From: Aestuariivirga litoralis
Lineage (GTDB): Bacteria > Pseudomonadota > Alphaproteobacteria > Rhizobiales > Aestuariivirgaceae
NCBI RefSeq assembly: GCF_003234965.1
Contig: NZ_QKVK01000002.1
Location: forward strand, 372,001-436,000
Length of the DNA: 64,000 nt
Direction of reading: 5' to 3'
The notes beneath the pieces were generated by a model, which was not told the DNA's origin, did not search any database, and saw only the letters and a program-made list of their open reading frames with translations. The first letter of the stretch is position 1; every line of letters starts with the position of its first letter. A program made the translations under genes and the position numbers. Below, piece by piece: positions 1 through 64,000 of this stretch.

Positions 1-572
1 AGCGCACCCTTCTCATGCGCGCGGCTCGTCACCGCCTTCATGTCGTGGAGGCGTGCCGAGCGGTAGTCGACCTCGGTGATCATGGTGAAGGCCACGGTCT
101 CGTCGATCGCGTCCATCACCTGTTCGGGATCGACCACCTTCAGCACGTAGCCGTCATCCATCAGGTCGCGGAAGCCTTGCGCCACGTAGAGGTCGGAGGG
201 GAAGTTACCGTTGTCGGAGAGGATCACGCGGCGCGACGGGTTCAGCTTCGCCGCCGCCCCCAGCAGCTTGAACAAGTTGACCGAGATGGTGTCGCCCGCG
301 ATCACGCTGCCGGCGGGCGCGCCGATGAGCCTGGCGATGCGGTCGCCGATCTTCTGCGGCAAATGGAACCAGCCATGCTCGTTCCACGACTTGATGAGCG
401 TCTGGCCCCACTGCTTCTCTGCCACCTCGGCCACGCGCTTGGGAACATTGACAGGCAGCACGCCCAGCGAATTGCCGTCGAGATAGATCATGCCTTCGGG
501 GATCGAGAAGGCGGCGCGCTTGTGCTTCAAGGGGTCTTGCGCGTCGAGGGCTTGGCAGTCGCTGCGGTTCAT
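1..572 (-). CDS. kynU: Kynureninase, N-terminal part (runs off left edge)
   Basis: PLP-dependent hydrolase that cleaves L-kynurenine to anthranilate and alanine in tryptophan degradation. About 190 N-terminal residues are visible of a family length near 400-420. The diagnostic YLDGNSLG motif lies near residues 29-36, followed by a GQTLIKSWNEHGWF stretch and an FPSDLY segment near residue 125, all typical of kynureninases. The start is the ATG at 572, five bases after the stop of the upstream phosphotransferase gene, so the two are probably co-transcribed leftward. The PLP lysine would lie in the missing part. Family assignment is secure; the operon partners further left are not visible. Confidence 0.93.
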   Translation of the reverse strand, partial: MNRSDCQALDAQDPLKHKRAAFSIPEGMIYLDGNSLGVLPVNVPKRVAEVAEKQWGQTLIKSWNEHGWFHLPQKIGDRIARLIGAPAGSVIAGDTISVNLFKLLGAAAKLNPSRRVILSDNGNFPSDLYVAQGFRDLMDDGYVLKVVDPEQVMDAIDETVAFTMITEVDYRSARLHDMKAVTSRAHEKGA

Positions 573-577
573 GCGGG

Positions 578-1483
578 TCAGGCTCCGTAAGTCTTCACAT
601 ACTCAGCATGGACTGCCTCGAAGCGGCCCAGATATTCTTTCGCATAGGCGACGTAATCCACGCCGGGCGCGGCGAGGAAGAGTTCCGAGATCATGCCCCA
701 CACCGCCTCGCGCAGCGCGCTCGCTGCCTTCATGGCATGGAAGGCGCGCCACAGGGCCTCCGTCGGTTCCGCTTCGAAATAGCGCTCGAGGATCAGCCTC
801 TCGCCGCCCGCATCGAAGGAGTTGTTGGCCGCAATGGAGGCCAGGTCGAACATCGCGGTGCCGAAGGCGCCATATTCCCAGTCGATGAGCCACAGCCTCT
901 GGCCGTCATCCATGAAGTTGGTGGGCAATATGTCATGGTGGCCGAAGACGATGGGGAGCGGCAGCTGCGCGGCCTCCAGCCGGTCGACGACAGCCATCCA
1001 TTGCGGCACGTGCGGGGCAAGCCTGTGGTTGTGCTGCTCGAGCGTGCGGCCATAATCGCGCAGGATCTGGAACACCCAGAAGATCGCCCCCTGCCCCGTG
1101 ATGCGCTTGCCCATCTCGGCATGGCAGCGCTTGAGGATGTCGACACAGGCGCCGGCATTGGCGCGCACGTCGGCCTCCGCATAGGTCCGGGCCGCGATGA
1201 AGCGCATCACCATGACCCCGTCCCCGGCATGGACCAGCTCCGGCGACAGCCCCGCCTCGAAGGCGGCACGCGACGCGATGGCTTCACGTTCGCGTGAGAC
1301 TTGGTGGAAGGGGTAATCGCCGCCCAGCCGGGCGACATAGCTCCCGGTCGAATCAGTGACCTTGAAGCTGGCATTGCTCACGCCGCCCTTCAGGGGCGTG
1401 ACGGTGAGGGGCCCTTTCCACAGGGGAAGCGCCCTCACCCGCGCCTCGTCCGCGCCGCCTGCAATCGTGTTTTCCGCCCCCAT
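578..1483 (-). CDS. Choline/ethanolamine kinase-like (APH-fold) phosphotransferase
   Basis: 301-residue small-molecule kinase of the aminoglycoside phosphotransferase/choline kinase fold. The Brenner-type catalytic motif is visible as FGHHDILPTNF (H-x-D-x4-N) and the Mg-binding DFG equivalent as LIDWEYG, which resembles choline kinases more than antibiotic kinases. An N-terminal nucleotide-binding segment GGVSNASFKV is also present. The ATG at 1483 is preferred: upstream in-frame codons are of poor composition and G-rich sequence precedes this start. It sits directly upstream of kynureninase on the same strand. The substrate is unknown; choline, ethanolamine or a related amino alcohol is likely from the family, and the link to kynurenine is only positional. 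Confidence 0.85.
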   Translation of the reverse strand: MGAENTIAGGADEARVRALPLWKGPLTVTPLKGGVSNASFKVTDSTGSYVARLGGDYPFHQVSREREAIASRAAFEAGLSPELVHAGDGVMVMRFIAARTYAEADVRANAGACVDILKRCHAEMGKRITGQGAIFWVFQILRDYGRTLEQHNHRLAPHVPQWMAVVDRLEAAQLPLPIVFGHHDILPTNFMDDGQRLWLIDWEYGAFGTAMFDLASIAANNSFDAGGERLILERYFEAEPTEALWRAFHAMKAASALREAVWGMISELFLAAPGVDYVAYAKEYLGRFEAVHAEYVKTYGA

Positions 1484-1672
1484 CCGCCCATTCCCGCCGT
1501 TTGGCTGTTTGGCCGCGACATTCCACCCCGGCGGGCGCTGCGTCAACAAACCGTCACGACCGCAGGGCGCACTCGCCTGCACCGCGCACATGCCGGATTC
1601 GCGCCACGGTGGTTGACCTTTGGGGGTGGGCTGGCCCAAAATGCGCGGCGAAATTCAAACAGGTGACGCAAC

Positions 1673-2533
1673 ATGCAATATGAAGCACCAGAAACCACCA
1701 AGGCGGCAGTCGGCCTGCTCGCCAAGGCCAAGGGGAGCGCCTATGTGCTGGCGGGCGGTTCCGACCTGCTCGTCCGCATGAAGGGCGGGTTCGTCGAGCC
1801 CGATCTCGTCGTCGACATCAAGCGCATCAAGCCGATGCGCGAGATCAAGAAGACGGCGAGCGGATTCACCATCGGCGCCGCCGTCTCCTGCGCCGAGATG
1901 AACGAGAACAAGGCCCTGATCAAGGCCTGGCCGGGTGTGGTGGAGGCCGCCGGCCTCATCGGCTCGAAGCAGGTCCAGAGCCGCTGCACCGTCACCGGCA
2001 ACCTGTGCAATTCGTCGCCCGCCGCCGACAGCGTCCCGGCCCTCGTCGCCGCCGGCGCCAAGGCCGTGATCCAGGGCCCCAGGGGCAAGCGCAAGGTGGC
2101 CGTCGAGGACATTCCGGTCGGCCCCGGCAGGAATTCGCTGAAGAAGGGCGAGCTCATCGAGGCGATCGAGCTTCCCGCCCGCAAGGGCAAGTCGGGTGAT
2201 GCCTATCTCCGCTTCATCCCGCGCACCGAGATGGACATCGCGGTGGTCTCCGCTGGCGTCAGCCTGACGCTCGGCGACAAGGGCGTGATCAAGGACGCCC
2301 GCGTGGCGCTCGGCGCCGTCGCGCCGACGGTGCGCCTCGTGAAGGAGGCAGCCAAGGCCATCATCGGCACCAAGCTCGATGAGGCTGCTCTCGAAAAGCT
2401 GGGCAAGGCCGCATCCGCTGCCTGCTCCCCCATCGACGACAAGCGCGGCACCATCGAGTTCCGCACCAAGGTTGCTGCCGTGCTGGCCAAGCGCGCCGCG
2501 CAGATCGCCTACAAGCGCGCAGGAGGTAAGTGA
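1673..2533 (+). CDS. Molybdenum hydroxylase FAD-binding (medium) subunit, CoxM/XdhB-like
   Basis: 286-residue FAD subunit of a xanthine oxidase-family hydroxylase; it passes electrons from the FeS subunit to an external acceptor. The two FAD pyrophosphate motifs are visible: AGGSD at residues 27-31 and TVTGNLCNSSPAAD at 106-119. A C-terminal CO-dehydrogenase flavoprotein domain follows. It is the first gene of a tight rightward operon (FAD, 2Fe-2S, Mo subunits, then a MoaD-like protein). The order M-S-L resembles CODH operons, but the Mo-subunit active site does not match CODH. The substrate is unknown. Confidence 0.92.
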   Translation: MQYEAPETTKAAVGLLAKAKGSAYVLAGGSDLLVRMKGGFVEPDLVVDIKRIKPMREIKKTASGFTIGAAVSCAEMNENKALIKAWPGVVEAAGLIGSKQVQSRCTVTGNLCNSSPAADSVPALVAAGAKAVIQGPRGKRKVAVEDIPVGPGRNSLKKGELIEAIELPARKGKSGDAYLRFIPRTEMDIAVVSAGVSLTLGDKGVIKDARVALGAVAPTVRLVKEAAKAIIGTKLDEAALEKLGKAASAACSPIDDKRGTIEFRTKVAAVLAKRAAQIAYKRAGGK

Positions 2534-2534
2534 T

Positions 2535-3005
2535 ATGGCCGTTCTCGTTTCCACCACCATCAACGGCGACAACGTGGAGTTCGCCTGCGAGCCGAACGAG
2601 TCGCTCTTGGACGTGCTGCGTAACCGCCTTGGCCTTTCGGGCGCCAAGGAAGGCTGCGGCACGGGTGACTGCGGCGCCTGCTCGGTGCAGGTCGATGGCC
2701 GCGTCGTCTGCTCCTGCCTCGTGCTCGGCGTCGAGGCCGAAGGCCGCGAGATCGAGACGGTCGAGGGCCTCGCCCACGGCACCGAGCTCCACCCGCTGCA
2801 GACAAAGTTCCTCGAGCATGCCGCCCTCCAGTGCGGCGTGTGCACGCCGGGCTTCCTGATGGCGGCCAAGGCGCTGCTCGAGAAGAACCCGGATCCCACG
2901 GAAGAAGAAATCCGCTTCGGTCTCGCCGGCAATCTCTGCCGCTGCACCGGATATGACAAGATCGTGCGCGCCGTCCAGGACGCCGCCAAGGTAATGAGGG
3001 GTTAA
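2535..3005 (+). CDS. Molybdenum hydroxylase 2Fe-2S (small) subunit, CoxS/XdhA-like
   Basis: 156-residue iron-sulfur subunit. The plant-ferredoxin-type cluster is bound by Cys41, Cys46, Cys49 and a Cys at 59 or 61; the second cluster is bound by Cys100, Cys103, Cys135 and Cys137 (CGVCTPGF and LCRCTGY). The start is set by a perfect AGGAGG at 2521-2526, which lies inside the end of the FAD-subunit gene; the ATG follows that gene's stop by one base, indicating translational coupling. It carries electrons between the Mo centre and FAD. A longer in-frame version from about 2379 would overlap the FAD gene and is not supported. Confidence 0.94.
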   Translation: MAVLVSTTINGDNVEFACEPNESLLDVLRNRLGLSGAKEGCGTGDCGACSVQVDGRVVCSCLVLGVEAEGREIETVEGLAHGTELHPLQTKFLEHAALQCGVCTPGFLMAAKALLEKNPDPTEEEIRFGLAGNLCRCTGYDKIVRAVQDAAKVMRG

Positions 3006-3009
3006 GACA

Positions 3010-5337
3010 ATGGCATCCGAAAGCACCACGGCCCATCCCTTCGAGGACGCGCCGAACCACGTGACGCCCACCGTCATCCATGACCCGATCCTGACCAAGA
3101 CCGACTTCAAGCGCGTGGGCACCCGCCCGCTGCGCCCCGACGGCTTGGACAAGGTCACGGGCCGTGCGCGCTATGGCGCGGACTTCAACATGCCGGGCCA
3201 GCTCGTCGGCCTCGTGCTGCGCAGCCCACACGCGCATGCGAAGATCAAGAAGATCGACACGTCCAAGGCCGAGAAGCTCGCGGGCGTGAAGGCCGTCATC
3301 ACCTTCGCCGACATGCCGGACCACACCGGCGGCGACCAGTCGATGTACGACATCCTGGAAAACTGCATGGCGCGCGGCGTTGCCAAGTATGACGGCCACG
3401 CCGTGGCCGCCGTCGCGGCGGTCGATGCGGCAACCGCGCGGGCCGCGCTGAAGCTCATCAAGGTCGACTACGAGGTGCTGAAGCACGTCACCGACGTCGA
3501 TGAGGCGGTGAAGCCCGGCGCCCCCCTGGTGAACCCGAAGAACATCACCGAAGGCGTCGAGCCCAAGCCCACCAAGCCCTCCAACATCGCCAAGCGCACC
3601 GAGTTCGGCCACGGCGACGTCGATGCCGGATTCAAGGAGGCGGATGTCATCGTCACCCGCTCCTTCCGCACCGAGCAGACGCACCAGGGCTACATCGAGC
3701 CGCATGCCTGTGTGGCCTCCGTGTCGCCCGATGGCACCGGCGAACTCTGGGTCTGCACCCAGGGCCACTTCGTCTACCGCAACCACTGCGCCATGCTGCT
3801 CGGCATGGACGTCTCCAAGCTGCGCGTGACGTCGTCCGAGATCGGCGGCGGCTTCGGCGGCAAGACCCATGTGTGGGCCGAGCCCGTTGCCCTTGCCCTG
3901 TCGCGCAAGGCCAACCGCCCGGTGAAGCTCACCATGACGCGCGACGAGGTGTTCCGCGCTTCAGGCCCGACCTCGGCGACGTCCATCGACGTGAAGATCG
4001 GCGCCAAGAAGGACGGCACCATCGTCGCCGCTGATGCGACGCTGCGCTTCACCTGCGGCCCGTATTACGGCATGTGGGCCGAACTCGGCGCCATGACGGC
4101 CTTCGCCTGCTATGACCTCAAGAACGTCCGCACCGTGGGCTATGAGGTGCTGGTGAACCGCCCGAAGACGGCGGCCTATCGTGCGCCCTCGGCCCCCATG
4201 GCGGCCTTCGCGGTCGAGAGCGTCATGGACGAGCTCGCCCACAAGATCGGCATGAACGAGGTGGACTTCCGCATCAAGAACGCGGCGAAGCAGGGTACGC
4301 GCGCCTCCTACGGCCCGGTCTATGGGCCCATCGGCATCGGCGCCACGCTGGAAGCGGCCAAGAAGCACCCGCACATGAAGGCGCCGCTGGGCAAGAACCA
4401 GGGTCGCGGCATGGCCTGCGGCTTCTGGTTCAACTTCGGCGGCCAGACCTGCACCGACATCAACATCGGGCCCGACGGCTCGGTGACGCTGACGGTGGGC
4501 ACGGTCGACGTCGGCGGCTCGCGTGCGTCCCTCGCACTCTGCGTCGCCGAGGAGCTGGGTGTTCCCTACGAGCAGGTCAAGTGCCTCGTCGCCGACACCG
4601 GCACGCTCGGCCACAATGACATGACCGACGGCAGCCGCGGCACCTTCTCCTCCTCGATGGCCGGCATCTTCGCCGCCCGCAACGCGGTCACCGTGCTGCG
4701 TGAGCGCGCTGCCAAGATGTGGGAAATCCCGGTGGATGACGTGAAGTGGGAAGACGGCCACGCCAAGGCGGTCGGCTCCAAGTACGGCAACCTCGCACCC
4801 CTCTCGATCAAGGAGATCGCGGCGGCGGCCGGCAACACCGGCGGCCCCATCGCGGGCCACTCCGAGATCGTCGCCGACGGTGCGGGCGTGTCGTTTGCGA
4901 CCCACATCGCCGACGTCGAGGTCGACCCTGAAACCGGCCGCTCGAAGATCGTGCGCTACACGGTCATCCAGGATGCCGGCAAGGCGGTGCACCCGACCTA
5001 TGTCGAGGGCCAGTACCAGGGCGGTGCGGCACAGGGCATCGGCTGGGCGCTGAACGAGGAATACATCTACGGCAAGGACGGGCGGCTCCAGAACCCGGGC
5101 TTCCTCGACTACCGCATCCCGGTGTGCTCCGACCTGCCGATGATCGACACGCAGATCCTCGAGATTCCCAACCCCAACCACCCCTATGGCGTGCGCGGCG
5201 TTGGCGAAACCTCGATCGTCCCGCCGCTCGCCGCCATCGCCAACGCCATGTCGAACGCCTTCGGCGTCCGCATGACGCATGTTCCCATGTCGCCCCCGCG
5301 CGTCCTCAAGGCGCTCGAGGCGGCAAAGAACGGCTGA
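3010..5337 (+). CDS. Molybdenum hydroxylase catalytic (large) subunit, xanthine dehydrogenase family
   Basis: 775-residue molybdopterin-cytosine-dinucleotide subunit. The Gly-rich cofactor loop GGGFGGK (279-285) and the catalytic glutamate in GVGE (Glu733) are present. The active-site loop near residue 389 reads AYRAPSAP. Form I CO dehydrogenases have AYXCSFR and form II AYRGAGR, so this is not a canonical CODH despite CoxMSL-like gene order. The gene starts four bases after the 2Fe-2S subunit stop. Probable role: hydroxylation of an aldehyde, N-heterocycle or aromatic substrate; the sequence does not say which. No XdhC/CoxF-type maturation gene is visible nearby. Confidence 0.92.
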   Translation: MASESTTAHPFEDAPNHVTPTVIHDPILTKTDFKRVGTRPLRPDGLDKVTGRARYGADFNMPGQLVGLVLRSPHAHAKIKKIDTSKAEKLAGVKAVITFADMPDHTGGDQSMYDILENCMARGVAKYDGHAVAAVAAVDAATARAALKLIKVDYEVLKHVTDVDEAVKPGAPLVNPKNITEGVEPKPTKPSNIAKRTEFGHGDVDAGFKEADVIVTRSFRTEQTHQGYIEPHACVASVSPDGTGELWVCTQGHFVYRNHCAMLLGMDVSKLRVTSSEIGGGFGGKTHVWAEPVALALSRKANRPVKLTMTRDEVFRASGPTSATSIDVKIGAKKDGTIVAADATLRFTCGPYYGMWAELGAMTAFACYDLKNVRTVGYEVLVNRPKTAAYRAPSAPMAAFAVESVMDELAHKIGMNEVDFRIKNAAKQGTRASYGPVYGPIGIGATLEAAKKHPHMKAPLGKNQGRGMACGFWFNFGGQTCTDINIGPDGSVTLTVGTVDVGGSRASLALCVAEELGVPYEQVKCLVADTGTLGHNDMTDGSRGTFSSSMAGIFAARNAVTVLRERAAKMWEIPVDDVKWEDGHAKAVGSKYGNLAPLSIKEIAAAAGNTGGPIAGHSEIVADGAGVSFATHIADVEVDPETGRSKIVRYTVIQDAGKAVHPTYVEGQYQGGAAQGIGWALNEEYIYGKDGRLQNPGFLDYRIPVCSDLPMIDTQILEIPNPNHPYGVRGVGETSIVPPLAAIANAMSNAFGVRMTHVPMSPPRVLKALEAAKNG

Positions 5338-5338
5338 T

Positions 5339-5584
5339 TTGGCCGAGATACACCTTTGGGGGGCGCTCCGTCCGGCAGCGGGCGGAGCGTCCGTCGTTTC
5401 AGTCGATGCCAAGACCATCCGCGAGCTCTTCCGCAAGCTCGAGGACACCTATCCCGGCATGGCCCCCCACATCGCACGCGGCGTCGCGGTCTCCATCGAT
5501 GGCCGCATCTATCGTGATGACTGGGGCAAGGAACTGCCGGAGGGTTCGGAGATCTATCTCCTGCCACGCATCCAGGGCGGGTGA
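5339..5584 (+). CDS. Small MoaD/ThiS-like ubiquitin-fold protein
   Basis: 81-residue protein with the length and beta-grasp pattern of MoaD/ThiS sulfur carriers. It begins LAEIHLWGALR, has a helix TIRELFRKLEDTYP, a GVAVSIDGR strand with an EGSEIYLLPRIQGG ending, and terminates in the double glycine that carries the thiocarboxylate. The start is taken as the TTG at 5339, two bases after the Mo-subunit stop; an ATG at 5279 in the same frame would overlap that gene by 59 bases. Likely translationally coupled to the hydroxylase operon. Whether it supplies sulfur for Mo cofactor made for this enzyme, or does something else, is inference. Confidence 0.72.
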   Translation: MAEIHLWGALRPAAGGASVVSVDAKTIRELFRKLEDTYPGMAPHIARGVAVSIDGRIYRDDWGKELPEGSEIYLLPRIQGG

Positions 5585-5643
5585 GACAGAGCCCCATTTT
5601 CATAGCCCATCACGCAACCCATCACGCAACCCAACACATAACC

Positions 5644-5716
5644 CATCATGGCCGGGCTTGACCCGGCCATCCTTTTGCCAGCCCCAAGGATACGCGGGCC
5701 GAGCCCGCGCATGATG
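5644..5716. repeat. REP-like palindrome pair, type A
   Basis: Two inverted units, each a GC-rich hairpin opening with CATCATG, separated by a short T/A-rich spacer; the outer ends CATCATGG and CGCATGATG are mutually inverted. The same arrangement recurs at 9666, 13416, 16798, 20365 and 46813. Confidence 0.8.
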
Positions 5717-5756
5717 CGCTGAGAGGGCGGCACCGGGCCACGTTCCCCCTCCCACT

Positions 5757-5838
5757 GTCATCCCGGCGAAGGTCGGGACCCAGCCTTCAACAGGTTCTGA
5801 CGCCCGAAGCTGGACCCCGGCCTTCGCCGGGGTGACGG
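5757..5838. repeat. REP-like palindrome pair, type B
   Basis: Begins GTCATCCCGGCGAAGG and ends CCTTCGCCGGGGTGACGG, an inverted pair flanking a variable GAAGCTGGACCC-like middle. Same family as 6954-7034 and 24687-24772. Confidence 0.8.
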
Positions 5839-5949
5839 CTGAATGGCGGTGCATTCCGCTTCGCGTGCACCGCGAAATTGTCCGCAAATGGCAACTCTCA
5901 CTGGTTGAATCCCGCTAGCGTTCTCACCCTGCGCCCATTGGAGATTCAC

Positions 5950-6900
5950 ATGCGAAAGCTCGCCCTCGCCGTCCTCGCCCTGGGCGCCCTCGCCCTGGGC
6001 GCCCTTGCCCAGCCGTCCTTCGCCGAGACCACCCTCGAACGGCTCGACCGCGGCATCGACATCGTCAAGGACTGCGCCGCCGACATCCGCAGCCTCTGCA
6101 AGGACGTGACGCCGGGCGAAGGGCGCATCAAGGCCTGCATGGCGGGTCACCTCGCGAACCTCTCCGCCCCCTGCATCAGCGCCATCGCCAATCCGCCGCC
6201 GGCCGTGCAGTCGGATGGCGCCAAGACCGTGTCGAAGCGCATCAACATGAGCCAGATGCGCTACATCGAGATGTTCCTCGCCTCGCTCGACCCGAAGACC
6301 GGCAACATCCTGGCGGAGTGCTATGGCACCTACGCCGACCCCGAGATTCCCGCCAACATGGATTCCGCCCCCCAGGCCAAGGTGGAGGCGCTGAACATGA
6401 AGGAGATCGCCAAGGAATATGGCGTGCTCGCCGCCTCGCTCAACGGCCCCAAGCTGTCGATCGCCGACTGGTGGGAGATCGATGTCGGCCAACCGCGGCA
6501 ATTCGGCGAGCTCACCATTCCCTGGACGGCCCAGCTCAATCTCGGCAAGCAGGTCGACGTCAACAAGGTGACGCCCTATGAGCCGCAGACCATCGCCCGC
6601 AAGAGTGCGGTGAACTGGAACAAGGGCAGCAAGGTCATGGTGCTCGATGACCCGCAAGGCAATGTGTGGATCATGAAGGGCTACCAGCTCGGCCTCACGC
6701 CGCGGCAGAGCTATGCCGACTTCATGGCCGAGGGTCCCTCCGTCTTCAAGAAGCTTCCCCCCGGCTGGAAGGCCCGCATCGCAACGCTGGCGCAGGACAA
6801 TCTCGAAGTGCCGGAAGGCGGCATCGCCACCATCCTCTCGGACGAGTTCTTCAACGTCTATGACAAGACCGGCCCAGGGATGAGCAATTCGAAGCCGTGA
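5950..6900 (+). CDS. Secreted protein with Cys-rich (GLG1-type) repeat
   Basis: 316 residues with a clear Sec signal peptide (MRKLALAVLALGAL..., cleavage expected after an AxA near SFA, residue 25). Residues about 35-75 carry the C-x7-C-x16-C-x12-C pattern around CAADIRSLC and ACMAGHL, matching the Cys-rich GLG1-type repeat found in some exported bacterial proteins. The rest (residues about 100-316) has no catalytic motif I recognise. Four cysteines close to each other in an exported protein suggest disulfides. The ATG at 5950 is chosen because it directly precedes the signal peptide. Function unknown. Confidence 0.75.
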   Translation: MRKLALAVLALGALALGALAQPSFAETTLERLDRGIDIVKDCAADIRSLCKDVTPGEGRIKACMAGHLANLSAPCISAIANPPPAVQSDGAKTVSKRINMSQMRYIEMFLASLDPKTGNILAECYGTYADPEIPANMDSAPQAKVEALNMKEIAKEYGVLAASLNGPKLSIADWWEIDVGQPRQFGELTIPWTAQLNLGKQVDVNKVTPYEPQTIARKSAVNWNKGSKVMVLDDPQGNVWIMKGYQLGLTPRQSYADFMAEGPSVFKKLPPGWKARIATLAQDNLEVPEGGIATILSDEFFNVYDKTGPGMSNSKP

Positions 6901-6953
6901 GGCGAGTGGTCGCCGCAACGCTGTATAGAGGCGTCATACACTCCCTCAATGCC

Positions 6954-7034
6954 GTCATCCCGGCGAAAGCCGGGACCCCGCTTCGGGCATCTGCCACGCG
7001 GAAAGCTGGGCCCCGGCTTTCGCCGGGGTGACGG
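6954..7034. repeat. REP-like palindrome pair, type B
   Basis: Inverted outer arms GTCATCCCGGCGAAAGCC and GGCTTTCGCCGGGGTGACGG around a GGAAAGCTGGGCCC-like core. It lies between two rightward genes, in the leader region of the GltS-like gene. Confidence 0.85.
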
Positions 7035-7120
7035 CATGTTTGGAGATTCCTACGAAGCCCACCCAGCAGTTGCACCCGCCTTCCCCGCTGCTAGCATCTT
7101 CCTCACACGGGGGCCGATTC

Positions 7121-8341
7121 ATGGAACTGATGCAGCGTTTCGAACTGGGCGAACTGGCCACGGTTCTCATCGGCCTCGTCGCGCTCTTCGTCGGGCGCTG
7201 GGTGCGCCAGTCAGTGCCGTTGCTCTCCCGCCTCGACATGCCCAATGCCGTGGTCGGCGCCATGATCGTCGCGGTGCTGATCCTGCTCCTGCAGGTCACC
7301 GCCCATGTCGACATTGCCTTCGGCCAGCGCACGCGCGATGCGCTGCTGCTCGTGTTCTTCACCTCCATCGGGCTTTCCGCCAAGCTCTCGACGCTGAAGA
7401 GCGGCGGCAAGCCGCTGGTCATCCTCTGCGCCGTCACCGTGCTGGCGCTGGTGGCGCAGAACCTTTCGGGCTCGCTGCTGGCCGGGGCCTGGGGGGCGCA
7501 TCCGGCCTATGGCGTGCTGGCGGGTTCGCTCTCCTTCGTCGGCGGCCCGGGCACCGCCATGGCCTGGGCGCGGGAGCTCGATGCGCAGGGCCTCGGCAAT
7601 GCCCATGTCGTCGCCATTGGTGCCGCGACACTCGCCACCATCGCCGGCGCGCTCGTGTCGGGCCCCATCACCGGCTGGATCATCCGCCACCACAAGCTCC
7701 ATGGCGGCGGCGCCAAGGACAACAGTGTCAGCTTCGCGCCCCCCGCGGCGCAGGCCCCACCCCCCGGCAACCGCACCGACACGCTGCTCACCACCGTCTT
7801 CCTCGTGCTGCTGGCCGTCAGCATGGGCGAAAAACTCAACGGCTATGCAGCAGCGGCGGGCCTGCTGCTGCCGGGCTTCCTCTCCGCCATGATCGCCGGC
7901 GTCGTCATCACCAATGTCGCCGACGCGCTGGGCTACAAGCTCGACTATGCCCCCATCGAGCAGGGCGGCGCCCTGGCCTTGCAGCTCTTCCTCGTCATGG
8001 CGCTGATGTCGACACCCCTGATCTCTGTCGCCGCCATCCTCGTGCCGCTGATGCTCAACGTGGTGCTGCAGGTGATCGTCACCGTGGCGATTGCCTATTT
8101 CATCCTCTTCCGCCTGCTGGGGCGGGACTATGATGCGGCGGTGGCCTCCGGCGGCTTCCTCGGCTTCGGCCTCGCCTCCATGCCGGTCGCCATGGCCACC
8201 ATGGACGAGGTGGGCCGGCGCTATGGCCCCTCGCCCAAGGCCTTCCTGCTCATCACCATGGCGGGCTCCTTCTTCGTCGACCTCGCCAATGCCGTCGTGG
8301 CCAAGAGCTTCCTGGCGCTGCCGTGGTTCGCCATCCCGTGA
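7121..8341 (+). CDS. gltS: Sodium/glutamate symporter, GltS family
   Basis: 406-residue inner-membrane carrier with about ten hydrophobic segments, importing glutamate with Na+. Family signatures are visible in both halves: LLVFFTSIGLSAKLSTLK and GSLSFVGGPGTAMAWA in the N-terminal repeat, and a GFLGFGLASMPVAMATMDEV segment in the C-terminal one. The ATG at 7121 starts the membrane protein proper; the in-frame extension back to 7028 is translated REP sequence and is rejected. It stands alone between a REP element and the dioxygenase-like gene. Substrate assignment is by family only. Confidence 0.88.
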   Translation: MELMQRFELGELATVLIGLVALFVGRWVRQSVPLLSRLDMPNAVVGAMIVAVLILLLQVTAHVDIAFGQRTRDALLLVFFTSIGLSAKLSTLKSGGKPLVILCAVTVLALVAQNLSGSLLAGAWGAHPAYGVLAGSLSFVGGPGTAMAWARELDAQGLGNAHVVAIGAATLATIAGALVSGPITGWIIRHHKLHGGGAKDNSVSFAPPAAQAPPPGNRTDTLLTTVFLVLLAVSMGEKLNGYAAAAGLLLPGFLSAMIAGVVITNVADALGYKLDYAPIEQGGALALQLFLVMALMSTPLISVAAILVPLMLNVVLQVIVTVAIAYFILFRLLGRDYDAAVASGGFLGFGLASMPVAMATMDEVGRRYGPSPKAFLLITMAGSFFVDLANAVVAKSFLALPWFAIP

Positions 8342-8458
8342 TCGGTAACGGATCCGATTACTATTGAAATCCGCCGCCGGAAGCCCGATATGCGGGGCGC
8401 CGGAGCAGCCGCTCCCCAACAGGATCACCGCCACCTTCTGGCGTGCCGGATTTTCGCC

Positions 8459-9379
8459 ATGAACCTCAAGGGCTTCCACCACCTCACCGCCGTCACCGCC
8501 GATGCGCCGGGCAACCACAAGTTCTACACCGACACGCTGGGGCTGCGCCTCGTCAAGAAGACGGTGAACCAGGACGACACCTCGGCCTACCACCTGTTCT
8601 ATGCCGATGGCGTGGGCTCGCCCGGCACCGACATCACCTTCTTCGACTGGCCCGTCGGCAAGGAACGCCGCGGCACCCATTCGGTGACGCGCACAGGCTT
8701 CCGCGTGGGTTCCGAGGAAGCTCTCAAATACTGGCAGCACCGCCTCACCATGAATGGTGTGAAGCAGGAGAAGATCGCCGACGTCGCCGGCCGCCCGACA
8801 CTCGCCTTCGAGGACCATGAGGGCCAGCGCCTGAGCTTCACGGTCGACGCCGAGGGCGAGGCGCACGCCTGGGACAAGAGCCCGGTTCCGGCCGAGCACC
8901 AGATCCGCGGCCTCGGTCCCATCACCATGAGCGTTCCCGACATCCGCCACACCGACATGGTGCTGACCAAGCTGATGAACATGACGCCGACCGGCTCCTT
9001 CGCCGGCACCCACGTCTACAAGATGGGTGCCCCCGGAGCCGTGGGCGAGTTGCACGTGACCGTCGACCCGACCCTTCCCCCCGCCCAGCAGGGCGCGGGT
9101 GCGGTCCACCACGTCGCTTTCAACATCCCTTACGCTGACTACGAAGCCTGGGCCGACCGCCTGCGCTCCATGAAGGTGCCGAATTCCGGTCCCGTCGACC
9201 GCTTCTGGTTCAAGAGCCTCTATTTCCGCGAACCCAACGGGGTGCTCTTCGAACTGGCAACCGACGCGCCGGGCTTCGCCACCGACGAACCGATGGACAA
9301 GCTCGGCACCACCCTGTCGCTGCCTCCCTTCCTGGAAGGAAAGCGCGAGCAGATCGAGGCGGGGCTGAAGAAGCTGTAG
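8459..9379 (+). CDS. Ring-cleaving dioxygenase / glyoxalase-family protein (MhqO-like)
   Basis: 306-residue vicinal-oxygen-chelate protein with two glyoxalase-like modules. The N-terminal module begins GFHHLTAVTADAPGNHKFYTDTLGLRLVKKTVNQDD; the second carries HHVAFNI, and the late strand GVLFELATDAPGF supplies the metal-binding Glu. Members of this subfamily (MhqO/MhqA) are annotated as hydroquinone ring-cleaving dioxygenases involved in quinone detoxification. The start is the ATG at 8459; upstream in-frame residues do not resemble the family. Monocistronic as far as can be seen. Confidence 0.85.
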   Translation: MNLKGFHHLTAVTADAPGNHKFYTDTLGLRLVKKTVNQDDTSAYHLFYADGVGSPGTDITFFDWPVGKERRGTHSVTRTGFRVGSEEALKYWQHRLTMNGVKQEKIADVAGRPTLAFEDHEGQRLSFTVDAEGEAHAWDKSPVPAEHQIRGLGPITMSVPDIRHTDMVLTKLMNMTPTGSFAGTHVYKMGAPGAVGELHVTVDPTLPPAQQGAGAVHHVAFNIPYADYEAWADRLRSMKVPNSGPVDRFWFKSLYFREPNGVLFELATDAPGFATDEPMDKLGTTLSLPPFLEGKREQIEAGLKKL

Positions 9380-9423
9380 CAAGAGAAGCAGCACGGCAAT
9401 CAGCATCAACATCCCCCAACCCT

Positions 9424-9458
9424 CATCATCGCCGGGCTCGTCCCGGCGATCTTTTTTC
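9424..9458. repeat. Half REP-like unit, type A
   Basis: Single CATCATCGCCGGGCTCGTC hairpin followed by a T-run; the second arm seen in other copies is missing, so this is a truncated pair. It may serve as terminator for the upstream dioxygenase-like gene. Confidence 0.65.
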
Positions 9459-9520
9459 GCGCCACGCCCACACCCCCTCAGCCGTCATCCCGGCGAAGGC
9501 CACGAGAGGGAGAGGCGAAA

Positions 9521-9548
9521 ACAAAAAAGGCCAGCATCCGCTGGCCTT
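9521..9548 (-). terminator. Rho-independent terminator for carbonic anhydrase
   Basis: Read leftward: GGCCAGC stem, GGAT loop, GCTGGCC stem followed by TTTTTTGT. It lies downstream of the carbonic anhydrase gene on the same strand. Confidence 0.65.
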
Positions 9549-9665
9549 CTCCATACCTACACTTTCCGAGTATGCCCTTTCGTAGCACATCGAGCGCGCG
9601 CTGTCAAGGACTAATCTCTATTATTAGGATTTTATAATTTATCCACTCTCCTGCTCTCCCGCTTT

Positions 9666-9744
9666 CATCATGCCCGGGCTTGTCCCGGGCATCCTCTTCC
9701 GCTCCCACCAAAAAAACATGGCCGGGACAAGCCCGGCCATGATG
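9666..9744. repeat. REP-like palindrome pair, type A
   Basis: CATCATGCCCGGGCTTGTCC hairpin, A-rich spacer, then the inverted unit ending GGCCATGATG. It sits just downstream of the carbonic anhydrase stop. Confidence 0.85.
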
Positions 9745-9767
9745 AAACTCCGAAGGCGCAGTCTATC

Positions 9768-10403
9768 TCAGCCCTTCACCGCATCCCACTCCGCGCCATC
9801 CTCCTCATAGGCATGAAGCTCGCCCAGCGAGATGTCGAACCACACGCCGTGCAGCGACAGCTCCTTCCTGTTCTCCTTCATGCGAATCCACGGGAAGGTG
9901 CGGAGGTTCGCCAGCGAGTGCTCGATGGAGGCCCGCTCGATGTGGCGTTCGTGGGTCTCCTCATTCACCCCCGCCTCGCGCGGCACGATGCGCGTCACGT
10001 CCTTGATGGCCCGCATCCAGGAGCCGATAAAATCCGTGTGGGTCAAGGGCGAGGAATCCTGCACCGCGGCGCGGATGCCGCCGCAGCGGCCATGCCCCAT
10101 CACCACGATGTGCTTCACGCCGAGCGACATGACCGCGAATTCCAGCGCCGCAGAGGTCGCATGGTGCCCGCCGTCCGGCGTATAGGGCGGCACGAGGTTG
10201 GCCACGTTGCGCACCACGAACATCTCGCCCGGGCCCGCATCGAAGATCGTCTCGGGGGCCGCGCGCGAGTCGCAGCAGGCGATGATCATCACCTTGGGCT
10301 TCTGCGATCCCTCGCCCAGCCTGTGGTAGCGCTCCTGCTCCGCCGCATAGCGGCCGGAGCGGAAACTGGCATAGCCATCGACCAGTGCGGCGGGGAGGCC
10401 CAT
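9768..10403 (-). CDS. Beta-class carbonic anhydrase
   Basis: 211-residue zinc enzyme interconverting CO2 and bicarbonate. The beta-class metal site is complete: Cys44, Asp45 and Arg47 in the CCDSR segment, and His104 with Cys107 in GHGRCGG. The length matches the family. It lies leftward, with its start five bases beyond the ilvD stop on the same strand, so the two may share a transcript. A leftward terminator follows at about 9521-9548. Confidence 0.94.
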   Translation of the reverse strand: MGLPAALVDGYASFRSGRYAAEQERYHRLGEGSQKPKVMIIACCDSRAAPETIFDAGPGEMFVVRNVANLVPPYTPDGGHHATSAALEFAVMSLGVKHIVVMGHGRCGGIRAAVQDSSPLTHTDFIGSWMRAIKDVTRIVPREAGVNEETHERHIERASIEHSLANLRTFPWIRMKENRKELSLHGVWFDISLGELHAYEEDGAEWDAVKG

Positions 10404-10408
10404 CCGCC

Positions 10409-12250
10409 CTACTCCACCACGCGGACCGCACCCTTGGCGGCCGAGGTGGTCATGGCGGCATAGGCCTTGAGCGCGGTCGAGACCTTGCGCTTGCGGTTCT
10501 CGGTCGGCTTCCAGGCCTTGTCGCCCCTGGCCAGCATCGCCGCGCGGCGCTTGGCCAGCACGTCGTCCGGCACGGCGAGGCGGATCGAGCGGTTCGGGAT
10601 GTCGATCTCGATCACGTCGCCCTGTTCCACCAGCGCGATCAGCCCGCCTTCGGCTGCTTCCGGCGAGACGTGGCCGATCGACAGGCCCGAAGTGCCGCCG
10701 GAGAAGCGGCCATCGGTGATCAGGGCGCAGGCCTTGCCCAGGCCCTTCGACTTCAGGTAGCTCGTCGGGTACAGCATCTCCTGCATGCCGGGTCCGCCGC
10801 GCGGGCCCTCGTAGCGGATCACCACCACGTCGCCGGCCTCCACGCCGCGGTTCAATATTCCGTGTACGGCAGAATCCTGGCTCTCGAAGACCTTGGCCTT
10901 GCCGGTGAACTTCAGGATCGATTCATCCACGCCCGCCGTCTTCACGATGCAGCCCTCTTCCGCGAGGTTGCCGTAAAGCACCGCGAGGCCGCCATCCTGC
11001 GAGAAGGCATGCTTGATGTCGCGGATCACGCCCTTGGCGCGGTCGAGGTCCAGCTCGTCCCAGCGGCTCGACTGGCTGAAGGCCACCTGGGTGGGCACGC
11101 CACCCGGTGCGGCGCGGAAGAATTCCCGCACCGAGTCCGAATTGGTGCGGCTGATGTCCCAGCGGTCCAGCGCCTCGCCCAGCGTGCGGGTGTGCACCGT
11201 CGGCAGGTCGCGGTTGATGAGCCCGCCCTTGTCGAGTTCGCCGAGGATGGCCATGATGCCGCCCGCGCGGTGCACGTCCTCCATGTGCACGTCGGACTTC
11301 GCCGGCGCCACCTTCGACAGGCAGGGCACGCGGCGCGACAGCCGATCGATGTCCTTCATGGTGAAGTCGATGCCCGCCTCGTGGGCGGCGGCCAGAATGT
11401 GCAGCACCGTGTTGGTGGAGCCGCCCATGGCGATGTCGAGCGTCATGGCGTTCTCGAAGGCGCCGAAGCTCGCGACATTGCGCGGCAGCACGGACTCATC
11501 ATCCTGCTCGTAATAGCGCCGCGCCAGGTCCACCGCCAGGTGGCCGGCCTCGACGAAGAGGCGCTTGCGGTCGGAATGCGTGGCGAGTGTGGAACCATTG
11601 CCCGGCAGCGACAGGCCCAGCGCCTCGGTCAGGCAGTTCATCGAATTCGCGGTGAACATGCCGGAGCAGGAGCCGCAGGTCGGGCAGGCCGCCTTCTCGA
11701 TCGCCTGCACGTCCTGGTCCGTCACGTTGTCGTCCGCCGCGGCGACCATGGCATCGACGAGGTCGAGCGCCTTGGTGACGCCCGAGAGCACCACCTTGCC
11801 CGCCTCCATCGGCCCGCCCGAGACGAAGACGGCGGGAATGTTGAGGCGGAGTGCCGCCATCAGCATGCCGGGGGTGATCTTGTCGCAGTTCGAGATGCAG
11901 ACCATCGCGTCGGCGCAGTGCGCATTGACCATGTACTCGACCGAGTCCGCGATGATCTCGCGCGAGGGCAGCGAATAGAGCATGCCGTCATGGCCCATGG
12001 CGATGCCGTCATCGACCGCGATGGTGTTGAACTCCTTGGCGACACCGCCGGCCTTCTCCACCTCGCGGGCGACCAGCTGGCCCAGATCCTTCAGGTGCAC
12101 GTGGCCCGGCACGAACTGGGTGAAGGAGTTGACGATGGCGATGATCGGCTTGCCGAAATCCTCGTCCTTCATGCCGGTGGCGCGCCACAGGCCGCGGGCG
12201 CCGGCCATGTTGCGGCCATGGGTGGTGGTGCGGGAACGGTACTGGGGCAT
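10409..12250 (-). CDS. ilvD: Dihydroxy-acid dehydratase
   Basis: 613-residue Fe-S dehydratase of branched-chain amino acid synthesis, converting 2,3-dihydroxyisovalerate or 2,3-dihydroxy-3-methylvalerate to the 2-oxo acids. Cluster cysteines are visible in NCDKITPGM (Cys122) and CGSCSGMF (Cys195), at the same numbering as E. coli Ilv[12 protein letters not shown] is also present. The ATG at 12250 gives the family N-terminus [20 protein letters not shown]; an in-frame extension to 12382 is not supported. Only five bases separate it from the carbonic anhydrase gene. Confidence 0.97.
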
Positions 12251-12405
12251 CGGATCGGACCTCACATACGGTAAAACCGACCCCGATTGCCCCATGGGGA
12301 GGCGGGAATCAAGCCCGGGCTCCACAGGCCTTCTTTGGTCCGATTGCATGGGTTGGCGGGAGACGGGTAAGACCCTCCCCAAATTGCAGGAAGGACCCGG
12401 ACCCC

Positions 12406-13383
12406 ATGAGCTTCAAGACCATCGAACAGGCCCCCGCCCGGCTGAACCGCAGCGAGCTCGCCGTGCCGGGAAGCCAGCCCAAGCTGTTCGAGAAGGCGGC
12501 CAAGTCCGCCGCCGACGTGATCTTCCTCGACCTCGAGGACGCCGTGGCCCCCGACGACAAGGAGCAGGCCCGGAAGAACATCATCCAGGCCATCGGCGAC
12601 ATCGACTGGGGCCGCAAGACCCTCTCGGTGCGCATCAACGGTCTCGACACGCATTACATGTACCGCGATGTGGTCGATGTGCTGGAGCAGTGCTCGGACC
12701 GGCTGGACCTGATCATGATCCCCAAGGTCGGCACCGCGGCGGACGTCTATGCCGTCGACATGCTGGTGACCCAGGTCGAGGCGGCGAAGAACCGCCGCAA
12801 GCGGGTGGGCTTCGAGCTCATCATCGAGACGGCACTCGGCATGCAGAACATCAACGAGATCGCCGCGGCCTCCCGCCGCAACGAGTCCCTCCACTTCGGC
12901 GTCGCCGATTACGCTGCGTCAACCAAGGCGCGTACCACGTCGATCGGTGGCCCACACCCGGACTATGTGGTCCTCACCGACGCGCTGGCCGACGGCGCCC
13001 GCGCCACGCACTGGGGCGACATGTGGCACTACGCCGTCTCGCGCATGGTGGTGGCGGCCCGCGCCAATGGCCTTCGTCCCATCGACGGCCCCTTCGGCGA
13101 CTTCTCGGACGCGGAGGGCTTCAAGGCCCAGGCGCGGCGCGCCGCCGTTCTGGGCTGCGAGGGCAAATGGGCCATCCACCCCTCGCAGATCGGCCTCGCC
13201 AACGAGGTGATGAGCCCGTCCGAGGCCGACGTCACCAAGGCGAAGCGCATCATCGCCGCCATGAAGGAGGCCGAGGCCCAGGGCAAGGGTGCAGTCTCCC
13301 TCGACGGCCGCCTGATCGACTATGCCTCCATCCGCCAGGCCGAGGTGCTGGTGAAGAAGGCGGAGATGATTGCCGCCTCGTAA
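12406..13383 (+). CDS. mcl1: L-malyl-CoA / beta-methylmalyl-CoA lyase (HpcH/HpaI family)
   Basis: 325-residue CitE-like lyase that reversibly splits L-malyl-CoA to acetyl-CoA and glyoxylate, and beta-methylmalyl-CoA to propionyl-CoA and glyoxylate. Visible features: [21 protein letters not shown] (Asp/Glu metal site region, residues 28-48), RING (76-79), IPKVGT (105-110) and ELIIETALG with metal-binding Glu141. Length and sequence match Rhodobacter/Methylobacterium Mcl rather than CitE. It would supply or consume glyoxylate in an ethylmalonyl-CoA or serine-cycle setting; malate synthase G follows 1.2 kb downstream. Exact substrate range is inferred. Confidence 0.9.
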
Positions 13384-13415
13384 AGAGGCTTTCGTCTCCT
13401 CCTGCTGCCACCCTC

Positions 13416-13490
13416 CATCATGCCCGGGCTTGTCCCGGGCATCTTTTTGCGACCCCGAAAAGGATCGCCGGGACAAGCCCGGCGATGATG
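13416..13490. repeat. REP-like palindrome pair, type A
   Basis: Inverted units CATCATGCCCGGGCTTGTCC and GGACAAGCCCGGCGATGATG around a T-run and short spacer, directly after the malyl-CoA lyase gene; it may act as its terminator. Confidence 0.85.
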
Positions 13491-13658
13491 ACTGAGGGGG
13501 CGATGATGGGTGAAGGCGGCAGAGCGCACAGGAATGTTGAGCGGAATTTACCCCCCCATGTGAGCAAGTGCCGCATCAGAAGCCCCGCGCGGCGCGAGCC
13601 GAAACCATGTAGATTGCGGCCCCGATTGCAAGCAGGACCACATCTGGACTAACTTGGC

Positions 13659-14573
13659 ATGGTGAAGGAATACTCCCGCGAGATCGAATGGCCCACCGTG
13701 GCGCTGATCGCCGCCACTTACGCGGTGCTGGCGCTTGTCGTCTGGTTCCATGCCAGCCTGCCATGGTGGATCATCCTGCCGGTCGGCGCCTATTGCGCGG
13801 CCCTCCACGCTTCGCTCCAGCACGAGGTGCTGCACGGCCACCCGACGGGAAACCGGCTCCTCAACGAGGCGATGATCTTCCCCACGCCCACCTTCTGGCT
13901 CCCCTACCTGCGCTACAAGCAGACGCACCTGCAGCACCACAACGACCAGCACCTCACCGACCCGCGGCTCGATCCCGAATCTTATTACCTGCTCCCGGAC
14001 GACTGGGCGCACGTAACCGGCGTCCGCCGCGTGCTCTTCGAGATCAACAACACGCTGGCCGGCCGCATGCTGATCGGCCCGGCGATTTCCATCATCCGTT
14101 TCTGGTCCGCCGAGTTCCGCGACATGCTGGCCGGAAACCGCAAGACGATCCGCGCCTGGGCCTGGTTCGTGCCGTCCTGCGCCATCACGCTGTGGTACGT
14201 GGTCGATGTCTGCGGCATGCCCTTCTGGCAGTATTACATGCTGATCGCCTATCCCGGCATCTCGCTGGCGCTGGTGCGCTCCTACTGCGAGCACCAGGCG
14301 GCGGAGAGCGTCGCGCACCGGACCATCATCGTCGAGGCCTCGCCCTTCTGGTCGCTGCTCTTCCTCAACAACAACCTGCACGTGGCGCACCATACGGTGC
14401 CGGCACTCGCATGGTACAAGATCCCCGCCTTCTACCGTGCCGAGCGCGAGCGGCTGATCGCAAACAACAACGGCTACACGATGAATGGCTATGGCGAGAT
14501 CTTCGCCCGGTTTTTCCTGAAGGCGAAGGAGCCCGTACCCTATCCCAACATGGACTGGCTCAAGCGCCCGTGA
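13659..14573 (+). CDS. Membrane fatty acid desaturase / hydroxylase family protein
   Basis: 304-residue di-iron membrane oxygenase. The three histidine boxes are complete: HEVLHGH (55-61), THLQHH (89-94) and HVAHH (241-245), with hydrophobic pairs between them (about 13-45 and 165-195). The family includes acyl-lipid desaturases, carotene hydroxylases and related oxygenases; the sequence does not settle the substrate. The ATG at 13659 is chosen because it gives the usual short cytosolic N-terminus. It precedes malate synthase G by about 45 bases. Confidence 0.86.
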   Translation: MVKEYSREIEWPTVALIAATYAVLALVVWFHASLPWWIILPVGAYCAALHASLQHEVLHGHPTGNRLLNEAMIFPTPTFWLPYLRYKQTHLQHHNDQHLTDPRLDPESYYLLPDDWAHVTGVRRVLFEINNTLAGRMLIGPAISIIRFWSAEFRDMLAGNRKTIRAWAWFVPSCAITLWYVVDVCGMPFWQYYMLIAYPGISLALVRSYCEHQAAESVAHRTIIVEASPFWSLLFLNNNLHVAHHTVPALAWYKIPAFYRAERERLIANNNGYTMNGYGEIFARFFLKAKEPVPYPNMDWLKRP

Positions 14574-14619
14574 TGGTCTAGACCCTTCCCCCGCACTGGC
14601 CTTTTGGGGGACTTGACAC

Positions 14620-16773
14620 GTGACCAACCGCATCGAGATCGCAGGGCTGAAGGTGGCGGGCGACCTCTTCACCTTCATCGGCGACGAGGCCCTGGCCGAT
14701 ACCGGCATTTCCGAAACAGACTTCTGGCAGCGCTTCGCGGCCATCGTATCGGACCTCACCCCCCGCAACCGTGCACTGCTCGCGCGGCGCGACGAGCTGC
14801 AGGCGAAACTCGACGACTGGTATCGCGCCAACGGTGCGCCCACCGACATGACGGCCTACAGGGCCTTCCTCACCGAGATCGGCTATCTCGTGCCCGAAGG
14901 GCCGGACTTCAAGGTGACGACAAGGCACGTCGACCCCGAGATCGCGCAGGTTGCCGGACCTCAACTCGTCGTGCCGGTGATGAACGCGCGCTATGCGCTC
15001 AACGCCGCCAATGCCCGCTGGGGCTCGCTCTATGATGCGCTCTATGGCACCGATGCGATTCCCGAGCAGGACGGCGCGGAGAAGGGCAAGGCCTATAACC
15101 CGGTGCGCGGCGAACGCGTCATCGGCTGGGCGCGCAACTTCCTCGACCAGTCCGTGCCGCTCGCCAGGCCGAAATGCAAGTGGGCCGATGTCTCCCGCGT
15201 CTTCGTGGACGGCAATGTGCTGATGACGGATCTCGGCCCGCTCAAGGCGCCGTCGCATTTCAAGGGCTGGCGCGGACCTAAGGAAAGCCCGACGGCCGTG
15301 CTGCTCGCCACCAACGGCCTTCACATCGAGATCGCTTTCGACCGAACGCATTTCATCGGGAAGCAGGACAAGGCCGGGATTTCCGACATCATCCTCGAGT
15401 CTGCGCTGACCACCATCATGGATTGCGAGGACTCGGTCGCGGCCGTGGACTCCGCCGACAAGGTTCAGGTCTACCGCAACTGGCTCGGCCTCATGAAGGG
15501 CGACCTCGCCGAAGAGATCGAGAAGGGTGGCAAGACCGTCACCCGCCGCCTCAACCCCGACCGCACATACGAGTCACCCAACGGTGGCACGGTGACGCTG
15601 CCCGGACGTTCCCTGATGCTGGTCAGGAATGTCGGTCACCTGATGACCAACCCGGCGATCCTCCTGGAGGATGGCCGCGAGGTGCCGGAAGGCATCATGG
15701 ACGCGATGATGACGGCGCTGATCGCCATCCACGACATCAAGGGCAAGCGCATGAATTCGCGCGCGGGCTCGATCTACATCGTGAAACCGAAGATGCACGG
15801 GCCGGACGAGGTGGCCTTCGCGGTGGAACTGTTCCGCCGCGTCGAGCAGGCGCTGGGGCTTCCCCTCAACACCATGAAGATCGGAATCATGGACGAGGAG
15901 CGGCGCACCACCATCAACCTGAAGGAATGCATCCGCCAGGCCAAGGACCGGATCGTCTTCATCAACACCGGCTTCCTCGACCGCACCGGCGACGAGATGC
16001 ATACGTCGATGGAAGCGGGCCCGATGATCCGCAAGGGCGACATGAAGCAGGCGCCGTGGATCAAGGCCTATGAGGACTGGAATGTCGACACAGGGCTCCT
16101 CTGCGGCCTTCCCGGCCATGCCCAGATCGGCAAGGGCATGTGGGCGATCCCGGACCACATGGCGATCATGCTGTCGATGAAGCTCGCCCACCCGCAGGCC
16201 GGCGCCAACACGGCCTGGGTGCCGTCACCCACCGCGGCAACGCTGCACGCCACGCATTATCACAAGGTGAACGTCAAGCAGGTCCAGGAGAAGCTGAAGA
16301 GCCGCCCGCGGGCGAGCCTTGACGATATCCTATCGGTGCCCGTGGCGGTGCGGCCGAACTGGACGGCGGAGGAGATCCAGAAGGAACTCGACAACAACGC
16401 GCAGGGAATCCTCGGTTATGTCGTGCGCTGGGTGGACCAGGGAATCGGCTGCTCCAAGGTGCCGGACATCGACAATGTCGGCCTGATGGAAGACCGCGCC
16501 ACGCTGCGCATCTCGTCCCAGCACATCGCCAACTGGCTGCGCCATGGCGTCGTCACCGGTCCCCAAGTGATGGAGACCATGAAGCGCATGGCGGCCGTGG
16601 TGGACAGGCAGAACGCGGGCGACCCGGCCTATCGTCCGATGGCGGATGATTTCGCGGGGTCTATCGCATTTCAGGCGGCCTGTGATCTGGTGTTCAAGGG
16701 GCGGGAGCAGCCCAATGGTTACACCGAACCGCTGCTGCACATGCACAGGCTGGCGGTGAAGGCGCGGGGGTAG
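14620..16773 (+). CDS. glcB: Malate synthase G
   Basis: 717-residue, GTG-started monomeric malate synthase that condenses glyoxylate with acetyl-CoA to malate. The length matches isoform G. Recognisable blocks are the N-terminal region ending in [21 protein letters not shown], the [18 protein letters not shown] barrel segment, the [21 protein letters not shown] segment, and a C-terminal [16 protein letters not shown] region. GGGGGAC lies about 8-13 bases before the GTG. With the nearby malyl-CoA lyase it forms a glyoxylate-handling neighbourhood. A type A REP pair follows the stop. Confidence 0.96.
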
Positions 16774-16797
16774 AGGCCCTCATCGGCCTCCCTCCCC

Positions 16798-16874
16798 CAT
16801 CATGGCCGGGCTTGACCCGGCCATCCTTTTTGGTGGCGGCAAAAAAGATCGCCGGGTCGAGCCCGGCGATGATG
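16798..16874. repeat. REP-like palindrome pair, type A
   Basis: CATCATGGCCGGGCTTGACC hairpin, spacer with AAAAAAG, then an inverted unit ending CGGCGATGATG; between the convergent malate synthase and aldehyde dehydrogenase genes. Confidence 0.85.
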
Positions 16875-16899
16875 GGATTGGGTGGGGGTGGCGGTGCCG

Positions 16900-19281
16900 T
16901 CACTCCCCGTAAGGTACCCAGATGTTCTTCACCTGGACCGCCCGGCGGAGATATTCGCTCCCCTGCCCCTGCGCGCGGGATAGCCAGTCGCGTGAGCGGG
17001 CCGAGGCCCATGTCGCCTTGAGGTTCCCGGCACTCGCGGCTTCCACCGCCTTCACGCCGGGGCCGAAATACCAGAGTGCGGCCACCTCATCATGCTCGGC
17101 CAGGGTCCTGGCCAGCTCATCGCGCTCGCCAGTGACGATGTTGACGACGCCGCCCGGAACGTCGGACGTGTCGAAGACCTGGTAGAGGTCGGTCGCGGCT
17201 AGTGGTGCATGCGGCGAGGGAACGGCCACCACGCGGCTGCCCATGGCGATGGCGGGCATCACCAACGAGATGAGCCCGAGCAGCGGCATCTCGTCCGGGC
17301 AGACGACGCCCATCACGCCCCAGGGCTCATTCATGGCGAGCGTCACGTGGCGGGACTTGGTGTTGTGCACGCGACCGTCATATTTGTCGGCCTGCGCCGC
17401 GTACCAGAAGATGCGGGCGAGGGAGGCCTCGAGTTCGGCCTTGGCGTCCTTTGCGGATGAGCCCATCTGGCGCAGGCGGGCGGTGAATTCCTCCGCACGG
17501 GCCGAGAGGTTCTCGGCGATGTAGTAGAGCACCTGCGCGCGGTTATGTGCCGTGGCGGAGGACCAGCCACCAGCCTTCGCCGCGGCCTCCACCGCGTTGC
17601 GGATGTCCTTGCGGTTGCCGAGGCCCGCATGGCCGATGGATTTGCCTTTCCCTCCGTGCACGGAATAGCTGTAGCCCGAATCCGGCCGCGCCTGCTTGCC
17701 GCCGATATAGAGCTTGGCGGTGCGGTCAATCGGCGAAGGCTCCACGCTCTCCGGCGGCAGCGCGCTGAGCGGGGCTACCTTGGCGGGAGCCGCAGGCTTC
17801 AATGCCGCTTCCCATGACGGAACCAGATATTCGTACATCCCCTCGCGGCCACCCTCGCGGCCGAAACCGGATTCCCTGTAGCCGCCGAAGCCGGCGGCGG
17901 CGTCGAAGAGGTTGGTCGAATTGATCCACACCACGCCGGCCTTCACCCGCGCGGCGGTGTCGAGTGCCAGGTTGATGTTTTCCGACCACACGGTGGCGGC
18001 AAGGCCATAGCGCGTGTGGTTGGCGATCTGCACCGCCTCCTCCGGCGTGCGGAAGGTCATCACCGCGGCGACGGGGCCGAAGATCTCGACGTCCATCACG
18101 GTGGAGGATGGCGCGACATCGGTGAACAGCGACGGCGCGAACCAGTTGCCGGCCGTGGGAAGCTCGCAAGATGCCTGCAGCAGCGTGCCGCCTTCCTGCT
18201 TGCCCTTCTCCACGATCTCGGTGATGCGCTGCAGCTGGATCGGATCGACGATGGCGCCCATGTCGATCGATTTGTCCAGCGGATCGCCCACACGCAGGCT
18301 CTGCATGCGGCGGCGCAGCTTGGCGAGGAAGCGTGGTGCGATCCCCTCCTGCACCAGGATGCGCGAGCCCGCGCAGCAGACCTGGCCCTGGTTGAACCAG
18401 ATGGCATCGACCACACCCTCCACCGCCGCATCGAGGTCGGCATCCTCATGCACGATGAAGGGCGACTTGCCGCCGAGTTCGAGCGAAAGCTTCTTGCCGG
18501 AACCCGCCGTCGCCTTGCGGATGAGGCGGCCCACTTCGGTGGAGCCGGTGAAGGCGATCTTGTCGACTTGCCCGTGATCGACGAGGGCAGCACCCGTGGC
18601 GCCGTCGCCCGTCACGATGTTGACCACACCCGGCGGCAGGCCGGCCTCGCGGCAGATTTCGGCGAAGGCGAGCGCCGTCAGGGGCGTGAATTCGGCGGGC
18701 TTCAGCACCACCGTGTTGCCGGCGGCCAGCGCCGGCGCGATCTTCCAGGCCAGCATCAGCAGCGGGAAGTTCCACGGGATGATCTGGCCGCAGACGCCGA
18801 CGGGCTGGTGGCCCGGGAATTCATCGGCGATCAGCTCCGCCCAGCCGGCATGGTGGTAGAAGTGGCGCGCCACCAGCGGAATGTCGATGTCGCGCGACTC
18901 GCGAATGGGCTTGCCGTTGTCCATCGTCTCCAGCACCGAGAGGAATCGCTCGCGCTTCTGGATGATGCGGGCAATGGCATAGAGGTGTTTCGCACGCTCA
19001 TGGCCGGAGAGCCTGGACCAGCTGCCAAGGGCCTTGCGGGCGGCCTTCACCGCCGCGTCGACATCGGCCGCGGAGCCTTGCGAAACGCTCGCAAGCACCT
19101 GGCCATTGGCGGGGTTGGCGACGTCGAAGCGCTTCGCCGAGGGCTTCGTGAAAGCGCCGTTGATGAACTGGCCGAAGCCTGCCGCATGATCCTTCAGCCA
19201 GGCCACCGCATGGGCGTTGCTCTCGGGGGCCGTGCCGTAATCCATGGTGTCGAGAATGTCGCTGACGCTGGGCATGATCAT
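16900..19281 (-). CDS. Double-domain aldehyde dehydrogenase (ALDH16-like)
   Basis: 793 residues, about twice the usual ALDH length. The N-terminal domain (about 1-490) is complete: PWNFPLLMLAWK, the NAD motif FTGSTEVG, catalytic Glu268 in LELGGKSP and nucleophile Cys302 in FNQGQVCCAGSR. The C-terminal domain (about 515-793) resembles an ALDH (IGGKQARPDSG, VCPDEMPLLGLISLVMPAIAMG, GGVVNIVTG) but ends without a GQxC nucleophile, as in ALDH16 proteins. The ATG at 19281 is two bases after the deoC stop; a second ATG at 19275 is also possible. Coupling to deoC suggests oxidation of the acetaldehyde DeoC releases, which is inference. Confidence 0.88.
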   Translation of the reverse strand: MIMPSVSDILDTMDYGTAPESNAHAVAWLKDHAAGFGQFINGAFTKPSAKRFDVANPANGQVLASVSQGSAADVDAAVKAARKALGSWSRLSGHERAKHLYAIARIIQKRERFLSVLETMDNGKPIRESRDIDIPLVARHFYHHAGWAELIADEFPGHQPVGVCGQIIPWNFPLLMLAWKIAPALAAGNTVVLKPAEFTPLTALAFAEICREAGLPPGVVNIVTGDGATGAALVDHGQVDKIAFTGSTEVGRLIRKATAGSGKKLSLELGGKSPFIVHEDADLDAAVEGVVDAIWFNQGQVCCAGSRILVQEGIAPRFLAKLRRRMQSLRVGDPLDKSIDMGAIVDPIQLQRITEIVEKGKQEGGTLLQASCELPTAGNWFAPSLFTDVAPSSTVMDVEIFGPVAAVMTFRTPEEAVQIANHTRYGLAATVWSENINLALDTAARVKAGVVWINSTNLFDAAAGFGGYRESGFGREGGREGMYEYLVPSWEAALKPAAPAKVAPLSALPPESVEPSPIDRTAKLYIGGKQARPDSGYSYSVHGGKGKSIGHAGLGNRKDIRNAVEAAAKAGGWSSATAHNRAQVLYYIAENLSARAEEFTARLRQMGSSAKDAKAELEASLARIFWYAAQADKYDGRVHNTKSRHVTLAMNEPWGVMGVVCPDEMPLLGLISLVMPAIAMGSRVVAVPSPHAPLAATDLYQVFDTSDVPGGVVNIVTGERDELARTLAEHDEVAALWYFGPGVKAVEAASAGNLKATWASARSRDWLSRAQGQGSEYLRRAVQVKNIWVPYGE

Positions 19282-19282
19282 C

Positions 19283-20272
19283 TCAGGCGAGGGGCTGGTG
19301 GGAGGCTGCGGCATAGCGGCCGGTGACATGGTGTTCGAGCTGGCGTTCGATATCGCCCAGCATGGAGGAGGCGCCGATGCGGAAGAGGTCGGGCTCCAGC
19401 CAGCGGCGGCCGAGCTCCTCCTTCATCAGGATCAGCCAGTTCATCGCGTCCTTCGCGGTCTTGAGGCCGCCCGCCGGCTTGAAGCCGATCTGGAAGCCGG
19501 TGAGCTCGCCGTAATCCCTGAGCGCGCGCACCATGGTGAGGCTGACAGGCAGCGTGGCGTTGACGTCTTCCTTGCCGGTCGAGGTCTTGATGAAGTCGGC
19601 GCCGGCCTGCATGGCCACCATCGAGGCCTTGTAGACGTTGCGCAGCGTCTTCAGGTCACCCGTGGCGAGAATGGCCTTCATGTGCGCATCCCCGCAGGCC
19701 TCGCGCATGGCGGCGACCTCGTCGTAAAGCGCCGTCCAGTCCTGCAGCAACACCTGGGCGCGGTGGATGACGATGTCGATCTCCTGCGCGCCCTGGTCGA
19801 CCGCATATCTGATCTCGGCCAGGCGCTGCGGCAGCGGCGTGAGGCCGGCGGGGAAACCCGTTGCGACCGAGGCGACGGGAATGCCGGAGCCTTCGAGCGC
19901 CTTCACCGCGGGCGCCACCATCGCCGGGTAGACGCAGACGGCGCCGACGGTCGGCATCTCGGCGAGGCCGAGACCTTTCACGATGTCCTGCCGCAGCGGC
20001 CGCTTCGCCTTGGCGCAGAGGCGGTGCACGCGGCCCGGCGTGTCGTCACCGGCGAGCGTCGTCAGGTCGATGCATTGCAGGGCCTTCACCAGCCAGGCGG
20101 CCTGGTAGTTCTTCTTCACCGAGCGGCGCGTGGGGATCGAGGCCGCGCGGCGCTCGGCGGCGGAGAGATTGACCTGCACGTCCTCGAACCAGTCGAGGGT
20201 CAATGGCGTTCCCGCATTGCGCGCAACGGGCGCGAAGCGGGTGGCGGCGCCGACGGGGCGGAGTTCATTCAT
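19283..20272 (-). CDS. deoC: Deoxyribose-phosphate aldolase
   Basis: 329-residue class I aldolase cleaving 2-deoxyribose-5-phosphate to acetaldehyde and glyceraldehyde-3-phosphate. The Schiff-base lysine is Lys229 in FIKTSTGK; VCVYP, VATGFPAG and the GFKPAGGL phosphate-binding loop are present. AAGGAG in good position before the ATG at 20272 fixes the start; the longer in-frame sequence runs back through a REP element and is spurious. It is longer than E. coli DeoC because of an N-terminal extension common in alphaproteobacterial forms. It leads directly into the ALDH gene. Confidence 0.94.
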   Translation of the reverse strand: MNELRPVGAATRFAPVARNAGTPLTLDWFEDVQVNLSAAERRAASIPTRRSVKKNYQAAWLVKALQCIDLTTLAGDDTPGRVHRLCAKAKRPLRQDIVKGLGLAEMPTVGAVCVYPAMVAPAVKALEGSGIPVASVATGFPAGLTPLPQRLAEIRYAVDQGAQEIDIVIHRAQVLLQDWTALYDEVAAMREACGDAHMKAILATGDLKTLRNVYKASMVAMQAGADFIKTSTGKEDVNATLPVSLTMVRALRDYGELTGFQIGFKPAGGLKTAKDAMNWLILMKEELGRRWLEPDLFRIGASSMLGDIERQLEHHVTGRYAAASHQPLA

Positions 20273-20364
20273 GACGCATACTCCTTGCGGGCCCGAGCCC
20301 GAAGATCGTGGGACGTGTCTTAGAACAAATGGGAGTGGTGGGAAATGGCCCATCTCCCACCAGC

Positions 20365-20439
20365 CATCATGCCCGGGCTTGTCCCGGGCATCCCCTGCGG
20401 CGGCCAAAAAGTATACGCGGGCCAAGCCCGCGTATGATG
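20365..20439. repeat. REP-like palindrome pair, type A
   Basis: CATCATGCCCGGGCTTGTCC hairpin, short A-rich spacer, inverted unit ending CGCGTATGATG; between the TIM-barrel gene and deoC. Confidence 0.85.
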
Positions 20440-20461
20440 ATCCGGGGGGGAACACATCGGG

Positions 20462-21292
20462 TCAGAACGTCAGCCCCTTGAAGGCCTTCGTCTGTTCCAC
20501 CAGAGCGATCTCCGTCGGCAGCCGCTCCATTGACGAGGCACCGTAGAAGCCGTGGCAGTTCCTGGTGTTGGACAGGATGAACTGCGCATCCTCCGGCATG
20601 GAGACGGGGCCGCCATGGACGATGATGATGGCGTCCTTGTTCACCTTCAGCGCCGCCTCGGCCCATTCGTCCACGAGCGCCGGGCAGTCGGCGAGCTTGA
20701 GGGCTGTCCTGGAGCCGATCGAGCCGCCGGTGGTGAGGCCCAGGTGGCAGACGATGATGTCCGCACCGGCCTTCGCCATGGCCTCCGCCTCGCCGGCGTT
20801 GAAGACGTAGGGCGTTGTCAGCATGTCTTTCGCGCGGGCGAGGCGGATCAGGTCCACCTCCTGGCCATAGGACATGCCGGTCTCCTCCAGATTGGCGCGG
20901 AACACGCCGTCGATGAGGCCCACGGTCGGGAAGTTCTGGATGCCGGAGAAGCCCACGGCCTTCAGCTGGTCGAGGAAGTGGTCGAAGATGCAGAAGGGGT
21001 CGGTGCCGTTCACGCCCGCCAGCACCGGCGTCCGCTTCGTGACGGGCAGCACCTCGCGCGCCATCTCCATGACGATCTCGTTGGCATTGCCATAGGCGAG
21101 GATGCCCGAGAGCGAGCCGCGGCCCGCCATGCGGTAGCGCCCGGAGTTGTAGATGACGATGAGGTCGATGCCGCCCTCTTCCTCGCATTTGGCGGAGAGC
21201 CCTGTTCCCGCTCCGCCGCCCACGATGGGAATGCGGCGACGCTTCATGTCCTGGAACTTGTCCATCAGCTCTTTGCGGTCGAAGCGCGGCAC
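20462..21292 (-). CDS. PEP hydrolase-family TIM-barrel protein
   Basis: 276-residue TIM-barrel protein of the family annotated as phosphoenolpyruvate hydrolase-like / TIM-barrel signal transduction. Visible segments: [25 protein letters not shown] near the N-terminus, [23 protein letters not shown] (49-71), [21 protein letters not shown] and [18 protein letters not shown]. Such proteins often sit in sugar-acid or aromatic catabolic clusters and have no settled single function. It starts 26 bases beyond the kinase stop, so it belongs to the RuBisCO-like/kinase operon. The function here is open. Confidence 0.82.
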
Positions 21293-21318
21293 GTGTCTCT
21301 CTCCTTCGTTTTCCGTGA

Positions 21319-22629
21319 CTATGCGGTAAGCCCGTCGCGCAGCGCAACGAAGTAATCATCGCCCCCGACCTGGCCGCCCTTCATGGCGATCTCCAGCCCG
21401 TCGAGCTTCGGGTCGGCACTGGCCGCCGCGCAGAGCGGCGAGCCGGGCGTTGCCAGCAGCGGAAAGCGCGTGGTGAGGGCGAAGACGTCGAGCTCGCCCA
21501 GTGCATGGCTGGAGGTGTCGCCGCCCGCGAGGATGGTGCGGCGTAGGCCGAAGCTCTCGATACAGGCGCGCGCGATGCGGCCCAGCCCCTGCCCCACGCG
21601 GTGGCGGCCGCCGGCGATCTGGTCCAGCGGCCCGCCGCGGTCCGTCTCGGGATCGAGTGCCGTATAGACCAGCACGCTGCGCCCTTCGCCCATCAGCCGC
21701 TTCGCCTCCGCGGAGAGTCGCGCCACGGCGTCATCAGGCCCGCGCGCAAGATCGAGCGGGTCGGCGTGGAGGCCGGTGAAGCCGTGGGCCAGCGCATGCT
21801 TGATCTGCCGCGCCGTGGTGGGCGAACAGCTGCCGGAGACGGCGATGGTGCGCGCGACCTTCGGCAGCGATGGGAAGCTGGCGGACCCGGCGATCCTGCC
21901 CGACGCCGCGAGCGCCTTCACCAGTGCGTATTCGACGCCCGAGGAGCCGACGATGAAGGGGCCAAGACGCGGGGAGAGTCGCAGCAGCTGGCCGCCGACT
22001 TCGATCTGCGTTGCCATGCCGAAGACATCGAAGAGCACGATGCCCGTGGCGGCAGAGATCACCTGATCGACAGCGGGATCATCGAGCGCATTGGCTGGCA
22101 CGAGATCGACGGGCAGCTGCGTCTGCCGCGCGAGATGAAGGCGAAGATCCGCCTCGTCCATCGGTGTCACCGGATGGCGGCTCATCACCGGGTGCCGGTC
22201 GATGCGGTAGGTCTTGCCCTGGTAACCGGCGAAGAGATGGCCAAAGGCCGTGTAACGCCGGAGCTGCGGCGCGCCGACGACGAGCGGCGTCACCTGCTGG
22301 GCAAAGACCCCTCGCCCGATCTCGATGGCGCGGCCGATATTGCCGACATGGGGCGCGGAGTCGAAGGTGGAGCAGACCTTGTAATGGCAGAAGCGCGCGC
22401 CGAGCGCCTTCAGCCAGCGGAAATACTGCGGCAGATGCGCATCCATCCAGTCCGGCGTCTGGCTGCGGCTCGTTCCTGCAATGCCCACGGCATCGAAGCC
22501 CGCGAAGCGCGCCTGTTCTTCCGCAGTGGGAATGCGGGTGAAGAGCACGGTGTTGACGCCATGCAGCGCCATCGACTCCATGACGTCGGTGGAACCCGTG
22601 AAGTCGTCGCCATAAAAAGACAGCAGCAT
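21319..22629 (-). CDS. Four-carbon acid sugar kinase family protein (DUF1537, OiaK/OtnK-like)
   Basis: 436-residue kinase of the DUF1537 family, which phosphorylates C4 or branched sugar acids. The N-terminal [13 protein letters not shown] motif (residues 6-18) is the family hallmark; the C-terminal nucleotide-binding half includes [15 protein letters not shown]. The ATG at 22629 shares one base with the stop of the upstream RuBisCO-like gene, so the two are tightly coupled. In D-apionate degradation a DUF1537 kinase (OiaK) feeds a phosphorylated 3-oxo acid to a RuBisCO-like protein; that pairing is the closest known analogue. The substrate here is inferred. Confidence 0.88.
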
Positions 22630-23900
22630 CAGGAGGCTTTCCCGTCGCCGAAGAAGGCGAGCGACTGGGCGAGTTCTTCGTGCTCCCTTGCATAGGCTTC
22701 GAGCGGAATGCCCGCCACCGCCGCCTCCCAGGCCTGGCTTACCGCACGCACGCCGGCGGCGGGGCCCGACGGGTGGCTGACGATGCCGCCGCCGCAGAGA
22801 TAGAGCAGGTCCTGCGTCCTCCCCGTGCGCTCATAGGTCTCCGGCGCCTGGCCGCCCCACTGGCCGGAGCCCGCCACGGGCAGCGGGCAATCGGCCTCCG
22901 AGAACAGCGGTTCCTTCAGCGCCTTGAAGGAGGCGACGAAGCTCTCGTCCGGCTCCCAGTATTTCACCTTGATGCCGTTGATCTGGAACTGGTCGACACC
23001 GAGCAAGCGCCAGTATTGCTGGTAGACCGCGAAATCCATGCCGATGCCGGGATGCCTGGTCAGCAGGTCCCAGCCGTTGCGATGGGCGTGGAGGACGAGG
23101 CCGGAGCGCTTCCTGAGGAAGCTCATGCCGCCGAAGCCGATCGAGTTGATGTTGACGACGGCGCAGTTGCCGCCGGCCTCCAGCACCATGTCATGGTTGC
23201 GCATCATCTGGTCCGGGTCGGCATGGCTGATGCCGAAGGCATACATCACCTTCTTGCCGGTCTTCTGCTCATGATCAAGGATCAGCGGCATAATGGCCTT
23301 CACGCGCTCCGCGAGCGGTGAATAGGCGGGGCTGGCCAGCTTCTCGTCGTCCTTGATGAAGTCGACGCCCGCGTCGATCAGCTCCTTCACCAGCGCAGCC
23401 GTCTCGCTGGGGCGCAGGCCCAGCGCCGGCTTGACGATGGTGCCGATGATGGGGCGGCCCTGAACACCCGTGAGGCGGCGGCTGCCCGGAATGCCGAACT
23501 GCGGACCGGGATGCGCGCCGCGGAATTCCTCCGGCAGATGCATGGCGACGACGCGAATGCCGGTGAAACCCCGGATCGACCAGACGCCACCCAGGGTGAT
23601 GGTCATCAGCTGGGCGAGATCGGTGCCGATGGCGTCGAAGGGGAAGTCGATGTCGGCCTCGGCGCGATGGAAGGGGCCGGGGTGGCCGGAGGGGTAGGAC
23701 GGCGTCTTCACCGGCGGCAGCGGCCGCAGGGCCACGACCCGCGCCGCCACCCTCGCCTTCAGCTCTTCCGTCTCGCCCGGCACGGGGACGAAGGTGCCGG
23801 TTGACTGGTCGGCAGCGATCTTGGCCGCCAGCCTTTCCGGACTGCCATCCGTTTCAATGAGATAGGTGAGGCGGATGGTGTGGGGCGGCACGTTGCGCAT
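22629..23900 (-). CDS. RuBisCO-like protein (form IV)
   Basis: 423-residue RuBisCO large-chain fold. Retained features: Lys157 in KPALGL (the KPKLGL position), the carbamylation/metal triad in IKDDE (Lys183, Asp185, Glu186), His271/His273 in LHAHR, and Gly-rich phosphate-binding segments (AGSGQWGG near 344-350, GGG near 375). The loop-6 GKLEG of carbon-fixing enzymes is absent (GIKVKYWEP instead), so it is not expected to fix CO2. Partnered with a DUF1537 kinase it resembles 3-oxo-isoapionate-4-phosphate decarboxylase or transcarboxylase/hydrolase enzymes. Which activity applies cannot be read by eye. First gene of a leftward operon. Confidence 0.92.
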   Translation of the reverse strand: MRNVPPHTIRLTYLIETDGSPERLAAKIAADQSTGTFVPVPGETEELKARVAARVVALRPLPPVKTPSYPSGHPGPFHRAEADIDFPFDAIGTDLAQLMTITLGGVWSIRGFTGIRVVAMHLPEEFRGAHPGPQFGIPGSRRLTGVQGRPIIGTIVKPALGLRPSETAALVKELIDAGVDFIKDDEKLASPAYSPLAERVKAIMPLILDHEQKTGKKVMYAFGISHADPDQMMRNHDMVLEAGGNCAVVNINSIGFGGMSFLRKRSGLVLHAHRNGWDLLTRHPGIGMDFAVYQQYWRLLGVDQFQINGIKVKYWEPDESFVASFKALKEPLFSEADCPLPVAGSGQWGGQAPETYERTGRTQDLLYLCGGGIVSHPSGPAAGVRAVSQAWEAAVAGIPLEAYAREHEELAQSLAFFGDGKAS

Positions 23901-23954
23901 GGACGGCTAACTGGTATGATGAGCTAAACTCAGGCCAAACTAGCAGCCGAAGCC
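23901..23954. promoter_or_regulatory. Divergent control region of the RuBisCO-like operon and GntR gene
   Basis: 54-base spacer between the divergent RuBisCO-like and GntR-family genes. It must hold both promoters and probably the operator. A GGTAT within CTGGTATGATGAG (about 23911-23924) resembles the GGTATA unit used by NanR-type regulators, but only one copy is seen, so this is weak. Confidence 0.35.
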
Positions 23955-24665
23955 ATGACGATGCAAACCGAGCGTATCATCCGCCGCAAATTGTCCGACG
24001 AGGTGCTGGAACGCCTGCTCAAGCTGATCGCCGAGGGCAACCTGAAGGCCGGCGATGCCATGCCATCGGAACGCGAGTTGATGGAGCGCTTCGGCGTCGG
24101 CCGCCCGGCGATCCGCGAGGCGATGCAGTCGCTGGCCAACATGGGGCTCGTGTCCATCAGCCATGGCGAACGGGCGCGGGTCAAGGAACTGACGGCACAG
24201 TCGATCATCCGCCAGGTGGACCTTTCCGCCCACATCATGCTGCAGCGCTCGTCGGACTCCCTCGAGCACCTGAAGCAGGCGCGGCTGTTCTTCGAGCGCG
24301 GCATGGTGCGGGAGGCGGCGGCAAAGGCGAAGCCCGACGACGTGGCCCGCCTGCGTGCCATCGTGGAGCAGCAGCGCGCGGCGCTGGGCAAGGCCGATGC
24401 CTTTCTCGCCGCCGACATGCGGCTTCACACCGAGATCGCGGCAATCTCCGGCAACCCGATCTTCGTGTCGGTGAGCGAGGCGATGCTGGGCTGGCTCAAG
24501 GCCTATCACACCGAACTGCTGATCTGGTCCGGCAAGGAGACCTACACGCTGGCGGAGCATGCGCTGGTCATCGATGCGATCGAGAGGGGTGACGCCGATG
24601 CGGCCGAGGCCGCGATGGTGAAGCACCTGGAGAGGTCAAGCGGGCTTTACGGGCTGAAGGGGTAG
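23955..24665 (+). CDS. GntR-family (FadR/FCD) transcriptional regulator
   Basis: 236-residue one-component regulator. An N-terminal winged helix (LSDEVLERLLKLIAEGNLKAGDAMPSERELMERFGVGRPAIREA, about 13-57) is followed by an all-helical FCD effector domain (about 95-225) with metal-ligand candidates in the DMRLHTEIA segment and later histidines (HTELLIW, EHALVIDAI). It reads divergently from the RuBisCO-like operon across a 54-base spacer, so it is the likely repressor of that sugar-acid pathway. Resemblance to NanR-type FadR proteins is by general pattern. The effector is unknown, perhaps the pathway substrate. Confidence 0.88.
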   Translation: MTMQTERIIRRKLSDEVLERLLKLIAEGNLKAGDAMPSERELMERFGVGRPAIREAMQSLANMGLVSISHGERARVKELTAQSIIRQVDLSAHIMLQRSSDSLEHLKQARLFFERGMVREAAAKAKPDDVARLRAIVEQQRAALGKADAFLAADMRLHTEIAAISGNPIFVSVSEAMLGWLKAYHTELLIWSGKETYTLAEHALVIDAIERGDADAAEAAMVKHLERSSGLYGLKG

Positions 24666-24686
24666 TTACCACTCTACGAAACGGTT

Positions 24687-24772
24687 CGTCACCCCGGCGA
24701 AGGCCGGGGCCCCGCTTTGGGCGCCTGCCGCAAGGAAAGAAAGCTGGGTCCCGGCTTTCGCCGGGATGACGG
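24687..24772. repeat. REP-like palindrome pair, type B
   Basis: Outer arms CGTCACCCCGGCGAAGGCC and CTTTCGCCGGGATGACGG with the GAAAGCTGGGTCCC-like core; third full copy of the family. Confidence 0.85.
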
Positions 24773-24805
24773 ACCTTGGGGGATCGGGAATCGGGATGAC
24801 GGCAC

Positions 24806-25630
24806 TTAGAGAAGCCCAAGAATGGCCCGCGCCTCCTTGGCGCTTGCCGGGTGTCGCCCATATTCCCCACACATCTCCGCCACCCGTTTTACCAGCTCGG
24901 CATTCGACTTCGCCAGCCGCGTCTCGTCCCAGCGGATATTGTCCTCGAGCCCGGTGCGGCAGTGGCCGCCACGCTCGAGGCACCAGCGGTTGACCTCGAG
25001 CTGGTGCCTGCCGATGCCCGCCGCGACCCAGGTGGCCTCCGGTGCCAGCCTCGTCACCTCGTCCACCATGAAGTCGAAGGCCTGGCGCACCACCGGCATG
25101 GCGTTCCTGACACCCATGACGAACTGCACGTGAAGGGGCTTCTTCAGCACGCCCTCGTCCGCCAGGCGCAGCGCCTGGTAGAGCATGGAGAGATCGAAGA
25201 CCTCGATCTCGGGCTTCACATCGTATTCCATCATCTTGCCTGCGAGCTCGCGGACGAGGTCCGGGTGGTTCTCGTAGATGATGGTGGGAAAGTTGCAGGA
25301 GCCCGTCGACAGCGAGGCCATGTCGCAGCCGAGATGCAGCATGCCGCCGCGCTCCGAGCCCTTGCCGGAGCGCCCGCCGGTGGAGAACTGCACGATCATG
25401 CCGGGGCAATGCCTGCGCAACCCTTCCAGCAATTGCGCGAAGCGCTCCGGATCCGAGGTCGGGGTCTGGTCGTCCTTGCGCACGTGCACATGGGCGATGG
25501 TGGCGCCGGCCTCGAAGGCGGCCTGTGTGGATTCCACCTGTTCGGCGATGGTGATGGGAACGGCCGGGTTGTGTTCCTTGCGCGGAACGGAGCCGGTGAT
25601 GGCGACGGTGATGATGCACGGCTTGGTCAT
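24806..25630 (-). CDS. Beta-keto acid cleavage enzyme (BKACE, DUF849)
   Basis: 274-residue Zn-dependent enzyme of the 3-keto-5-aminohexanoate cleavage family, which condenses a beta-keto acid with acetyl-CoA to give a new CoA ester and acetoacetate. Metal ligands are seen in the HVHVR motif (His47, His49) and the late GLEDN segment; QFSTGG, the ASLSTGSCNFP strand and GIGRHQL complete the family pattern. It starts 14 bases beyond the aldo/keto reductase stop on the same strand. BKACE members act on many beta-keto acids (carnitine, lysine and other pathways), so the substrate cannot be assigned. Confidence 0.9.
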   Translation of the reverse strand: MTKPCIITVAITGSVPRKEHNPAVPITIAEQVESTQAAFEAGATIAHVHVRKDDQTPTSDPERFAQLLEGLRRHCPGMIVQFSTGGRSGKGSERGGMLHLGCDMASLSTGSCNFPTIIYENHPDLVRELAGKMMEYDVKPEIEVFDLSMLYQALRLADEGVLKKPLHVQFVMGVRNAMPVVRQAFDFMVDEVTRLAPEATWVAAGIGRHQLEVNRWCLERGGHCRTGLEDNIRWDETRLAKSNAELVKRVAEMCGEYGRHPASAKEARAILGLL

Positions 25631-25644
25631 GCCGCGAACTTACG

Positions 25645-26448
25645 TCAATCCCAGCTGCGCATCCAAGAGGGATTGATGAGGCGCAGCTTGCGGCTGCCCA
25701 GCGCGGAGATCGCATCCATCTCCCCTTCCGTCAGCGTGAACTCCGCCGCGCGCAGGTTGGAGGCGGCGTTCTCGCGCTTGCGCGTCATCGGGATCGCCGC
25801 CACACCCTGCTGGATGATCCAGCGCAGCACCACCTCGGAGGCGGGCCGGCCATGGCGCGCTGCGATGTCCTGCACCACCTTCTCTTCCATGCAGCGGCCG
25901 CGCGCCAGCGGGCTGTAGGCGGTGAGCACCATGTTGAGCTCGCGTGCCGTGGCAAGCCAGGCCGACTGGTCGAGCAGCGGGTGGAATTCGATCTGGTTGC
26001 AGATGAGCTTGCCGCCGGCCAGCGCCTGCGCACGGCGCATGAGCCGCGGGCTGAAGTTGCTGACGCCCAGCTGCTTCGCCAGGCCGCGCTCGCCCTCACG
26101 CAAGAGGCGCTCGACCGGGCCGTCGATCTCGCCATCGGAGGGCGGCCAGTGGATCAGCAGCAGGTCCGGCACGGTGCCGAGATCATCGACCGAGCGCCGG
26201 ACCGAATCGGCAAAGCGGGCCTGGCAGAGATTGGACGGGTCGACCTTGGTGACGAGGAAGATTTCTTCCCGCGGCACGCCGGACGACACGAGGCCGCGGC
26301 CCACCTGCTTCTCGTTGCCATACATCTGGGCGGTGTCGACGTGGCGGAAGCCGGTTTCGAGCGCCATGGCCACGCAGCGTTCCGCCTCCGCCCCCGACAG
26401 CGGATAGGTGCCGAGGCCGATGGCGGGGATGCCGTTGAAGCGGTCCAT
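25645..26448 (-). CDS. Aldo/keto reductase
   Basis: 267-residue NADPH-dependent oxidoreductase. The catalytic tetrad is visible: Asp in RHVDTAQMYGNE with its Tyr, Lys in FLVTKV, and His in LLIHWP; a C-terminal IPMTRKRENAASNLRA segment binds the NADPH phosphate. CAGGAG precedes the ATG at 26448 at normal spacing. It forms a two-gene leftward unit with the BKACE gene. Related proteins include 2,5-diketogluconate reductase-like enzymes; the substrate is unknown. Confidence 0.88.
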   Translation of the reverse strand: MDRFNGIPAIGLGTYPLSGAEAERCVAMALETGFRHVDTAQMYGNEKQVGRGLVSSGVPREEIFLVTKVDPSNLCQARFADSVRRSVDDLGTVPDLLLIHWPPSDGEIDGPVERLLREGERGLAKQLGVSNFSPRLMRRAQALAGGKLICNQIEFHPLLDQSAWLATARELNMVLTAYSPLARGRCMEEKVVQDIAARHGRPASEVVLRWIIQQGVAAIPMTRKRENAASNLRAAEFTLTEGEMDAISALGSRKLRLINPSWMRSWD

Positions 26449-26489
26449 GCAAATCTCCTGGTGCTGACAATCTGGTAGAGCGCGGCGGT

Positions 26490-26515
26490 GGAACCGACAA
26501 GCGAGGAACAACGTT
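26490..26515 (+). promoter_or_regulatory. EcfG-type promoter upstream of AI-2E transporter
   Basis: GGAAC (26490-26494), 17-base spacer, CGTT (26512-26515): exact match to the alphaproteobacterial general-stress sigma factor consensus, about 70 bases before the transporter ATG. Confidence 0.8.
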
Positions 26516-26586
26516 CCGCGTGAGTAACCGGGTCCGGACGGCATCGATAAGACCCGTGGCGCCCCGACAATGTGAAGGAAACCGCC

Positions 26587-28383
26587 ATGCGGCCCCTGCC
26601 TGCCACGGTCTATCGCGAAAACAGCCTGGGGCCCGCGCCGGGCCAGGGGCTGGTCAACGGCCTCATCATCTTTCTCGCCATCTGCGCCATCCTTTATGCG
26701 GGTGCGGAAATCCTCATTCCGGTGGCGCTGGCCATCCTGCTGTCCATCCTGCTCGCCCCCGTCGTCACCGGGCTGCAGCGGCTGCGCCTGCCCAAGGCGC
26801 TGGCGGCCATCGTGACGGTGGTGATGGCGGCGCTGGTGGTGGCGGTGCTGGCGGGCTTCGTGGCCTCGGCCGTCACCAATCTGGCGGCCGACCTGCCCTC
26901 CTACCAGTCCAGCCTGCGGGAGAAGGCCCAGAACCTGAAATCAATGACCACCGGCGGCGGCACGCTGGAGCGGGCGGCGGGCGTGCTGGAGAGCCTGCGC
27001 AAGGAACTCGACCGGCCCGAACAGCCGCGTTCCGCCGCAACCGAGCCGGTGAAGCCGATCCCCGTCGAGATCCGCGAGGTCACCGGTCCCTTCACCTCGC
27101 TCGAGTCGATCCTGTCGCTGCTCATCCATCCGCTGACGCAGCTGGGCATCATCATCCTGATGCTCACCTTCTTCCTCATCTACCGCGAGGACTTGCGAAA
27201 CCGGCTGATCCGGCTGGCCGGCACCGGCGACATTCACCGCACCACCACAGCCATCGACGAGGCGGGCCGGCGCCTCAGCCGGCTCTTTGCAACACAGATG
27301 ACCATCAACGCCGCCACCGGCGCCTTCATCGGCACGGCCTTGTTCGTGATCGGCGTTCCGGGTGCGGCGCTGTGGGGCACGCTGACCATGATCCTGCGCT
27401 TCGTGCCCTATGTGGGCACGCTGCTGGCGGCCATCTTCCCCATCATCATCGCCGCCGCCGTGGGCGATGGCTGGACCCTGGCACTGGTCACGCTGGGCGT
27501 GGTGGTGGTGACGGAAACGATGGTGGGGCATGTGCTGGAGCCCTTGTTCTTCGGCCGCAGCACCGGCCTCTCCCCCGTTGCCGTGGTGGTCGCCGCCGCC
27601 TTCTGGACGGCGCTGTGGGGGCCGGTGGGGCTGGTGCTGTCCACGCCCATGACCATCGTGCTGCTGGTGGTGGGCCGCCACATCGAGGCGCTGCAGTTCC
27701 TCGAGGTCCTGCTCGGATCGAAGCCGGTGCTGACGCCGGACCATGCCTTCTATCAGCGCATGCTGGCCAACGACCCGGTGGAGGCCGCCGAAGGGGCCGA
27801 AACCTATGTCGAGGAGAAGGCGCTCGACAGGTATCTCGCCGAGGTGGCGGTGCCGGGCCTGGTGCTGGCCCAGAACGACAAGGCGCGCCAGGTGCTCACC
27901 GAGGACCGCGAAGTCACGGTGGTGAGTGCCTATTCCGAACTGCTGGAGGAGCTGTGGCCGGAGGGCGATGCCGCAGCCGATGCCGCTTCGCCCGTAGTCG
28001 TCATCGCCGGGCATGGCGCGCTGAACTTTGCCGCGGCCCTGTCGCTGTCGGCCTTCCTGCGTCTCAAGGGCGTGCCGCACCGCCTGCTGCCGCCCGATGC
28101 CGTGCAGCCGGGAAAATTTCCTGACGGGATGGCGGAGGGCGCCGCCATTGCCTGCCTGTGTTATCTCACCGCGCCTTCCGAGGCGCGCTATTCCTATGTC
28201 GAGAAGCGCATTGCACAGAGGATGCCGGGGGCGCGCATTCTCGGCGTCGCCTGGCGCGAGGTGGAGGATGCGCGCAGCATGCTGGCCCCCGAGCACGCGC
28301 TTGCCTTGCTGCCCTCCGCGGACCTTGCGCATGCCACGGAAACGCCTCGGTCCAGCCCCGAACTGACGGTTGCAACACGCTGA
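26587..28383 (+). CDS. AI-2E family transporter (PerM/YdiK-type) with long C-terminal domain
   Basis: 598-residue inner-membrane protein. About eight hydrophobic segments lie in residues 15-370, including a GAALWGTLTMILRFVPYVGTLLA block that matches the family core. Residues about 385-598 form a soluble domain without recognised motif, making it much longer than the typical 350-residue member. The family includes AI-2 exporters and Na+/H+ antiporters, so the cargo is uncertain. The ATG at 26587 is preferred over a GTG at 26572 because GAAGGAAA sits just upstream. An exact EcfG promoter precedes it, placing it in the stress regulon. Confidence 0.85.
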   Translation: MRPLPATVYRENSLGPAPGQGLVNGLIIFLAICAILYAGAEILIPVALAILLSILLAPVVTGLQRLRLPKALAAIVTVVMAALVVAVLAGFVASAVTNLAADLPSYQSSLREKAQNLKSMTTGGGTLERAAGVLESLRKELDRPEQPRSAATEPVKPIPVEIREVTGPFTSLESILSLLIHPLTQLGIIILMLTFFLIYREDLRNRLIRLAGTGDIHRTTTAIDEAGRRLSRLFATQMTINAATGAFIGTALFVIGVPGAALWGTLTMILRFVPYVGTLLAAIFPIIIAAAVGDGWTLALVTLGVVVVTETMVGHVLEPLFFGRSTGLSPVAVVVAAAFWTALWGPVGLVLSTPMTIVLLVVGRHIEALQFLEVLLGSKPVLTPDHAFYQRMLANDPVEAAEGAETYVEEKALDRYLAEVAVPGLVLAQNDKARQVLTEDREVTVVSAYSELLEELWPEGDAAADAASPVVVIAGHGALNFAAALSLSAFLRLKGVPHRLLPPDAVQPGKFPDGMAEGAAIACLCYLTAPSEARYSYVEKRIAQRMPGARILGVAWREVEDARSMLAPEHALALLPSADLAHATETPRSSPELTVATR

Positions 28384-28408
28384 ATCACAAGGGTTTTACC
28401 TGATGTTC

Positions 28409-28434
28409 GGAACCAGGTGGGTGGCTCTCCCGTT
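28409..28434 (+). promoter_or_regulatory. EcfG-type promoter upstream of csbD-like gene
   Basis: GGAAC (28409-28413), 17-base spacer, CGTT (28431-28434); exact consensus, about 60 bases before the CsbD ATG. Confidence 0.85.
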
Positions 28435-28493
28435 AGGTTGGCAGCGGTGCAGGATTGCACCACGCAATGTCAACCAACCCAGGAGAGTGTCGC

Positions 28494-28691
28494 ATGGACT
28501 GGGATCGCATCGAAGGTAACTGGAAGACGTTCAAGGGCCGCGCCAAGCAGCAGTGGGGCCGGCTGACGGATGACGACATCAACATGGTGGAAGGCCGCCG
28601 CGAGGAGCTCGAGGGCCGGCTGCAGCAGCAGTATGGCTATGCAAAAGACCGTGCACGGAGCGAAGTGGACAGCTGGCTGAACTCGCTCTGA
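28494..28691 (+). CDS. CsbD family stress protein
   Basis: 65-residue hydrophilic protein of the CsbD/YjbJ family, whose members accumulate under general stress; the biochemical role is not known. The family pattern MDWDRIEGNWKTFKGRAKQQWG and LTDDDINMVEGRREELEGRLQQQYG covers nearly the whole protein. AGGAGAG at 28481-28487 supports the ATG at 28494. An exact EcfG promoter lies upstream and a 57-residue gene follows 14 bases later. Confidence 0.93.
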   Translation: MDWDRIEGNWKTFKGRAKQQWGRLTDDDINMVEGRREELEGRLQQQYGYAKDRARSEVDSWLNSL

Positions 28692-28705
28692 GCAGGGGAA
28701 CGGCC

Positions 28706-28879
28706 ATGAAAAGCCTCATCGCGGTGACGGTGCTGACCATCAGCCAGTTCACGGCCTTTCCCTTCCTCGCCATCGTCGCGGCCAATACGGCGCGCCACAG
28801 CGAGGCCCGGAGTGTCGATCCGGCCAACATGACCGTCGTCTACAAGACCGAGGACGGCCGCCGCTTCGAAACCATGTAA
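28706..28879 (+). CDS. Small 57-residue exported or membrane protein
   Basis: Short open frame MKSLIAVTVLTISQFTAFPF... of 57 residues. Residues 1-27 are hydrophobic with an N-terminal lysine, consistent with a signal peptide or single membrane anchor. The polar rest ends VVYKTEDGRRFETM. AGGGGAA lies about 8 bases before the ATG. It follows the CsbD gene by 14 bases and is closed by a strong terminator, so it is probably the second gene of an EcfG-driven operon. No family recognised. Confidence 0.65.
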   Translation: MKSLIAVTVLTISQFTAFPFLAIVAANTARHSEARSVDPANMTVVYKTEDGRRFETM

Positions 28880-28899
28880 CCGTCTCGCCACAAAAGGAA

Positions 28900-28927
28900 G
28901 GGCCCGGCATTGCGCCGGGCCCTTTTT
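28900..28927. terminator. Rho-independent terminator
   Basis: GGGCCCGGC stem, ATTGC loop, GCCGGGCCC stem, then TTTTT. It closes the csbD unit and, read the other way (AAAAGG... before the stem), may also serve the convergent ecfG transcript. Confidence 0.85.
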
Positions 28928-28938
28928 GATGGGTCTGA

Positions 28939-29490
28939 TCAGCCGTGGCCGGTCTTGGGCATCAGCGCCGCCTTGACCTCGGGCTCGGGGCCGAATTCGG
29001 AGGCTTCGTTGAGGTGCAGCAACTCGCCCAAACGGGCGCGGGCGCGGTTGACGCGGCTCTTGATCGTGCCCACCGCCACGCCGCAGATCACCGCCGCCTC
29101 CTCGTAGGACATGTCGCTGGCGCTGACGAGGAGCAGGGCTTCGCGCTGGTCGACCGGCAGCTGGCCGAGGGCCTGCTGCATGTCGGTCAGGTCCATGTGG
29201 CCGTCCTGTTCCGGGTGGACGCCGACATTGGCCGCGATGATGCCGTCGGCATCCTCCACCTCGCGCTTGCGCTTGCGGAACACCGTGTAGAACTCGTTGC
29301 GCAGGATGGTGAAGAGCCAGGCCTTCAGCTTGGTGCCGGGTTCGAAGCTCTCGCGGTTGGCCCAGGCCTTGAGCAGCGTCTCCTGCACCAGGTCATCGGC
29401 GCGGTCCACCTTGCCGGTGAGCGAGATGGCGAAGGCGCGCAGCGGCGGGATGAAGCCGATCAGGTCATTCCTGAACTGGTGATCGCTCAT
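28939..29490 (-). CDS. ecfG: General stress response ECF sigma factor EcfG
   Basis: 183-residue ECF15-type sigma factor. Region 2 (residues about 12-80) carries DDLVQETLLKAW and a KLKAWLFTILRNEFY segment; region 4 (about 105-160) has LPVDQREALLLV and the helix-turn-helix SYEEAAVICGVAVGTIKSRVNRARARL. It directs transcription from GGAAC-N16/17-CGTT promoters, eight of which I find in this window. It is downstream of nepR on the same strand (40-base gap) and divergent from phyR, the standard arrangement. Sequestered by NepR until PhyR is phosphorylated. Confidence 0.96.
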   Translation of the reverse strand: MSDHQFRNDLIGFIPPLRAFAISLTGKVDRADDLVQETLLKAWANRESFEPGTKLKAWLFTILRNEFYTVFRKRKREVEDADGIIAANVGVHPEQDGHMDLTDMQQALGQLPVDQREALLLVSASDMSYEEAAVICGVAVGTIKSRVNRARARLGELLHLNEASEFGPEPEVKAALMPKTGHG

Positions 29491-29530
29491 GACCGGGCCA
29501 CCATGCGGCTAAACTTCAGGTTGTCGCTCT

Positions 29531-29704
29531 TCACTCTGGCTTACCGCCGCCGGCCTTGTCGAGGTCGGCCAGGAGATCGAGAAAGCGCTGCGGAACCTCC
29601 TGCCGGGCAATGTCGTCGTAATAGGCCTTGAGCTTGCTGCTCACCGCCTCCTTGACCACCTGATGTCCGGAGGCCTTGTTTTTCTTGCCCGACGTATCGT
29701 TCAT
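29531..29704 (-). CDS. nepR: Anti-sigma factor NepR
   Basis: 57-residue anti-sigma factor that binds EcfG, and is itself captured by phosphorylated PhyR. The core SSKLKAYYDDIARQEVPQRF followed by LDLLADLDKA matches the NepR two-helix domain; the N-terminus MNDTSGKKNK is the usual disordered basic arm. It is encoded directly upstream of ecfG. The frame was found by translating the strand opposite phyR; an overlapping frame at 29541-29759 is a shadow of it. Confidence 0.92.
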   Translation of the reverse strand: MNDTSGKKNKASGHQVVKEAVSSKLKAYYDDIARQEVPQRFLDLLADLDKAGGGKPE

Positions 29705-29757
29705 GTTCCGAATTTCGCCCGTCCAACCCGCTGCATAGCGGCGGTTCAGTCCTGCAC

Positions 29758-29782
29758 AATGCGTGAAACCGCAGTTTGTTCC
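29758..29782 (-). promoter_or_regulatory. Near-consensus EcfG promoter for nepR-ecfG
   Basis: Read leftward: GGAAC (29782-29778), 16-base spacer, CATT (29761-29758), one base off CGTT. It lies about 54 bases before the nepR ATG and would give autoregulation, as known in other alphaproteobacteria. Confidence 0.6.
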
Positions 29783-29801
29783 AAAGAATTCTGCTAGGCT
29801 G

Positions 29802-29826
29802 GGAACCGCAGGCCGGGGCGCGCGTT
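29802..29826 (+). promoter_or_regulatory. EcfG-type promoter upstream of phyR
   Basis: GGAAC (29802-29806), 16-base spacer, CGTT (29823-29826); exact consensus, about 58 bases before the phyR ATG. Confidence 0.85.
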
Positions 29827-29884
29827 AACGCACCTGACGATCACCGAGGGAGGGCCGTGGCGTCACGCCATGCCGTATGTCTGA

Positions 29885-30679
29885 ATGACTCTGTCCGCTA
29901 CCGTTGCACCCCATCTTCCCTATCTCCGCCGCTATGCCCGTGCACTGACAGGTGCACAGTCCAGCGGCGACACCTACGTGGCGGCCGTGCTCGAGGCACT
30001 GATCGCCGATCCGGGCCTGATCGGCGCCGCCAGCACGCCGCGCATCGCCCTCTACAGGACGCTGTGCAAGCTGTGGGGTTCCATCCCCGTCAACGGCCAG
30101 CCGGAGGGCGGCCAGCCGGCCTGGGAGACGACCGTCCAGGGCCGGCTTTCCAACATCCCGGGCCCGGCCCGCCAGGTCTTCCTGCTCTCCGCCGTCGAGG
30201 GCTTCGAGCGCCGCGAGATCGCGGAAATCCTGCAGCGCCCGGATGCCGACGTCGAGCGCCTGTTCGACGAGGCCAACCGGCAGATCTCCGAGATGATCGC
30301 CAGCGACATCCTGATCATCGAGGACGAACCGCTGATCGCGCTCGACATCGAGGACACCATCACCTCGCTCGGCCACCGCTCCGTCGGCATTGCCCGGACC
30401 CACAAGGAGGCGGTGAAGCTTGCCCGCGAGAAGCGGCCGCAGCTCGTTCTCTCCGACATCCAGCTCGCCGACGGCAGCTCCGGCATCGACGCGGTGAACG
30501 ACATCCTCGGCGCGTTCGACGTGCCGGTGATCTTCATCACCGCCTTCCCCGAGCGCCTGCTCACCGGCGAAAGGCCGGAGCCCGCCTTCCTCATCACCAA
30601 GCCCTTCTCGCCCGAGATGGTGAAGGCGCTGATCGCCCAGGCCCTGTTCTTCGACCTGCGCTCCCGCAAGGCGGCGTAA
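29885..30679 (+). CDS. phyR: Anti-anti-sigma response regulator PhyR
   Basis: 264 residues: an N-terminal sigma-like domain (about 1-135) that mimics EcfG and a C-terminal receiver domain (about 142-258). The receiver has the acidic pair Glu146/Asp147, phosphoacceptor Asp191 in LSDIQLADG and a conserved Lys in the ITKPFSPE segment. Phosphorylated PhyR binds NepR and frees EcfG. It is divergent from nepR-ecfG, with an exact EcfG promoter upstream. No cognate HWE/HisKA2 kinase (PhyK) is visible in the window, so its input kinase is encoded elsewhere. Confidence 0.96.
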   Translation: MTLSATVAPHLPYLRRYARALTGAQSSGDTYVAAVLEALIADPGLIGAASTPRIALYRTLCKLWGSIPVNGQPEGGQPAWETTVQGRLSNIPGPARQVFLLSAVEGFERREIAEILQRPDADVERLFDEANRQISEMIASDILIIEDEPLIALDIEDTITSLGHRSVGIARTHKEAVKLAREKRPQLVLSDIQLADGSSGIDAVNDILGAFDVPVIFITAFPERLLTGERPEPAFLITKPFSPEMVKALIAQALFFDLRSRKAA

Positions 30680-30742
30680 CGCGCCCACGGGGCCGGCAGC
30701 GGGCCGGCCCCCGCCCTTGCATGCCGGGAGCCTGCATCCGAC

Positions 30743-31669
30743 ATGACGCCCATGGACAACCGGACCACCGCCATCGTGGTGAACCGCCACGCCGGCACCG
30801 TGCGCAGCATGGGGACGGAAGCGGTGCAGGCACTCATCGCCGATGCCTTCCCGGAGGCGCAGGTCAGCCTGCTCGATGGCAGCGACATCGAGGCGCATGT
30901 CCGCTCGCTGCTGGGCGGCGGCGCCATCGACCGCCTGATCGTCGGCGGCGGTGACGGCACGCTGGCCAGTGCCGCGGGGCTGGTGGCGGGCAGCAGCGTC
31001 GCCCTCGGCATCCTGCCGCTCGGCACCATGAACCTGATCGCGCAGACAGTGGGCATGGAGGCCAGCCTGGGCGCCGCACTGGCGCAGCTGCGCGATGCGC
31101 AGGCACAGCCCGTCGATGCCGGGCGCGCCAATGGCAGGCTGTTCCTGCACCATGTGTCGTTCGGCCTGCAGCCGCGCATGGTGCGCATCCGCGAGCGGCT
31201 GGGCTACAGCTCGCGCCTCACCAAGATGCTGGCGGCGGCCCGCGCCACGCTGGCGGTGCTGGTGAACCCGCGGTCGCTGCGCCTCGGCCTCACCATCGAC
31301 GGCCAGCTCGCAGAGATCCGGACGCCGGGGCTCATCGTCAGCAACAACCTCTATGAGAACGCCAGAATGCTGAAGCAGGCCAGGCTCGACGAGGGCGTGC
31401 TCGGCATCTATGCGCTGAGCCCCATGCCGCTCATTGCCTATCTGCGGCTGGCAATCGACGTGCTGCGCGGACGCTGGCAGGACAACGTGAACGTCCAGGA
31501 GCAGCGCGGCCGCCGGGTCGGCCTGGTGCGGCACCGCCGCCTGCGGCGCGACAGCCGCTCGATCCAGGCCACCGTCGACGGCGAACTCGCGCTGCTGGAC
31601 CTGCCGCTGCAAATTGAAAGCGAGCCCGGCGCACTGCGCCTGCTCATCCCGTCCGCAACGTCCGCCTGA
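30743..31669 (+). CDS. Diacylglycerol kinase-family lipid kinase
   Basis: 308-residue protein of the DagK/YegS/sphingosine kinase-like family. The nucleotide-binding motif GGGDGTLASAA lies near residues 73-83 and the second signature LGILPLGTMNLIAQ near 93-106. It would phosphorylate diacylglycerol or another lipid at the inner face of the membrane. The ATG at 30743 is used; one at 30752 is also possible. It lies downstream of phyR with a GC-rich hairpin (about 30689-30711) between them, so co-transcription is uncertain. Confidence 0.87.
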   Translation: MTPMDNRTTAIVVNRHAGTVRSMGTEAVQALIADAFPEAQVSLLDGSDIEAHVRSLLGGGAIDRLIVGGGDGTLASAAGLVAGSSVALGILPLGTMNLIAQTVGMEASLGAALAQLRDAQAQPVDAGRANGRLFLHHVSFGLQPRMVRIRERLGYSSRLTKMLAAARATLAVLVNPRSLRLGLTIDGQLAEIRTPGLIVSNNLYENARMLKQARLDEGVLGIYALSPMPLIAYLRLAIDVLRGRWQDNVNVQEQRGRRVGLVRHRRLRRDSRSIQATVDGELALLDLPLQIESEPGALRLLIPSATSA

Positions 31670-31684
31670 AGTCGCAAGACATGC

Positions 31685-31710
31685 GGAACCTCATGGTCGA
31701 ACCGGGCGTT
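31685..31710 (+). promoter_or_regulatory. EcfG-type promoter upstream of Thr/Pro-rich membrane protein
   Basis: GGAAC (31685-31689), 17-base spacer, CGTT (31707-31710); exact consensus, 52 bases before the ATG at 31762. It makes the in-frame ATG at 31681 impossible as start for this transcript. Confidence 0.82.
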
Positions 31711-31761
31711 TGGCTGCCATCGCACGCACACGGGCGTGCTGCCCAACGATCGGAGACTGCA

Positions 31762-32118
31762 ATGGCAGACAATATCGAGAACCATTACCATCAGAGGCCT
31801 CAGCGATCGGAATCTTCGGCAACCGGCTGGGTGCTGGGCGTCATCGTCGCCCTGCTCGCCATCCTTGCCCTTTGGTATTACGGCACGCACCGCGATGTCG
31901 TTTCGACCACCAACACCACCACCACGGTAACCACCGAGCCTCCGGCCGCCACGACGCCCGTGGCCCCGGCGCCCGAAGCACCGGCCACCACCACCCCCGA
32001 GGCGCCCGCCAACGGAACCACCGGAACGACGACCGGGACGACGGGCAGCAACAACGGCACCACCGAAACCGCCCCGGCCCCTGCGCCGGCACCGGCGCCG
32101 GCGCCTGCCAATCCGTAG
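31762..32118 (+). CDS. Single-pass membrane protein with Thr/Pro/Ala-rich tail
   Basis: 118 residues: a short polar N-terminus, one transmembrane helix (GWVLGVIVALLAILALWYYG, about 22-41), then a low-complexity tail rich in Thr, Pro, Ala and Asn that ends in an (AP)n run. The tail probably sits in the periplasm. CGGAG precedes the ATG. The protein has the same layout as the one at 44339-44815. The EcfG promoter and downstream terminator make it a single-gene stress unit. No known function. Confidence 0.78.
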   Translation: MADNIENHYHQRPQRSESSATGWVLGVIVALLAILALWYYGTHRDVVSTTNTTTTVTTEPPAATTPVAPAPEAPATTTPEAPANGTTGTTTGTTGSNNGTTETAPAPAPAPAPAPANP

Positions 32119-32136
32119 CGCTGCCTGACGCGCGAA

Positions 32137-32169
32137 AGCCCGGCCCGGGTTGAACGGGCCGGGCTTTTT
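32137..32169. terminator. Rho-independent terminator
   Basis: AGCCCGGCCCG stem, short loop GGTTGAA, CGGGCCGGGCT stem and TTTT; closes the Thr/Pro-rich gene and may also work for the convergent Crp-family gene. Confidence 0.85.
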
Positions 32170-32182
32170 CCTGCGCGCCGCC

Positions 32183-32929
32183 TCACGCTTCGGGGTAGAC
32201 GCCCTTCAGCACGGCGTGAAAGTGCTGCTTCACCACCTCGTGGCAGCTGCAGGCGCGGGCGCGCAACTGGTCCTCGTTCTTGACCACCAGATGGCCGCGG
32301 CGCACCGCCAGGGTGCCGTCACGCTTGAAGGTGCCGATGACACGGCTGATGTAGCTCCGGCCCACGCCCAGCATGGCGGCGAGCCGTTCTTGCGTAAGCG
32401 GCACCTCCTTCGAGCCCGACCGCTCGATGGCAGCCCCGATCCACTTGGCGGTGCGCTGCTCGATCGAGTGCGCGGCGTTGCAGGCAGCGGTCTGGAACAT
32501 CTGTGCCACCAGGCAATCGGCATAGCGCGAGAACAGGCTGTCGATGGCGCGCGAACGCGACTTGCATTCATCGAGCACGCTGACGGGGATGGACAGAAGG
32601 TCGCCGCCGGTCTGGATCGCAATGCGTGCGAAGGCCGGCAGGTTGCCCTGGCTGACGATGCCGCCAACCGCCCCTTCGCGCCCCACCAGCAGGGCTTCCA
32701 CGGCGCTGCTGTCGTCGGTCGAGACGAGGAAGGAGACAAGCGTGCGGTGACAGGGAAAATAGACCGTCTGCACGTTCTGCCCAGGATCGTAGAGAACGGT
32801 GTTGGAGGCACCCTGCAGGGCCCGCAGGTGCGGCCGCAGCATGTCAAGGTCGGGGCCGCGCAGCGCCAGCAGCAGGTTGTTCCCCGACAGCAGCGTGTCG
32901 ATCAGCGTGGACGTTTCATAATGCGCCAT
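32183..32929 (-). CDS. Crp/Fnr-family transcriptional regulator
   Basis: 248 residues: an N-terminal cyclic-nucleotide-binding-like beta-roll (about 20-140) and a C-terminal winged helix with the recognition region LTQERLAAMLGVGRSYISRVIGTFKRDG (about 178-205). No Fnr-type cysteine cluster is seen at the N-terminus, so it is unlikely to be an oxygen-sensing Fe-S form. The tail contains CSCHEVVKQHFH. It is convergent with the stress membrane protein and divergent from a single-domain response regulator. Signal unknown. Confidence 0.88.
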   Translation of the reverse strand: MAHYETSTLIDTLLSGNNLLLALRGPDLDMLRPHLRALQGASNTVLYDPGQNVQTVYFPCHRTLVSFLVSTDDSSAVEALLVGREGAVGGIVSQGNLPAFARIAIQTGGDLLSIPVSVLDECKSRSRAIDSLFSRYADCLVAQMFQTAACNAAHSIEQRTAKWIGAAIERSGSKEVPLTQERLAAMLGVGRSYISRVIGTFKRDGTLAVRRGHLVVKNEDQLRARACSCHEVVKQHFHAVLKGVYPEA

Positions 32930-33061
32930 GAATGGTCACTTCTGCACAGACAAACCTGTGTGATTCCGCTATCACTCAACACCCGGACCGGATGGCGGAA
33001 GCGCTGGGCGGGTTGCCTCCCCTGCAGGCCATTGGCTGCAGACTCCCGGATATCGGAATTT

Positions 33062-33086
33062 GGAACGCTCATGCCGGGCAATTGTT
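33062..33086 (+). promoter_or_regulatory. Near-consensus EcfG promoter before response regulator
   Basis: GGAAC (33062-33066), 16-base spacer, TGTT (33083-33086), one base off CGTT; 40 bases before the ATG at 33126. Confidence 0.5.
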
Positions 33087-33125
33087 CCAGACCTGCTCCA
33101 CGCCCGCCCCTTCAGAAAGTCAGCC

Positions 33126-33560
33126 ATGGAAAAACGCCTCCGCTCGGCCCGCGTCGAGTTGCTCGACCAGTGCCTCGTCGTCGAGGATGATTCGATCATC
33201 CGGCTGGACCTCGAGCAGACGCTGAAGGGCTTCGGCCTGAAGCACGTGCATGGCGCCTCGACGCTGGAGGCCGCGGCGGAGATCATTTCATCCTCGCCGA
33301 TCCGCTTCGCGGTTCTCGACTACAACATTGGCCCTTCGAACACGGTTGCCATGGCGGAGGCGCTGGTCGCCAGCGGCGTGCCGGCCTTGTTCCTCACCGC
33401 CTACGGCACCTCGGTCGAACTGCCTGAAAGCCTGTCCCGCATGCAGGTGCTGGCGAAGCCGTTCTCGTCCGAGCTCCTTGCCGAGGCGATGCTGAAGGAA
33501 CTCGGCAGGCTGTCGCCCCCTGCCGAACCCGATGTTTGCGACGGCGGCTGTTGCGTCTAG
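33126..33560 (+). CDS. Single-domain response regulator
   Basis: 144-residue receiver domain without output domain. Acidic pocket Glu20-Asp21-Asp22, phosphoacceptor Asp65 in VLDYNIG, a Thr in FLTAYG (about 91) and Lys111 in VLAKPF are present. An alternative start at 33060 adds a poorly conserved N-terminus. Single-domain regulators of this kind (SdrG/MrrA type) feed phosphate into the PhyR pathway in other alphaproteobacteria; here the classic FATGY segment is FLTAYG, so the match is loose. A near-consensus EcfG promoter precedes it. Confidence 0.85.
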   Translation: MEKRLRSARVELLDQCLVVEDDSIIRLDLEQTLKGFGLKHVHGASTLEAAAEIISSSPIRFAVLDYNIGPSNTVAMAEALVASGVPALFLTAYGTSVELPESLSRMQVLAKPFSSELLAEAMLKELGRLSPPAEPDVCDGGCCV

Positions 33561-33600
33561 TCTTGACTGGCGGCTCGCGTTGAGTCGCCGGGGACCTTCC

Positions 33601-34365
33601 ATGCCGAAATTCGCTGCCAATCTCTCGATGATGTTCAATGAATGGGAGTTCCTCGACCGCTTCGCGGCGGCGGCGGACAATGGCTTTGCCGCCGTCGAGT
33701 TCCTGTTTCCCTATGCCCATGCACCGGACGAGATCGCCCGGCGCCTCGCCGCGTCGAACCTCACCCAGGCGCTGTTCAACCTGCCGCCGGGCGACTGGGA
33801 CAGGGGCGACCGCGGCATGGCCTGCCAGCCGGAGCGCGCTGACGAATTCCGCGCCTCGGTGGCGCAGGCCCTGCCCTATGCCTCGGCGACCGGAGTCCGG
33901 CGCCTGCACCTGATGAGCGGCCATGGTGACCGCCGTGACGCAGCCGCACTCGAAGCCTACAAGGCGGCCATACGCCATGCCTGCGCCGCGGCGGCGCCGC
34001 TCGGCATCGACATCCTGATCGAGCCGATCAACGGGCGCGACATGCCGGGCTATTTCCTCAACGACTTCGGTTTCGCGGCGGGGCTGATCGCCGAACTGGA
34101 CCCGCCGAACCTCAGGCTCCAGTACGACATCTACCACCGCCAGATCCTGCATGGGGACGTGATGAAGAGCCTCGAGGCGCTGATGCCCGTCACCGGCCAT
34201 GTGCAGGTCGCCTCGGTGCCGCGCCGCCACGAACCCGGCACCGGCGAACTCGACGATGCGCGCATCTTCCGCCACCTCGATGAACTCGGCTATGCGGGCT
34301 ATGTAGGGTGCGAATATCGCCCGGCGGCCGGCACCGTCGCGGGGCTTGGCTGGTTCAGGCCGTGA
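33601..34365 (+). CDS. hyi: Hydroxypyruvate isomerase-family protein
   Basis: 254-residue TIM-barrel isomerase of the Hyi family, interconverting hydroxypyruvate and tartronate semialdehyde. It opens MPKFAANLSMMFNEWEFLDRF; metal-site glutamates and histidine appear in ILIEPINGRDMPGYFL (about 139-154), LQYDIYHRQ and the C-terminal YVGCEYRP. The start at 33601 gives the canonical N-terminus; the upstream extension is not conserved. It is convergent with the BLUF gene, stops being three bases apart. Glyoxylate-linked metabolism elsewhere in the window fits this activity, but no operon partner is present. Confidence 0.88.
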   Translation: MPKFAANLSMMFNEWEFLDRFAAAADNGFAAVEFLFPYAHAPDEIARRLAASNLTQALFNLPPGDWDRGDRGMACQPERADEFRASVAQALPYASATGVRRLHLMSGHGDRRDAAALEAYKAAIRHACAAAAPLGIDILIEPINGRDMPGYFLNDFGFAAGLIAELDPPNLRLQYDIYHRQILHGDVMKSLEALMPVTGHVQVASVPRRHEPGTGELDDARIFRHLDELGYAGYVGCEYRPAAGTVAGLGWFRP

Positions 34366-34368
34366 CCC

Positions 34369-34797
34369 TCAGCCCAGGCGGGTGCTGATGGCCGCCGTGG
34401 CGACCAGCTCGTCGAGCAGCGCCATGGTTGCCGCTCCGGAACTGGCGAAGGGATTGAGCACGGCGCGCTCGCCATATTTCAGCAGCAGGCCGGGGTTGAC
34501 CCTGGACAGGTCGACATGGCCCATGGTCCAGTTGCAGAACTTGCGCTCGCGGATTTCCTCGAACACCAGGAGCCGCACATTGGTGTGCCTGCCGTCGCGG
34601 ACGATGGCGTTGTAGAGTTCGCACACCTCGTCACGCCCGCCTTCCAGAACCTGGATGAACACGTCGCCGCTGTAGCAAAGGATTCCAGTGATGCCGCTCG
34701 CCGGATTGTGGCTGCGCGAGGTGTCGAGGATGGCCTCCACCATGGCGCTGGTGAGACCCGACGCGGCCCGGCTTGCATAGACACAGCGAACGATCAT
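34369..34797 (-). CDS. BLUF-domain blue-light photosensor
   Basis: 142-residue stand-alone FAD-binding photoreceptor. All key BLUF residues are present with the spacing of AppA: Tyr7, Asn31, Gln49, Trp90 and Met92 (AppA Tyr21, Asn45, Gln63, Trp104, Met106). The Y/Q pair does the light-driven hydrogen-bond switch. Residues about 95-142 form the capping helices; there is no output domain, so it must act through a partner. It lies eight bases downstream of the folE-like gene on the same strand, implying co-expression. Confidence 0.93.
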   Translation of the reverse strand: MIVRCVYASRAASGLTSAMVEAILDTSRSHNPASGITGILCYSGDVFIQVLEGGRDEVCELYNAIVRDGRHTNVRLLVFEEIRERKFCNWTMGHVDLSRVNPGLLLKYGERAVLNPFASSGAATMALLDELVATAAISTRLG

Positions 34798-34805
34798 CTC
34801 GAATG

Positions 34806-35534
34806 TCAGTCCTTGAGGTTCACGAGGGCGAGGAATTCACGGCGGAGCGAGGCGTTCTTCAGGAAGGCGCCGCGCATCACGCTGTTGATCATCTTGGTGG
34901 CATTGTCCTTCACGCCGCGCCAGTGCATGCAGAAATGGTCAGCCTCCATGACGACGGCCAGGCCGTCAGGCGCCACCTTGCTCATCAGCAGGTCCGCCAC
35001 CTGGGCAATCGCCTCCTCCTGGATCTGCGGGCGCGACATGATCCATTCGGCAAGGCGGGAGTATTTCGACAGGCCAATGAGGTTGGAATGCTCGTTGGGC
35101 AACAGCCCGATCCACAGCCGACCCATGATCGGGCAGAGGTGGTGGCTGCAGGCGCTGCGCACGGTGATCGGGCCGACGATCATCAATTCGTTGAGATATT
35201 CGGCATTGGGGAACTCGGTCACCGGCGGCTGCGCCACGTAGCGGCCGCGGAACACCTCGTTCAGATACATCTTGGCCACACGGCGTGCCGTGTCCTGGGT
35301 GTTGTGGTCATGGTCGACGTCGATGACCAGGCTTTCCAGCACGCCCTTCATCTTTCCGGCCACTTCATCGAGCAGCGCTTCCAGTTCACCGGGCTCGATG
35401 AAGGCCGAGATATTGTCGTTGGCGAAATAGCGCCTGTTGGCCTGTTCGACCCGGGCGCGGATCTTCGCGGAGACGGGCTCGGCCCGTCCTTCCTGCGCAG
35501 ACTTTGGCGGTTTGTCCATTGCCATCCGATCCAT
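34806..35534 (-). CDS. folE: GTP cyclohydrolase I (variant FolE)
   Basis: 242-residue member of the FolE family, which makes 7,8-dihydroneopterin triphosphate from GTP. Zinc ligands Cys129, His132 and Cys202 are kept (ACSHH and HFCMHWRGV), and GLSKYSRLAEW and QIQEEAIAQVADLL follow the family. The usual CEHH reads CSHH, GYIP reads GLLP, and the substrate segment QDTARRVAKMY differs from the common TPxRVAKMY. It may be a paralog of a housekeeping FolE. The start at 35534 is one of three close ATGs (35534, 35525, 35519). It is co-transcribed with the BLUF photosensor. Confidence 0.85.
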   Translation of the reverse strand: MDRMAMDKPPKSAQEGRAEPVSAKIRARVEQANRRYFANDNISAFIEPGELEALLDEVAGKMKGVLESLVIDVDHDHNTQDTARRVAKMYLNEVFRGRYVAQPPVTEFPNAEYLNELMIVGPITVRSACSHHLCPIMGRLWIGLLPNEHSNLIGLSKYSRLAEWIMSRPQIQEEAIAQVADLLMSKVAPDGLAVVMEADHFCMHWRGVKDNATKMINSVMRGAFLKNASLRREFLALVNLKD

Positions 35535-35638
35535 GGTGCCGATCCTCGCGTTGTAGCAGCCCGTTCTGCCCGAAACAACCGAAGGGCATGTGAAGCTGTT
35601 ACGCAGGGACGGCCATGGCGGACCATCATGTCCCGAAT

Positions 35639-35668
35639 GCATCGCCCCGGCGGAGGCCGGGGCGATGC
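35639..35668. terminator. Hairpin, probable terminator of the upstream leftward gene
   Basis: GCATCGCCCCGG stem, CGGA loop and the inverted arm ending GGCGATGC; no T-run is seen. It sits between the stop of the leftward basic membrane protein gene and the folE start. Confidence 0.45.
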
Positions 35669-35676
35669 GTGGTGCT

Positions 35677-36132
35677 TCAGCGGCTGGTGCGGCCGCGGCG
35701 GGAGCGGCCCGCCATGGAGGACAGCGTGCCGGGCAGCATCAGCCCGATCACCGCGCCGATGCCGAGGCCGATGGCCCCCAGCACATAGGGACGTTCATCG
35801 GCAAGACGCTGCACGACGCGCTGGTCGCCCAGCCCGCGGCTGGCGAGCGGAATGGCCCGTCCGGCCCGGGCGAGAAGCCGCGCACCGAAGCCGCCGCTAG
35901 AGTTGGAGATCGACTTGCCGCGCCCGCGCGTGGAGCGGCTGCGCGCCGGCGCCTGTTCCGCCTGCGTGCTGCCACGGCTCGACGCCGAAGAACGCCGCGA
36001 GGCGGTTGCCTTCCGGCCCCGCTTCGCCATGCCGCCGGAACGCTTGCGCGCCGGCTTTCGGCCGCGGGGGCCTGCGCTGCCTGCCTCTCCCTGGGTCTGA
36101 TGGCCGTTGTCGTTGCTGTTGTCCGCTGTCAT
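35677..36132 (-). CDS. Basic low-complexity protein with C-terminal membrane segment
   Basis: 151 residues: a Lys/Arg/Ser-rich N-terminal two thirds (about 20-85) and a single membrane helix at about 120-140 (YVLGAIGLGIGAVIGLML). AAAGGAG sits about 8 bases before the ATG at 36132, a strong start signal. It overlaps the preceding gene's frame by 236 bases in another phase. It probably belongs to the holin-like/DUF3618-like stress membrane unit. Function unknown. Confidence 0.65.
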   Translation of the reverse strand: MTADNSNDNGHQTQGEAGSAGPRGRKPARKRSGGMAKRGRKATASRRSSASSRGSTQAEQAPARSRSTRGRGKSISNSSGGFGARLLARAGRAIPLASRGLGDQRVVQRLADERPYVLGAIGLGIGAVIGLMLPGTLSSMAGRSRRGRTSR

Positions 36133-36430
36133 CCTTCTTCTCCTTTGGTTTGCCCCGCGCCCTGGTCGCAGCCGCGGGATCCTTGCCGTCACGATGGCGG
36201 GCAAACCCCGCCAGCCAGCCTGCTCCCGCCAGCACCGCCAGGGAGAGCAGCTTGTTGCGCCCGACACGCTTGCGCAGGCGCGCCAGGACGGAAAGCTTCG
36301 GATCGAGCAGTCGCAGCGCATCCTCCGCCAGGGGCACGGGACGCAGCTGCCGGCGCAGGTCGGAGACTGTCGACAACAATGCCTGGCGCCGTGCGCGGAC
36401 CTCGGCCAGCGCCTGCTCCCGCGCTGTCAT
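35897..36430 (-). CDS. DUF3618-like protein, C-terminus uncertain
   Basis: 177 residues if read to its stop. Residues 1-85 look genuine: a helical MTAREQALAEVRARRQALLS segment resembling DUF3618, then a hydrophobic LLSLAVLAGAGWLAG stretch. From about residue 100 the frame runs antiparallel in phase with the next gene and looks like unselected Gln/Arg/Pro-rich sequence. The ATG at 36430 overlaps the holin-like gene's stop by four bases (ATGA), so translation is coupled. A frameshift near 36132 joining it to the next gene is possible. Confidence 0.6.
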   Translation of the reverse strand: MTAREQALAEVRARRQALLSTVSDLRRQLRPVPLAEDALRLLDPKLSVLARLRKRVGRNKLLSLAVLAGAGWLAGFARHRDGKDPAAATRARGKPKEKKDDSGQQQRQRPSDPGRGRQRRPPRPKAGAQAFRRHGEAGPEGNRLAAFFGVEPWQHAGGTGAGAQPLHARARQVDLQL

Positions 36431-36810
36431 GCGGCATCTTCCGCATCGGAGCCGAACCAGCGCAGCACCATGCTGTCCGCCCGCCACGTCATGGCGCGCC
36501 TCGCCAAGACCGCACTGAGCGCCGCCACCAGCGCGAAGATGACGGCCACCAAAAAGGCGGCCATCGCGTTATCCGCAACATGCTGCGACAGCAGCGCGAT
36601 CGCCGCCTGGGTGAGCGCCACCAGGACGCAGATGAAGGATGCCAGCGCAAGGGCCGCAAGACCCGCGGCCTTCAATGCGCGCAGTTTCAATTCCGCCAGT
36701 TCCAGCCGCGCGAGCGCAGCTTCCGCCGACATCCAGGCGCGGCCCTCGGCGGCGAGCCGCTCAAGCAGCAGCACGGTCTGCGGAGCTTCGCCATGGAGCT
36801 TGTGCATCAT
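36427..36810 (-). CDS. Phage holin-like (superfamily 6) membrane protein
   Basis: 127 residues with two transmembrane helices (about 46-70 and 81-105) after an amphipathic segment LLERLAAEGRAWMSAEAALARLELAELKLRA. This is the pattern of 'phage holin family' membrane proteins that sit in stress or envelope operons with DUF3618 proteins, not in prophages. Two adjacent ATGs (36810, 36807) are possible. An exact EcfG promoter ends only ten bases upstream, so the mRNA may be almost leaderless. It is coupled to the next gene through an ATGA overlap. Confidence 0.72.
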   Translation of the reverse strand: MMHKLHGEAPQTVLLLERLAAEGRAWMSAEAALARLELAELKLRALKAAGLAALALASFICVLVALTQAAIALLSQHVADNAMAAFLVAVIFALVAALSAVLARRAMTWRADSMVLRWFGSDAEDAA

Positions 36811-36819
36811 GGCCAGTGC

Positions 36820-36844
36820 AACGCATCGCGCGCTGCTTGGTTCC
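36820..36844 (-). promoter_or_regulatory. EcfG-type promoter for the holin-like operon
   Basis: Read leftward: GGAAC (36844-36840), 16-base spacer, CGTT (36823-36820); exact consensus. Its -10 element ends ten bases before the ATG at 36810. Confidence 0.7.
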
Positions 36845-36865
36845 TCTGGCTGCAAGCCTCCCATG

Positions 36866-36891
36866 AAAAGAGGCCCCGCGGTTGCGGGGCC
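36866..36891 (-). terminator. Rho-independent terminator
   Basis: Read leftward: GGCCCCGC stem, AACC loop, GCGGGGCC stem, then TCTTTTC. It closes the gene at 36944-37387 before the holin-like promoter. Confidence 0.8.
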
Positions 36892-36943
36892 CGAGGTGCA
36901 GGCAGCCTGTTGGGGGAGGGAGACACTGCCCGGGGAAACGTCG

Positions 36944-37387
36944 TTACGCGGCATCACCGTCTTCCGCGGACACACGCAGCGATGACCGGCGCGCCTCGAG
37001 CACGGAGCTGCCGCGCGCCTGCAGGAATTGCGCGATCACGAGCCCCGCCACGACACTGGAGCCGAAAGCGGCCAACGGGTAGCGCCGGGCCAATTCACGC
37101 GCGTCGGCGATCATGCCGGCAAGGTCATTGTCCTGCACATAGCCCGAAAGATCGTCCAGGCCCTCCGCTGCCGCTCCGGCATAACTGCCGATCAACGGCA
37201 ACGACGGCAGTGATCCGCCGAATTGCCGCAGCGATGCCGCCAGCGTTTCCAGCTGTGCCGCAGCATGATCCTTGCGGCTGTCGGCCAGACTTCCTGCCAT
37301 GGCGAGAACATCATCCATGAAGCCCGGTGCCGGGCGGCGCTGTGCGTTGCGGCCGCGCTTGCGGGCACGTTTCGGCGCGACGGCCAT
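36944..37387 (-). CDS. Membrane-anchored protein of unknown function (nutrient-deprivation-protein-like)
   Basis: 147 residues: basic N-terminus (KRARKRGRNAQRR), a helical amphipathic middle (about 24-100) and one membrane helix near the C-terminus (PLAAFGSSVVAGLVIAQFL, about 107-125). It resembles small envelope proteins annotated as nutrient-deprivation-induced in Rhizobiales, by layout rather than by a defined motif. CCGGAGGAACAGG before the ATG at 37387 is a good ribosome site. A one-off EcfG promoter lies upstream and a terminator downstream, so it is a single-gene unit. Confidence 0.65.
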   Translation of the reverse strand: MAVAPKRARKRGRNAQRRPAPGFMDDVLAMAGSLADSRKDHAAAQLETLAASLRQFGGSLPSLPLIGSYAGAAAEGLDDLSGYVQDNDLAGMIADARELARRYPLAAFGSSVVAGLVIAQFLQARGSSVLEARRSSLRVSAEDGDAA

Positions 37388-37426
37388 GCCTGTTCCTCCG
37401 GTTGTGATGCGTGGGTTCCCCGCCTT

Positions 37427-37451
37427 AACTGAAGCGCCTGTGAATAGTTCC
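37427..37451 (-). promoter_or_regulatory. Near-consensus EcfG promoter (leftward)
   Basis: Read leftward: GGAAC (37451-37447), 16-base spacer, AGTT (37430-37427), one base off. It sits back to back with the exact rightward promoter at 37455-37480. Confidence 0.5.
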
Positions 37452-37454
37452 GCC

Positions 37455-37480
37455 GGAACCCTTCGCCCCTGCGCGCCGTT
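37455..37480 (+). promoter_or_regulatory. EcfG-type promoter upstream of SLC13-type transporter
   Basis: GGAAC (37455-37459), 17-base spacer, CGTT (37477-37480); exact consensus, 65 bases before the ATG at 37545. Confidence 0.82.
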
Positions 37481-37544
37481 CTGCGGGCCGGCATGCCCGC
37501 ACAGGATGAAACGCGAGGGGCACGCCGCGGGGAGGTCTTCACAC

Positions 37545-39314
37545 ATGACAGCGCAGATCATGATCTGCCTCGCCATCCTGCTGGCGGCGGTGGTGATGTT
37601 CTCGTGGGACCGCGTGCCGGCAGACGTCGTGGCACTGGGCGTGATGCTGGCCATCCTCGGCACCGGTCTCCTCACACCCGAACAGGCCTTCGCCGGCTTC
37701 GGCTCCAGCACGGTGATGATGATCCTTGGTTTCTTCATCATGACGGCGGCCCTTTCCCATACCGGCATCGTCGATACGGTGGGCCGCTGGATCCTGGCCC
37801 ATGCCGGCAATCGGCCCTTCGTGCTGCTGGCCGTCATCATGATCTCGGTCTCGACGCTGTCGGCCTTCATCAGCAACACCGCAGCCACTGCCTTCTTCGT
37901 GCCGGTGGTTCTGGGCATTGCGGCACACAACAAGCAGAGCCCGTCACGCCTTCTGCTGCCGCTCGCCTTCGCGTCCATCCTGACCAGTTCGGTGACGCTG
38001 ATCAGCACCTCCACCAACATCGTGATCAGCGAGTTGATGGTGCGGGCGGGCGAGCCGCCGATGGGCATGTTCGAACTCTCGCCCGTCGGCCTTCCCATCG
38101 CGGTGGCCGGCATCGCCTATATGCTGACCATCGGGCTGCGGCTGATGCCGGACCGCGGGCGCGACGCCGCAAGCCTCGATGAAGTGGGCAATCGCGACTA
38201 CACCGCCGACCTCGTGGTGACGGCGGACTCGCCGCTCATCGGAATCGCTCTCGCCTCCTCGCCCGTGGGCAGGGAGTCCGGCTTCAGGGTGGTGCGCCTG
38301 CTGCGCGAGGAGAAGCCCGTCACCGACAAGGACGAGGCCCACCTCGCAGCGGGCGACGTCATCGTGGTGGAGGGCCGCCGCCGCGATCTGCTGCGCGTCA
38401 AGGACACGCCGGGCCTCGACCTCAAGGCCGATCTCCACCTCGCCGGCAGCGCGGACGAGGAGACGGAGATCGTCGAGGGCGTGCTGATGCCGGATTCACC
38501 GCTGATCGGCCACACGCTGAAAAGCGCCGAGTTCCACGAACGCTATGGCCTCAAGGTCCTCGGCCTCAACCGGGCCGGCTTCCGCATGCCGCGCCGGTTG
38601 AGCCGCATCCGCATGCGGCTGGGTGACGTGCTGCTGCTGCAGGGCCGGCCAGAGGACGTGCGCGAACTCGAACGCGGCAACCTGTTCAACATCTTCGGCG
38701 GGGTGGATACGGAGCGGCTGCGCACCTCTCACGCAGCGCTGGCGGTGCTGATCTTCGCGCTGGCGCTTGCCGCCATCACCTTCGACCTCGTCAGCATGCC
38801 GGTTGCGGCCCTGGGCGGGGCCTTCCTCATGCTGCTCACCCGCTGCATCTCGCCGGAGGATGCCTATCGCCGCGTCGAGTGGAAGGTGCTGATCCTCATC
38901 GGCGCCCTGCTCTCGCTGGGCGCCGCCATGGATGCCACGGGCACCGGGCGCTACCTGGCTGACAGGCTCATCGCACTGGTGGGGGGCGAGAGCCCGCTGC
39001 TGCTGCTCAGCTGCTTCTTCGTGCTCACCGTGGCGCTGACACAACCCATGTCCAACCAGGCGGCGGCGATCGTGGTCGTTCCCATCGCCTTCGAGACTGC
39101 CCGGCAGCTCGGCTACAATCCGCGCAGTTTCGCCATGATGATCGCCATCGCGGCCAGCTGCTCATACCTGACGCCGCTGGAACCTTCGAGCCTCATGGTC
39201 TTCGGCCCCGGCAGGTACCGTTTCATGGATTTCGTTCGGGTGGGCTTTCCCTTGACCTTCATCATCTTCGCCATTGCCCTTGCACTGGTTCCACTGCTCT
39301 GGCCGCTGCGGTGA
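37545..39314 (+). CDS. SLC13/CitT-family permease with two TrkA-C (RCK_C) domains
   Basis: 589-residue inner-membrane transporter. N-terminal membrane half (about 1-195), then two cytosolic TrkA-C-like domains (about 205-290 and 300-385, with DSPLIG and GDVIVVEGRR / GDVLLLQGRP signatures), then the second membrane half (about 400-589). ISNTAATAFFVPV and SNQAAAIVVVPIAF are the paired helical-hairpin motifs of the family. GGGGAGG precedes the ATG at 37545. Such proteins move dicarboxylates, sulfate or other anions; the cargo is not assignable. Stress-controlled by an exact EcfG promoter. Confidence 0.86.
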   Translation: MTAQIMICLAILLAAVVMFSWDRVPADVVALGVMLAILGTGLLTPEQAFAGFGSSTVMMILGFFIMTAALSHTGIVDTVGRWILAHAGNRPFVLLAVIMISVSTLSAFISNTAATAFFVPVVLGIAAHNKQSPSRLLLPLAFASILTSSVTLISTSTNIVISELMVRAGEPPMGMFELSPVGLPIAVAGIAYMLTIGLRLMPDRGRDAASLDEVGNRDYTADLVVTADSPLIGIALASSPVGRESGFRVVRLLREEKPVTDKDEAHLAAGDVIVVEGRRRDLLRVKDTPGLDLKADLHLAGSADEETEIVEGVLMPDSPLIGHTLKSAEFHERYGLKVLGLNRAGFRMPRRLSRIRMRLGDVLLLQGRPEDVRELERGNLFNIFGGVDTERLRTSHAALAVLIFALALAAITFDLVSMPVAALGGAFLMLLTRCISPEDAYRRVEWKVLILIGALLSLGAAMDATGTGRYLADRLIALVGGESPLLLLSCFFVLTVALTQPMSNQAAAIVVVPIAFETARQLGYNPRSFAMMIAIAASCSYLTPLEPSSLMVFGPGRYRFMDFVRVGFPLTFIIFAIALALVPLLWPLR

Positions 39315-39316
39315 GC

Positions 39317-39342
39317 GGAACCCCTTTGGCCTTTGTCACGTT
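39317..39342 (+). promoter_or_regulatory. EcfG-type promoter upstream of DUF6600-like gene
   Basis: GGAAC (39317-39321), 17-base spacer, CGTT (39339-39342); exact consensus, starting three bases after the transporter stop and 43 bases before the next ATG. Confidence 0.82.
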
Positions 39343-39384
39343 GCCCTGCGCTGAAGGTCCAACAGCAATGGAAGGGCAGACCCC

Positions 39385-40761
39385 ATGAAACTCAAGACCA
39401 TCCTGGCCAGCACGGCCATTGCCACCCTGGCACTCACCGCCGCACCACAATTCGGCGCTCCGCCAATCGTCACCCGGGCGGAAGCCGCCGTCGATGTGAG
39501 CATCGGCATCTTCTATGACCGGCTCGGCGGCCAGGGCGACTGGGTGAGCTACGGCGACCAGTATGTCTTCATCCCGACCAGCGTCGGCCCCGACTGGCGG
39601 CCCTATACGCTGGGGCACTGGGTCTACACCAAGCGCTATGGCTGGACCTGGGTGTCCGACGAGTCCTTTGGCTGGGCCACCTATCACTATGGCCGCTGGG
39701 GCTATGCCAATGACATCGGCTGGTACTGGGTGCCGGGCCGCAAGTGGGCGCCGGCCTGGGTGAGCTGGCGGCGCAGCAACGACTATGTCGTCTGGGCGCC
39801 GCTGCCGCCGGTGCGCGGCGGCGGCGTGGACATCTCGATCAACATCAATGTCGGCGACATCCCCGACTACTACTGGGTTGCGGTACCGACGCGGCGCTTC
39901 CTCGAGCCCGACCTGCGGGTCGCCATCATCGATGATGACCGCGAAATCCGCCAGGTGGTGCAGCGCACCGAATTCATCGGCACGCCGCGCATCACCAACA
40001 ACATCGTCGTCAACAACGTGATCGATGTCGACGTCATCGCCCGCGAGACGGGCCGCAAGGTGCGCGCCGTCGAGGTGCGGGAGACCGACAATCCGGCAGA
40101 GGCCAAGGCCAGCGCCGACCAGGTCACGGTGTTCCAGGGCGAACTCGCCAGCGATGCCAAGGAAAAGCCGCGCAAGCTGACGGACGTCAACAAGGTCCGC
40201 AAGGTGAAGCGTCAGGACGCAGCCTCCGACGCCACCGCGCCGGCCACGGGCCAGGACCAGGCGGCACCGGCCGACACGGCACCCACGACCGGTCAACCGG
40301 CCACCAACGAGGCGGCAACCCCGCCCGCCAATGGCCGCAAGAAGAAGCTCGATACCACCGCCACGCCTGCCCCGGACAATGGAGCGGACGAGGCCACCGC
40401 ACCACCGGCCAATGGCAAGGTGAGGAAGCCGGCGGCCCAGGCACAGGATGAGCCTTCGGGCGCCACCAAGAAGAAACTGAAGCAGCAGAAGGACAACGCT
40501 GCCGCGCCTCCTGCCGCCGAGCAGCCTGCCCAGGCACAGGACCAGACCCCCGCGAAGAAGCGCAAGAAGCTGCAGCAGGGCGGCGAGGAGGCCACGGGCT
40601 CGACCAGCGTGGCACCGCAACAGCCCGGCCAGAAGGCCGGCAAGAACCCCGAGGCACCGGGTGCGAACGCCAATGCCCCCGCCGGACAGAAGAAGGGCAA
40701 GGGCAAGAAGGAACAGGCCTGCGACCCTGCGACCGACGCCACATGCGCCCCGGCGCAGTAA
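39385..40761 (+). CDS. Secreted DUF6600-like protein with Lys/Ala/Pro-rich tail
   Basis: 458 residues with a Sec signal peptide (MKLKTILASTAIATLALTAAP, cleavage near 30-37). Residues about 45-140 hold Trp/Tyr-rich repeats of YGRWGYANDIGWYWVPG type (Y-x3-G-x-W-x4-GW-W), as in DUF6600 / proline-rich outer envelope proteins. Residues about 230-458 are low-complexity Ala/Pro/Gln with KKK clusters. It ends with two cysteines (CDPATDATCAPAQ). Probably an envelope-associated stress protein; the exact EcfG promoter and a strong terminator frame it as a single unit. Confidence 0.8.
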   Translation: MKLKTILASTAIATLALTAAPQFGAPPIVTRAEAAVDVSIGIFYDRLGGQGDWVSYGDQYVFIPTSVGPDWRPYTLGHWVYTKRYGWTWVSDESFGWATYHYGRWGYANDIGWYWVPGRKWAPAWVSWRRSNDYVVWAPLPPVRGGGVDISININVGDIPDYYWVAVPTRRFLEPDLRVAIIDDDREIRQVVQRTEFIGTPRITNNIVVNNVIDVDVIARETGRKVRAVEVRETDNPAEAKASADQVTVFQGELASDAKEKPRKLTDVNKVRKVKRQDAASDATAPATGQDQAAPADTAPTTGQPATNEAATPPANGRKKKLDTTATPAPDNGADEATAPPANGKVRKPAAQAQDEPSGATKKKLKQQKDNAAAPPAAEQPAQAQDQTPAKKRKKLQQGGEEATGSTSVAPQQPGQKAGKNPEAPGANANAPAGQKKGKGKKEQACDPATDATCAPAQ

Positions 40762-40772
40762 CCCCCGACAGC

Positions 40773-40803
40773 GAACCGGCCCCTCACGGGGCCGGTTCCT
40801 TTT
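40773..40803. terminator. Rho-independent terminator
   Basis: GAACCGGCCCC stem, short TCA loop, CGGGGCCGGTTC stem and TTTT; between the convergent DUF6600-like and ligD genes. Confidence 0.85.
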
Positions 40804-40813
40804 CTGGCAGATC

Positions 40814-43327
40814 CTAGAGCTTCAGCTTCTGCCTGATCTTCGTCATCTCGGACCACGGATCATCTCGCTTCGCCAGCCGCGCTGGCGCGTTTTTCACCGT
40901 ATAGTGATCGGCGGAGGGCAGCGCCTTCAGTTCGCTCCAGTCGATCGGCATGGCCACGGGTGCGCCGGCGCGGGCGCGGGTCGAGTATGGTGCCACTGCC
41001 GTGGCACCGCGACCGTTGCGCAGATAGTCGATGAAGATGCGGCCCTTGCGCCGGGACTTCGCCATGGTGGCGACATAGCGGGTCGGGTCATCGGCCGCCA
41101 TTTGCTGGGCCACCAGCCTGGTGAAGGCCTTGGCGGCGTCCCAGTCGAGATCGGGCAGCAGCGGCACCGTCACGTGCAGGCCCTTGCCGCCCGAGGTCTT
41201 GAGGAACGAGCGCAGGCCCAGTTCCTTCAGCCTGTCACGCATGTCCAGGGCAGACGCCTTGACATCATCCCATGTGACGCCTTCACCAGGGTCGAGATCG
41301 AAGATGAGCCTGTCGGGCCGATCGAGGTCACCGATGCGCGAACCCCAGACGTGGATTTCCAGCACGTTCATCTGCACCAGTGCGAGGAGACCGCGAAGAT
41401 CGCCGATCTCCATCATCGGCTTGCCCTCGCCGGTGTCAGCGAGGTGAATGGCGGGGTCCAGTCCCATCCATGCATGCTTGGCGAAGAAGCACTGCGCCGC
41501 CGCGCCATCCGGACAGCGCACCAGGCTCAGCACGCGATGTGACACATGCGGCAGGATCCACGCCGCCACGGCGACATAATAGTCGCCGAGGTCCTGCTTG
41601 GTGACGCCGGCCTCGGGCCACATCACGCGCTCCGGATGGGTGAAGTCGGGCTGCGCGGGGTCGGGGTCGGGGTCGGCATGTTTCGGGATGAAGAGGGGAT
41701 CCTGTTCCAGCACCACCTCGGAGGCGGGCTTGTCTTCGCGCAGGCCCACGAAGGCAGCCTGCCGCAGCAGCCCATCGGCGGTGCGCCCACGATACTCGAT
41801 TTCGGCCACGGCTTCGGGCCTCACCCACACGACACCCCTGGCGGCGGCGCGTGACACGGCGTTGCCGAAGTCAGGTGCCTTTCCCGCCATGGCGCTGAAC
41901 CGGTTGAACAGCGCGCGCGCATCATCGGCGGAGAAGCCCGTGCCGGCGCGTCCGGCATGCATCAGCCTTCCGCCTGCGTAATAGCCAAGCACCAGCGAGC
42001 CCACGGCATCCTTCCTGTCGCTGGCCGGCAGGAAGCCAAGCACCACGAACTCCTGCCGCAACATGCATTTCGACTTCACCCAGTGCTCGCCGCGGCCCGA
42101 CACATAGGGAAGTGCGAGCTGCTTCGAGACGATCCCCTCGAGGCCCAGCCTGCAGGCCTGGGGAAGAATGTCGCCACCCGCCTCCGCGATATGGTCATTG
42201 TAGCGGAGCGCGAAGTTGCCGGGTGACTGGGCGATGATTTCGGCCAGCAGCCGCTTGCGTTCCACCAGCGGCGCGCCGCGCAGGTCGAAGCCATCGAGAT
42301 GGAGAAGGTCGAAGGCATAGTAGACCATGCGGTCATGCCGTCCGGCCTTGAGGTCTGACTGGAGGCCGCTGAAGCTGGTCTGGCCGGCCTCGTCCTGCAC
42401 GATGATCTCGCCATCGAGCAGCGCCGTCCTGGCGGCAAGCCGTTTCACTGCTTCGGCGACGGTGGGAAAGCGCCTGGTCCAGTCCAGACCCTTGCGGGTC
42501 AGCAGCTTCACCTTGCCCGCATCGAGGCGGGCCTCGATCCGGTAGCCGTCATGCTTGATCTCGTGGATCCAGCCATCGCGCGCCGGCGGCCTTGCCACCT
42601 GCAGCGCCAGGCTGGGCGCGACGAAGGGCGGCAGGATGTCTTTCTTCGCCCCCTTCACCCTGGCAAGTGCCGCAGGCCCGGCCACGCTCGTCTTGCGGGC
42701 GCGTGCCTTGTGATCGGGGCGGAGGTCGCCCCCGCCGGCGATTTCGGCATTGCTCTTGCCCGAAATGACAGAGGCCATGTCCGTGTCCACGGGTTCGGCG
42801 CCGCCGGGCGCAAGGGCATTCTCGTCACTGCGCTTGATGAGCAGCCAGTTGTGGCGCTTGCCCTCGTCCTTCATGCGCACGAGCGACCATGTGCCCTTCA
42901 GTCTTTCACCGTCAAGCCGGAAGGTGAGGCGGCCCTTCGCCAGGCCCTTGCGCGCGTCACCCTCAGGCAGCCAGGTGCCACGGTCCCATACGATCATGGT
43001 GCCACCGCCATACTGTCCTTGCGGAATGACGCCCTCCCACGCCTTGTAGGCCATCGGGTGATCCTCGGTTTGCACCGCGAGGCGGCGGATACCTGGTGTC
43101 ATGCTGGGGCCCCTGGTCACCGCCCAGCTCTTCAGCACGCCATCGAGCTCGAGGCGGAGGTCGAAGTGCAGCCGCCGCGCATCATGTTTCTGGACGACGA
43201 AGGCCAGTTTGCCGCGCCGTGGCCTGGCTGGCGCCGGGGCAGGTTCTGCGGTCCGGGAGAAGTCGCGCTTCGCAGAATAGTCCGCGAGCTGTGGCTTCGA
43301 CGCGCCCGGCGGCTTCCTCGCCGCCAT
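40814..43327 (-). CDS. ligD: Multidomain DNA ligase D (PE-LIG-POL)
   Basis: 837-residue NHEJ repair enzyme. Order as in Pseudomonas LigD: 3'-phosphoesterase domain (about 25-170; KHDARRLHFDLRLELDG), ATP-dependent ligase (about 235-535; adenylated Lys in EIKHDGYR, downstream motifs ALLDGEIIV and EGIVSK), and primase/polymerase domain (about 560-830; LIFDLDPGEGVTW with the metal Asp pair, and FLKTSGGKGLHV). It fills, trims and seals double-strand breaks held by Ku. The ATG at 43327 is one base after the Ku stop. An in-frame extension overlapping Ku is rejected. Confidence 0.95.
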   Translation of the reverse strand: MAARKPPGASKPQLADYSAKRDFSRTAEPAPAPARPRRGKLAFVVQKHDARRLHFDLRLELDGVLKSWAVTRGPSMTPGIRRLAVQTEDHPMAYKAWEGVIPQGQYGGGTMIVWDRGTWLPEGDARKGLAKGRLTFRLDGERLKGTWSLVRMKDEGKRHNWLLIKRSDENALAPGGAEPVDTDMASVISGKSNAEIAGGGDLRPDHKARARKTSVAGPAALARVKGAKKDILPPFVAPSLALQVARPPARDGWIHEIKHDGYRIEARLDAGKVKLLTRKGLDWTRRFPTVAEAVKRLAARTALLDGEIIVQDEAGQTSFSGLQSDLKAGRHDRMVYYAFDLLHLDGFDLRGAPLVERKRLLAEIIAQSPGNFALRYNDHIAEAGGDILPQACRLGLEGIVSKQLALPYVSGRGEHWVKSKCMLRQEFVVLGFLPASDRKDAVGSLVLGYYAGGRLMHAGRAGTGFSADDARALFNRFSAMAGKAPDFGNAVSRAAARGVVWVRPEAVAEIEYRGRTADGLLRQAAFVGLREDKPASEVVLEQDPLFIPKHADPDPDPAQPDFTHPERVMWPEAGVTKQDLGDYYVAVAAWILPHVSHRVLSLVRCPDGAAAQCFFAKHAWMGLDPAIHLADTGEGKPMMEIGDLRGLLALVQMNVLEIHVWGSRIGDLDRPDRLIFDLDPGEGVTWDDVKASALDMRDRLKELGLRSFLKTSGGKGLHVTVPLLPDLDWDAAKAFTRLVAQQMAADDPTRYVATMAKSRRKGRIFIDYLRNGRGATAVAPYSTRARAGAPVAMPIDWSELKALPSADHYTVKNAPARLAKRDDPWSEMTKIRQKLKL

Positions 43328-43328
43328 G

Positions 43329-44204
43329 CTAGGCCCCCTTGGCGCGCCTGCGGGGCGCCGCCTTGCGTTTCGGCTCCGCCTTGCGCTTCGGCGCGGCCTT
43401 GCGGGCTGCCGCGGGCTTGCCGCCGCCACCCTTGTTCAGGCTGTCGCGCAGCGCATCCATGAGGTTGATGACATTGCCCTTGGGCGCTTCCTCCTCGGGC
43501 TCGCTCACGATCGTCTCGCCCTTGGCCTTGCGCTGGATCAGCTTGCGCAGCTCGGTTTCATAGTGATCCTCGAAAGCCTCCGGCCGGAAGCGGCCCTGCT
43601 TGCGCCCGATCAACTCGGTGACGAGGTCGACCATCTCATGGTCGAGCTTCAGCTTCGGCAGATCGGAAAAGAACTCTGCGATGGGCCGCACCTCGCCCGC
43701 ATAGCGCAAGCGGTTCAGCATCAGGCCCTGGTCAAGCGGCGCCACGCCGATCAGGTGTTCGCGGCCCTGTGCCGTCAACTGCCCGATGCCGATGGTGCCG
43801 GTCTTCCTCAGCGCCTCGCGGATGACGAGATAGCCCTCGGCTGCATGCTCGTCGCCCGGCGTCACGTAGTAGGGCTGCTCGAAATAGCGCGGGTCCACCT
43901 CGGCGAGCGGCACAAACTGCGAGAGCTCGATGGTGCGCTTGCTCTCGAGCTTGACGGCGTCGATTTCGTCCGGCGCCATGATCACGTATTCGCCCTTCTC
44001 GATCTCGTAGCCGCTGACGATGTCCTTCGCCGCGACCTCGCCAACTCCTTCCGCCGTCTTGGCATGGTGGATGCGCTTTCCGGTGGGCTTGTGGATCTGG
44101 TGAAATGAGAGGTCAGCCTTGCGGTCTTCGGCATTGAACACCTCCACCGCGATCGACACCAGCGACAACCTCAGGAAACCCTTCCAATATGCGCGTGCGG
44201 CCAT
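43329..44204 (-). CDS. ku: Non-homologous end-joining protein Ku
   Basis: 291-residue prokaryotic Ku. MAARAYWKGFLRLSLVSIAVEVFNA is the canonical N-terminus; FHQIHKPTGKRIHH and EIEKGEYVIMAPDEIDAV follow in the bridge/core, and the C-terminal 40 residues are Lys/Arg/Ala-rich, as expected for DNA binding. GGGAGGG precedes the ATG at 44204. Ku forms a ring on broken DNA ends and recruits LigD, encoded immediately downstream. A near-consensus EcfG promoter lies about 23 bases upstream, suggesting stress induction of end joining. Confidence 0.96.
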   Translation of the reverse strand: MAARAYWKGFLRLSLVSIAVEVFNAEDRKADLSFHQIHKPTGKRIHHAKTAEGVGEVAAKDIVSGYEIEKGEYVIMAPDEIDAVKLESKRTIELSQFVPLAEVDPRYFEQPYYVTPGDEHAAEGYLVIREALRKTGTIGIGQLTAQGREHLIGVAPLDQGLMLNRLRYAGEVRPIAEFFSDLPKLKLDHEMVDLVTELIGRKQGRFRPEAFEDHYETELRKLIQRKAKGETIVSEPEEEAPKGNVINLMDALRDSLNKGGGGKPAAARKAAPKRKAEPKRKAAPRRRAKGA

Positions 44205-44226
44205 GATCCCTCCCTTTCCGCGCCGA

Positions 44227-44252
44227 AATGCGGCGAAGGCGCGGCAGGTTCC
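44227..44252 (-). promoter_or_regulatory. Near-consensus EcfG promoter for ku-ligD
   Basis: Read leftward: GGAAC (44252-44248), 17-base spacer, CATT (44230-44227), one base off CGTT; the same variant as before nepR. Confidence 0.55.
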
Positions 44253-44270
44253 GTTGCCGGGCGGCGCAGC

Positions 44271-44296
44271 GGAACCTTCGCCGCCTCCCGGCTGTT
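44271..44296 (+). promoter_or_regulatory. Near-consensus EcfG promoter (rightward)
   Basis: GGAAC (44271-44275), 17-base spacer, TGTT (44293-44296), one base off; 43 bases before the ATG at 44339. Confidence 0.55.
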
Positions 44297-44338
44297 TGGA
44301 CCCGGACAGAGATTCAACCCTCAGCAAGGAGAAGGCTC

Positions 44339-44815
44339 ATGGCAACCACCCCGGGTCCGCGGCGGCGCGAAACCATTGCGGACAGCCGCGACGATGAGCG
44401 TGACACGCTCACCCCGATGCAGGAGCCGCTCGGCAGCATGGACCGCCCCGGCTCCCGGACCAGCGACCTCAACGAGGTGAACCTGCCGCCGGGCGAAACG
44501 GTGCGGCGCACCGGCAATCCCGGCACCACCGGCAGGCCGCCCTCGGACACAGCGGCGCGTGGCGGACGCAGCTTCGTCAGCACCTTCGCGATTGTGGCGG
44601 TGGTGCTGCTGGTGGCCTTCCTCATCGCCTTCTACTTGGGCACCAACCGCAATGACCTGGCCACCGGCACCGGCACGACCAACCCGCCGGTCGCCGACAG
44701 CAACAGCACGCCCACGAACGATGATGCCACGGGCAGCACGACGGCGCCCGCCCCGCAGACGGCGCCTGGAGCCGGCGATGCCAGCGGCAGCACAACGCCC
44801 CCGGCCAATCCCTGA
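44339..44815 (+). CDS. Single-pass membrane protein with Thr/Ser/Pro-rich tail
   Basis: 158 residues: a polar N-terminus (1-75) with LNEVNLPPGETVRRTGNPG, a membrane helix (about 82-104, FAIVAVVLLVAFLIAFYLG) and a low-complexity tail ending STTPPANP. Layout and tail composition match the protein at 31762-32118, suggesting paralogs. AAGGAGAAGG before the ATG is a strong ribosome site. Its stop overlaps the next start (TGATG), so it heads a three-gene stress operon with the 128-residue protein and the SDR. No known function. Confidence 0.75.
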   Translation: MATTPGPRRRETIADSRDDERDTLTPMQEPLGSMDRPGSRTSDLNEVNLPPGETVRRTGNPGTTGRPPSDTAARGGRSFVSTFAIVAVVLLVAFLIAFYLGTNRNDLATGTGTTNPPVADSNSTPTNDDATGSTTAPAPQTAPGAGDASGSTTPPANP

Positions 44816-45201
44816 TGTGCGACTACAGCCTTGAGCGGCAGACGAACCGCGCGGCGGTGACGGGGGAAAGCCTCGTCACCACCGCCTTTCCGGGATCCAC
44901 GACACTTGGATTCGCAGCAGCCGGGAGGCTCGATGTGGCCGTGTGCCTGAAGCCCGGCACGGAGCTCGCCTTCGCGGACGCCGTGGCGTTTACCGGGCTG
45001 TTCCGCTTCCTCCTGCGGGCGCGGGCGCAGGACTGCCGCACCGCGCGCTTCCGCCATGTGAACGAGGCCAACCCGTTGCTGCACCATGACGCGCTGGAGT
45101 TCGGCAGCGGCGAGGTGGTGCTTCTCACCCACCTGCGGCCCGGCCAGCAGGCCGTGGTGATCCAGCTTCCTGCCGTAACCTCGGCGCTGGTGCGGGCATG
45201 A
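44815..45201 (+). CDS. Conserved hypothetical protein (MCDYSLE... type)
   Basis: 128 residues beginning MCDYSLERQTNRAAVTGESLV, an N-terminus I associate with a small uncharacterised alphaproteobacterial family. No signal peptide or membrane helix; no catalytic motif recognised. The ATG overlaps the upstream stop (TGATG) and its own stop overlaps the SDR start (ATGA), so it is the middle gene of a coupled operon. Translation on this strand is supported by that tight packing. Confidence 0.7.
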   Translation: MCDYSLERQTNRAAVTGESLVTTAFPGSTTLGFAAAGRLDVAVCLKPGTELAFADAVAFTGLFRFLLRARAQDCRTARFRHVNEANPLLHHDALEFGSGEVVLLTHLRPGQQAVVIQLPAVTSALVRA

Positions 45202-46052
45202 GCGGCAAGCAGACACTGCCGCCGCAGCAGCAGGACCACCAGCCCGGCCGCGAGAGCGAGATGACGCCGCGACCCGATTTCACGCCGCGCTTTCGCGGCG
45301 CTGACCGTCTCGCGGGCAAGGTCGCCGTGATCTCGGGCGGAGACAGCGGCATCGGCCGGGCCGTCGCCGTCGCCATGGCACGCGAGGGGGCACGCATCGT
45401 CATCCTCTATCTCGAAGAACATGATGACGCGCGGGAGACCGCCCGCCTGGTGGCCGGTGAGGGCAGCGCGGCTGAACTCTTCGCCGGCGACCTCGGCTCG
45501 GAGCAGGTCTGCCGCGCGGCGATTGCCAGGGCCGTCGCGCGCTTCGGGCGCATTGACATTCTGGTCAACAACGCTGCCGAGCAGCACACCGTCGGGGGCC
45601 TCGAGGAGCTGACCGAGGAACAGATCACCCGCACCTTCCGCACCAACGTCTTCAGCATGTTCTTTCTCACCCGGGCGGCACTGGCGCACATGGGCGAGGG
45701 TTCGGCGATCATCAACTGCACGTCCGTCACGGCCTATCGCGGACATACGCAGCTGCTCGACTACTCGGCCACCAAGGGGGCCATCGTCACCCTGACGCGT
45801 TCGCTCTCACAGCTCCTCGCGGAGCGCGGCATAAGGGTCAATGCCGTGGCGCCAGGGCCGATCTGGACTCCGCTCATCCCCGCCTCGTTCGATGCCGGGA
45901 AGGTCTCGACCCACGGCAGCGATACGCCATTGAAGCGGCCGGGCCAGCCCAATGAGGTGGCGAGCTGCTTTGTCTTCCTTGCCAGCGCGGAGGCCTCCTA
46001 CATGACCGGCCAGGTGCTGCACCCCAATGGCGGCGAGATGGTGGGATCCTGA
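45198..46052 (+). CDS. Short-chain dehydrogenase/reductase (general stress protein 39-like)
   Basis: 284-residue NAD(P)-dependent oxidoreductase. Cofactor motif GGDSGIGRA (about 47-55), NNAA (about 124-127), catalytic Ser in NCTSV, and YSATK with Tyr and Lys. The N-terminal 40 residues, Gln/Pro-rich and leading to FRGADRLAGKVAVISG, match the YdaD/YhdF/GSP39 subfamily, often stress induced. It starts within the last codons of the upstream gene (ATGA). Substrate unknown. Confidence 0.9.
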   Translation: MSGKQTLPPQQQDHQPGRESEMTPRPDFTPRFRGADRLAGKVAVISGGDSGIGRAVAVAMAREGARIVILYLEEHDDARETARLVAGEGSAAELFAGDLGSEQVCRAAIARAVARFGRIDILVNNAAEQHTVGGLEELTEEQITRTFRTNVFSMFFLTRAALAHMGEGSAIINCTSVTAYRGHTQLLDYSATKGAIVTLTRSLSQLLAERGIRVNAVAPGPIWTPLIPASFDAGKVSTHGSDTPLKRPGQPNEVASCFVFLASAEASYMTGQVLHPNGGEMVGS

Positions 46053-46060
46053 CATCGCAG

Positions 46061-46086
46061 GGAACCGCATGGGGTGAGAACTGGTT
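46061..46086 (+). promoter_or_regulatory. Near-consensus EcfG promoter before DUF892 gene
   Basis: GGAAC (46061-46065), 17-base spacer, GGTT (46083-46086), one base off CGTT. Confidence 0.45.
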
Positions 46087-46297
46087 CTGAAGGCAGCCAG
46101 ACGGCAAGCAGCAGGCCAGGAACCACCCCATGCACAAGGAGAAGAGTGCCGATCTCGCGGGATGGCGTGATGCGCAGGCAACGCGCCTCGAAGCGGACTT
46201 CCGCGCCGCCCGCGCCGAACACCGCCAGCATCACGCCGAGGCCTTCGAGACATGGCGGCGGCGAAACCTCAATTTACCATCAGGCAAGGAGAACGAC

Positions 46298-46789
46298 ATG
46301 ACCGTGAACACCCTCAACGACCTTTTCATCGAGACGCTCAAGGATCTCTATTACGTCGAGAAGAAACTGGTGAAGACCCTGCCGAAAATGGCGCAGAAGG
46401 CGTCTTCCGACGAACTCAAGGAGGCCATCGAAAGCCACCTGGGCGAAACCGAAACCCATGTGCGCCGTCTGGAGCAGGTCTTCGAACTGCTCGACCAGAA
46501 GGCATCCGGCAAGACCTGCGAAGCGATCGAGGGCCTGATCCGCGAGGCCGAGGAGGTGATGGGGGAAATCGCAGACGAGCAGACGCTCGATGCTGCCATC
46601 ATCTCCTCGGCCCAGACGGTGGAGCACTACGAGATCGCCCGCTACGGCACGCTTGCCTGCTGGGCTGCCGAAATCGGCAACAGCGAGGTGGCGGAGCTGC
46701 TGGAGCAGACGCTGGAAGAAGAAAAGGCAGCCGACGAGAAGCTCTCGGAGATCGCCGAGGACGCGGTGAGCCAGCGCGCGGCGGCGTAA
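46298..46789 (+). CDS. DUF892 (YciE/YciF) ferritin-like protein
   Basis: 163-residue four-helix protein of the YciE/YciF family, linked to stress and iron/peroxide handling. Helix 1 reads [30 protein letters not shown]; carboxylate/His pairs appear in [18 protein letters not shown] and [16 protein letters not shown], typical di-iron positions. AAGGAG six bases before the ATG at 46298 fixes this start. The frame stays open back to an ATG at 46130, which would add a 56-residue basic, helical N-terminal arm; both starts are possible. A one-off EcfG promoter lies upstream. Confidence 0.87.
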
Positions 46790-46812
46790 GATCGCTCCGC
46801 AGTTCCTGATCT

Positions 46813-46890
46813 CATCATCGCCGGGCTTGTCCCGGCGATTCCTTTTTGGAGGCCGCGAAGAAGATGCCCGGAACAAGCCCGGGCATGATG
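46813..46890. repeat. REP-like palindrome pair, type A
   Basis: CATCATCGCCGGGCTTGTCC hairpin with T-run, then an inverted unit ending GGGCATGATG; the only full copy right of 25 kb that I found. Confidence 0.85.
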
Positions 46891-46922
46891 AGCAGCGGGA
46901 CCCATTGCGACACAACAGAGTG

Positions 46923-47978
46923 TCAATACCCCGTCATCTCCACATAGCCGACACCGGGATGACTGCCCGTGATGCGCACCGGGCCTTCCCAGTATTCAAC
47001 CTGGGTCTCCATCCAGGCATCCTCAATCACCGGCGCCGTCGTGACCGCGACGCCCCTCGCCGGCAGGGAGACATTCCACTGCACCGGCACGCGATGGCCC
47101 TTCATTTCCGCCCAGGCGCGCGGCGTGACCGTCAGGGCGCCGGGCGGCTGCGGCTCCGGCGTGCCATCGGGGTTGATCCAGGTGGCAGAGGTGAAGCCGT
47201 CTCCTTGGTCACGCAGGCGGAAACCCATGAGCTTCGCGCCGCTGTCGAAGTGGAAGGAGAACCAGTCCCAGCCCGTCTGGTCCTTGGCGAGGGGCTGTGA
47301 CGACCATTCATGGTCGAACCACGCCTGCCCCGTCACCACAATCTCCTTGCCGTCGACGGTGATGCTGCCCGTCACCCGATAGAAGGGCTGCGAGTAGTAA
47401 TAGCTCGCCTGGCCCTGCGCGGATTTCACCGAATAGCCGCGCTCGCCCTGCAGCACGAGCGGGCCTTGCGCGTCGAGTTCGAGGCGATAGGAGAAGCCCT
47501 CGCCCGCCGCGGTGATGGTGAGGGCGGACAGTTCATCCGCCGGCGGCTTCGCGTGGCCCACCATGTTCCAGTCGTCGATCGCGGCGGAAAAGGGTGCGAG
47601 GGTCACCCCCGCCTGCCCCACGCCGCCGCGGCCCACGCGCTCAGCCGAATAGTGGCGCTCGGCCGTGGTCAGCGCCGCATGGCCCATCCAAAGCTGCGGG
47701 CTCTGCCAGCCCGGCCTCTCCTCCGGTGCCAGTGCCGAGCGGAACAGCGTCCACTGCGCGCCATAGTCGCGGCCGTCGTCTCCCTTGAGGTTGGCGGTCA
47801 GGTACCACCACTCGATGCGGTAGTCGGGATGCGCGCCATGGTCGCGTGGGAACGCCAGCGGCACGCCGCGCCGCGGCATGGCGAAGCCCTGCGCATCGCC
47901 CCCCAGCCCGGCGAAGCCCTGTGCCAGCGCGGGAACCGCCATCAAGAGCAGCATCAGGATGATCAGCCTAGCGTTCAT
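46923..47978 (-). CDS. AttH/CrtC-like lipocalin-domain secreted protein
   Basis: 351 residues with a signal peptide (MNARLIILMLLLMAVPALAQ). The mature part has the AttH/hydroxyneurosporene synthase-like double lipocalin pattern: DYRIEWWYLTANL near the N-terminus and GQAWFDHEWSSQPLAKDQTGWDWFSFHFDSG in the middle. In the AttEFGH system such a protein partners an ABC exporter. Its ATG overlaps the permease stop by eleven bases, confirming an operon with the ABC genes upstream. Cargo unknown. Confidence 0.87.
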   Translation of the reverse strand: MNARLIILMLLLMAVPALAQGFAGLGGDAQGFAMPRRGVPLAFPRDHGAHPDYRIEWWYLTANLKGDDGRDYGAQWTLFRSALAPEERPGWQSPQLWMGHAALTTAERHYSAERVGRGGVGQAGVTLAPFSAAIDDWNMVGHAKPPADELSALTITAAGEGFSYRLELDAQGPLVLQGERGYSVKSAQGQASYYYSQPFYRVTGSITVDGKEIVVTGQAWFDHEWSSQPLAKDQTGWDWFSFHFDSGAKLMGFRLRDQGDGFTSATWINPDGTPEPQPPGALTVTPRAWAEMKGHRVPVQWNVSLPARGVAVTTAPVIEDAWMETQVEYWEGPVRITGSHPGVGYVEMTGY

Positions 47979-50379
47979 TGGCGAAGACCTTCACGAGATC
48001 GGCAGGCCGGCGGCGCGTCAGCCACAGGGCAGGCAGCAGCGCCGCCAGCACCGCGCTGGCCACCGCGAGCAGGAACAGCCGCAGCCAGTCCAGCGGGAAA
48101 AGATGCATCGGCAGGCGCCAGCCGAAGGCCTCGACATTGATGACGGCGAGCAGCATCCAGGCAAGCCCCAGCCCCACCGGCACGGCCGCCAGCATGGTGA
48201 AGCTCGCCAGCGCCGCACTGCGCAGCACTTCAAGGAGCGCCAGCCGCCTCAGCGCCAGCCCCATGGCCCAGGCGGGCGCGAGCTGCGACAGCCGCATGCC
48301 GGACAGGGTGAGCAGGCTGGCGAAGATCGCAAGCCCCGCCACACCCAGCGTCAGCACATTGAGGGCCGCCGTCACCGCAAAGGTGCGTTCGAAGATTTTC
48401 AGCGAGAAGTCCTTCACCGTGGCCTGGTTCACCACGTTCTCGAGTGGAAGATCGAAAGCCCGGCGCAGGTCTGCGGCCAGCTGCGGCGCCCTGTCGGGCG
48501 CAATCCGCACCGCGTAGCGCAGCCGGCTGGCATCGGGGAAGAGCTTCACCAGCATGTCGACACCGATGATCACCTGCCCCTTCGGGTTGCCATAATCCGA
48601 GAAGACCCCCACCAGCGGCAGGCTCACGCCGGCCTCCAGCGGAATGGTGTCACCGAGCCTGAGTGCCGCGCGGCGCATCAACTGCTCGTTGGCGAGAACG
48701 CCCTCGCCGCGCGCGATCCTGTCCCAGGCATCGGGCTCTGCCTCCAGCATCGGCCAATGGTCGCGATAGGTCGCATGGTCGGCGATGCCAAAGACCTGCA
48801 CCGGCTGGCCGAACATCCGCAGCTCGGCATTCCAGATCGGCAGCACCGCATCGCTGCGCTGGCGCAGCCACTCGCGCACCTGCAGCGACTCCGCGGCCGA
48901 ACGTGTGGTGACATAGAGCTCCGACGGCAGCCGCTGGTCCAGCCAGCCGACGAAGGTCTGGCGGAAGCTCTGCACCATGGTGCCAACGCCCGCATTGGCA
49001 GCGAGGGCCAGCAGCAGGGCCATCAACGCCAGCGACAGGCCGGGAAGCTGCTGCCGCGTGTCGGCCCAGAACCACTGCGCCACCACGCCCTTCGAGAGTG
49101 CCGCAGCGAGTTTCAGCAGCACTGACAGCAGCAAGGGCAAGATCAGGGCCGCCCCCAGCAGCATCGCGCCGAGTGCGGTGAAGCCGGCGACCAGTCCCGC
49201 TCCGAACCCCACGATCAGCCACGCAGCGGCCAGCAGCGCCAGCCCTGCCGCCGCCTGCAGCCGAAGGGAGCGTTCCGATGCAAGGCTCCAGGCCCGCGGG
49301 CGCGCGGGCGCAAGCAGCGGCATCGCCGCGATGCGCCACAGGCGGGACGCAGCGGAGGCGAGCGTGCCGGCCACGGCGATCGCCAGCCCCAGCCCCCACA
49401 CCGAGGGCCTGATCGACAGCGTGCCCGGCACCTCCGCGCCATAGAGCCCGCGCAGGCTCGCCGCCACGTCCGGCAGCAGAAGCGCGGCAACGCCATAGCC
49501 CAGCGCCACGCCGATCAGACCGGCGACGGTGGACAGCACGAGGAGTTCCGCCACCATCAGCCCGATGAGCGTGCGCAAGGGCAGGCCCACGGCGCGCAGC
49601 GTGCGGATCACCGGGCGGCGCTGCTCGAAGGCGAGGCCGATCGCCGAGTGCACGATGAACAGCCCGACGGCAAAGGCGAGGAGACCGAAGGCCGTGAGAT
49701 TGAGGTGAAAGCTGTCGGTCAGGCGCGACAGGTCGCTTTCCGCCACCGGTGCGCGCCGCACCAGATGTGGCGCCACCTCTGCCAGCGGTTTTGCCGCGGT
49801 TGGCTGCCGGGGGTCGATCAGCAGGCGTGACAACTGTCCCGGCGCATCGAGCAGGTCCTGTGCGATGCCGATATCGGTCAGGACCGTGCCGGACGGCAGC
49901 GCCTCGCTGATGCTGAGAGGTGGCGTCGCGGCCCCGGCAAGACGATCCGCCGTCTCGCGGGAGACGATGAACAGGCCGGGCGGCGTGATGAAGCGGGAAA
50001 GCCCGATGTCTTCCGCCCCGACATCGACCTGGGCGGCCTCGCGCGGCAGCGTGACGGGATCGATGCCGAGAATGCGCAGGCGCTCGCCATCAAATCGCTT
50101 CTCGCCCTCGATCACCGGCGACACCAGCCAGCCCGCCTTGCGCAGCGCAATGTAGTCGGATTGCGGTAACCGCATGCCGTCGGCGCGCACCAGCTGCTCC
50201 AGGCGGTCCTGCCCCACCACGGCGGCGGCGCGGGCATAGCTTGCACGGGCCTCGCCATTGATGGCCTGCACGGCAGACCACAGGGCGGTGGCCAGCGCCA
50301 GCCCCAGCAGCAGCATGGCCAGTTGCAGCCTGTGGCGCCGCCAGTGCGAGAGAAGGGCGAGGAAGCCCTGGGCCAGCAT
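47968..50379 (-). CDS. FtsX-type ABC transporter permease (AttFG-like, fused)
   Basis: 803-residue inner-membrane permease with two FtsX/MacB-like units in one chain: an N-terminal helix (about 15-35) and large periplasmic region, helices at about 215-235 and 262-310, a second set at about 355-470, another periplasmic domain (about 470-665), and C-terminal helices at about 670-790. It looks like the fusion of the two permeases of AttEFGH. Its start overlaps the ATPase stop by one base. This type moves lipoproteins or envelope molecules rather than small solutes. Confidence 0.87.
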   Translation of the reverse strand: MLAQGFLALLSHWRRHRLQLAMLLLGLALATALWSAVQAINGEARASYARAAAVVGQDRLEQLVRADGMRLPQSDYIALRKAGWLVSPVIEGEKRFDGERLRILGIDPVTLPREAAQVDVGAEDIGLSRFITPPGLFIVSRETADRLAGAATPPLSISEALPSGTVLTDIGIAQDLLDAPGQLSRLLIDPRQPTAAKPLAEVAPHLVRRAPVAESDLSRLTDSFHLNLTAFGLLAFAVGLFIVHSAIGLAFEQRRPVIRTLRAVGLPLRTLIGLMVAELLVLSTVAGLIGVALGYGVAALLLPDVAASLRGLYGAEVPGTLSIRPSVWGLGLAIAVAGTLASAASRLWRIAAMPLLAPARPRAWSLASERSLRLQAAAGLALLAAAWLIVGFGAGLVAGFTALGAMLLGAALILPLLLSVLLKLAAALSKGVVAQWFWADTRQQLPGLSLALMALLLALAANAGVGTMVQSFRQTFVGWLDQRLPSELYVTTRSAAESLQVREWLRQRSDAVLPIWNAELRMFGQPVQVFGIADHATYRDHWPMLEAEPDAWDRIARGEGVLANEQLMRRAALRLGDTIPLEAGVSLPLVGVFSDYGNPKGQVIIGVDMLVKLFPDASRLRYAVRIAPDRAPQLAADLRRAFDLPLENVVNQATVKDFSLKIFERTFAVTAALNVLTLGVAGLAIFASLLTLSGMRLSQLAPAWAMGLALRRLALLEVLRSAALASFTMLAAVPVGLGLAWMLLAVINVEAFGWRLPMHLFPLDWLRLFLLAVASAVLAALLPALWLTRRRPADLVKVFANER

Positions 50380-51035
50380 CAGGTGAGCCTTCCCGCCGTC
50401 AGGTGCAGGCGGCGGCCGAGCCGCGCCGCAAGCCGGGTCGAATGGGTGACCATCAGCAGCGCGGCTCCCGTTTCGGCGAGCAGCGCCAGCATGAGGTCCA
50501 GAACCGCGTCACCCGTCGCCTCGTCGAGATTGCCGGTAGGCTCGTCAGCGAGGATCAGCTGCGGCCTGCCCGCCAGAGCGCGGCCGATGGCCACGCGCTG
50601 CTGCTGGCCACCCGAGAGCTGTTCGGGGTAGCGCTCAAGGAGCTTCACCAGCCCCAGCCGCTCCGCCAGCCGATCCGTCCAATCCGCGTCATGGCGTCCA
50701 CCCAGTCGCGCCTGAAAGGCGAGGTTGTGGCCGACGTCCAGCGACGGGATCAGGTTGAACTGCTGGAACACCAGTCCCACGCTCACCCGGCGGAAGCTCG
50801 CCAGCTCCCGGTCCCCCAGCCGCGCGATGTCTTGGCCGCCGAAGCGGATGGCGCCCTGGTCCGGACGGTCGAGCCCGCCGGCCAGGTGGAGCAGCGTGCT
50901 CTTGCCGCTCCCCGACTCGCCCGTCAGGGCCAGGCTCTCGCCCGCGTCCAGCGCCAGGCTCACGCCGCGCAGCACGTGCAGAATGCCTTCCCCGGTGGGG
51001 TAGGACTTGCTCACATCCGCCAGTTCAAGAAGCAT
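50379..51035 (-). CDS. ABC transporter ATPase (LolD/MacB-like, AttE-like)
   Basis: 218-residue ATPase: Walker A GESGSGKST (about 36-44), signature LSGGQQQRV and Walker B LILADEPTGNLDE, the MacB/LolD-type hallmark. Two adjacent ATGs (51038, 51035) are possible; upstream codons are not conserved. It is first in a leftward three-gene operon with the fused permease and the lipocalin-like protein. Confidence 0.92.
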   Translation of the reverse strand: MLLELADVSKSYPTGEGILHVLRGVSLALDAGESLALTGESGSGKSTLLHLAGGLDRPDQGAIRFGGQDIARLGDRELASFRRVSVGLVFQQFNLIPSLDVGHNLAFQARLGGRHDADWTDRLAERLGLVKLLERYPEQLSGGQQQRVAIGRALAGRPQLILADEPTGNLDEATGDAVLDLMLALLAETGAALLMVTHSTRLAARLGRRLHLTAGRLT

Positions 51036-51112
51036 CATCGATCCTGTTGCCGCAACCCGCATCCTACGCAGGCCAGTGCCCAGCGGACCCGTGCAGAGAT
51101 GCCGCATGCCCG

Positions 51113-51138
51113 GGAACGGCCGGCCCCGGGCGGCCGTT
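51113..51138 (+). promoter_or_regulatory. EcfG-type promoter upstream of secreted protein
   Basis: GGAAC (51113-51117), 17-base spacer, CGTT (51135-51138); exact consensus, 30 bases before the ATG at 51168. Confidence 0.78.
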
Positions 51139-51167
51139 GCGTTTCAGATGCCAGCAGCGGACATGAC

Positions 51168-51872
51168 ATGACAAGGATAATCCCCTCCCTCCTCATAAGC
51201 CTCGTGCTGGCGAGTGCACCGGCCCATGCCGGCTACCCCGAGGCAAAGGCCAGCTTCGAAGGCCTGTCGCGCGCCGAACGCAGCGCGGTGACGCTGGGCC
51301 TCATTGCCGCCGGCACCTTCGAAGGCCTCGCCGCACTTGGCTTCACACCCTACCTGTACCGCGCCATCCGGGCCTTCGAGCGGCGCCACGGCATGAACGA
51401 AGATGGCGTGCTTGCGCCAGAACAGGTACAGCAGCTGGCGCGCCTGGCGGATGACTTCTACCACCAGCTCGGTGCGCGTTCCTACCGGCACCCGCATACC
51501 GGTGCGCGTCTGCTGGTGCCGCGCGGCCTGTTCGACAGCGAGCGCCAGACCGCGGAAGGACTGCTGTTCACGCGCCGGGACGGCATGCTGTCGCTGGCCT
51601 TCCTGTCCTTCCCCGGTACGGAGAAGAGCTATGACAGGCTGTGGAAGACGCTCTCCGCCGCAACCGAAGGCAAGCACATCGTCTATGAGCGGCGCTTCGA
51701 CAACCGCTTCGTGGTCACTGGCGTCTTTCACCAGAGCAAGTTCTATACAATGATGGCGCGGGACGGGGCCAACACCACGGGTTTCACAATTTCCTGGGGC
51801 GCACCCTATGAAGCGCTGGGCCGCAAGCTGTCCACCTTCCTTGCCAACGCATGGCTGGCGGAGATCCGCTGA
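51168..51872 (+). CDS. Secreted peptidoglycan-binding-like protein
   Basis: 234 residues with a signal peptide (MTRIIPSLLISLVLASAPAHA). Residues about 30-85 (GLSRAERSAVTLGLIAAGTFEGLAALGFTPYLYRAIRAFE) resemble a peptidoglycan-binding-like three-helix repeat. The C-terminal part (about 110-234) is a soluble domain without catalytic motif that I recognise (FLSFPGTEKSYDRLWKTL). An exact EcfG promoter precedes it. It lies divergent from the AttE-like ATPase. Possible envelope stress role is inference. Confidence 0.75.
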   Translation: MTRIIPSLLISLVLASAPAHAGYPEAKASFEGLSRAERSAVTLGLIAAGTFEGLAALGFTPYLYRAIRAFERRHGMNEDGVLAPEQVQQLARLADDFYHQLGARSYRHPHTGARLLVPRGLFDSERQTAEGLLFTRRDGMLSLAFLSFPGTEKSYDRLWKTLSAATEGKHIVYERRFDNRFVVTGVFHQSKFYTMMARDGANTTGFTISWGAPYEALGRKLSTFLANAWLAEIR

Positions 51873-51913
51873 GCGCACTAGTCTTCCGCCCGAGACGAAG
51901 GAGACTCAACACC

Positions 51914-52438
51914 ATGCCAGCCGCGCCGGACGACCTTGCACGCATGCCCTACCAGCTGCCCTTCCCGCCCGATGCGCTGGCGGAGATCGTCGAGCCCCGG
52001 GCCATCCCCGAGGATGACCGTCTGTGGGTGCCGCAGGCAGAGAACCTGTGGTTCCGCCCACTGTGCCTGAACCGCAGCCAAGGCTACTGGGTGAACCTCC
52101 TGAAGGTGCGGAAATCCGGCATCGTGTCGCGCCACCGCCACCCGCAGGCGGTGCATGGCCTCGTGCTCAAGGGCCGCTGGCACTATCTCGAACATGACTG
52201 GGAGGCCGTCGAGGGATCCTATGTCTTCGAGCCGCCGGGCGAAACCCATACGCTGGTGGTGCCCGAAGGCGTTGAGGAGATGATCACCTTCTTTCAGGTC
52301 AACGGCATGATGTATTACGTCGATCCGTGGGGGAAGAACCTGGGTTTCGAGGATGTCTTCACCAAGATCGACATGTGCCGCGCGCATTTCGAGAAGGTGG
52401 GGCTGGGGGCGGATTACGTGAACCGTTTCATCCGCTGA
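51914..52438 (+). CDS. Cupin, 2,4'-dihydroxyacetophenone dioxygenase family
   Basis: 174-residue single-domain cupin. Metal-binding histidines appear in SRHRHPQAVHGLVLKG (first cupin motif) and PGETHTLVVP (second). The sequence pattern PENLWFRPL...YWVNLLKV and the ending DMCRAHFEKVGLGADYV match the DAD-type ring or C-C cleaving dioxygenase family. The ATG at 51914 gives a conserved start. Its stop overlaps the next SDR start (TGATG), so both act together. Substrate not certain. Confidence 0.85.
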   Translation: MPAAPDDLARMPYQLPFPPDALAEIVEPRAIPEDDRLWVPQAENLWFRPLCLNRSQGYWVNLLKVRKSGIVSRHRHPQAVHGLVLKGRWHYLEHDWEAVEGSYVFEPPGETHTLVVPEGVEEMITFFQVNGMMYYVDPWGKNLGFEDVFTKIDMCRAHFEKVGLGADYVNRFIR

Positions 52439-53172
52439 TGGCAGTCTGGCCCAGTGGCTGCTTCGCGGGCAGGCATGTGCTGGTGACGGGCGGCACTTCC
52501 GGCATCGGCCTCGGCATCGCCCGGGCCTTTCTTGCCGAGGGGGCGATCGTCACCGCCACGGGCGTCACGCTCGAGGAACTCAATGCCGCTGCAGACGCCA
52601 CGATGGCCTTGCGGACCACCCTGCTCGACGTGCGCAGCGCGGCGGAGATCGAAAGTCTCATCGCCTCGCTTCCTGAACTCCATCATGTCGTCAATTGCGC
52701 GGGCGTGATCCGGCGTGGGGCGGAGCATGATCCGCAGGTCTTCGCCGATGTCGTGGACATCAACCTCACCGGCACCATGCGCGTCTGCGCGGCGGCACGG
52801 GGAAAGCTGACGGCAGCGAAGGGCACCATCGTCAACACGGCCTCCGTGCTCAGTTTCTTCGGCGGCGGGCTGGTTCCGGGCTACGCGGCCTCCAAGGGCG
52901 GCGTGGCTCAACTCACCAAGTCACTGGCCATCGCCTATGCGGCCGATGGCATCCGCGTCAACGCCGTCGCCCCGGGCTGGATCGAGACACCCCTGACCGC
53001 GGCACTGCGAAGCAATGAGGAACGCAATGCCGCCATCCTCGCACGCACACCCCTTGGGCGCTGGGGAAAGCCGGAGGACATCGCGGGCGGCGTACTGTTC
53101 CTGTCATCGCCGCTCGCCGGCTTCATCACCGGCACCGTGCTGGCGATCGACGGCGGATACATGGCGGTGTGA
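52438..53172 (+). CDS. Short-chain dehydrogenase/reductase
   Basis: 244-residue classical SDR. Cofactor motif TGGTSGIGLGIA (about 17-28), NCAGV (about 84-88), catalytic Ser in NTASV and YAASK; TGTVLAIDGGY near the C-terminus is the family ending. The short beta-3 segment and LDVRS favour NADP or NAD by small differences that I cannot resolve. Translationally coupled to the cupin dioxygenase gene, suggesting a small aromatic or hydroxyketone degradation module. Confidence 0.9.
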   Translation: MAVWPSGCFAGRHVLVTGGTSGIGLGIARAFLAEGAIVTATGVTLEELNAAADATMALRTTLLDVRSAAEIESLIASLPELHHVVNCAGVIRRGAEHDPQVFADVVDINLTGTMRVCAAARGKLTAAKGTIVNTASVLSFFGGGLVPGYAASKGGVAQLTKSLAIAYAADGIRVNAVAPGWIETPLTAALRSNEERNAAILARTPLGRWGKPEDIAGGVLFLSSPLAGFITGTVLAIDGGYMAV

Positions 53173-53213
53173 AGACGGGATCTCCCTTTCGCGTCATGCG
53201 TGAGAGCATTAAA

Positions 53214-54296
53214 TCACTTCAGCCGGTGCCCGCTTTCATCCAGCAGCAGCACGTCGGCGGGCGAGATGGCAATCGACACTTCCTCACCCTCGCGCCAAAC
53301 GCGGTCGTCGATGGTGGCGATGGACTGCAGGGTGATGCCGCCCATGTCGACGAAATAGGCGGCGGAGCCCCCGAGGTAGGAGGTCGAGATGATGCGCCCC
53401 CTGAGGCCGTCGCGTTCGGGCGGTCCAAGCAGCACCTTCTGCGCGCGGACGATGGCGGTGACCGCCATGCCGTCCCCCAGGCTGGCCGGCGCGGCCGCGG
53501 CGAGCACATGATCCTTGTCGAGGCGCAGGCTGGCGATGCCGTCCGCAAGACCCGTCACGCGCCCCGGCAGCAGGTTGGACTGGCCGAGGAAACTCGCGAC
53601 GAACCGCGACTCCGGCCGGCGATAGACGTCCTCGGGCGTGCCGACCTGCTCGATCAGCCCCTTGTTCATCACCACGATGCGGTCGGACATGGCCAGCGCC
53701 TCGTCCTGGTCGTGGGTGACGAAGATCGTGGTGATGCCGACTTCGCGCTGGATGATCTTGAGTTCGGTGCGCATCTCCTCGCGCAGGTTGGCGTCGAGTG
53801 CGGAGAGCGGCTCGTCGAGCAGCAGCACGTCCGGCTCGATGACGATGGCGCGCGCCAGTGCGATGCGCTGCTGCTGGCCACCGGACATTTCGGACGGCAG
53901 CTTCTTCTCGACGCCGGGCAGGCGCACCATCTCGAGGGCACGCGTCACCTTCTGCGCGATCAGTGACTTTTCGACGTTGCGGTACTTCAGGCCGAAGGCG
54001 ATGTTGTCGAAGATCGTCTTGTGCGGGAACAGCGCATAGTTCTGGAAGACGAGCCCGATATTGCGCTTGTGGATCGGGATGTTGTCGATCCGCCGCCCGG
54101 CCACGTTGATCTCGCCGCCGGTGGGCTGCACGAGGCCGGCGATCGATCGCAATATCGTCGTCTTGCCGCAGCCCGAGGGGCCGAGCAGCGTCACGAACTC
54201 GCCCTTCCTGATCGACAGGTTCACGTCCTTCACGGCAACGAAATCGCCATAGGCGAGCGTCACGTGGCGAAGGTCAACGGCGGCGGCTGCGGTCAT
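53214..54296 (-). CDS. potA: Spermidine/putrescine-type ABC transporter ATPase
   Basis: 360-residue ATPase: Walker A GPSGCGKTT (about 39-47), Q-loop VFQNYALFPH, signature MSGGQQQRIALARA, Walker B LLLDEPLSALD, and the switch His in FVTHDQDEA. A C-terminal TOBE domain (about 275-350) is typical of PotA/FbpC-type subunits. It is the last gene of the leftward operon with SBP and two permeases. Specificity for polyamines is by operon similarity. Confidence 0.9.
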   Translation of the reverse strand: MTAAAAVDLRHVTLAYGDFVAVKDVNLSIRKGEFVTLLGPSGCGKTTILRSIAGLVQPTGGEINVAGRRIDNIPIHKRNIGLVFQNYALFPHKTIFDNIAFGLKYRNVEKSLIAQKVTRALEMVRLPGVEKKLPSEMSGGQQQRIALARAIVIEPDVLLLDEPLSALDANLREEMRTELKIIQREVGITTIFVTHDQDEALAMSDRIVVMNKGLIEQVGTPEDVYRRPESRFVASFLGQSNLLPGRVTGLADGIASLRLDKDHVLAAAAPASLGDGMAVTAIVRAQKVLLGPPERDGLRGRIISTSYLGGSAAYFVDMGGITLQSIATIDDRVWREGEEVSIAISPADVLLLDESGHRLK

Positions 54297-54364
54297 GTGG
54301 TCTCTCTCGGCAATGGGTCTCTCCCCCGCGCGGGCGGGGGAGAGCGAGGTGTTGCGTCAGTGGA

Positions 54365-55507
54365 TCAGCCGCCCTTCGAGATGCGGTCCCACTGCTTGGT
54401 CCAGGCGTCGAGGTTCTGCGACCAGTAGTCGGGGTTGGCGAAGGTCAGGCTCTTCATGGTGCCGGTCGGGTCGAAGGCCGGAAGCTTCTCGATCTTCTCG
54501 GTCATCTTCACCTTGGTCGGGTCCAGCGAGGGAGGATAGTTCTGGCCCTCGGCTACCGCGATGGCCGTTGCCGGATCGAGCATGAAGTTCACGAGTTCCT
54601 CGCACTCGGCCATGGGCGAGCCCTTGAGGATCAGCATGTCCTCCATCCAGGCATAGGAGCCCGGCGGGTCGAGATAGCCGATGGGGTGACCCTGCTGCTG
54701 CAGCGCGGCCACGCGGCCCGACCATGCCTCCGTCACCACGATCTCGCCCTTGGCGAGAAGGTCCATGAGCTCGGCACCCGACGACCAGTATTTCTTCACC
54801 AGGTCGCGGTTCTCGCGCACCTTGGCCCACACCGCATCGATATCCTTGATGTCGTTGGGGTCCTGGCCAGCCGCCAGCGCGCCGTACCAGACGCGGGTGA
54901 CCATGTCGCCATAGCCACCGATCTTGCCCTGGTACTTGGGGTCGACCAGCAGCGCCGCACCCTTCTCCTTGGCCTCGGCCTCCGAGATCACGGTGGTGTT
55001 GTAGGCAATGCCGGTGGTGCCATAGTCATAGGGCGCGCAGGAGAGCTTGGGCGTGATCTTCAGGAAGGGGTCGATCATCGCCTGCATCACGAACTTCATG
55101 TTCGGGATGTTGTCGACGTTGATCTCGCTGTTGAAGCCGCCATCGACGTAACGCTTGTAGTATTCCACACCCGAGGAATGGATGATCTGGAACTCACCCG
55201 GCGTCGCGGTCTTCACCTTGGTGATGATCTCGCTCTCGTCGCCGAAGGTGCCCTGCGTCACCTTGATCCCGGTCTTGGCGGTGTAGGGCTGGAAGGCGTA
55301 CTTGTCGATCGCCTCCTGAACGACACCACCCCAACCGTCGAAGCGGACTTCGCTGACCGCGGCAAGGGCCGACGGCATCCAGCGCATGCCGACACCTGCC
55401 GTGGTTGCAGCGGCAGCGGCGAGGCCCAGGAAGGTGCGACGGTCCATGCCGCCATTCATGTAGCGCTCGGTCAGGCGCTCCAGGCGTTTCGTTGTCGTGA
55501 GTTTCAT
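54365..55507 (-). CDS. potD: Extracellular solute-binding protein, PotD-like
   Basis: 380-residue periplasmic binding protein. The N-terminus has a twin-arginine leader (MDRRTFLGLAAAAATTAGVG, about 21-40), so export is probably by Tat. Segments SEVRFDGWGGVVQEAI, YDYGTTGIAYN and LTFANPDYWSQNLDAWTKQWD fit family 1 polyamine/Fe-type binding proteins. AGGGAGC precedes the ATG at 55507. It feeds the two permeases upstream and the ATPase downstream. Ligand likely spermidine, putrescine or a similar cation, not shown by sequence alone. Confidence 0.87.
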   Translation of the reverse strand: MKLTTTKRLERLTERYMNGGMDRRTFLGLAAAAATTAGVGMRWMPSALAAVSEVRFDGWGGVVQEAIDKYAFQPYTAKTGIKVTQGTFGDESEIITKVKTATPGEFQIIHSSGVEYYKRYVDGGFNSEINVDNIPNMKFVMQAMIDPFLKITPKLSCAPYDYGTTGIAYNTTVISEAEAKEKGAALLVDPKYQGKIGGYGDMVTRVWYGALAAGQDPNDIKDIDAVWAKVRENRDLVKKYWSSGAELMDLLAKGEIVVTEAWSGRVAALQQQGHPIGYLDPPGSYAWMEDMLILKGSPMAECEELVNFMLDPATAIAVAEGQNYPPSLDPTKVKMTEKIEKLPAFDPTGTMKSLTFANPDYWSQNLDAWTKQWDRISKGG

Positions 55508-55530
55508 TGTTGTAGCTCCCTGTTTGTGGG

Positions 55531-56340
55531 TCAACGCGCGCTTCGTGCCAGGTAGCGGGCGAGCCCGCCGCCGAGCAGTGGAAGTCCCACGGTTACGACG
55601 ATCATCAAGGTACCCAGGGCGTTGATCTCCGGGCTGATGGAGATTTTCAGCATCGACAGGATCTCGGTCGGCATGGTCTCGACGCCGGAGGGGCGCCAGA
55701 ACATGGAGGCCGTGATGTTGTCGAAGGAAATGGTGAAGACGAGCAGCAGGCTGGCGACGATGGCCGGCATGATCAGTGGCAGGGTGATCTCGCGGAAAGT
55801 CTGGAAGCGGTTGGCGCCCAACGACATCGCCGCCTCCTCGTAGACCCGCTTCACGCCGATCAGCCGCGCCTGCACCACGAGCACGACATAGGGCAGCGCC
55901 AGCATGATGTGGCCCAGCACCAGAAGCCACAAAGTGCGCGGCTGGTGGGCGAAGCGCATCAGCAGGAGGAGGCCCACGCCCAGCACCGTCTCGGGCACGA
56001 GTGCTGGCGCGATCAGGATCGTGTTCACCCATTCCTTGCCGGGGAAATCGTAGCGCACGAGGGCCACCGCGGCGAGAATGCCGAGCACCGAGCACACGAT
56101 GGAGGTGACCACCGCCACCCACAGCGAGGTCTGGAAGGCGCGCAGCACCGAGTCGTTCTCCAGCAGCTTGGCGTACCAGTGCAGCGAGAAGCCGGTCATC
56201 GGGAATCCGCCGAACTGCGAGGCGTTGAAGGAAAGGACGATGACCACCAGGATCGGCGCGAACATGAAGATATAGACCAGCACGGTGAAAAATTGCACCG
56301 CGCGCCAACCAAAGCCCCTGGTGGAGGTATCCATGCTCAT
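55531..56340 (-). CDS. potC: ABC transporter permease, PotC-like
   Basis: 269-residue inner-membrane permease with about six helices. The EAA loop reads EEAAMSLGANRFQTFREITLPLIMPAI (about 172-198). The ATG at 56340 overlaps the potB-like stop by four bases (ATGA); a second ATG is six bases later. Partner of the PotB-like permease. Confidence 0.9.
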   Translation of the reverse strand: MSMDTSTRGFGWRAVQFFTVLVYIFMFAPILVVIVLSFNASQFGGFPMTGFSLHWYAKLLENDSVLRAFQTSLWVAVVTSIVCSVLGILAAVALVRYDFPGKEWVNTILIAPALVPETVLGVGLLLLMRFAHQPRTLWLLVLGHIMLALPYVVLVVQARLIGVKRVYEEAAMSLGANRFQTFREITLPLIMPAIVASLLLVFTISFDNITASMFWRPSGVETMPTEILSMLKISISPEINALGTLMIVVTVGLPLLGGGLARYLARSAR

Positions 56341-57218
56341 CCGCCCAGTCCCTTGAACACGCGTGACAGACCCATGTAGCGGCTGTAGACCGCGGCCACC
56401 GCACCGAGGAAGATCAGCAGCACCAGCGACAGGGTGGAGCCCATCGGCCAGTTCAGCTCGCCCATGATGGTGTCGAAGATGATGTTGCCGAACAGCGCGT
56501 CGCGCGTTGAACCGAGGATCTGCGGCGTCACGTAGCTGCCCGCCGCCAGTACGAAGCAGAGAAGAAGGCCAGCCATGAGGCCCGGCAGCGACAGCGGCAA
56601 CACCACCTCGCGGAAGGCCTGCCATGCGGTGCAGCCCAGCGTGCGCGCCGCCGAGATGAGGTTGCGGTCGATGCCCTCGATTGCCACGTAGACATTGAGG
56701 ATCATGTAGGGCAGCAGGAAGTGGATCATGCCCATGATGACCGCGCCCTCGGTATAGAGCATGCGGATCGGCTCGTTGATGATTCCGAGCCTGATGAGCG
56801 AAACATTGATGACGCCCTGCTCGCCCAGGATGTGGATCCACGAGAAGGTGCGGATGGTGAAGCTGATCCAGAACGGCACGATGAGCAGGAGAAGAAGCAG
56901 CCACTTGTGCCGGTAGGTCGTCATGGCGATGCAGTAGGCGGCCGGATAGCCCATGACCGCGCAGAGGATGGCGGTGATCGCCGCCACGCGGATCGTCTTC
57001 CACAGGAACATGTGGTAGAAGCCGTCGGTCAGGAACTCATGCCAGTTGGCGGTGGTGAAGACTTCCTTTTCCACGCCCGCGGTGACGAACTCGTAGAACG
57101 AGAAGATCGTCATGATGCCGATGGGCAGGATCATCAGCACGAAGAGCGTGATCAGCGACGGGGCCAGCAGGATCCATGGACGGCGGCGTTCGGCCGCCGA
57201 GAGCATCGAGGCGCTCAT
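56337..57218 (-). CDS. potB: ABC transporter permease, PotB-like
   Basis: 293-residue inner-membrane permease. First helix ILLAPSLITLFVLMILPIGIM; EAA loop ISAARTLGCTAWQAFREVVLPLSLPG (about 189-214). It is the first gene of the leftward operon (permease, permease, SBP, ATPase). No clear promoter is seen in the 185-base region to the divergent DapF-like gene. Confidence 0.9.
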   Translation of the reverse strand: MSASMLSAAERRRPWILLAPSLITLFVLMILPIGIMTIFSFYEFVTAGVEKEVFTTANWHEFLTDGFYHMFLWKTIRVAAITAILCAVMGYPAAYCIAMTTYRHKWLLLLLLIVPFWISFTIRTFSWIHILGEQGVINVSLIRLGIINEPIRMLYTEGAVIMGMIHFLLPYMILNVYVAIEGIDRNLISAARTLGCTAWQAFREVVLPLSLPGLMAGLLLCFVLAAGSYVTPQILGSTRDALFGNIIFDTIMGELNWPMGSTLSLVLLIFLGAVAAVYSRYMGLSRVFKGLGG

Positions 57219-57403
57219 GAGGCGCTGCCCGGCTGGGGGGCGGCCGGCATGCTGCGGAATATGAGAGCTTTCTTCACGTCAACTCGTCACCGTTTTGCAA
57301 CATGCTCCAAGCTTTGGCATGAGGTGTCAACCCCGCGCCGGCGCGCCGGCGCCATGGCCGGACGGAGGTTGACAAGCCGGCCGGGGCAGATTCTCCTCCG
57401 TCC

Positions 57404-58258
57404 ATGCCGGTGACCGATTTCTTCGCCGTGGCGCCGCCTGCGGCCCAGCCCTTGTCGCGGCCCTTCATCAAGATGCAGGGCTTGCGCAACCATTTCGTGT
57501 TCCTCGACTGCCGCCTGCACCCGGTTCCTTCCCCCGCGGACATCATCCGCATCTGCGACGTGCATGCTGGCGTGGGGGCCGAGCAGGTCATCACCATCGA
57601 GCCGCCGCGCGCCGCGAATGCTGCCGCCTTCATGGGCATCCACAACATCGATGGCACGGTGGCCCAGGCCTGCGGCAATGCCACGCGATGCCTCGCCTGG
57701 CTGCTGTTCGACGAGACCGGGCAGGAGGAACTGCTGATCGACAGCCTCGGAGGGCCATTGCAGTGCCGCAAGGAGGGCCCGTGGGACGTCAGCGTCACGC
57801 TCGGCCCCATCACCACCGACTGGGCACGCGTGCCGCTGGCCAGGGCGGTGGACACGCAGCACCTGCCGCTCGCCAGCGGCGCCCTCACCGATGGCGTGGC
57901 CCTGTCGATCGGCAACCCGCATGCGGTGTTCTTCGTCGACCAGGAGATCGACATTCCGGCGCTCGCGCCCGGCATTGCCCGGGACCCCCTGTTCCCCGAA
58001 AGCGTGAATGTCGGCGTGGCGCGCGTTGTCGACGCAACGACGCTGCAGCTCGCCGTATGGGAGCGGCCCGGGATGCTCACCCAGGCCTGCGGCACCGGGG
58101 CCTGCGTGGCCGCCTATGCCGGGCGCCTGCGTGGCCTGCTGAGAGGGAGCGACTTCACGGTCCACCTCCCCGGCGGCACACTGCGCATCCGCCTGCTGGA
58201 TGATGGCCGTGCGGTCATGTCAGGCCCCGTGGCCTTCTGCTGCACCGGATATGTCTAG
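57404..58258 (+). CDS. dapF: Diaminopimelate epimerase-like protein
   Basis: 284-residue cofactor-independent epimerase fold with two catalytic cysteines: the first in ACGNATRC (about 88-95, normally CGNGxRC) and the second in ACGTGACV (about 226-233). FIKMQGLRNHFV corresponds to the usual KMHGLGNDFV. The fold and length match DapF, but both substrate loops deviate, and no lysine pathway gene lies nearby. It could be the housekeeping DapF or a related epimerase. It is divergent from the Pot-like operon. Confidence 0.8.
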   Translation: MPVTDFFAVAPPAAQPLSRPFIKMQGLRNHFVFLDCRLHPVPSPADIIRICDVHAGVGAEQVITIEPPRAANAAAFMGIHNIDGTVAQACGNATRCLAWLLFDETGQEELLIDSLGGPLQCRKEGPWDVSVTLGPITTDWARVPLARAVDTQHLPLASGALTDGVALSIGNPHAVFFVDQEIDIPALAPGIARDPLFPESVNVGVARVVDATTLQLAVWERPGMLTQACGTGACVAAYAGRLRGLLRGSDFTVHLPGGTLRIRLLDDGRAVMSGPVAFCCTGYV

Positions 58259-58350
58259 CGGCCGAGGCCGGAGTTTCCCGTGCTTCAAAAAGATTTCATG
58301 ACATTGCCGCGGATCGCCCGAAAAGCCTCTTGCCGCAAGGCTTCCTGCAT

Positions 58351-58380
58351 TTGACATACAATAGCGGTTGCCCGTATCGG
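58351..58380 (+). promoter_or_regulatory. Possible sigma-70 promoter for chvE operon
   Basis: TTGACA at 58351-58356 with TATCGG 18 bases later as a weak -10; about 85 bases before the chvE ATG. The -10 match is poor. Confidence 0.3.
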
Positions 58381-58463
58381 GCCAGTACATTATCAAACCC
58401 GTCAGTCCGGGCTGCATTCATAAGAAGCCCGGCTGACGTTCAACCCCCGGGAGGACCCATTCC

Positions 58464-59543
58464 ATGATTACCCGTCGCCTGTTCACCGTATCCGCCGCCG
58501 GCCTCGCCGCGGCGCTCGCTGCCGGCATTGCGCCGGTGATGGCCGAAAGCAAGGGCCTGATCGGCATCTCGATGCCCACCAAGTCCTCGACCCGCTGGAT
58601 CTCGGACGGCGAGAGCATGGTGAAGGAATTCACCGCGCTCGGCTACGAGACCGATCTCCAGTACGCCGAAGACGACATCCCGAACCAGCTCGCCCAGATC
58701 GAGAACATGGTCACCAAGGGCGCCAAGGTGCTCATCATCGCGGCGATCGACGGCACCACGCTGTCGGACATCCTGAAGAAGGCCAAGGAAGGCGGCGCCA
58801 AGGTCTTCGCCTATGACCGCCTGATCTCCAAGACCGGCGACGTCGACTACTACACCACCTTCGACAATTTCGGCGTGGGCGTGCTGCAGGGCACCTCGCT
58901 GGTCGATGGCCTGAAGGAGCGCTTCCCGGACGTGAAGCCGTGGAACGTCGAGCTCTTCGGCGGATCGCCGGACGACACCAACGCCTTCTATTTCTACGAC
59001 GGCGCCATGTCCGTCCTCCAGCCGCTGATCGATGCCGGCCAGATCGCCGTCGTGTCGGGCCAGATGGGCATGGACAAGGTCGGCACGCTGCGCTGGGACG
59101 GCGCTGTCGCGCAGGCCCGCATGGACAACCTGCTCTCGGCCTTCTACACCGACAAGAAGGTGCAGGGCGTGCTCGCGCCTTATGACGGCCTGTCGCGCGG
59201 CATCATCTCGTCCCTCAAGGGCGTGGGCTATGGCACGCCGGACCAGCCGATGCCGATCGTCACCGGCCAGGACGCCGAGCTGGCCTCGGTCAAGGGCATG
59301 ATCGCCGGCGAGCAGTATTCGACCGTGTTCAAGGACACGCGCGAACTCGCCAAGGTCACCGCCAAGATGGTCGACACGGTGCTCTCGGGCAAGGATCCGG
59401 AGATCAACGACACCAAGACCTACAACAACGGCGTCAAGGTGGTTCCTTCCTACCTGCTGAAGCCGGTGTCCGTCGGCAAGGGCGACATCGAGACGGTGCT
59501 GGTCGGCTCGGGCTACTACACCGCCGACCAGATCAACAATTAA
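58464..59543 (+). CDS. chvE: Multiple-sugar ABC transporter substrate-binding protein ChvE
   Basis: 359-residue periplasmic sugar-binding protein of the ChvE/XylF group. Signal peptide [21 protein letters not shown] with cleavage near AMAES; mature part begins [20 protein letters not shown] and contains [15 protein letters not shown], and [27 protein letters not shown], typical of ChvE. GGGAGGACCC before the ATG. It binds monosaccharides and, in plant-associated bacteria, also senses sugars. Followed by gguA and gguB. Confidence 0.94.
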
Positions 59544-59572
59544 GCCTCTCAAGGCTTCGTTTCACGAACAGT

Positions 59573-59599
59573 CAGCCCCGGGGATGATCCCCGGGGCTG
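59573..59599 (+). other. Intercistronic hairpin between chvE and gguA
   Basis: Perfect inverted repeat CAGCCCCGGGGAT/ATCCCCGGGGCTG around a short loop and no T-run. Such a hairpin can protect the upstream SBP message and give more ChvE than transporter. Confidence 0.6.
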
Positions 59600-59631
59600 G
59601 CCTGTGTTCCAGCCCAGCGACGCGAGGACCG

Positions 59632-61161
59632 ATGCAGCCCATTCTCGAAATGCGCGGCATTACCAAGACCTTCCCAGGCGTGAAGGCGCTGACCGATGTC
59701 AACCTCTCGGTCATGCCCGGCGAGATCCATGCCGTGGTCGGCGAGAATGGCGCTGGCAAGTCCACCCTCATGAAGGTGCTGTCCGGCGTCTACCCGCACG
59801 GCAGCTATGACGGCCAGATCTTCTTCGACGGCACCGAGCGCAAGTTCGCCTCGATCGCCGATTCCGAAAACACCGGCGTCATCATCATCCACCAGGAACT
59901 GGCCCTCGTGCCGCTGCTCTCCATCGCCGAGAACATCTTCCTCGGCCACGAGACGGCGAAAAACGGCGTCATCGACTGGTTCGAGGCCTTCCGCCGCACC
60001 AAGGACCTCCTCGGCAAGGTCGGCCTCCACGAACACCCCAACACGCTCATCACCAATCTCGGCACCGGCAAGCAGCAGCTGGTCGAAATCGCCAAGGCGC
60101 TCAACAAGTCGGTGAAGCTCCTGATCCTCGACGAGCCGACATCGAGCCTCAACGAAACGGATTCGAACGCGCTCCTCGCCCTCCTGCAGGAGTTCCGCGC
60201 GCAGGGCATCTCCTCGATCCTCATCACCCACAAGCTCAACGAGGTGATGAAGGTGGCAGACCGCATCACCGTGATCCGCGATGGCAGGACGGTCGACACG
60301 CTCGACACCAAGACAGCCAAGGTCGACGAGGACCGCATCATCAAGGCCATGGTCGGCCGTGAATTGACCGACCGTTATCCGCCGCGCCATGCGAAGGTCC
60401 TGAACCCGATCTTCGAGGTGAAGAACTGGAACGCCTATCACCCGCTCCATGCCGACCGGCAAATGATCAAGGACGTGAACTTCCACGTCTGCAAGGGCGA
60501 GGTCGTGGGCATCGCCGGCCTCATGGGTGCCGGCCGCACCGAGCTCGCCATGTCGATCTTCGGCCGCGCCTATGGCCAGAAGATCTCGGGCGAGGTGCTG
60601 CTCCACGGCAAGCCCATCGATGTCAGCACCATCCCCAAGGCCATGGACGCGGGTCTTGCCTATGCCACGGAAGACCGCAAGACCTATGGTCTCGTGCTCA
60701 TCGACCACATCAAGCACAATGTCACGCTGGCCAATCTCGAGGGTGTCGCTGCACGGGGCGTCGTTGACGACCTCGAGGAGCTGAGCGTTGCCAACAAATA
60801 CCGCCAGGACCTCAAGATCCGCTGCTCCTCGGTCTACCAGACCACCGTCAACCTTTCCGGCGGCAACCAGCAGAAGGTGGTGTTGTCGAAATGGCTGTTC
60901 TCCGGCCCCGAGGTGCTGATCCTCGATGAGCCGACGCGCGGTATCGATGTCGGCGCCAAGTACGAAATCTACGGCATCATCAACCAGCTGGCCGAGGCCG
61001 GCAAGGCGGTGATCGTGATCTCGTCGGAAATGCCGGAGCTCCTCGGCATCTCCGACCGCATCTATGTGATGAACGACGGCCGGCTCGTCGCCGAAATGCC
61101 GGCAAAGGAGGCCTCGCAGGAGAAGATCATGCGGGCCATCATGAAATCATGGGAAGACTGA
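59632..61161 (+). CDS. gguA: Multiple-sugar ABC transporter ATPase GguA
   Basis: 509-residue double ATPase of the RbsA/XylG type. N-terminal domain: Walker [11 protein letters not shown] (about 37-46), signature [15 protein letters not shown] and Walker [14 protein letters not shown]-terminal domain has a degenerate Walker A ([10 protein letters not shown]), signature [15 protein letters not shown] and [11 protein letters not shown], all usual for the family. The ATG at 59632 is chosen; the earlier in-frame ATG at 59584 lies inside the intercistronic hairpin. Its stop is one base from gguB. Confidence 0.94.
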
Positions 61162-61162
61162 C

Positions 61163-62365
61163 ATGACCGACGTGACCAAAGAGGCCCCGGTGAAGCCCGC
61201 CCTCTCGCGCTTCCTCAAGGCGCATGTGCGCGACTACGCACTGCTGATCTCGCTGCTGGCCATCATGATCTTCTTCCAGATCACCACCGACGGCACGCTG
61301 TTCAAGCCCGTCAACATGACCAACCTGATCCTGCAGAACAGCTACATCGTCATCATGGCGCTGGGCATGTTGCTGATCATCGTGGCCGGCCACATCGATC
61401 TCTCCGTCGGCTCCGTTGCAGGCTTCATCGGCGCGGTGGCCGCGGTGATGATGGTGAACTGGAAGGTCGATCCCTTCCTCGCCGGCATCGCCTGCCTGGC
61501 ACTCGGAGCCGTCATCGGCGGCGCACAGGGATATTTCGTCGCCTATTACAAGATCCCGGCCTTCATCGTGACGCTGGCGGGCATGCTGGTGTTCAAGGGC
61601 CTGGCCTTGACCGTGCTGGGCGGGGCCTCCGTCGGCCCCTTCCCGAAGTCCTTCCAGTTGCTGAGCTCCGGCTATGTGCCGGATGTCTTCAACTTCACCC
61701 TCAATGGCCAGCCGTTCAACCTTCTCGCCTTGCTCATCGGCATCGTGGTCACGGGGCTCATCGTCTATTTCAACCTTCGCGCCCGCCGCAACCAGCAGAA
61801 GCATGGCCTGGCGGAAGAACCGGACGTGATCTTCTTCGGCCGCAACATCCTCATCGCCGTGGCGCTCATCGGCTTCTCCTGGCTGATGGCCAGCTATAAG
61901 GGCCTGCCCAACGTGCTGATCGTCATGTTCGCCCTCATCGCGCTGTTCGTGTTCCTGACCACGCGGACGACCTTCGGCCGCCGCGTCTATGCCATGGGCG
62001 GCAACGAGAAGGCGGCGAAGCTCTCCGGCATCAATACCGAGAAGCTCACCTTCCTGATCTTCGTCATCATGGGGGCGCTGGCCGCCCTCGCCGGCCTCAT
62101 CTTCGCCGCCCGCCTCAACGTGGCAACCCCCAAGGCGGGCCTCGGCTTCGAGCTGGACGTCATCGCGGCCTGCTTCATCGGCGGCGCGGCGACGACGGGC
62201 GGCGTCGGCAAGGTGATCGGCGCCGTCATCGGCGCCTTCATCATGGGCGTCATGAACAACGGCATGTCGATCATGGGCATCGGCATCGACTGGCAGCAGG
62301 TCATCAAGGGCGCGGTCCTGATGCTCGCGGTGTTCCTCGACGTCTATTACAAGAACAAGGGCTAA
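61163..62365 (+). CDS. gguB: Multiple-sugar ABC transporter permease GguB
   Basis: 400-residue inner-membrane permease of the RbsC/XylH type with about ten helices. The IIVAGHIDLSVGSVAGF motif (about 69-85) and KAAKLSGINTEKLTFLIFVIMG (about 285-306) are family hallmarks. Spaced one base from gguA. Together ChvE-GguA-GguB import glucose, galactose, xylose or arabinose in relatives. Confidence 0.94.
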   Translation: MTDVTKEAPVKPALSRFLKAHVRDYALLISLLAIMIFFQITTDGTLFKPVNMTNLILQNSYIVIMALGMLLIIVAGHIDLSVGSVAGFIGAVAAVMMVNWKVDPFLAGIACLALGAVIGGAQGYFVAYYKIPAFIVTLAGMLVFKGLALTVLGGASVGPFPKSFQLLSSGYVPDVFNFTLNGQPFNLLALLIGIVVTGLIVYFNLRARRNQQKHGLAEEPDVIFFGRNILIAVALIGFSWLMASYKGLPNVLIVMFALIALFVFLTTRTTFGRRVYAMGGNEKAAKLSGINTEKLTFLIFVIMGALAALAGLIFAARLNVATPKAGLGFELDVIAACFIGGAATTGGVGKVIGAVIGAFIMGVMNNGMSIMGIGIDWQQVIKGAVLMLAVFLDVYYKNKG

Positions 62366-62453
62366 CCCGCTACGGCGGGCCCGGCCCGAGGCAGTGCTGG
62401 CACACCAGCGGGGATTGCACTAGCCTTGGGCGTCAACACGCCGGGGGAAAGAA

Positions 62454-63068
62454 GTGACATCCATCTCTGCCGAATTCGTTCTGCTGCTGGTCACCATCAA
62501 CCCCTTCGCGGCGCTTCCTGTCTTCCTCTCAGCAACGGCGGGCATGACCGAGGCGGAACGGCGGCGCACGGCGCTCCGCGCCTGCACCATCGCGAGCGTG
62601 ATCCTGCTGTTCCTGCTCGCCTTCGGGCAGATCTTCCTCGAGAAGATCGGTGTCTCCCTGCCAGCACTGCGCATCGCTGGCGCGCTGGTGCTGCTGATCC
62701 TGGGGCTGCGCATGGTGTTCGGCGAGGTGCCGGGAGGCTCCGGTGGCTCTGCCCCGGCGGGGGACGTGGCGGTGTTTCCGCTCGCCATGCCGATGCTGGC
62801 GGGCGGCGGCTCGATCGCCGCCATCGTGGCGATGACCGATCACCGGGTGAACAGCATTCTCGACCAGGCGGTGACGGCCCTGGTGCTGATCGCCGTCATG
62901 GCGGTGATCTATCTCGTGCTGCGTTCGGCCGAGAAGATCCAGAACGCCATCGGCGAAACCGGCACCAATGTGATGAGCCGCATCATGGGCCTGGTGCTGG
63001 CCGCCCTGGCGGTGCAGACCTTCTTCAGCGTCTTCGGGCCGCTGCTGGGCGCTGCCGTCTATCCTTGA
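62454..63068 (+). CDS. MarC-family integral membrane protein
   Basis: 204 residues, GTG start, six membrane helices. Family segments: FVLLLVTINPFAALPVFLS at the N-terminus and AVFPLAMPMLAGGGSIAAIVAMTDH in the middle. GGGGGAAAG lies just upstream of the GTG. MarC proteins are not multidrug pumps despite their name and have no agreed function. Its last ten bases overlap the end of the convergent NhaC-type gene. Confidence 0.87.
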   Translation: MTSISAEFVLLLVTINPFAALPVFLSATAGMTEAERRRTALRACTIASVILLFLLAFGQIFLEKIGVSLPALRIAGALVLLILGLRMVFGEVPGGSGGSAPAGDVAVFPLAMPMLAGGGSIAAIVAMTDHRVNSILDQAVTALVLIAVMAVIYLVLRSAEKIQNAIGETGTNVMSRIMGLVLAALAVQTFFSVFGPLLGAAVYP

Positions 63069-64000
63069 GCGCGCTCGCGCGGCATGCGGATGTTGAGGAA
63101 GGCCAACGCCACGACCACCAGCGGGCTCAGCACGCTGAACAGCGCATAGGGCGCATAGTGCAGCGTGCCCACACCCAGCGTGGCCGCCATGTAAGCGCCG
63201 CAGCTGTTCCACGGCACCAGTGCGGAGGTGGGCGTTGCCGTGGCGCCCACCGCGCGCGACAGCACGATGGGCGCGAAGCCCAGCCTTGCGAAGGCCGGCT
63301 TGAACATGCGGGCCGGCAGCACGATGGCGATATACTGGTCCGCCGTCACCACATTGGCAGCGACCACGGAGCCGACGGTGGCGGAGATCAGCGCGCCGGT
63401 CGATCTGGTGCGCGTCACGATGGGCTCGATCAGGCGGTCGAGCACGCCCGCCTTCTCGACCACGCCGCCGAAGGCCAGCGCGGTGATGACCAGCCAGATG
63501 GTGTTGAGCATGCTGTCCATGCCGCCGCGCGAGACGAGCTGGTCGATGGCGGCATTGCCGGTGTGAGTCTCATAGCCATTGGCCAGCGCCAGCCACACGC
63601 CCTTGATGAGGCCCAGGATGTGCGGCAGGTCCTGCGCCTCGGCAAAGGCGACGACCCGGTCGGGCGAGCCCACCGCCGCCACCACGCCGCCCGCCAGCGC
63701 GCCGAGGAAGATCGCGGTGAAGGGCGGCACCTTCAGCAGCGCCAGCGCCGCCACGAGCACCAGCGGGATGAAGAGCAAGGGCGAGGTGGGGAAGAATTCG
63801 CGGATGGCGAGGATCTTGTCGGTGGCGTCGAAATCCCCCGGACGGCCCAGCCACCAGAACAGCACCAGCGACAGCAGCAAGGCGATGGACGAGGTGAGCG
63901 CCGTCTCGCGGATGTGCTGGTAGAGGCCCACGCCCACGGTGCCCGAGGCGAGATTGGTCGAATCCGACAGCGGTGACGTGGTGTCGCCGAAATAGGCGCC
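63059..64000 (-). CDS. NhaC-family Na+/H+ antiporter (runs off right edge)
   Basis: At least 313 residues of a Na+/H+ antiporter, N-terminus outside the window. The visible part starts GAYFGDTTSPLSDSTNLASG, the conserved NhaC signature. It ends with about eight hydrophobic segments including GALISATVGSVVAANVVTADQYIAIVL and ALVPWNSCGAYMAATLG. NhaC-type carriers exchange Na+ or malate/lactate for protons. The stop at 63059 lies inside the end of the MarC gene (convergent overlap). Confidence 0.9.
   Translation of the reverse strand, partial: GAYFGDTTSPLSDSTNLASGTVGVGLYQHIRETALTSSIALLLSLVLFWWLGRPGDFDATDKILAIREFFPTSPLLFIPLVLVAALALLKVPPFTAIFLGALAGGVVAAVGSPDRVVAFAEAQDLPHILGLIKGVWLALANGYETHTGNAAIDQLVSRGGMDSMLNTIWLVITALAFGGVVEKAGVLDRLIEPIVTRTRSTGALISATVGSVVAANVVTADQYIAIVLPARMFKPAFARLGFAPIVLSRAVGATATPTSALVPWNSCGAYMAATLGVGTLHYAPYALFSVLSPLVVVALAFLNIRMPRERAQG

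Follow-up and report, generated by a model that had tools for sequence, protein, structure and literature searches.

In Alphaproteobacteria, the general stress response relies on a partner switch, in which phosphorylated PhyR takes the anti-sigma factor NepR from the sigma factor EcfG; once freed of NepR, EcfG would direct RNA polymerase to promoters of the form GGAAC-N16/17-CGTT. According to PMC3892343, almost all free-living members of the class have this response, and a histidine kinase is usually located near nepR-ecfG/phyR (PMC8103513). The EcfG-regulated genes listed for Sphingomonas melonis Fr1 include those for Ku, a cAMP-binding regulator, a PRC-barrel protein, and general stress protein 26 (PMC6599016). 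The absence of a general-stress sigma factor together with its promoters has been described for Bacillus cytotoxicus, which is without the sigB operon; of the 47 core SigB genes in the Bacillus cereus group, 20 have an orthologue in that species, and the interpretation favoured was a gain of the system (PMC3485630).

Here, we analysed a 64-kb stretch of the genome of Aestuariivirga litoralis (G000), hereafter the window. With the known alphaproteobacterial nepR-ecfG/phyR locus (ECF15), it shares the divergent arrangement and EcfG-type promoters on both arms, the one on the nepR side being a variant. Genes of the kinds listed for S. melonis Fr1 bear EcfG-type sites in this genome as well, and it has a second EcfG, like Rhizobium etli with EcfG1/EcfG2 and Sphingopyxis with its EcfG paralogues. 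Unlike the usual ECF15 locus, however, none of its genes called at 24-53 kb encodes a histidine kinase, and its putative regulon lies in three blocks between metabolic genes. Moreover, set against the EcfG systems of R. etli and Sphingopyxis, 38 of 60 genomes from the family of A. litoralis are without EcfG, and, unlike in the SigB case of B. cytotoxicus, none of the 22 local genes remain in the EcfG-minus relatives, where the slots point to loss. We consider it likely that the window carries the general stress response locus of an alphaproteobacterium resembling Aestuariivirga, from which genes depending solely on EcfG were purged in relatives that had lost EcfG. A literature search, conducted largely outside subscription papers, returned no report of a loss of this system in free-living alphaproteobacteria.

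Results

The core of the locus spans 28939-30679, with phyR divergent from nepR-ecfG. The predicted EcfG-type ECF sigma factor (28939-29490, minus strand) is recognized by Sigma70_r2/r4_2, by similarity to PhyR_sigma2, and by NF009199 (262 bits, cut-off 219), and the NepR anti-sigma factor (29531-29704, minus strand) by PF18557 (46.1 versus a cut-off of 25.7); NepR scores 19 with the NCBIfam equivalog model NF051865, far under the cut-off of 100. PhyR (29885-30679, plus strand) combines a sigma-like domain with a receiver (PF22029, PF22233, and PF00072; NF006623, 358 versus 240). Candidate promoters of the GGAAC-N16/17-CGTT form precede core as well as target genes: phyR has the exact site P3 (29802-29826, plus strand), which is exact in the EcfG-plus relatives G012 and G048 as well, and nepR-ecfG itself has a CATT variant (29758-29782, minus strand) that is the same in both relatives. 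No HWE/HisKA_2 (HRXXN) kinase was found among the genes called and Pfam-scanned in 24-53 kb; HWE kinases with EcfG sites are encoded on other contigs (L183 and L188), and the second EcfG (G000:C26), which is 60% identical, has an HWE kinase and another AI-2E gene with EcfG sites next to it.

On both strands of the window, 9 exact matches to GGAAC-N16/17-CGTT were identified, all within 26490-51138 and none elsewhere, compared to 0.65 on average and at most 3 in 100 dinucleotide shuffles of the window. An earlier note on this DNA had listed eight exact sites, all in the 25 kb around the sigma factor; coordinates and strands of all eight are correct and the confinement holds for 9 of 9, but the count was incomplete, as 33064-33088 (minus strand) is a ninth. 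By our gene calls, CGTT ends 71, 59, 58, 51, 9, 64, 42, and 29 bases before the gene start at the sites 26490, 28409, 29802, 31685, 36820, 37455, 39317, and 51113, respectively, close to the 10-77 bases given in that note, and 134 bases before it at the ninth site. The one-base variants reported before six genes were likewise recovered, at 29758 (minus; nepR), 33062 (plus; response regulator), 44227 (minus; ku), 44271 (plus; Thr/Pro-rich protein), 46061 (plus; DUF892), and 37427 (minus), the last preceding the gene at 36944-37387, which we take to be the nutrient-deprivation-like protein named there. Across the whole window, matches with at most one mismatch, including the exact ones, number 21 for N17 (10.1 expected) and 24 for N16 (10.5 expected); as this is about twice chance, any single one-base variant is weak evidence alone.

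A genome-wide scan returned 68 exact matches in 4.23 Mb, with 9 in the 24.6 kb (0.365/kb) and 59 in the remaining genome (0.014/kb); the motif is approximately 26 times denser at the locus, and its density is not equal genome-wide, coding DNA included. The binomial p of 3e-10 for this clustering is optimistic because the interval is defined by the sites themselves. A position upstream of a gene is far more frequent among exact sites than among wrong-spacer controls (30 sites, one left unscored); L005 (DUF892-3) and L183:4087 were scored as having no gene, yet genes start approximately 54-60 bp downstream. In 20 stretches from the family, N16 and N17 together account for 105 sites versus 1-7 for any one of the remaining spacers between 6 and 31, and in 80 loci, partly from the same genomes as these stretches, for 344 versus 4-20. 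Within 10 kb either side of 71 named phyR loci, a mean of 4.4 exact sites was found (range 1-9), with 8 or 9 in 5 of the 71 and 8 at the locus in the window. Clusters of such promoters at phyR are common in Alphaproteobacteria, and the one in the window is at the rich end.

Where the orthologous gene is present, exact sites are again exact in 8 of 8 cases in G012 and 7 of 8 in G048, with spacers that differ between the window sites and their conserved counterparts, and for the six variants a site with at most one mismatch is retained in 6 of 6 cases in G012 and 3 of 4 in G048. Upstream of the genes kept in EcfG-minus relatives, one exact site (cupin, G012) and three one-mismatch sites (aldo/keto reductase [AKR] and ABC in G012, ABC in G048) were found in 16 gene-genome cases. 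The assignment of the locus as an EcfG general-stress regulon around nepR-ecfG-phyR, as the earlier note had proposed, is thus supported by gene families, the 16/17 spacing peak, upstream placement, and conservation in two relatives. Its picture of one dense 25-kb regulon stands with respect to density but not to unity, as the predicted regulon consists of three blocks with other genes between them, all three being absent in the EcfG-minus relatives.

Block B1 (26485-33560) starts with P1 (26490-26515, plus; exact in G012 with a diverged spacer, a one-base variant in G048) before the gene of an AI-2E family transporter (26587-28383, plus; PF01594), followed by P2 (28409-28434, plus; exact in G012 and G048), csbD, encoding a CsbD-like protein (28494-28691, plus; PF05532), and a gene for a 57-aa protein without family (28706-28879, plus). 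Beyond the core, it encodes a diacylglycerol-kinase (DAGK) family protein (30752-31669, plus; PF00781) and, behind P4 (31685-31710, plus; exact in both relatives), a Thr/Pro-rich membrane protein (31762-32118, plus) with one hydrophobic stretch by our reading and no Pfam family. Between the genes for a Crp/Fnr-type regulator (32183-32929, minus; PF13545) and a single-domain response regulator (33126-33560, plus; PF00072) lies an overlapping divergent promoter pair with palindromic ends (33062-33088), composed of the exact P5 at 33064 (minus) toward the former and a TGTT variant at 33062 (plus) toward the latter. The pair is palindromic in G012 too; its Crp side is exact in G012 and G048, and its response-regulator side is a variant in G012 with none in G048. 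The Crp/Fnr regulator probably belongs to the regulon, because site 33064 is also located upstream of its orthologue in both relatives.

Block B2 (35606-46922) comprises, on the minus strand, genes for a protein of unknown family that is absent along with the block (35677-36132), a holin-superfamily-III-like membrane protein (36427-36810; PF07332) with P6 (36820-36844; an exact match in both relatives, at 73-74 bp from the start of the equivalent gene), and a 147-aa protein without family (36944-37387) with an AGTT variant (37427-37451; the same in both relatives). On the plus strand follow P7 (37455-37480; exact in both) with a CitMHS/TrkA_C transporter (37545-39314; PF03600) and P8 (39317-39342; exact in G012) with a DUF6600 protein (39385-40761; PF20245). 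LigD DNA ligase (40814-43327, minus; identified by Pfam scan) and Ku (43329-44204, minus; PF02735) share a CATT variant (44227-44252, minus; CATT in G012). A TGTT variant (44271-44296, plus; a different one-base variant in G012) precedes a second Thr/Pro-rich protein, the 'MCDYSLE' protein (44815-45201), and an SDR oxidoreductase (45198-46052), whose overlapping or adjacent frames (44339-46052, plus) likely share one transcript. Finally, a GGTT variant (46061-46086, plus; GGTT in both relatives) precedes the gene of a DUF892 protein (46130-46789, plus, start possibly 46298; PF05974). Block B3 (51093-51880) consists of P9 (51113-51138, plus; exact in G048) and a gene for a protein with a weak peptidoglycan-binding match (51168-51872, plus; PF01471, E 3e-4, below cut-off), which was not found in the EcfG-plus G012 either. 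The genes kept between the blocks encode a Hyi-like isomerase, a BLUF protein, and GTP cyclohydrolase I (33601-35534), and a CrtC-lipocalin, an FtsX permease, and an ABC ATPase (46923-51038, minus). One ambiguous frame near 36129-36431 was excluded before the 22 block genes were counted; an 85-aa frame in this region has no Pfam match.

With transcription units assigned by us from likelihood gene calls made without a trained gene finder, an exact site precedes 9 of 16 block units versus 0 of 7 kept units (p 0.014), and an exact or variant site 15 of 16 versus 1 of 7 (p 0.0005); Fisher and Mann-Whitney p values are uncorrected for relatedness, and the link of exact sites alone with the lost units is modest.

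In the fetched stretches of each of five EcfG-minus relatives (G022, G050, G055, G037, and G045), 0 of the 22 block genes were found, and SDR matches correspond to the kept SDR2 paralogue only. The flanking and interleaved genes are present in order (10/10 in G022, G050, and G055, where AKR adjoins the Hyi-like gene, and 9/10 in G037, which is also without AKR, FadR, RuBisCO-like, and kinase-like genes); G045 is rearranged, with 6/10 kept genes spread over two pieces of contig, where AKR and Hyi are not neighbours, nor are cupin and ABC. These stretches, 93 kb in total, contain no exact motif and no block remnants except a dispersed repeat and the SDR/SDR2 match. In the EcfG-minus relatives, absence was checked genome-wide for EcfG, PhyR, DUF892, Ku, and CsbD and, among the matches listed, by a DNA search with 16.5-36.4 and 44-63.9 kb of the window; for the remaining genes of 36.4-44 kb, it refers to the fetched stretches. 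Of four informative unlinked loci, one (L010) retains its putative target in G022.

Across the family, PhyR and a close EcfG are both present in 22 of 60 genomes and both absent in 38, with never one alone. DUF892 was found in 20/22 EcfG-plus versus 1/38 EcfG-minus genomes, Ku in 10/22 versus 0/38, and CsbD in 22/22 versus 5/38; the five EcfG-minus genomes that retain CsbD, the one with DUF892, and the two EcfG-plus genomes without DUF892 speak against a purge. So does the volatile block content among EcfG-plus genomes, with 19/22 block genes in G012 and 15/22 in G048 despite EcfG, and kept genes vary as well (6/10 in the stretches of G048). The pooled ratio of motifs with 16/17- to 18/19-base spacers is 1.58 in the 22 genomes with EcfG/PhyR (none below 1) and 0.94 in the 38 without; ratios of single genomes overlap, with 1.83 in G027, which is without EcfG/PhyR (86 matches versus 47 control), and EcfG-plus genomes barely over control (G046, 67/64; G025, 65/63; G054, 47/44).

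On an rpoB tree that includes 50 of these 60 genomes, the presence of EcfG changes at least 11 times. DUF892 changes with EcfG in 8-10 of 10 independent pairs and opposite to it in none (median p 0.004), CsbD likewise follows EcfG in independent pairs, and Ku follows it in 4, with 6 showing no difference. Off the tree, without a usable rpoB stretch, are G020, G025, G029, G038, G040, G042, G044, G049, G051, and G052, four of which are EcfG-plus, and G055 and G056 are represented by partial rpoB rows. PhyR is compatible with the rpoB clade of G000, G012, G046, and G048 (not rejected, p 0.29) and rejects that of G053, G017, G004, G034, G039, and G054 (p 5e-13); PhyR has therefore moved or been sorted elsewhere in the family, and not every change of EcfG is a loss.

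Discussion

If EcfG promoters drive most of the transcription of the block genes, loss of EcfG would leave these genes silent and under no selection, and they would be deleted, while neighbours with promoters of their own would survive. The pattern of presence and absence would then represent a natural-knockout map of the genes that depend solely on EcfG. Loss is favoured over recent transfer because block genes of G000 and G048 are no more alike than kept genes and PhyR does not reject the local rpoB clade. We are evenly divided on a wider reading, according to which the general stress response of this family is a repeatedly lost all-or-nothing module whose sole dependants are removed unit by unit, even between housekeeping genes, so that sister genomes would reveal the true dependants of the sigma factor.

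The opposite direction, in which the ancestor had the empty layout and the three blocks are later insertions into a cluster for sugar-acid catabolism and the genes next to it, appears unlikely to us. It would explain why the AKR, Hyi-like, upstream RuBisCO-like, kinase-like, and BKACE genes resemble one catabolic cluster split by B1 and why no remnants of block genes are left at the junctions, and in the Bacillus cereus group, the SigB operon has been interpreted as a gain (PMC3485630). However, B1 and B2 occupy the same slots in G048 as in G000 and G012, the B3 slot is filled in both G048 and G000, and filled genomes flank empty ones on the rpoB tree, making independent insertion into identical slots unlikely. 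Hallmarks of a mobile island are also lacking, with no integrase or transposase domain among the Pfam-scanned proteins, no direct repeat longer than 9 bp at the block edges, and no tRNA between 20 and 58 kb.

Equally improbable is that filled and empty versions of the locus were swapped between relatives by homologous recombination via the kept genes. These would supply homologous flanks, elsewhere in the family the history of PhyR disagrees with that of rpoB, and FtsX of G000 is closer to that of four empty genomes (85-86%) than to that of G012 (81%), but the similarity of G000 and G048, no greater for block than for kept genes, implies no recent exchange there, and unlinked DUF892 and Ku copies are missing too.

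Quite doubtful, in our view, is that the blocks consist of ordinary accessory genes gained and lost without regulatory cause, EcfG among them. Block genes do vary among EcfG-plus genomes, and in a 23% sample of G022, unlinked EcfG-site neighbours were rarer than control genes (7/90 versus 17/83); against this, the association follows the promoter, only EcfG-plus genomes show a pooled excess of the motif, and the DUF892 and Ku copies at unlinked loci vanish together with EcfG. That the empty genomes are bins with missing pieces is very unlikely and largely excluded: they are multi-contig drafts, with G055 87% and G045 93% complete, but single contigs span the junctions in G022, G050, G055, and G037, and G022, G050, and G037 are 99-100% complete.

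Under the preferred reading of loss followed by purge, close relatives with or without EcfG, mostly followed by the local regulon, would serve as natural knockouts for sole dependence on EcfG, and such a family lets one ask what life without a general stress response looks like and how regulons dissolve. The pattern suggests regulon membership for genes that lack their own exact promoter, namely LigD-Ku and the DAGK-like, SDR, and 'MCDYSLE' proteins, and suggests that AKR is outside the regulon despite a tempting variant site.

We also considered bidirectional firing of 26490 and 33062/33064, whose palindromic ends follow GGAAC-N17/18-GTTCC, a pattern that peaks at spacers 17/18 in the 80 loci; the idea is kept as a possibility for 33062/33064 alone. 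Most palindromic sites represent one orthologous site 3' of phyR in Rhizobium and kin, in same-strand context, and they are not enriched between divergent genes (9/35 versus 116/363 other sites). For 26490, the AKR side is not retained as a GGAAC site in G012, and three EcfG-minus genomes still have AKR. Our literature search found no paper combining EcfG, the general stress response, and a bidirectional promoter. A further candidate at 40774-40799 was rejected as a promoter, since we read it as a terminator-like hairpin after the DUF6600 gene. The GC-rich palindromic spacer of 51113 raised the same question of a hairpin, which is countered by the exact site with a different spacer in G048.

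A promoter cluster around ecfG, nepR and phyR

Pfam and NCBIfam assignments identified an EcfG-type sigma factor, NepR and PhyR, surrounded by AI-2E, CsbD, DAGK-like, Crp/Fnr, single-domain response regulator and holin-like genes as well as CitMHS, DUF6600, LigD, Ku, SDR and DUF892 genes. The closest PhyR with a genus name originates from an Aestuariivirga MAG (84% identical), and the PhyR of an alphaproteobacterial MAG is 93% identical. Scanning the 64 kb for exact GGAAC-N16/17-CGTT sites revealed nine, every one inside 26490-51138. All eight sites listed in an earlier note are present, but that count was incomplete: a ninth, 33064(-), lies 134 bases upstream of the Crp/Fnr regulator gene. 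Here (33062-33088), the EcfG-type promoters of two divergent regulators share one palindromic stretch, the -35 of one overlying the -10 of the other; the stretch is also palindromic in the relative G012, not in G048. A terminator-like hairpin at 40774-40799 resembles an EcfG promoter with one mismatch and gives false hits in motif scans.

Genome-wide (4.23 Mb, 26 contigs), 68 exact sites were found, and the density inside and outside the cluster, a comparison that the earlier note had proposed, is 0.365 versus 0.014 per kb. The wrong-spacer control (N18/19) has 30 matches across the whole genome. On fetched stretches of this genome, 29 of 60 distinct sites with the proper spacer (59 beyond the cluster plus 26490) are located upstream of a called gene and outside coding DNA, compared to 2 of 29 wrong-spacer sites (p 1e-4). 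Among the putative targets elsewhere are ferritin-like, GSP26-like (our label for a pyridoxamine-oxidase-like family), trehalose-phosphatase, PRC-barrel, BrkB and L,D-transpeptidase genes, a second gene each for Ku, DUF892 and AI-2E, and the genes of two HWE kinases.

Among 80 phyR loci, the majority of them from Rhizobium and its relatives, exact matches are most frequent with spacers of 16 (261 sites) and 17 (83 sites), compared to 4-20 sites at other spacers. The 71 full-length loci harbor 1-9 exact sites within approximately 10 kb on each side of phyR (mean 4.4), and the window has 8; a promoter cluster at phyR is therefore the rule, with the window a rich example. The relative G044 has 11 exact sites in 20 kb (L076).

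The sites are conserved in two relatives encoding EcfG. All 8 exact sites with an orthologous gene are also exact in G012 (PhyR 93% identical), as are 7 of 8 in G048 (PhyR 82%), where the eighth (AI-2E) is a one-base variant; the spacers have diverged, and the holin-like, Thr/Pro-rich and 51168 proteins are weak orthologues (39-48%). For the six one-base variants of the window, a one-base variant was found in 6 of 6 cases in G012 and in 3 of the 4 with an orthologue in G048. All three genomes share the variants of nepR (CATT), the 36944 gene (AGTT) and DUF892 (GGTT), and some variants thus look like set, perhaps weaker, putative promoters.

The locus in relatives lacking EcfG

In the rpoB tree, five relatives without EcfG (G022, G045, G050, G055 and G037) are placed among genomes that encode it (this genome, G012, G046 and G048). 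Comparison at the DNA and protein level revealed that G022, G050 and G055 are collinear with the window: PEP hydrolase-like, kinase-like, RuBisCO-like, FadR, BKACE and AKR genes are followed by Hyi-like, BLUF and FolE, then CrtC, FtsX and ABC, then cupin and SDR2. The arrangement in G037 is the same, except that the kinase-like, RuBisCO-like, FadR and AKR genes are missing. G045 is rearranged: Hyi, BLUF, FolE, CrtC, FtsX and ABC are split between two contig pieces, and neither AKR nor cupin adjoins these six. Absent between the kept genes are three blocks, 26.49-33.56, ~35.6-46.92 and 51.09-51.9 kb, leaving short junctions (in G050, 132 bp for AKR-Hyi, 26 bp for FolE-CrtC and 85 bp for ABC-cupin between aligned parts). 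None of 22 block genes was found in the stretches fetched from any of the five relatives, where the block SDR gene matches only its paralogue SDR2. These 93 kb contain no exact motif, and their only block matches are a dispersed repeat (46813-46892, at the right edge of the second block) and a 50-bp SDR stretch in SDR2. Another dispersed short repeat, at 24687-24772, has many copies in relatives.

The missing DNA contains 9 of 9 exact sites, with 26490 and 51113 near block edges by construction. In the alignment, the first block begins five bases upstream of the GGAAC of its first promoter and ends close to the response-regulator stop codon, which, in our reading, overlaps a CTAGTCTT-like element that the window and the empty genomes have in common upstream of the Hyi-like gene. 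The genes at 20462-26448 (PEP hydrolase-like, sugar-acid kinase-like, RuBisCO-like, FadR, BKACE and AKR) and the Hyi-like gene (33601-34365) look like one catabolic cluster divided by this block. Within 300 bp of the kept genes with orthologues (11 in G012, 5 in G048), the single exact site is at 178 bp from the G012 cupin gene, where G012 lacks the 51168 gene; one-mismatch sites were found for three (AKR and ABC in G012, ABC in G048).

The first two slots are occupied in G048, this genome and G012, the third in G048 and this genome, and genomes with filled slots surround the empty ones on a quick tree based on rpoB alone, in which branching near this genome is uncertain. Between this genome and G048, block genes are 39-83% identical, compared to 60-88% for ten aligned kept or flanking genes; on this basis, neither genome seems to have imported the blocks recently. 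Given the filled slots in surrounding genomes and no sign of recent import, we favor loss, both in G037 and in the group of G022, G045, G050 and G055. The blocks may instead have been gained, or filled and empty alleles exchanged, and PhyR is strongly at odds with rpoB elsewhere in the family.

The partner-switch mechanism is that described in the literature (PMC8103513; PMC3892343). Once EcfG was lost, genes without another promoter would be silenced, and silenced genes would subsequently be deleted. If so, the genes for Crp/Fnr, the response regulator, LigD-Ku, DAGK-like and SDR are predicted to depend on EcfG alone, and the AKR, Hyi, BLUF, FolE, CrtC-FtsX-ABC and cupin genes are predicted not to.

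Co-occurrence with EcfG across the family

Full-length PhyR and a close EcfG (E below 1e-50; more distant ECF factors are present in other genomes) occur in the same 22 of 60 family genomes and in none other, including 15 of 28 in the window's genus. The pooled ratio of proper to wrong-spacer motifs is 1.58 in these 22 versus 0.94 in the 38 without EcfG (Mann-Whitney p 4e-7; within the genus p 0.002), with overlap between single genomes. G027, lacking EcfG and PhyR, has 86 motif matches versus 47 wrong-spacer matches and is alone above a ratio of 1.5 among the 38; EcfG may have been lost recently, or the bin may be incomplete.

DUF892 was found in 20 of 22 genomes with EcfG versus 1 of 38 without, Ku in 10 versus 0 and CsbD in 22 versus 5. 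On the 50-genome rpoB tree, EcfG presence requires at least 11 changes; a single origin would imply 16-17 losses. Of 10 independent pairs, 8-10 show DUF892 tracking EcfG (median p 0.004), and CsbD likewise tracks it in 8-10; Ku does so in 4, the other 6 showing no difference (p 0.125).

Unlinked loci

This genome has three copies of DUF892 and two of Ku, families for which none of the five empty genomes has a match. In a sample of approximately 23% of G022, one orthologue was found for 28 unlinked putative targets (at L010), and 7 of 90 of their neighbors were found versus 17 of 83 genes around control sites. At the four loci with a neighbor, the target is missing at three (L008, L025 and L026) and kept at L010; this evidence is thin, as L025 and L026 are separated by 3 kb and the target at L008 is a 53-aa low-complexity protein.

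A second small stress island lies at a contig end (C26; L183, 4087-9023), encoding a second EcfG (60% identical) and, downstream of exact EcfG sites, an HWE kinase, an AI-2E transporter and a 'MCDYSLE' protein. The latter resembles a protein without family assignment at 44815-45201 of the window, a 47% homologue of which is encoded downstream of an exact EcfG site in G053 (L071). Finally, a GAF-PAS-PAS-HWE kinase and a single-domain receiver with FATGYG are encoded downstream of an exact EcfG site on contig C1 (565.9-568.2 kb; L188, 1890-4222), where a second exact site points in the opposite direction, with no called gene start to go with it. This kinase/receiver locus is a candidate PhyR sensor.
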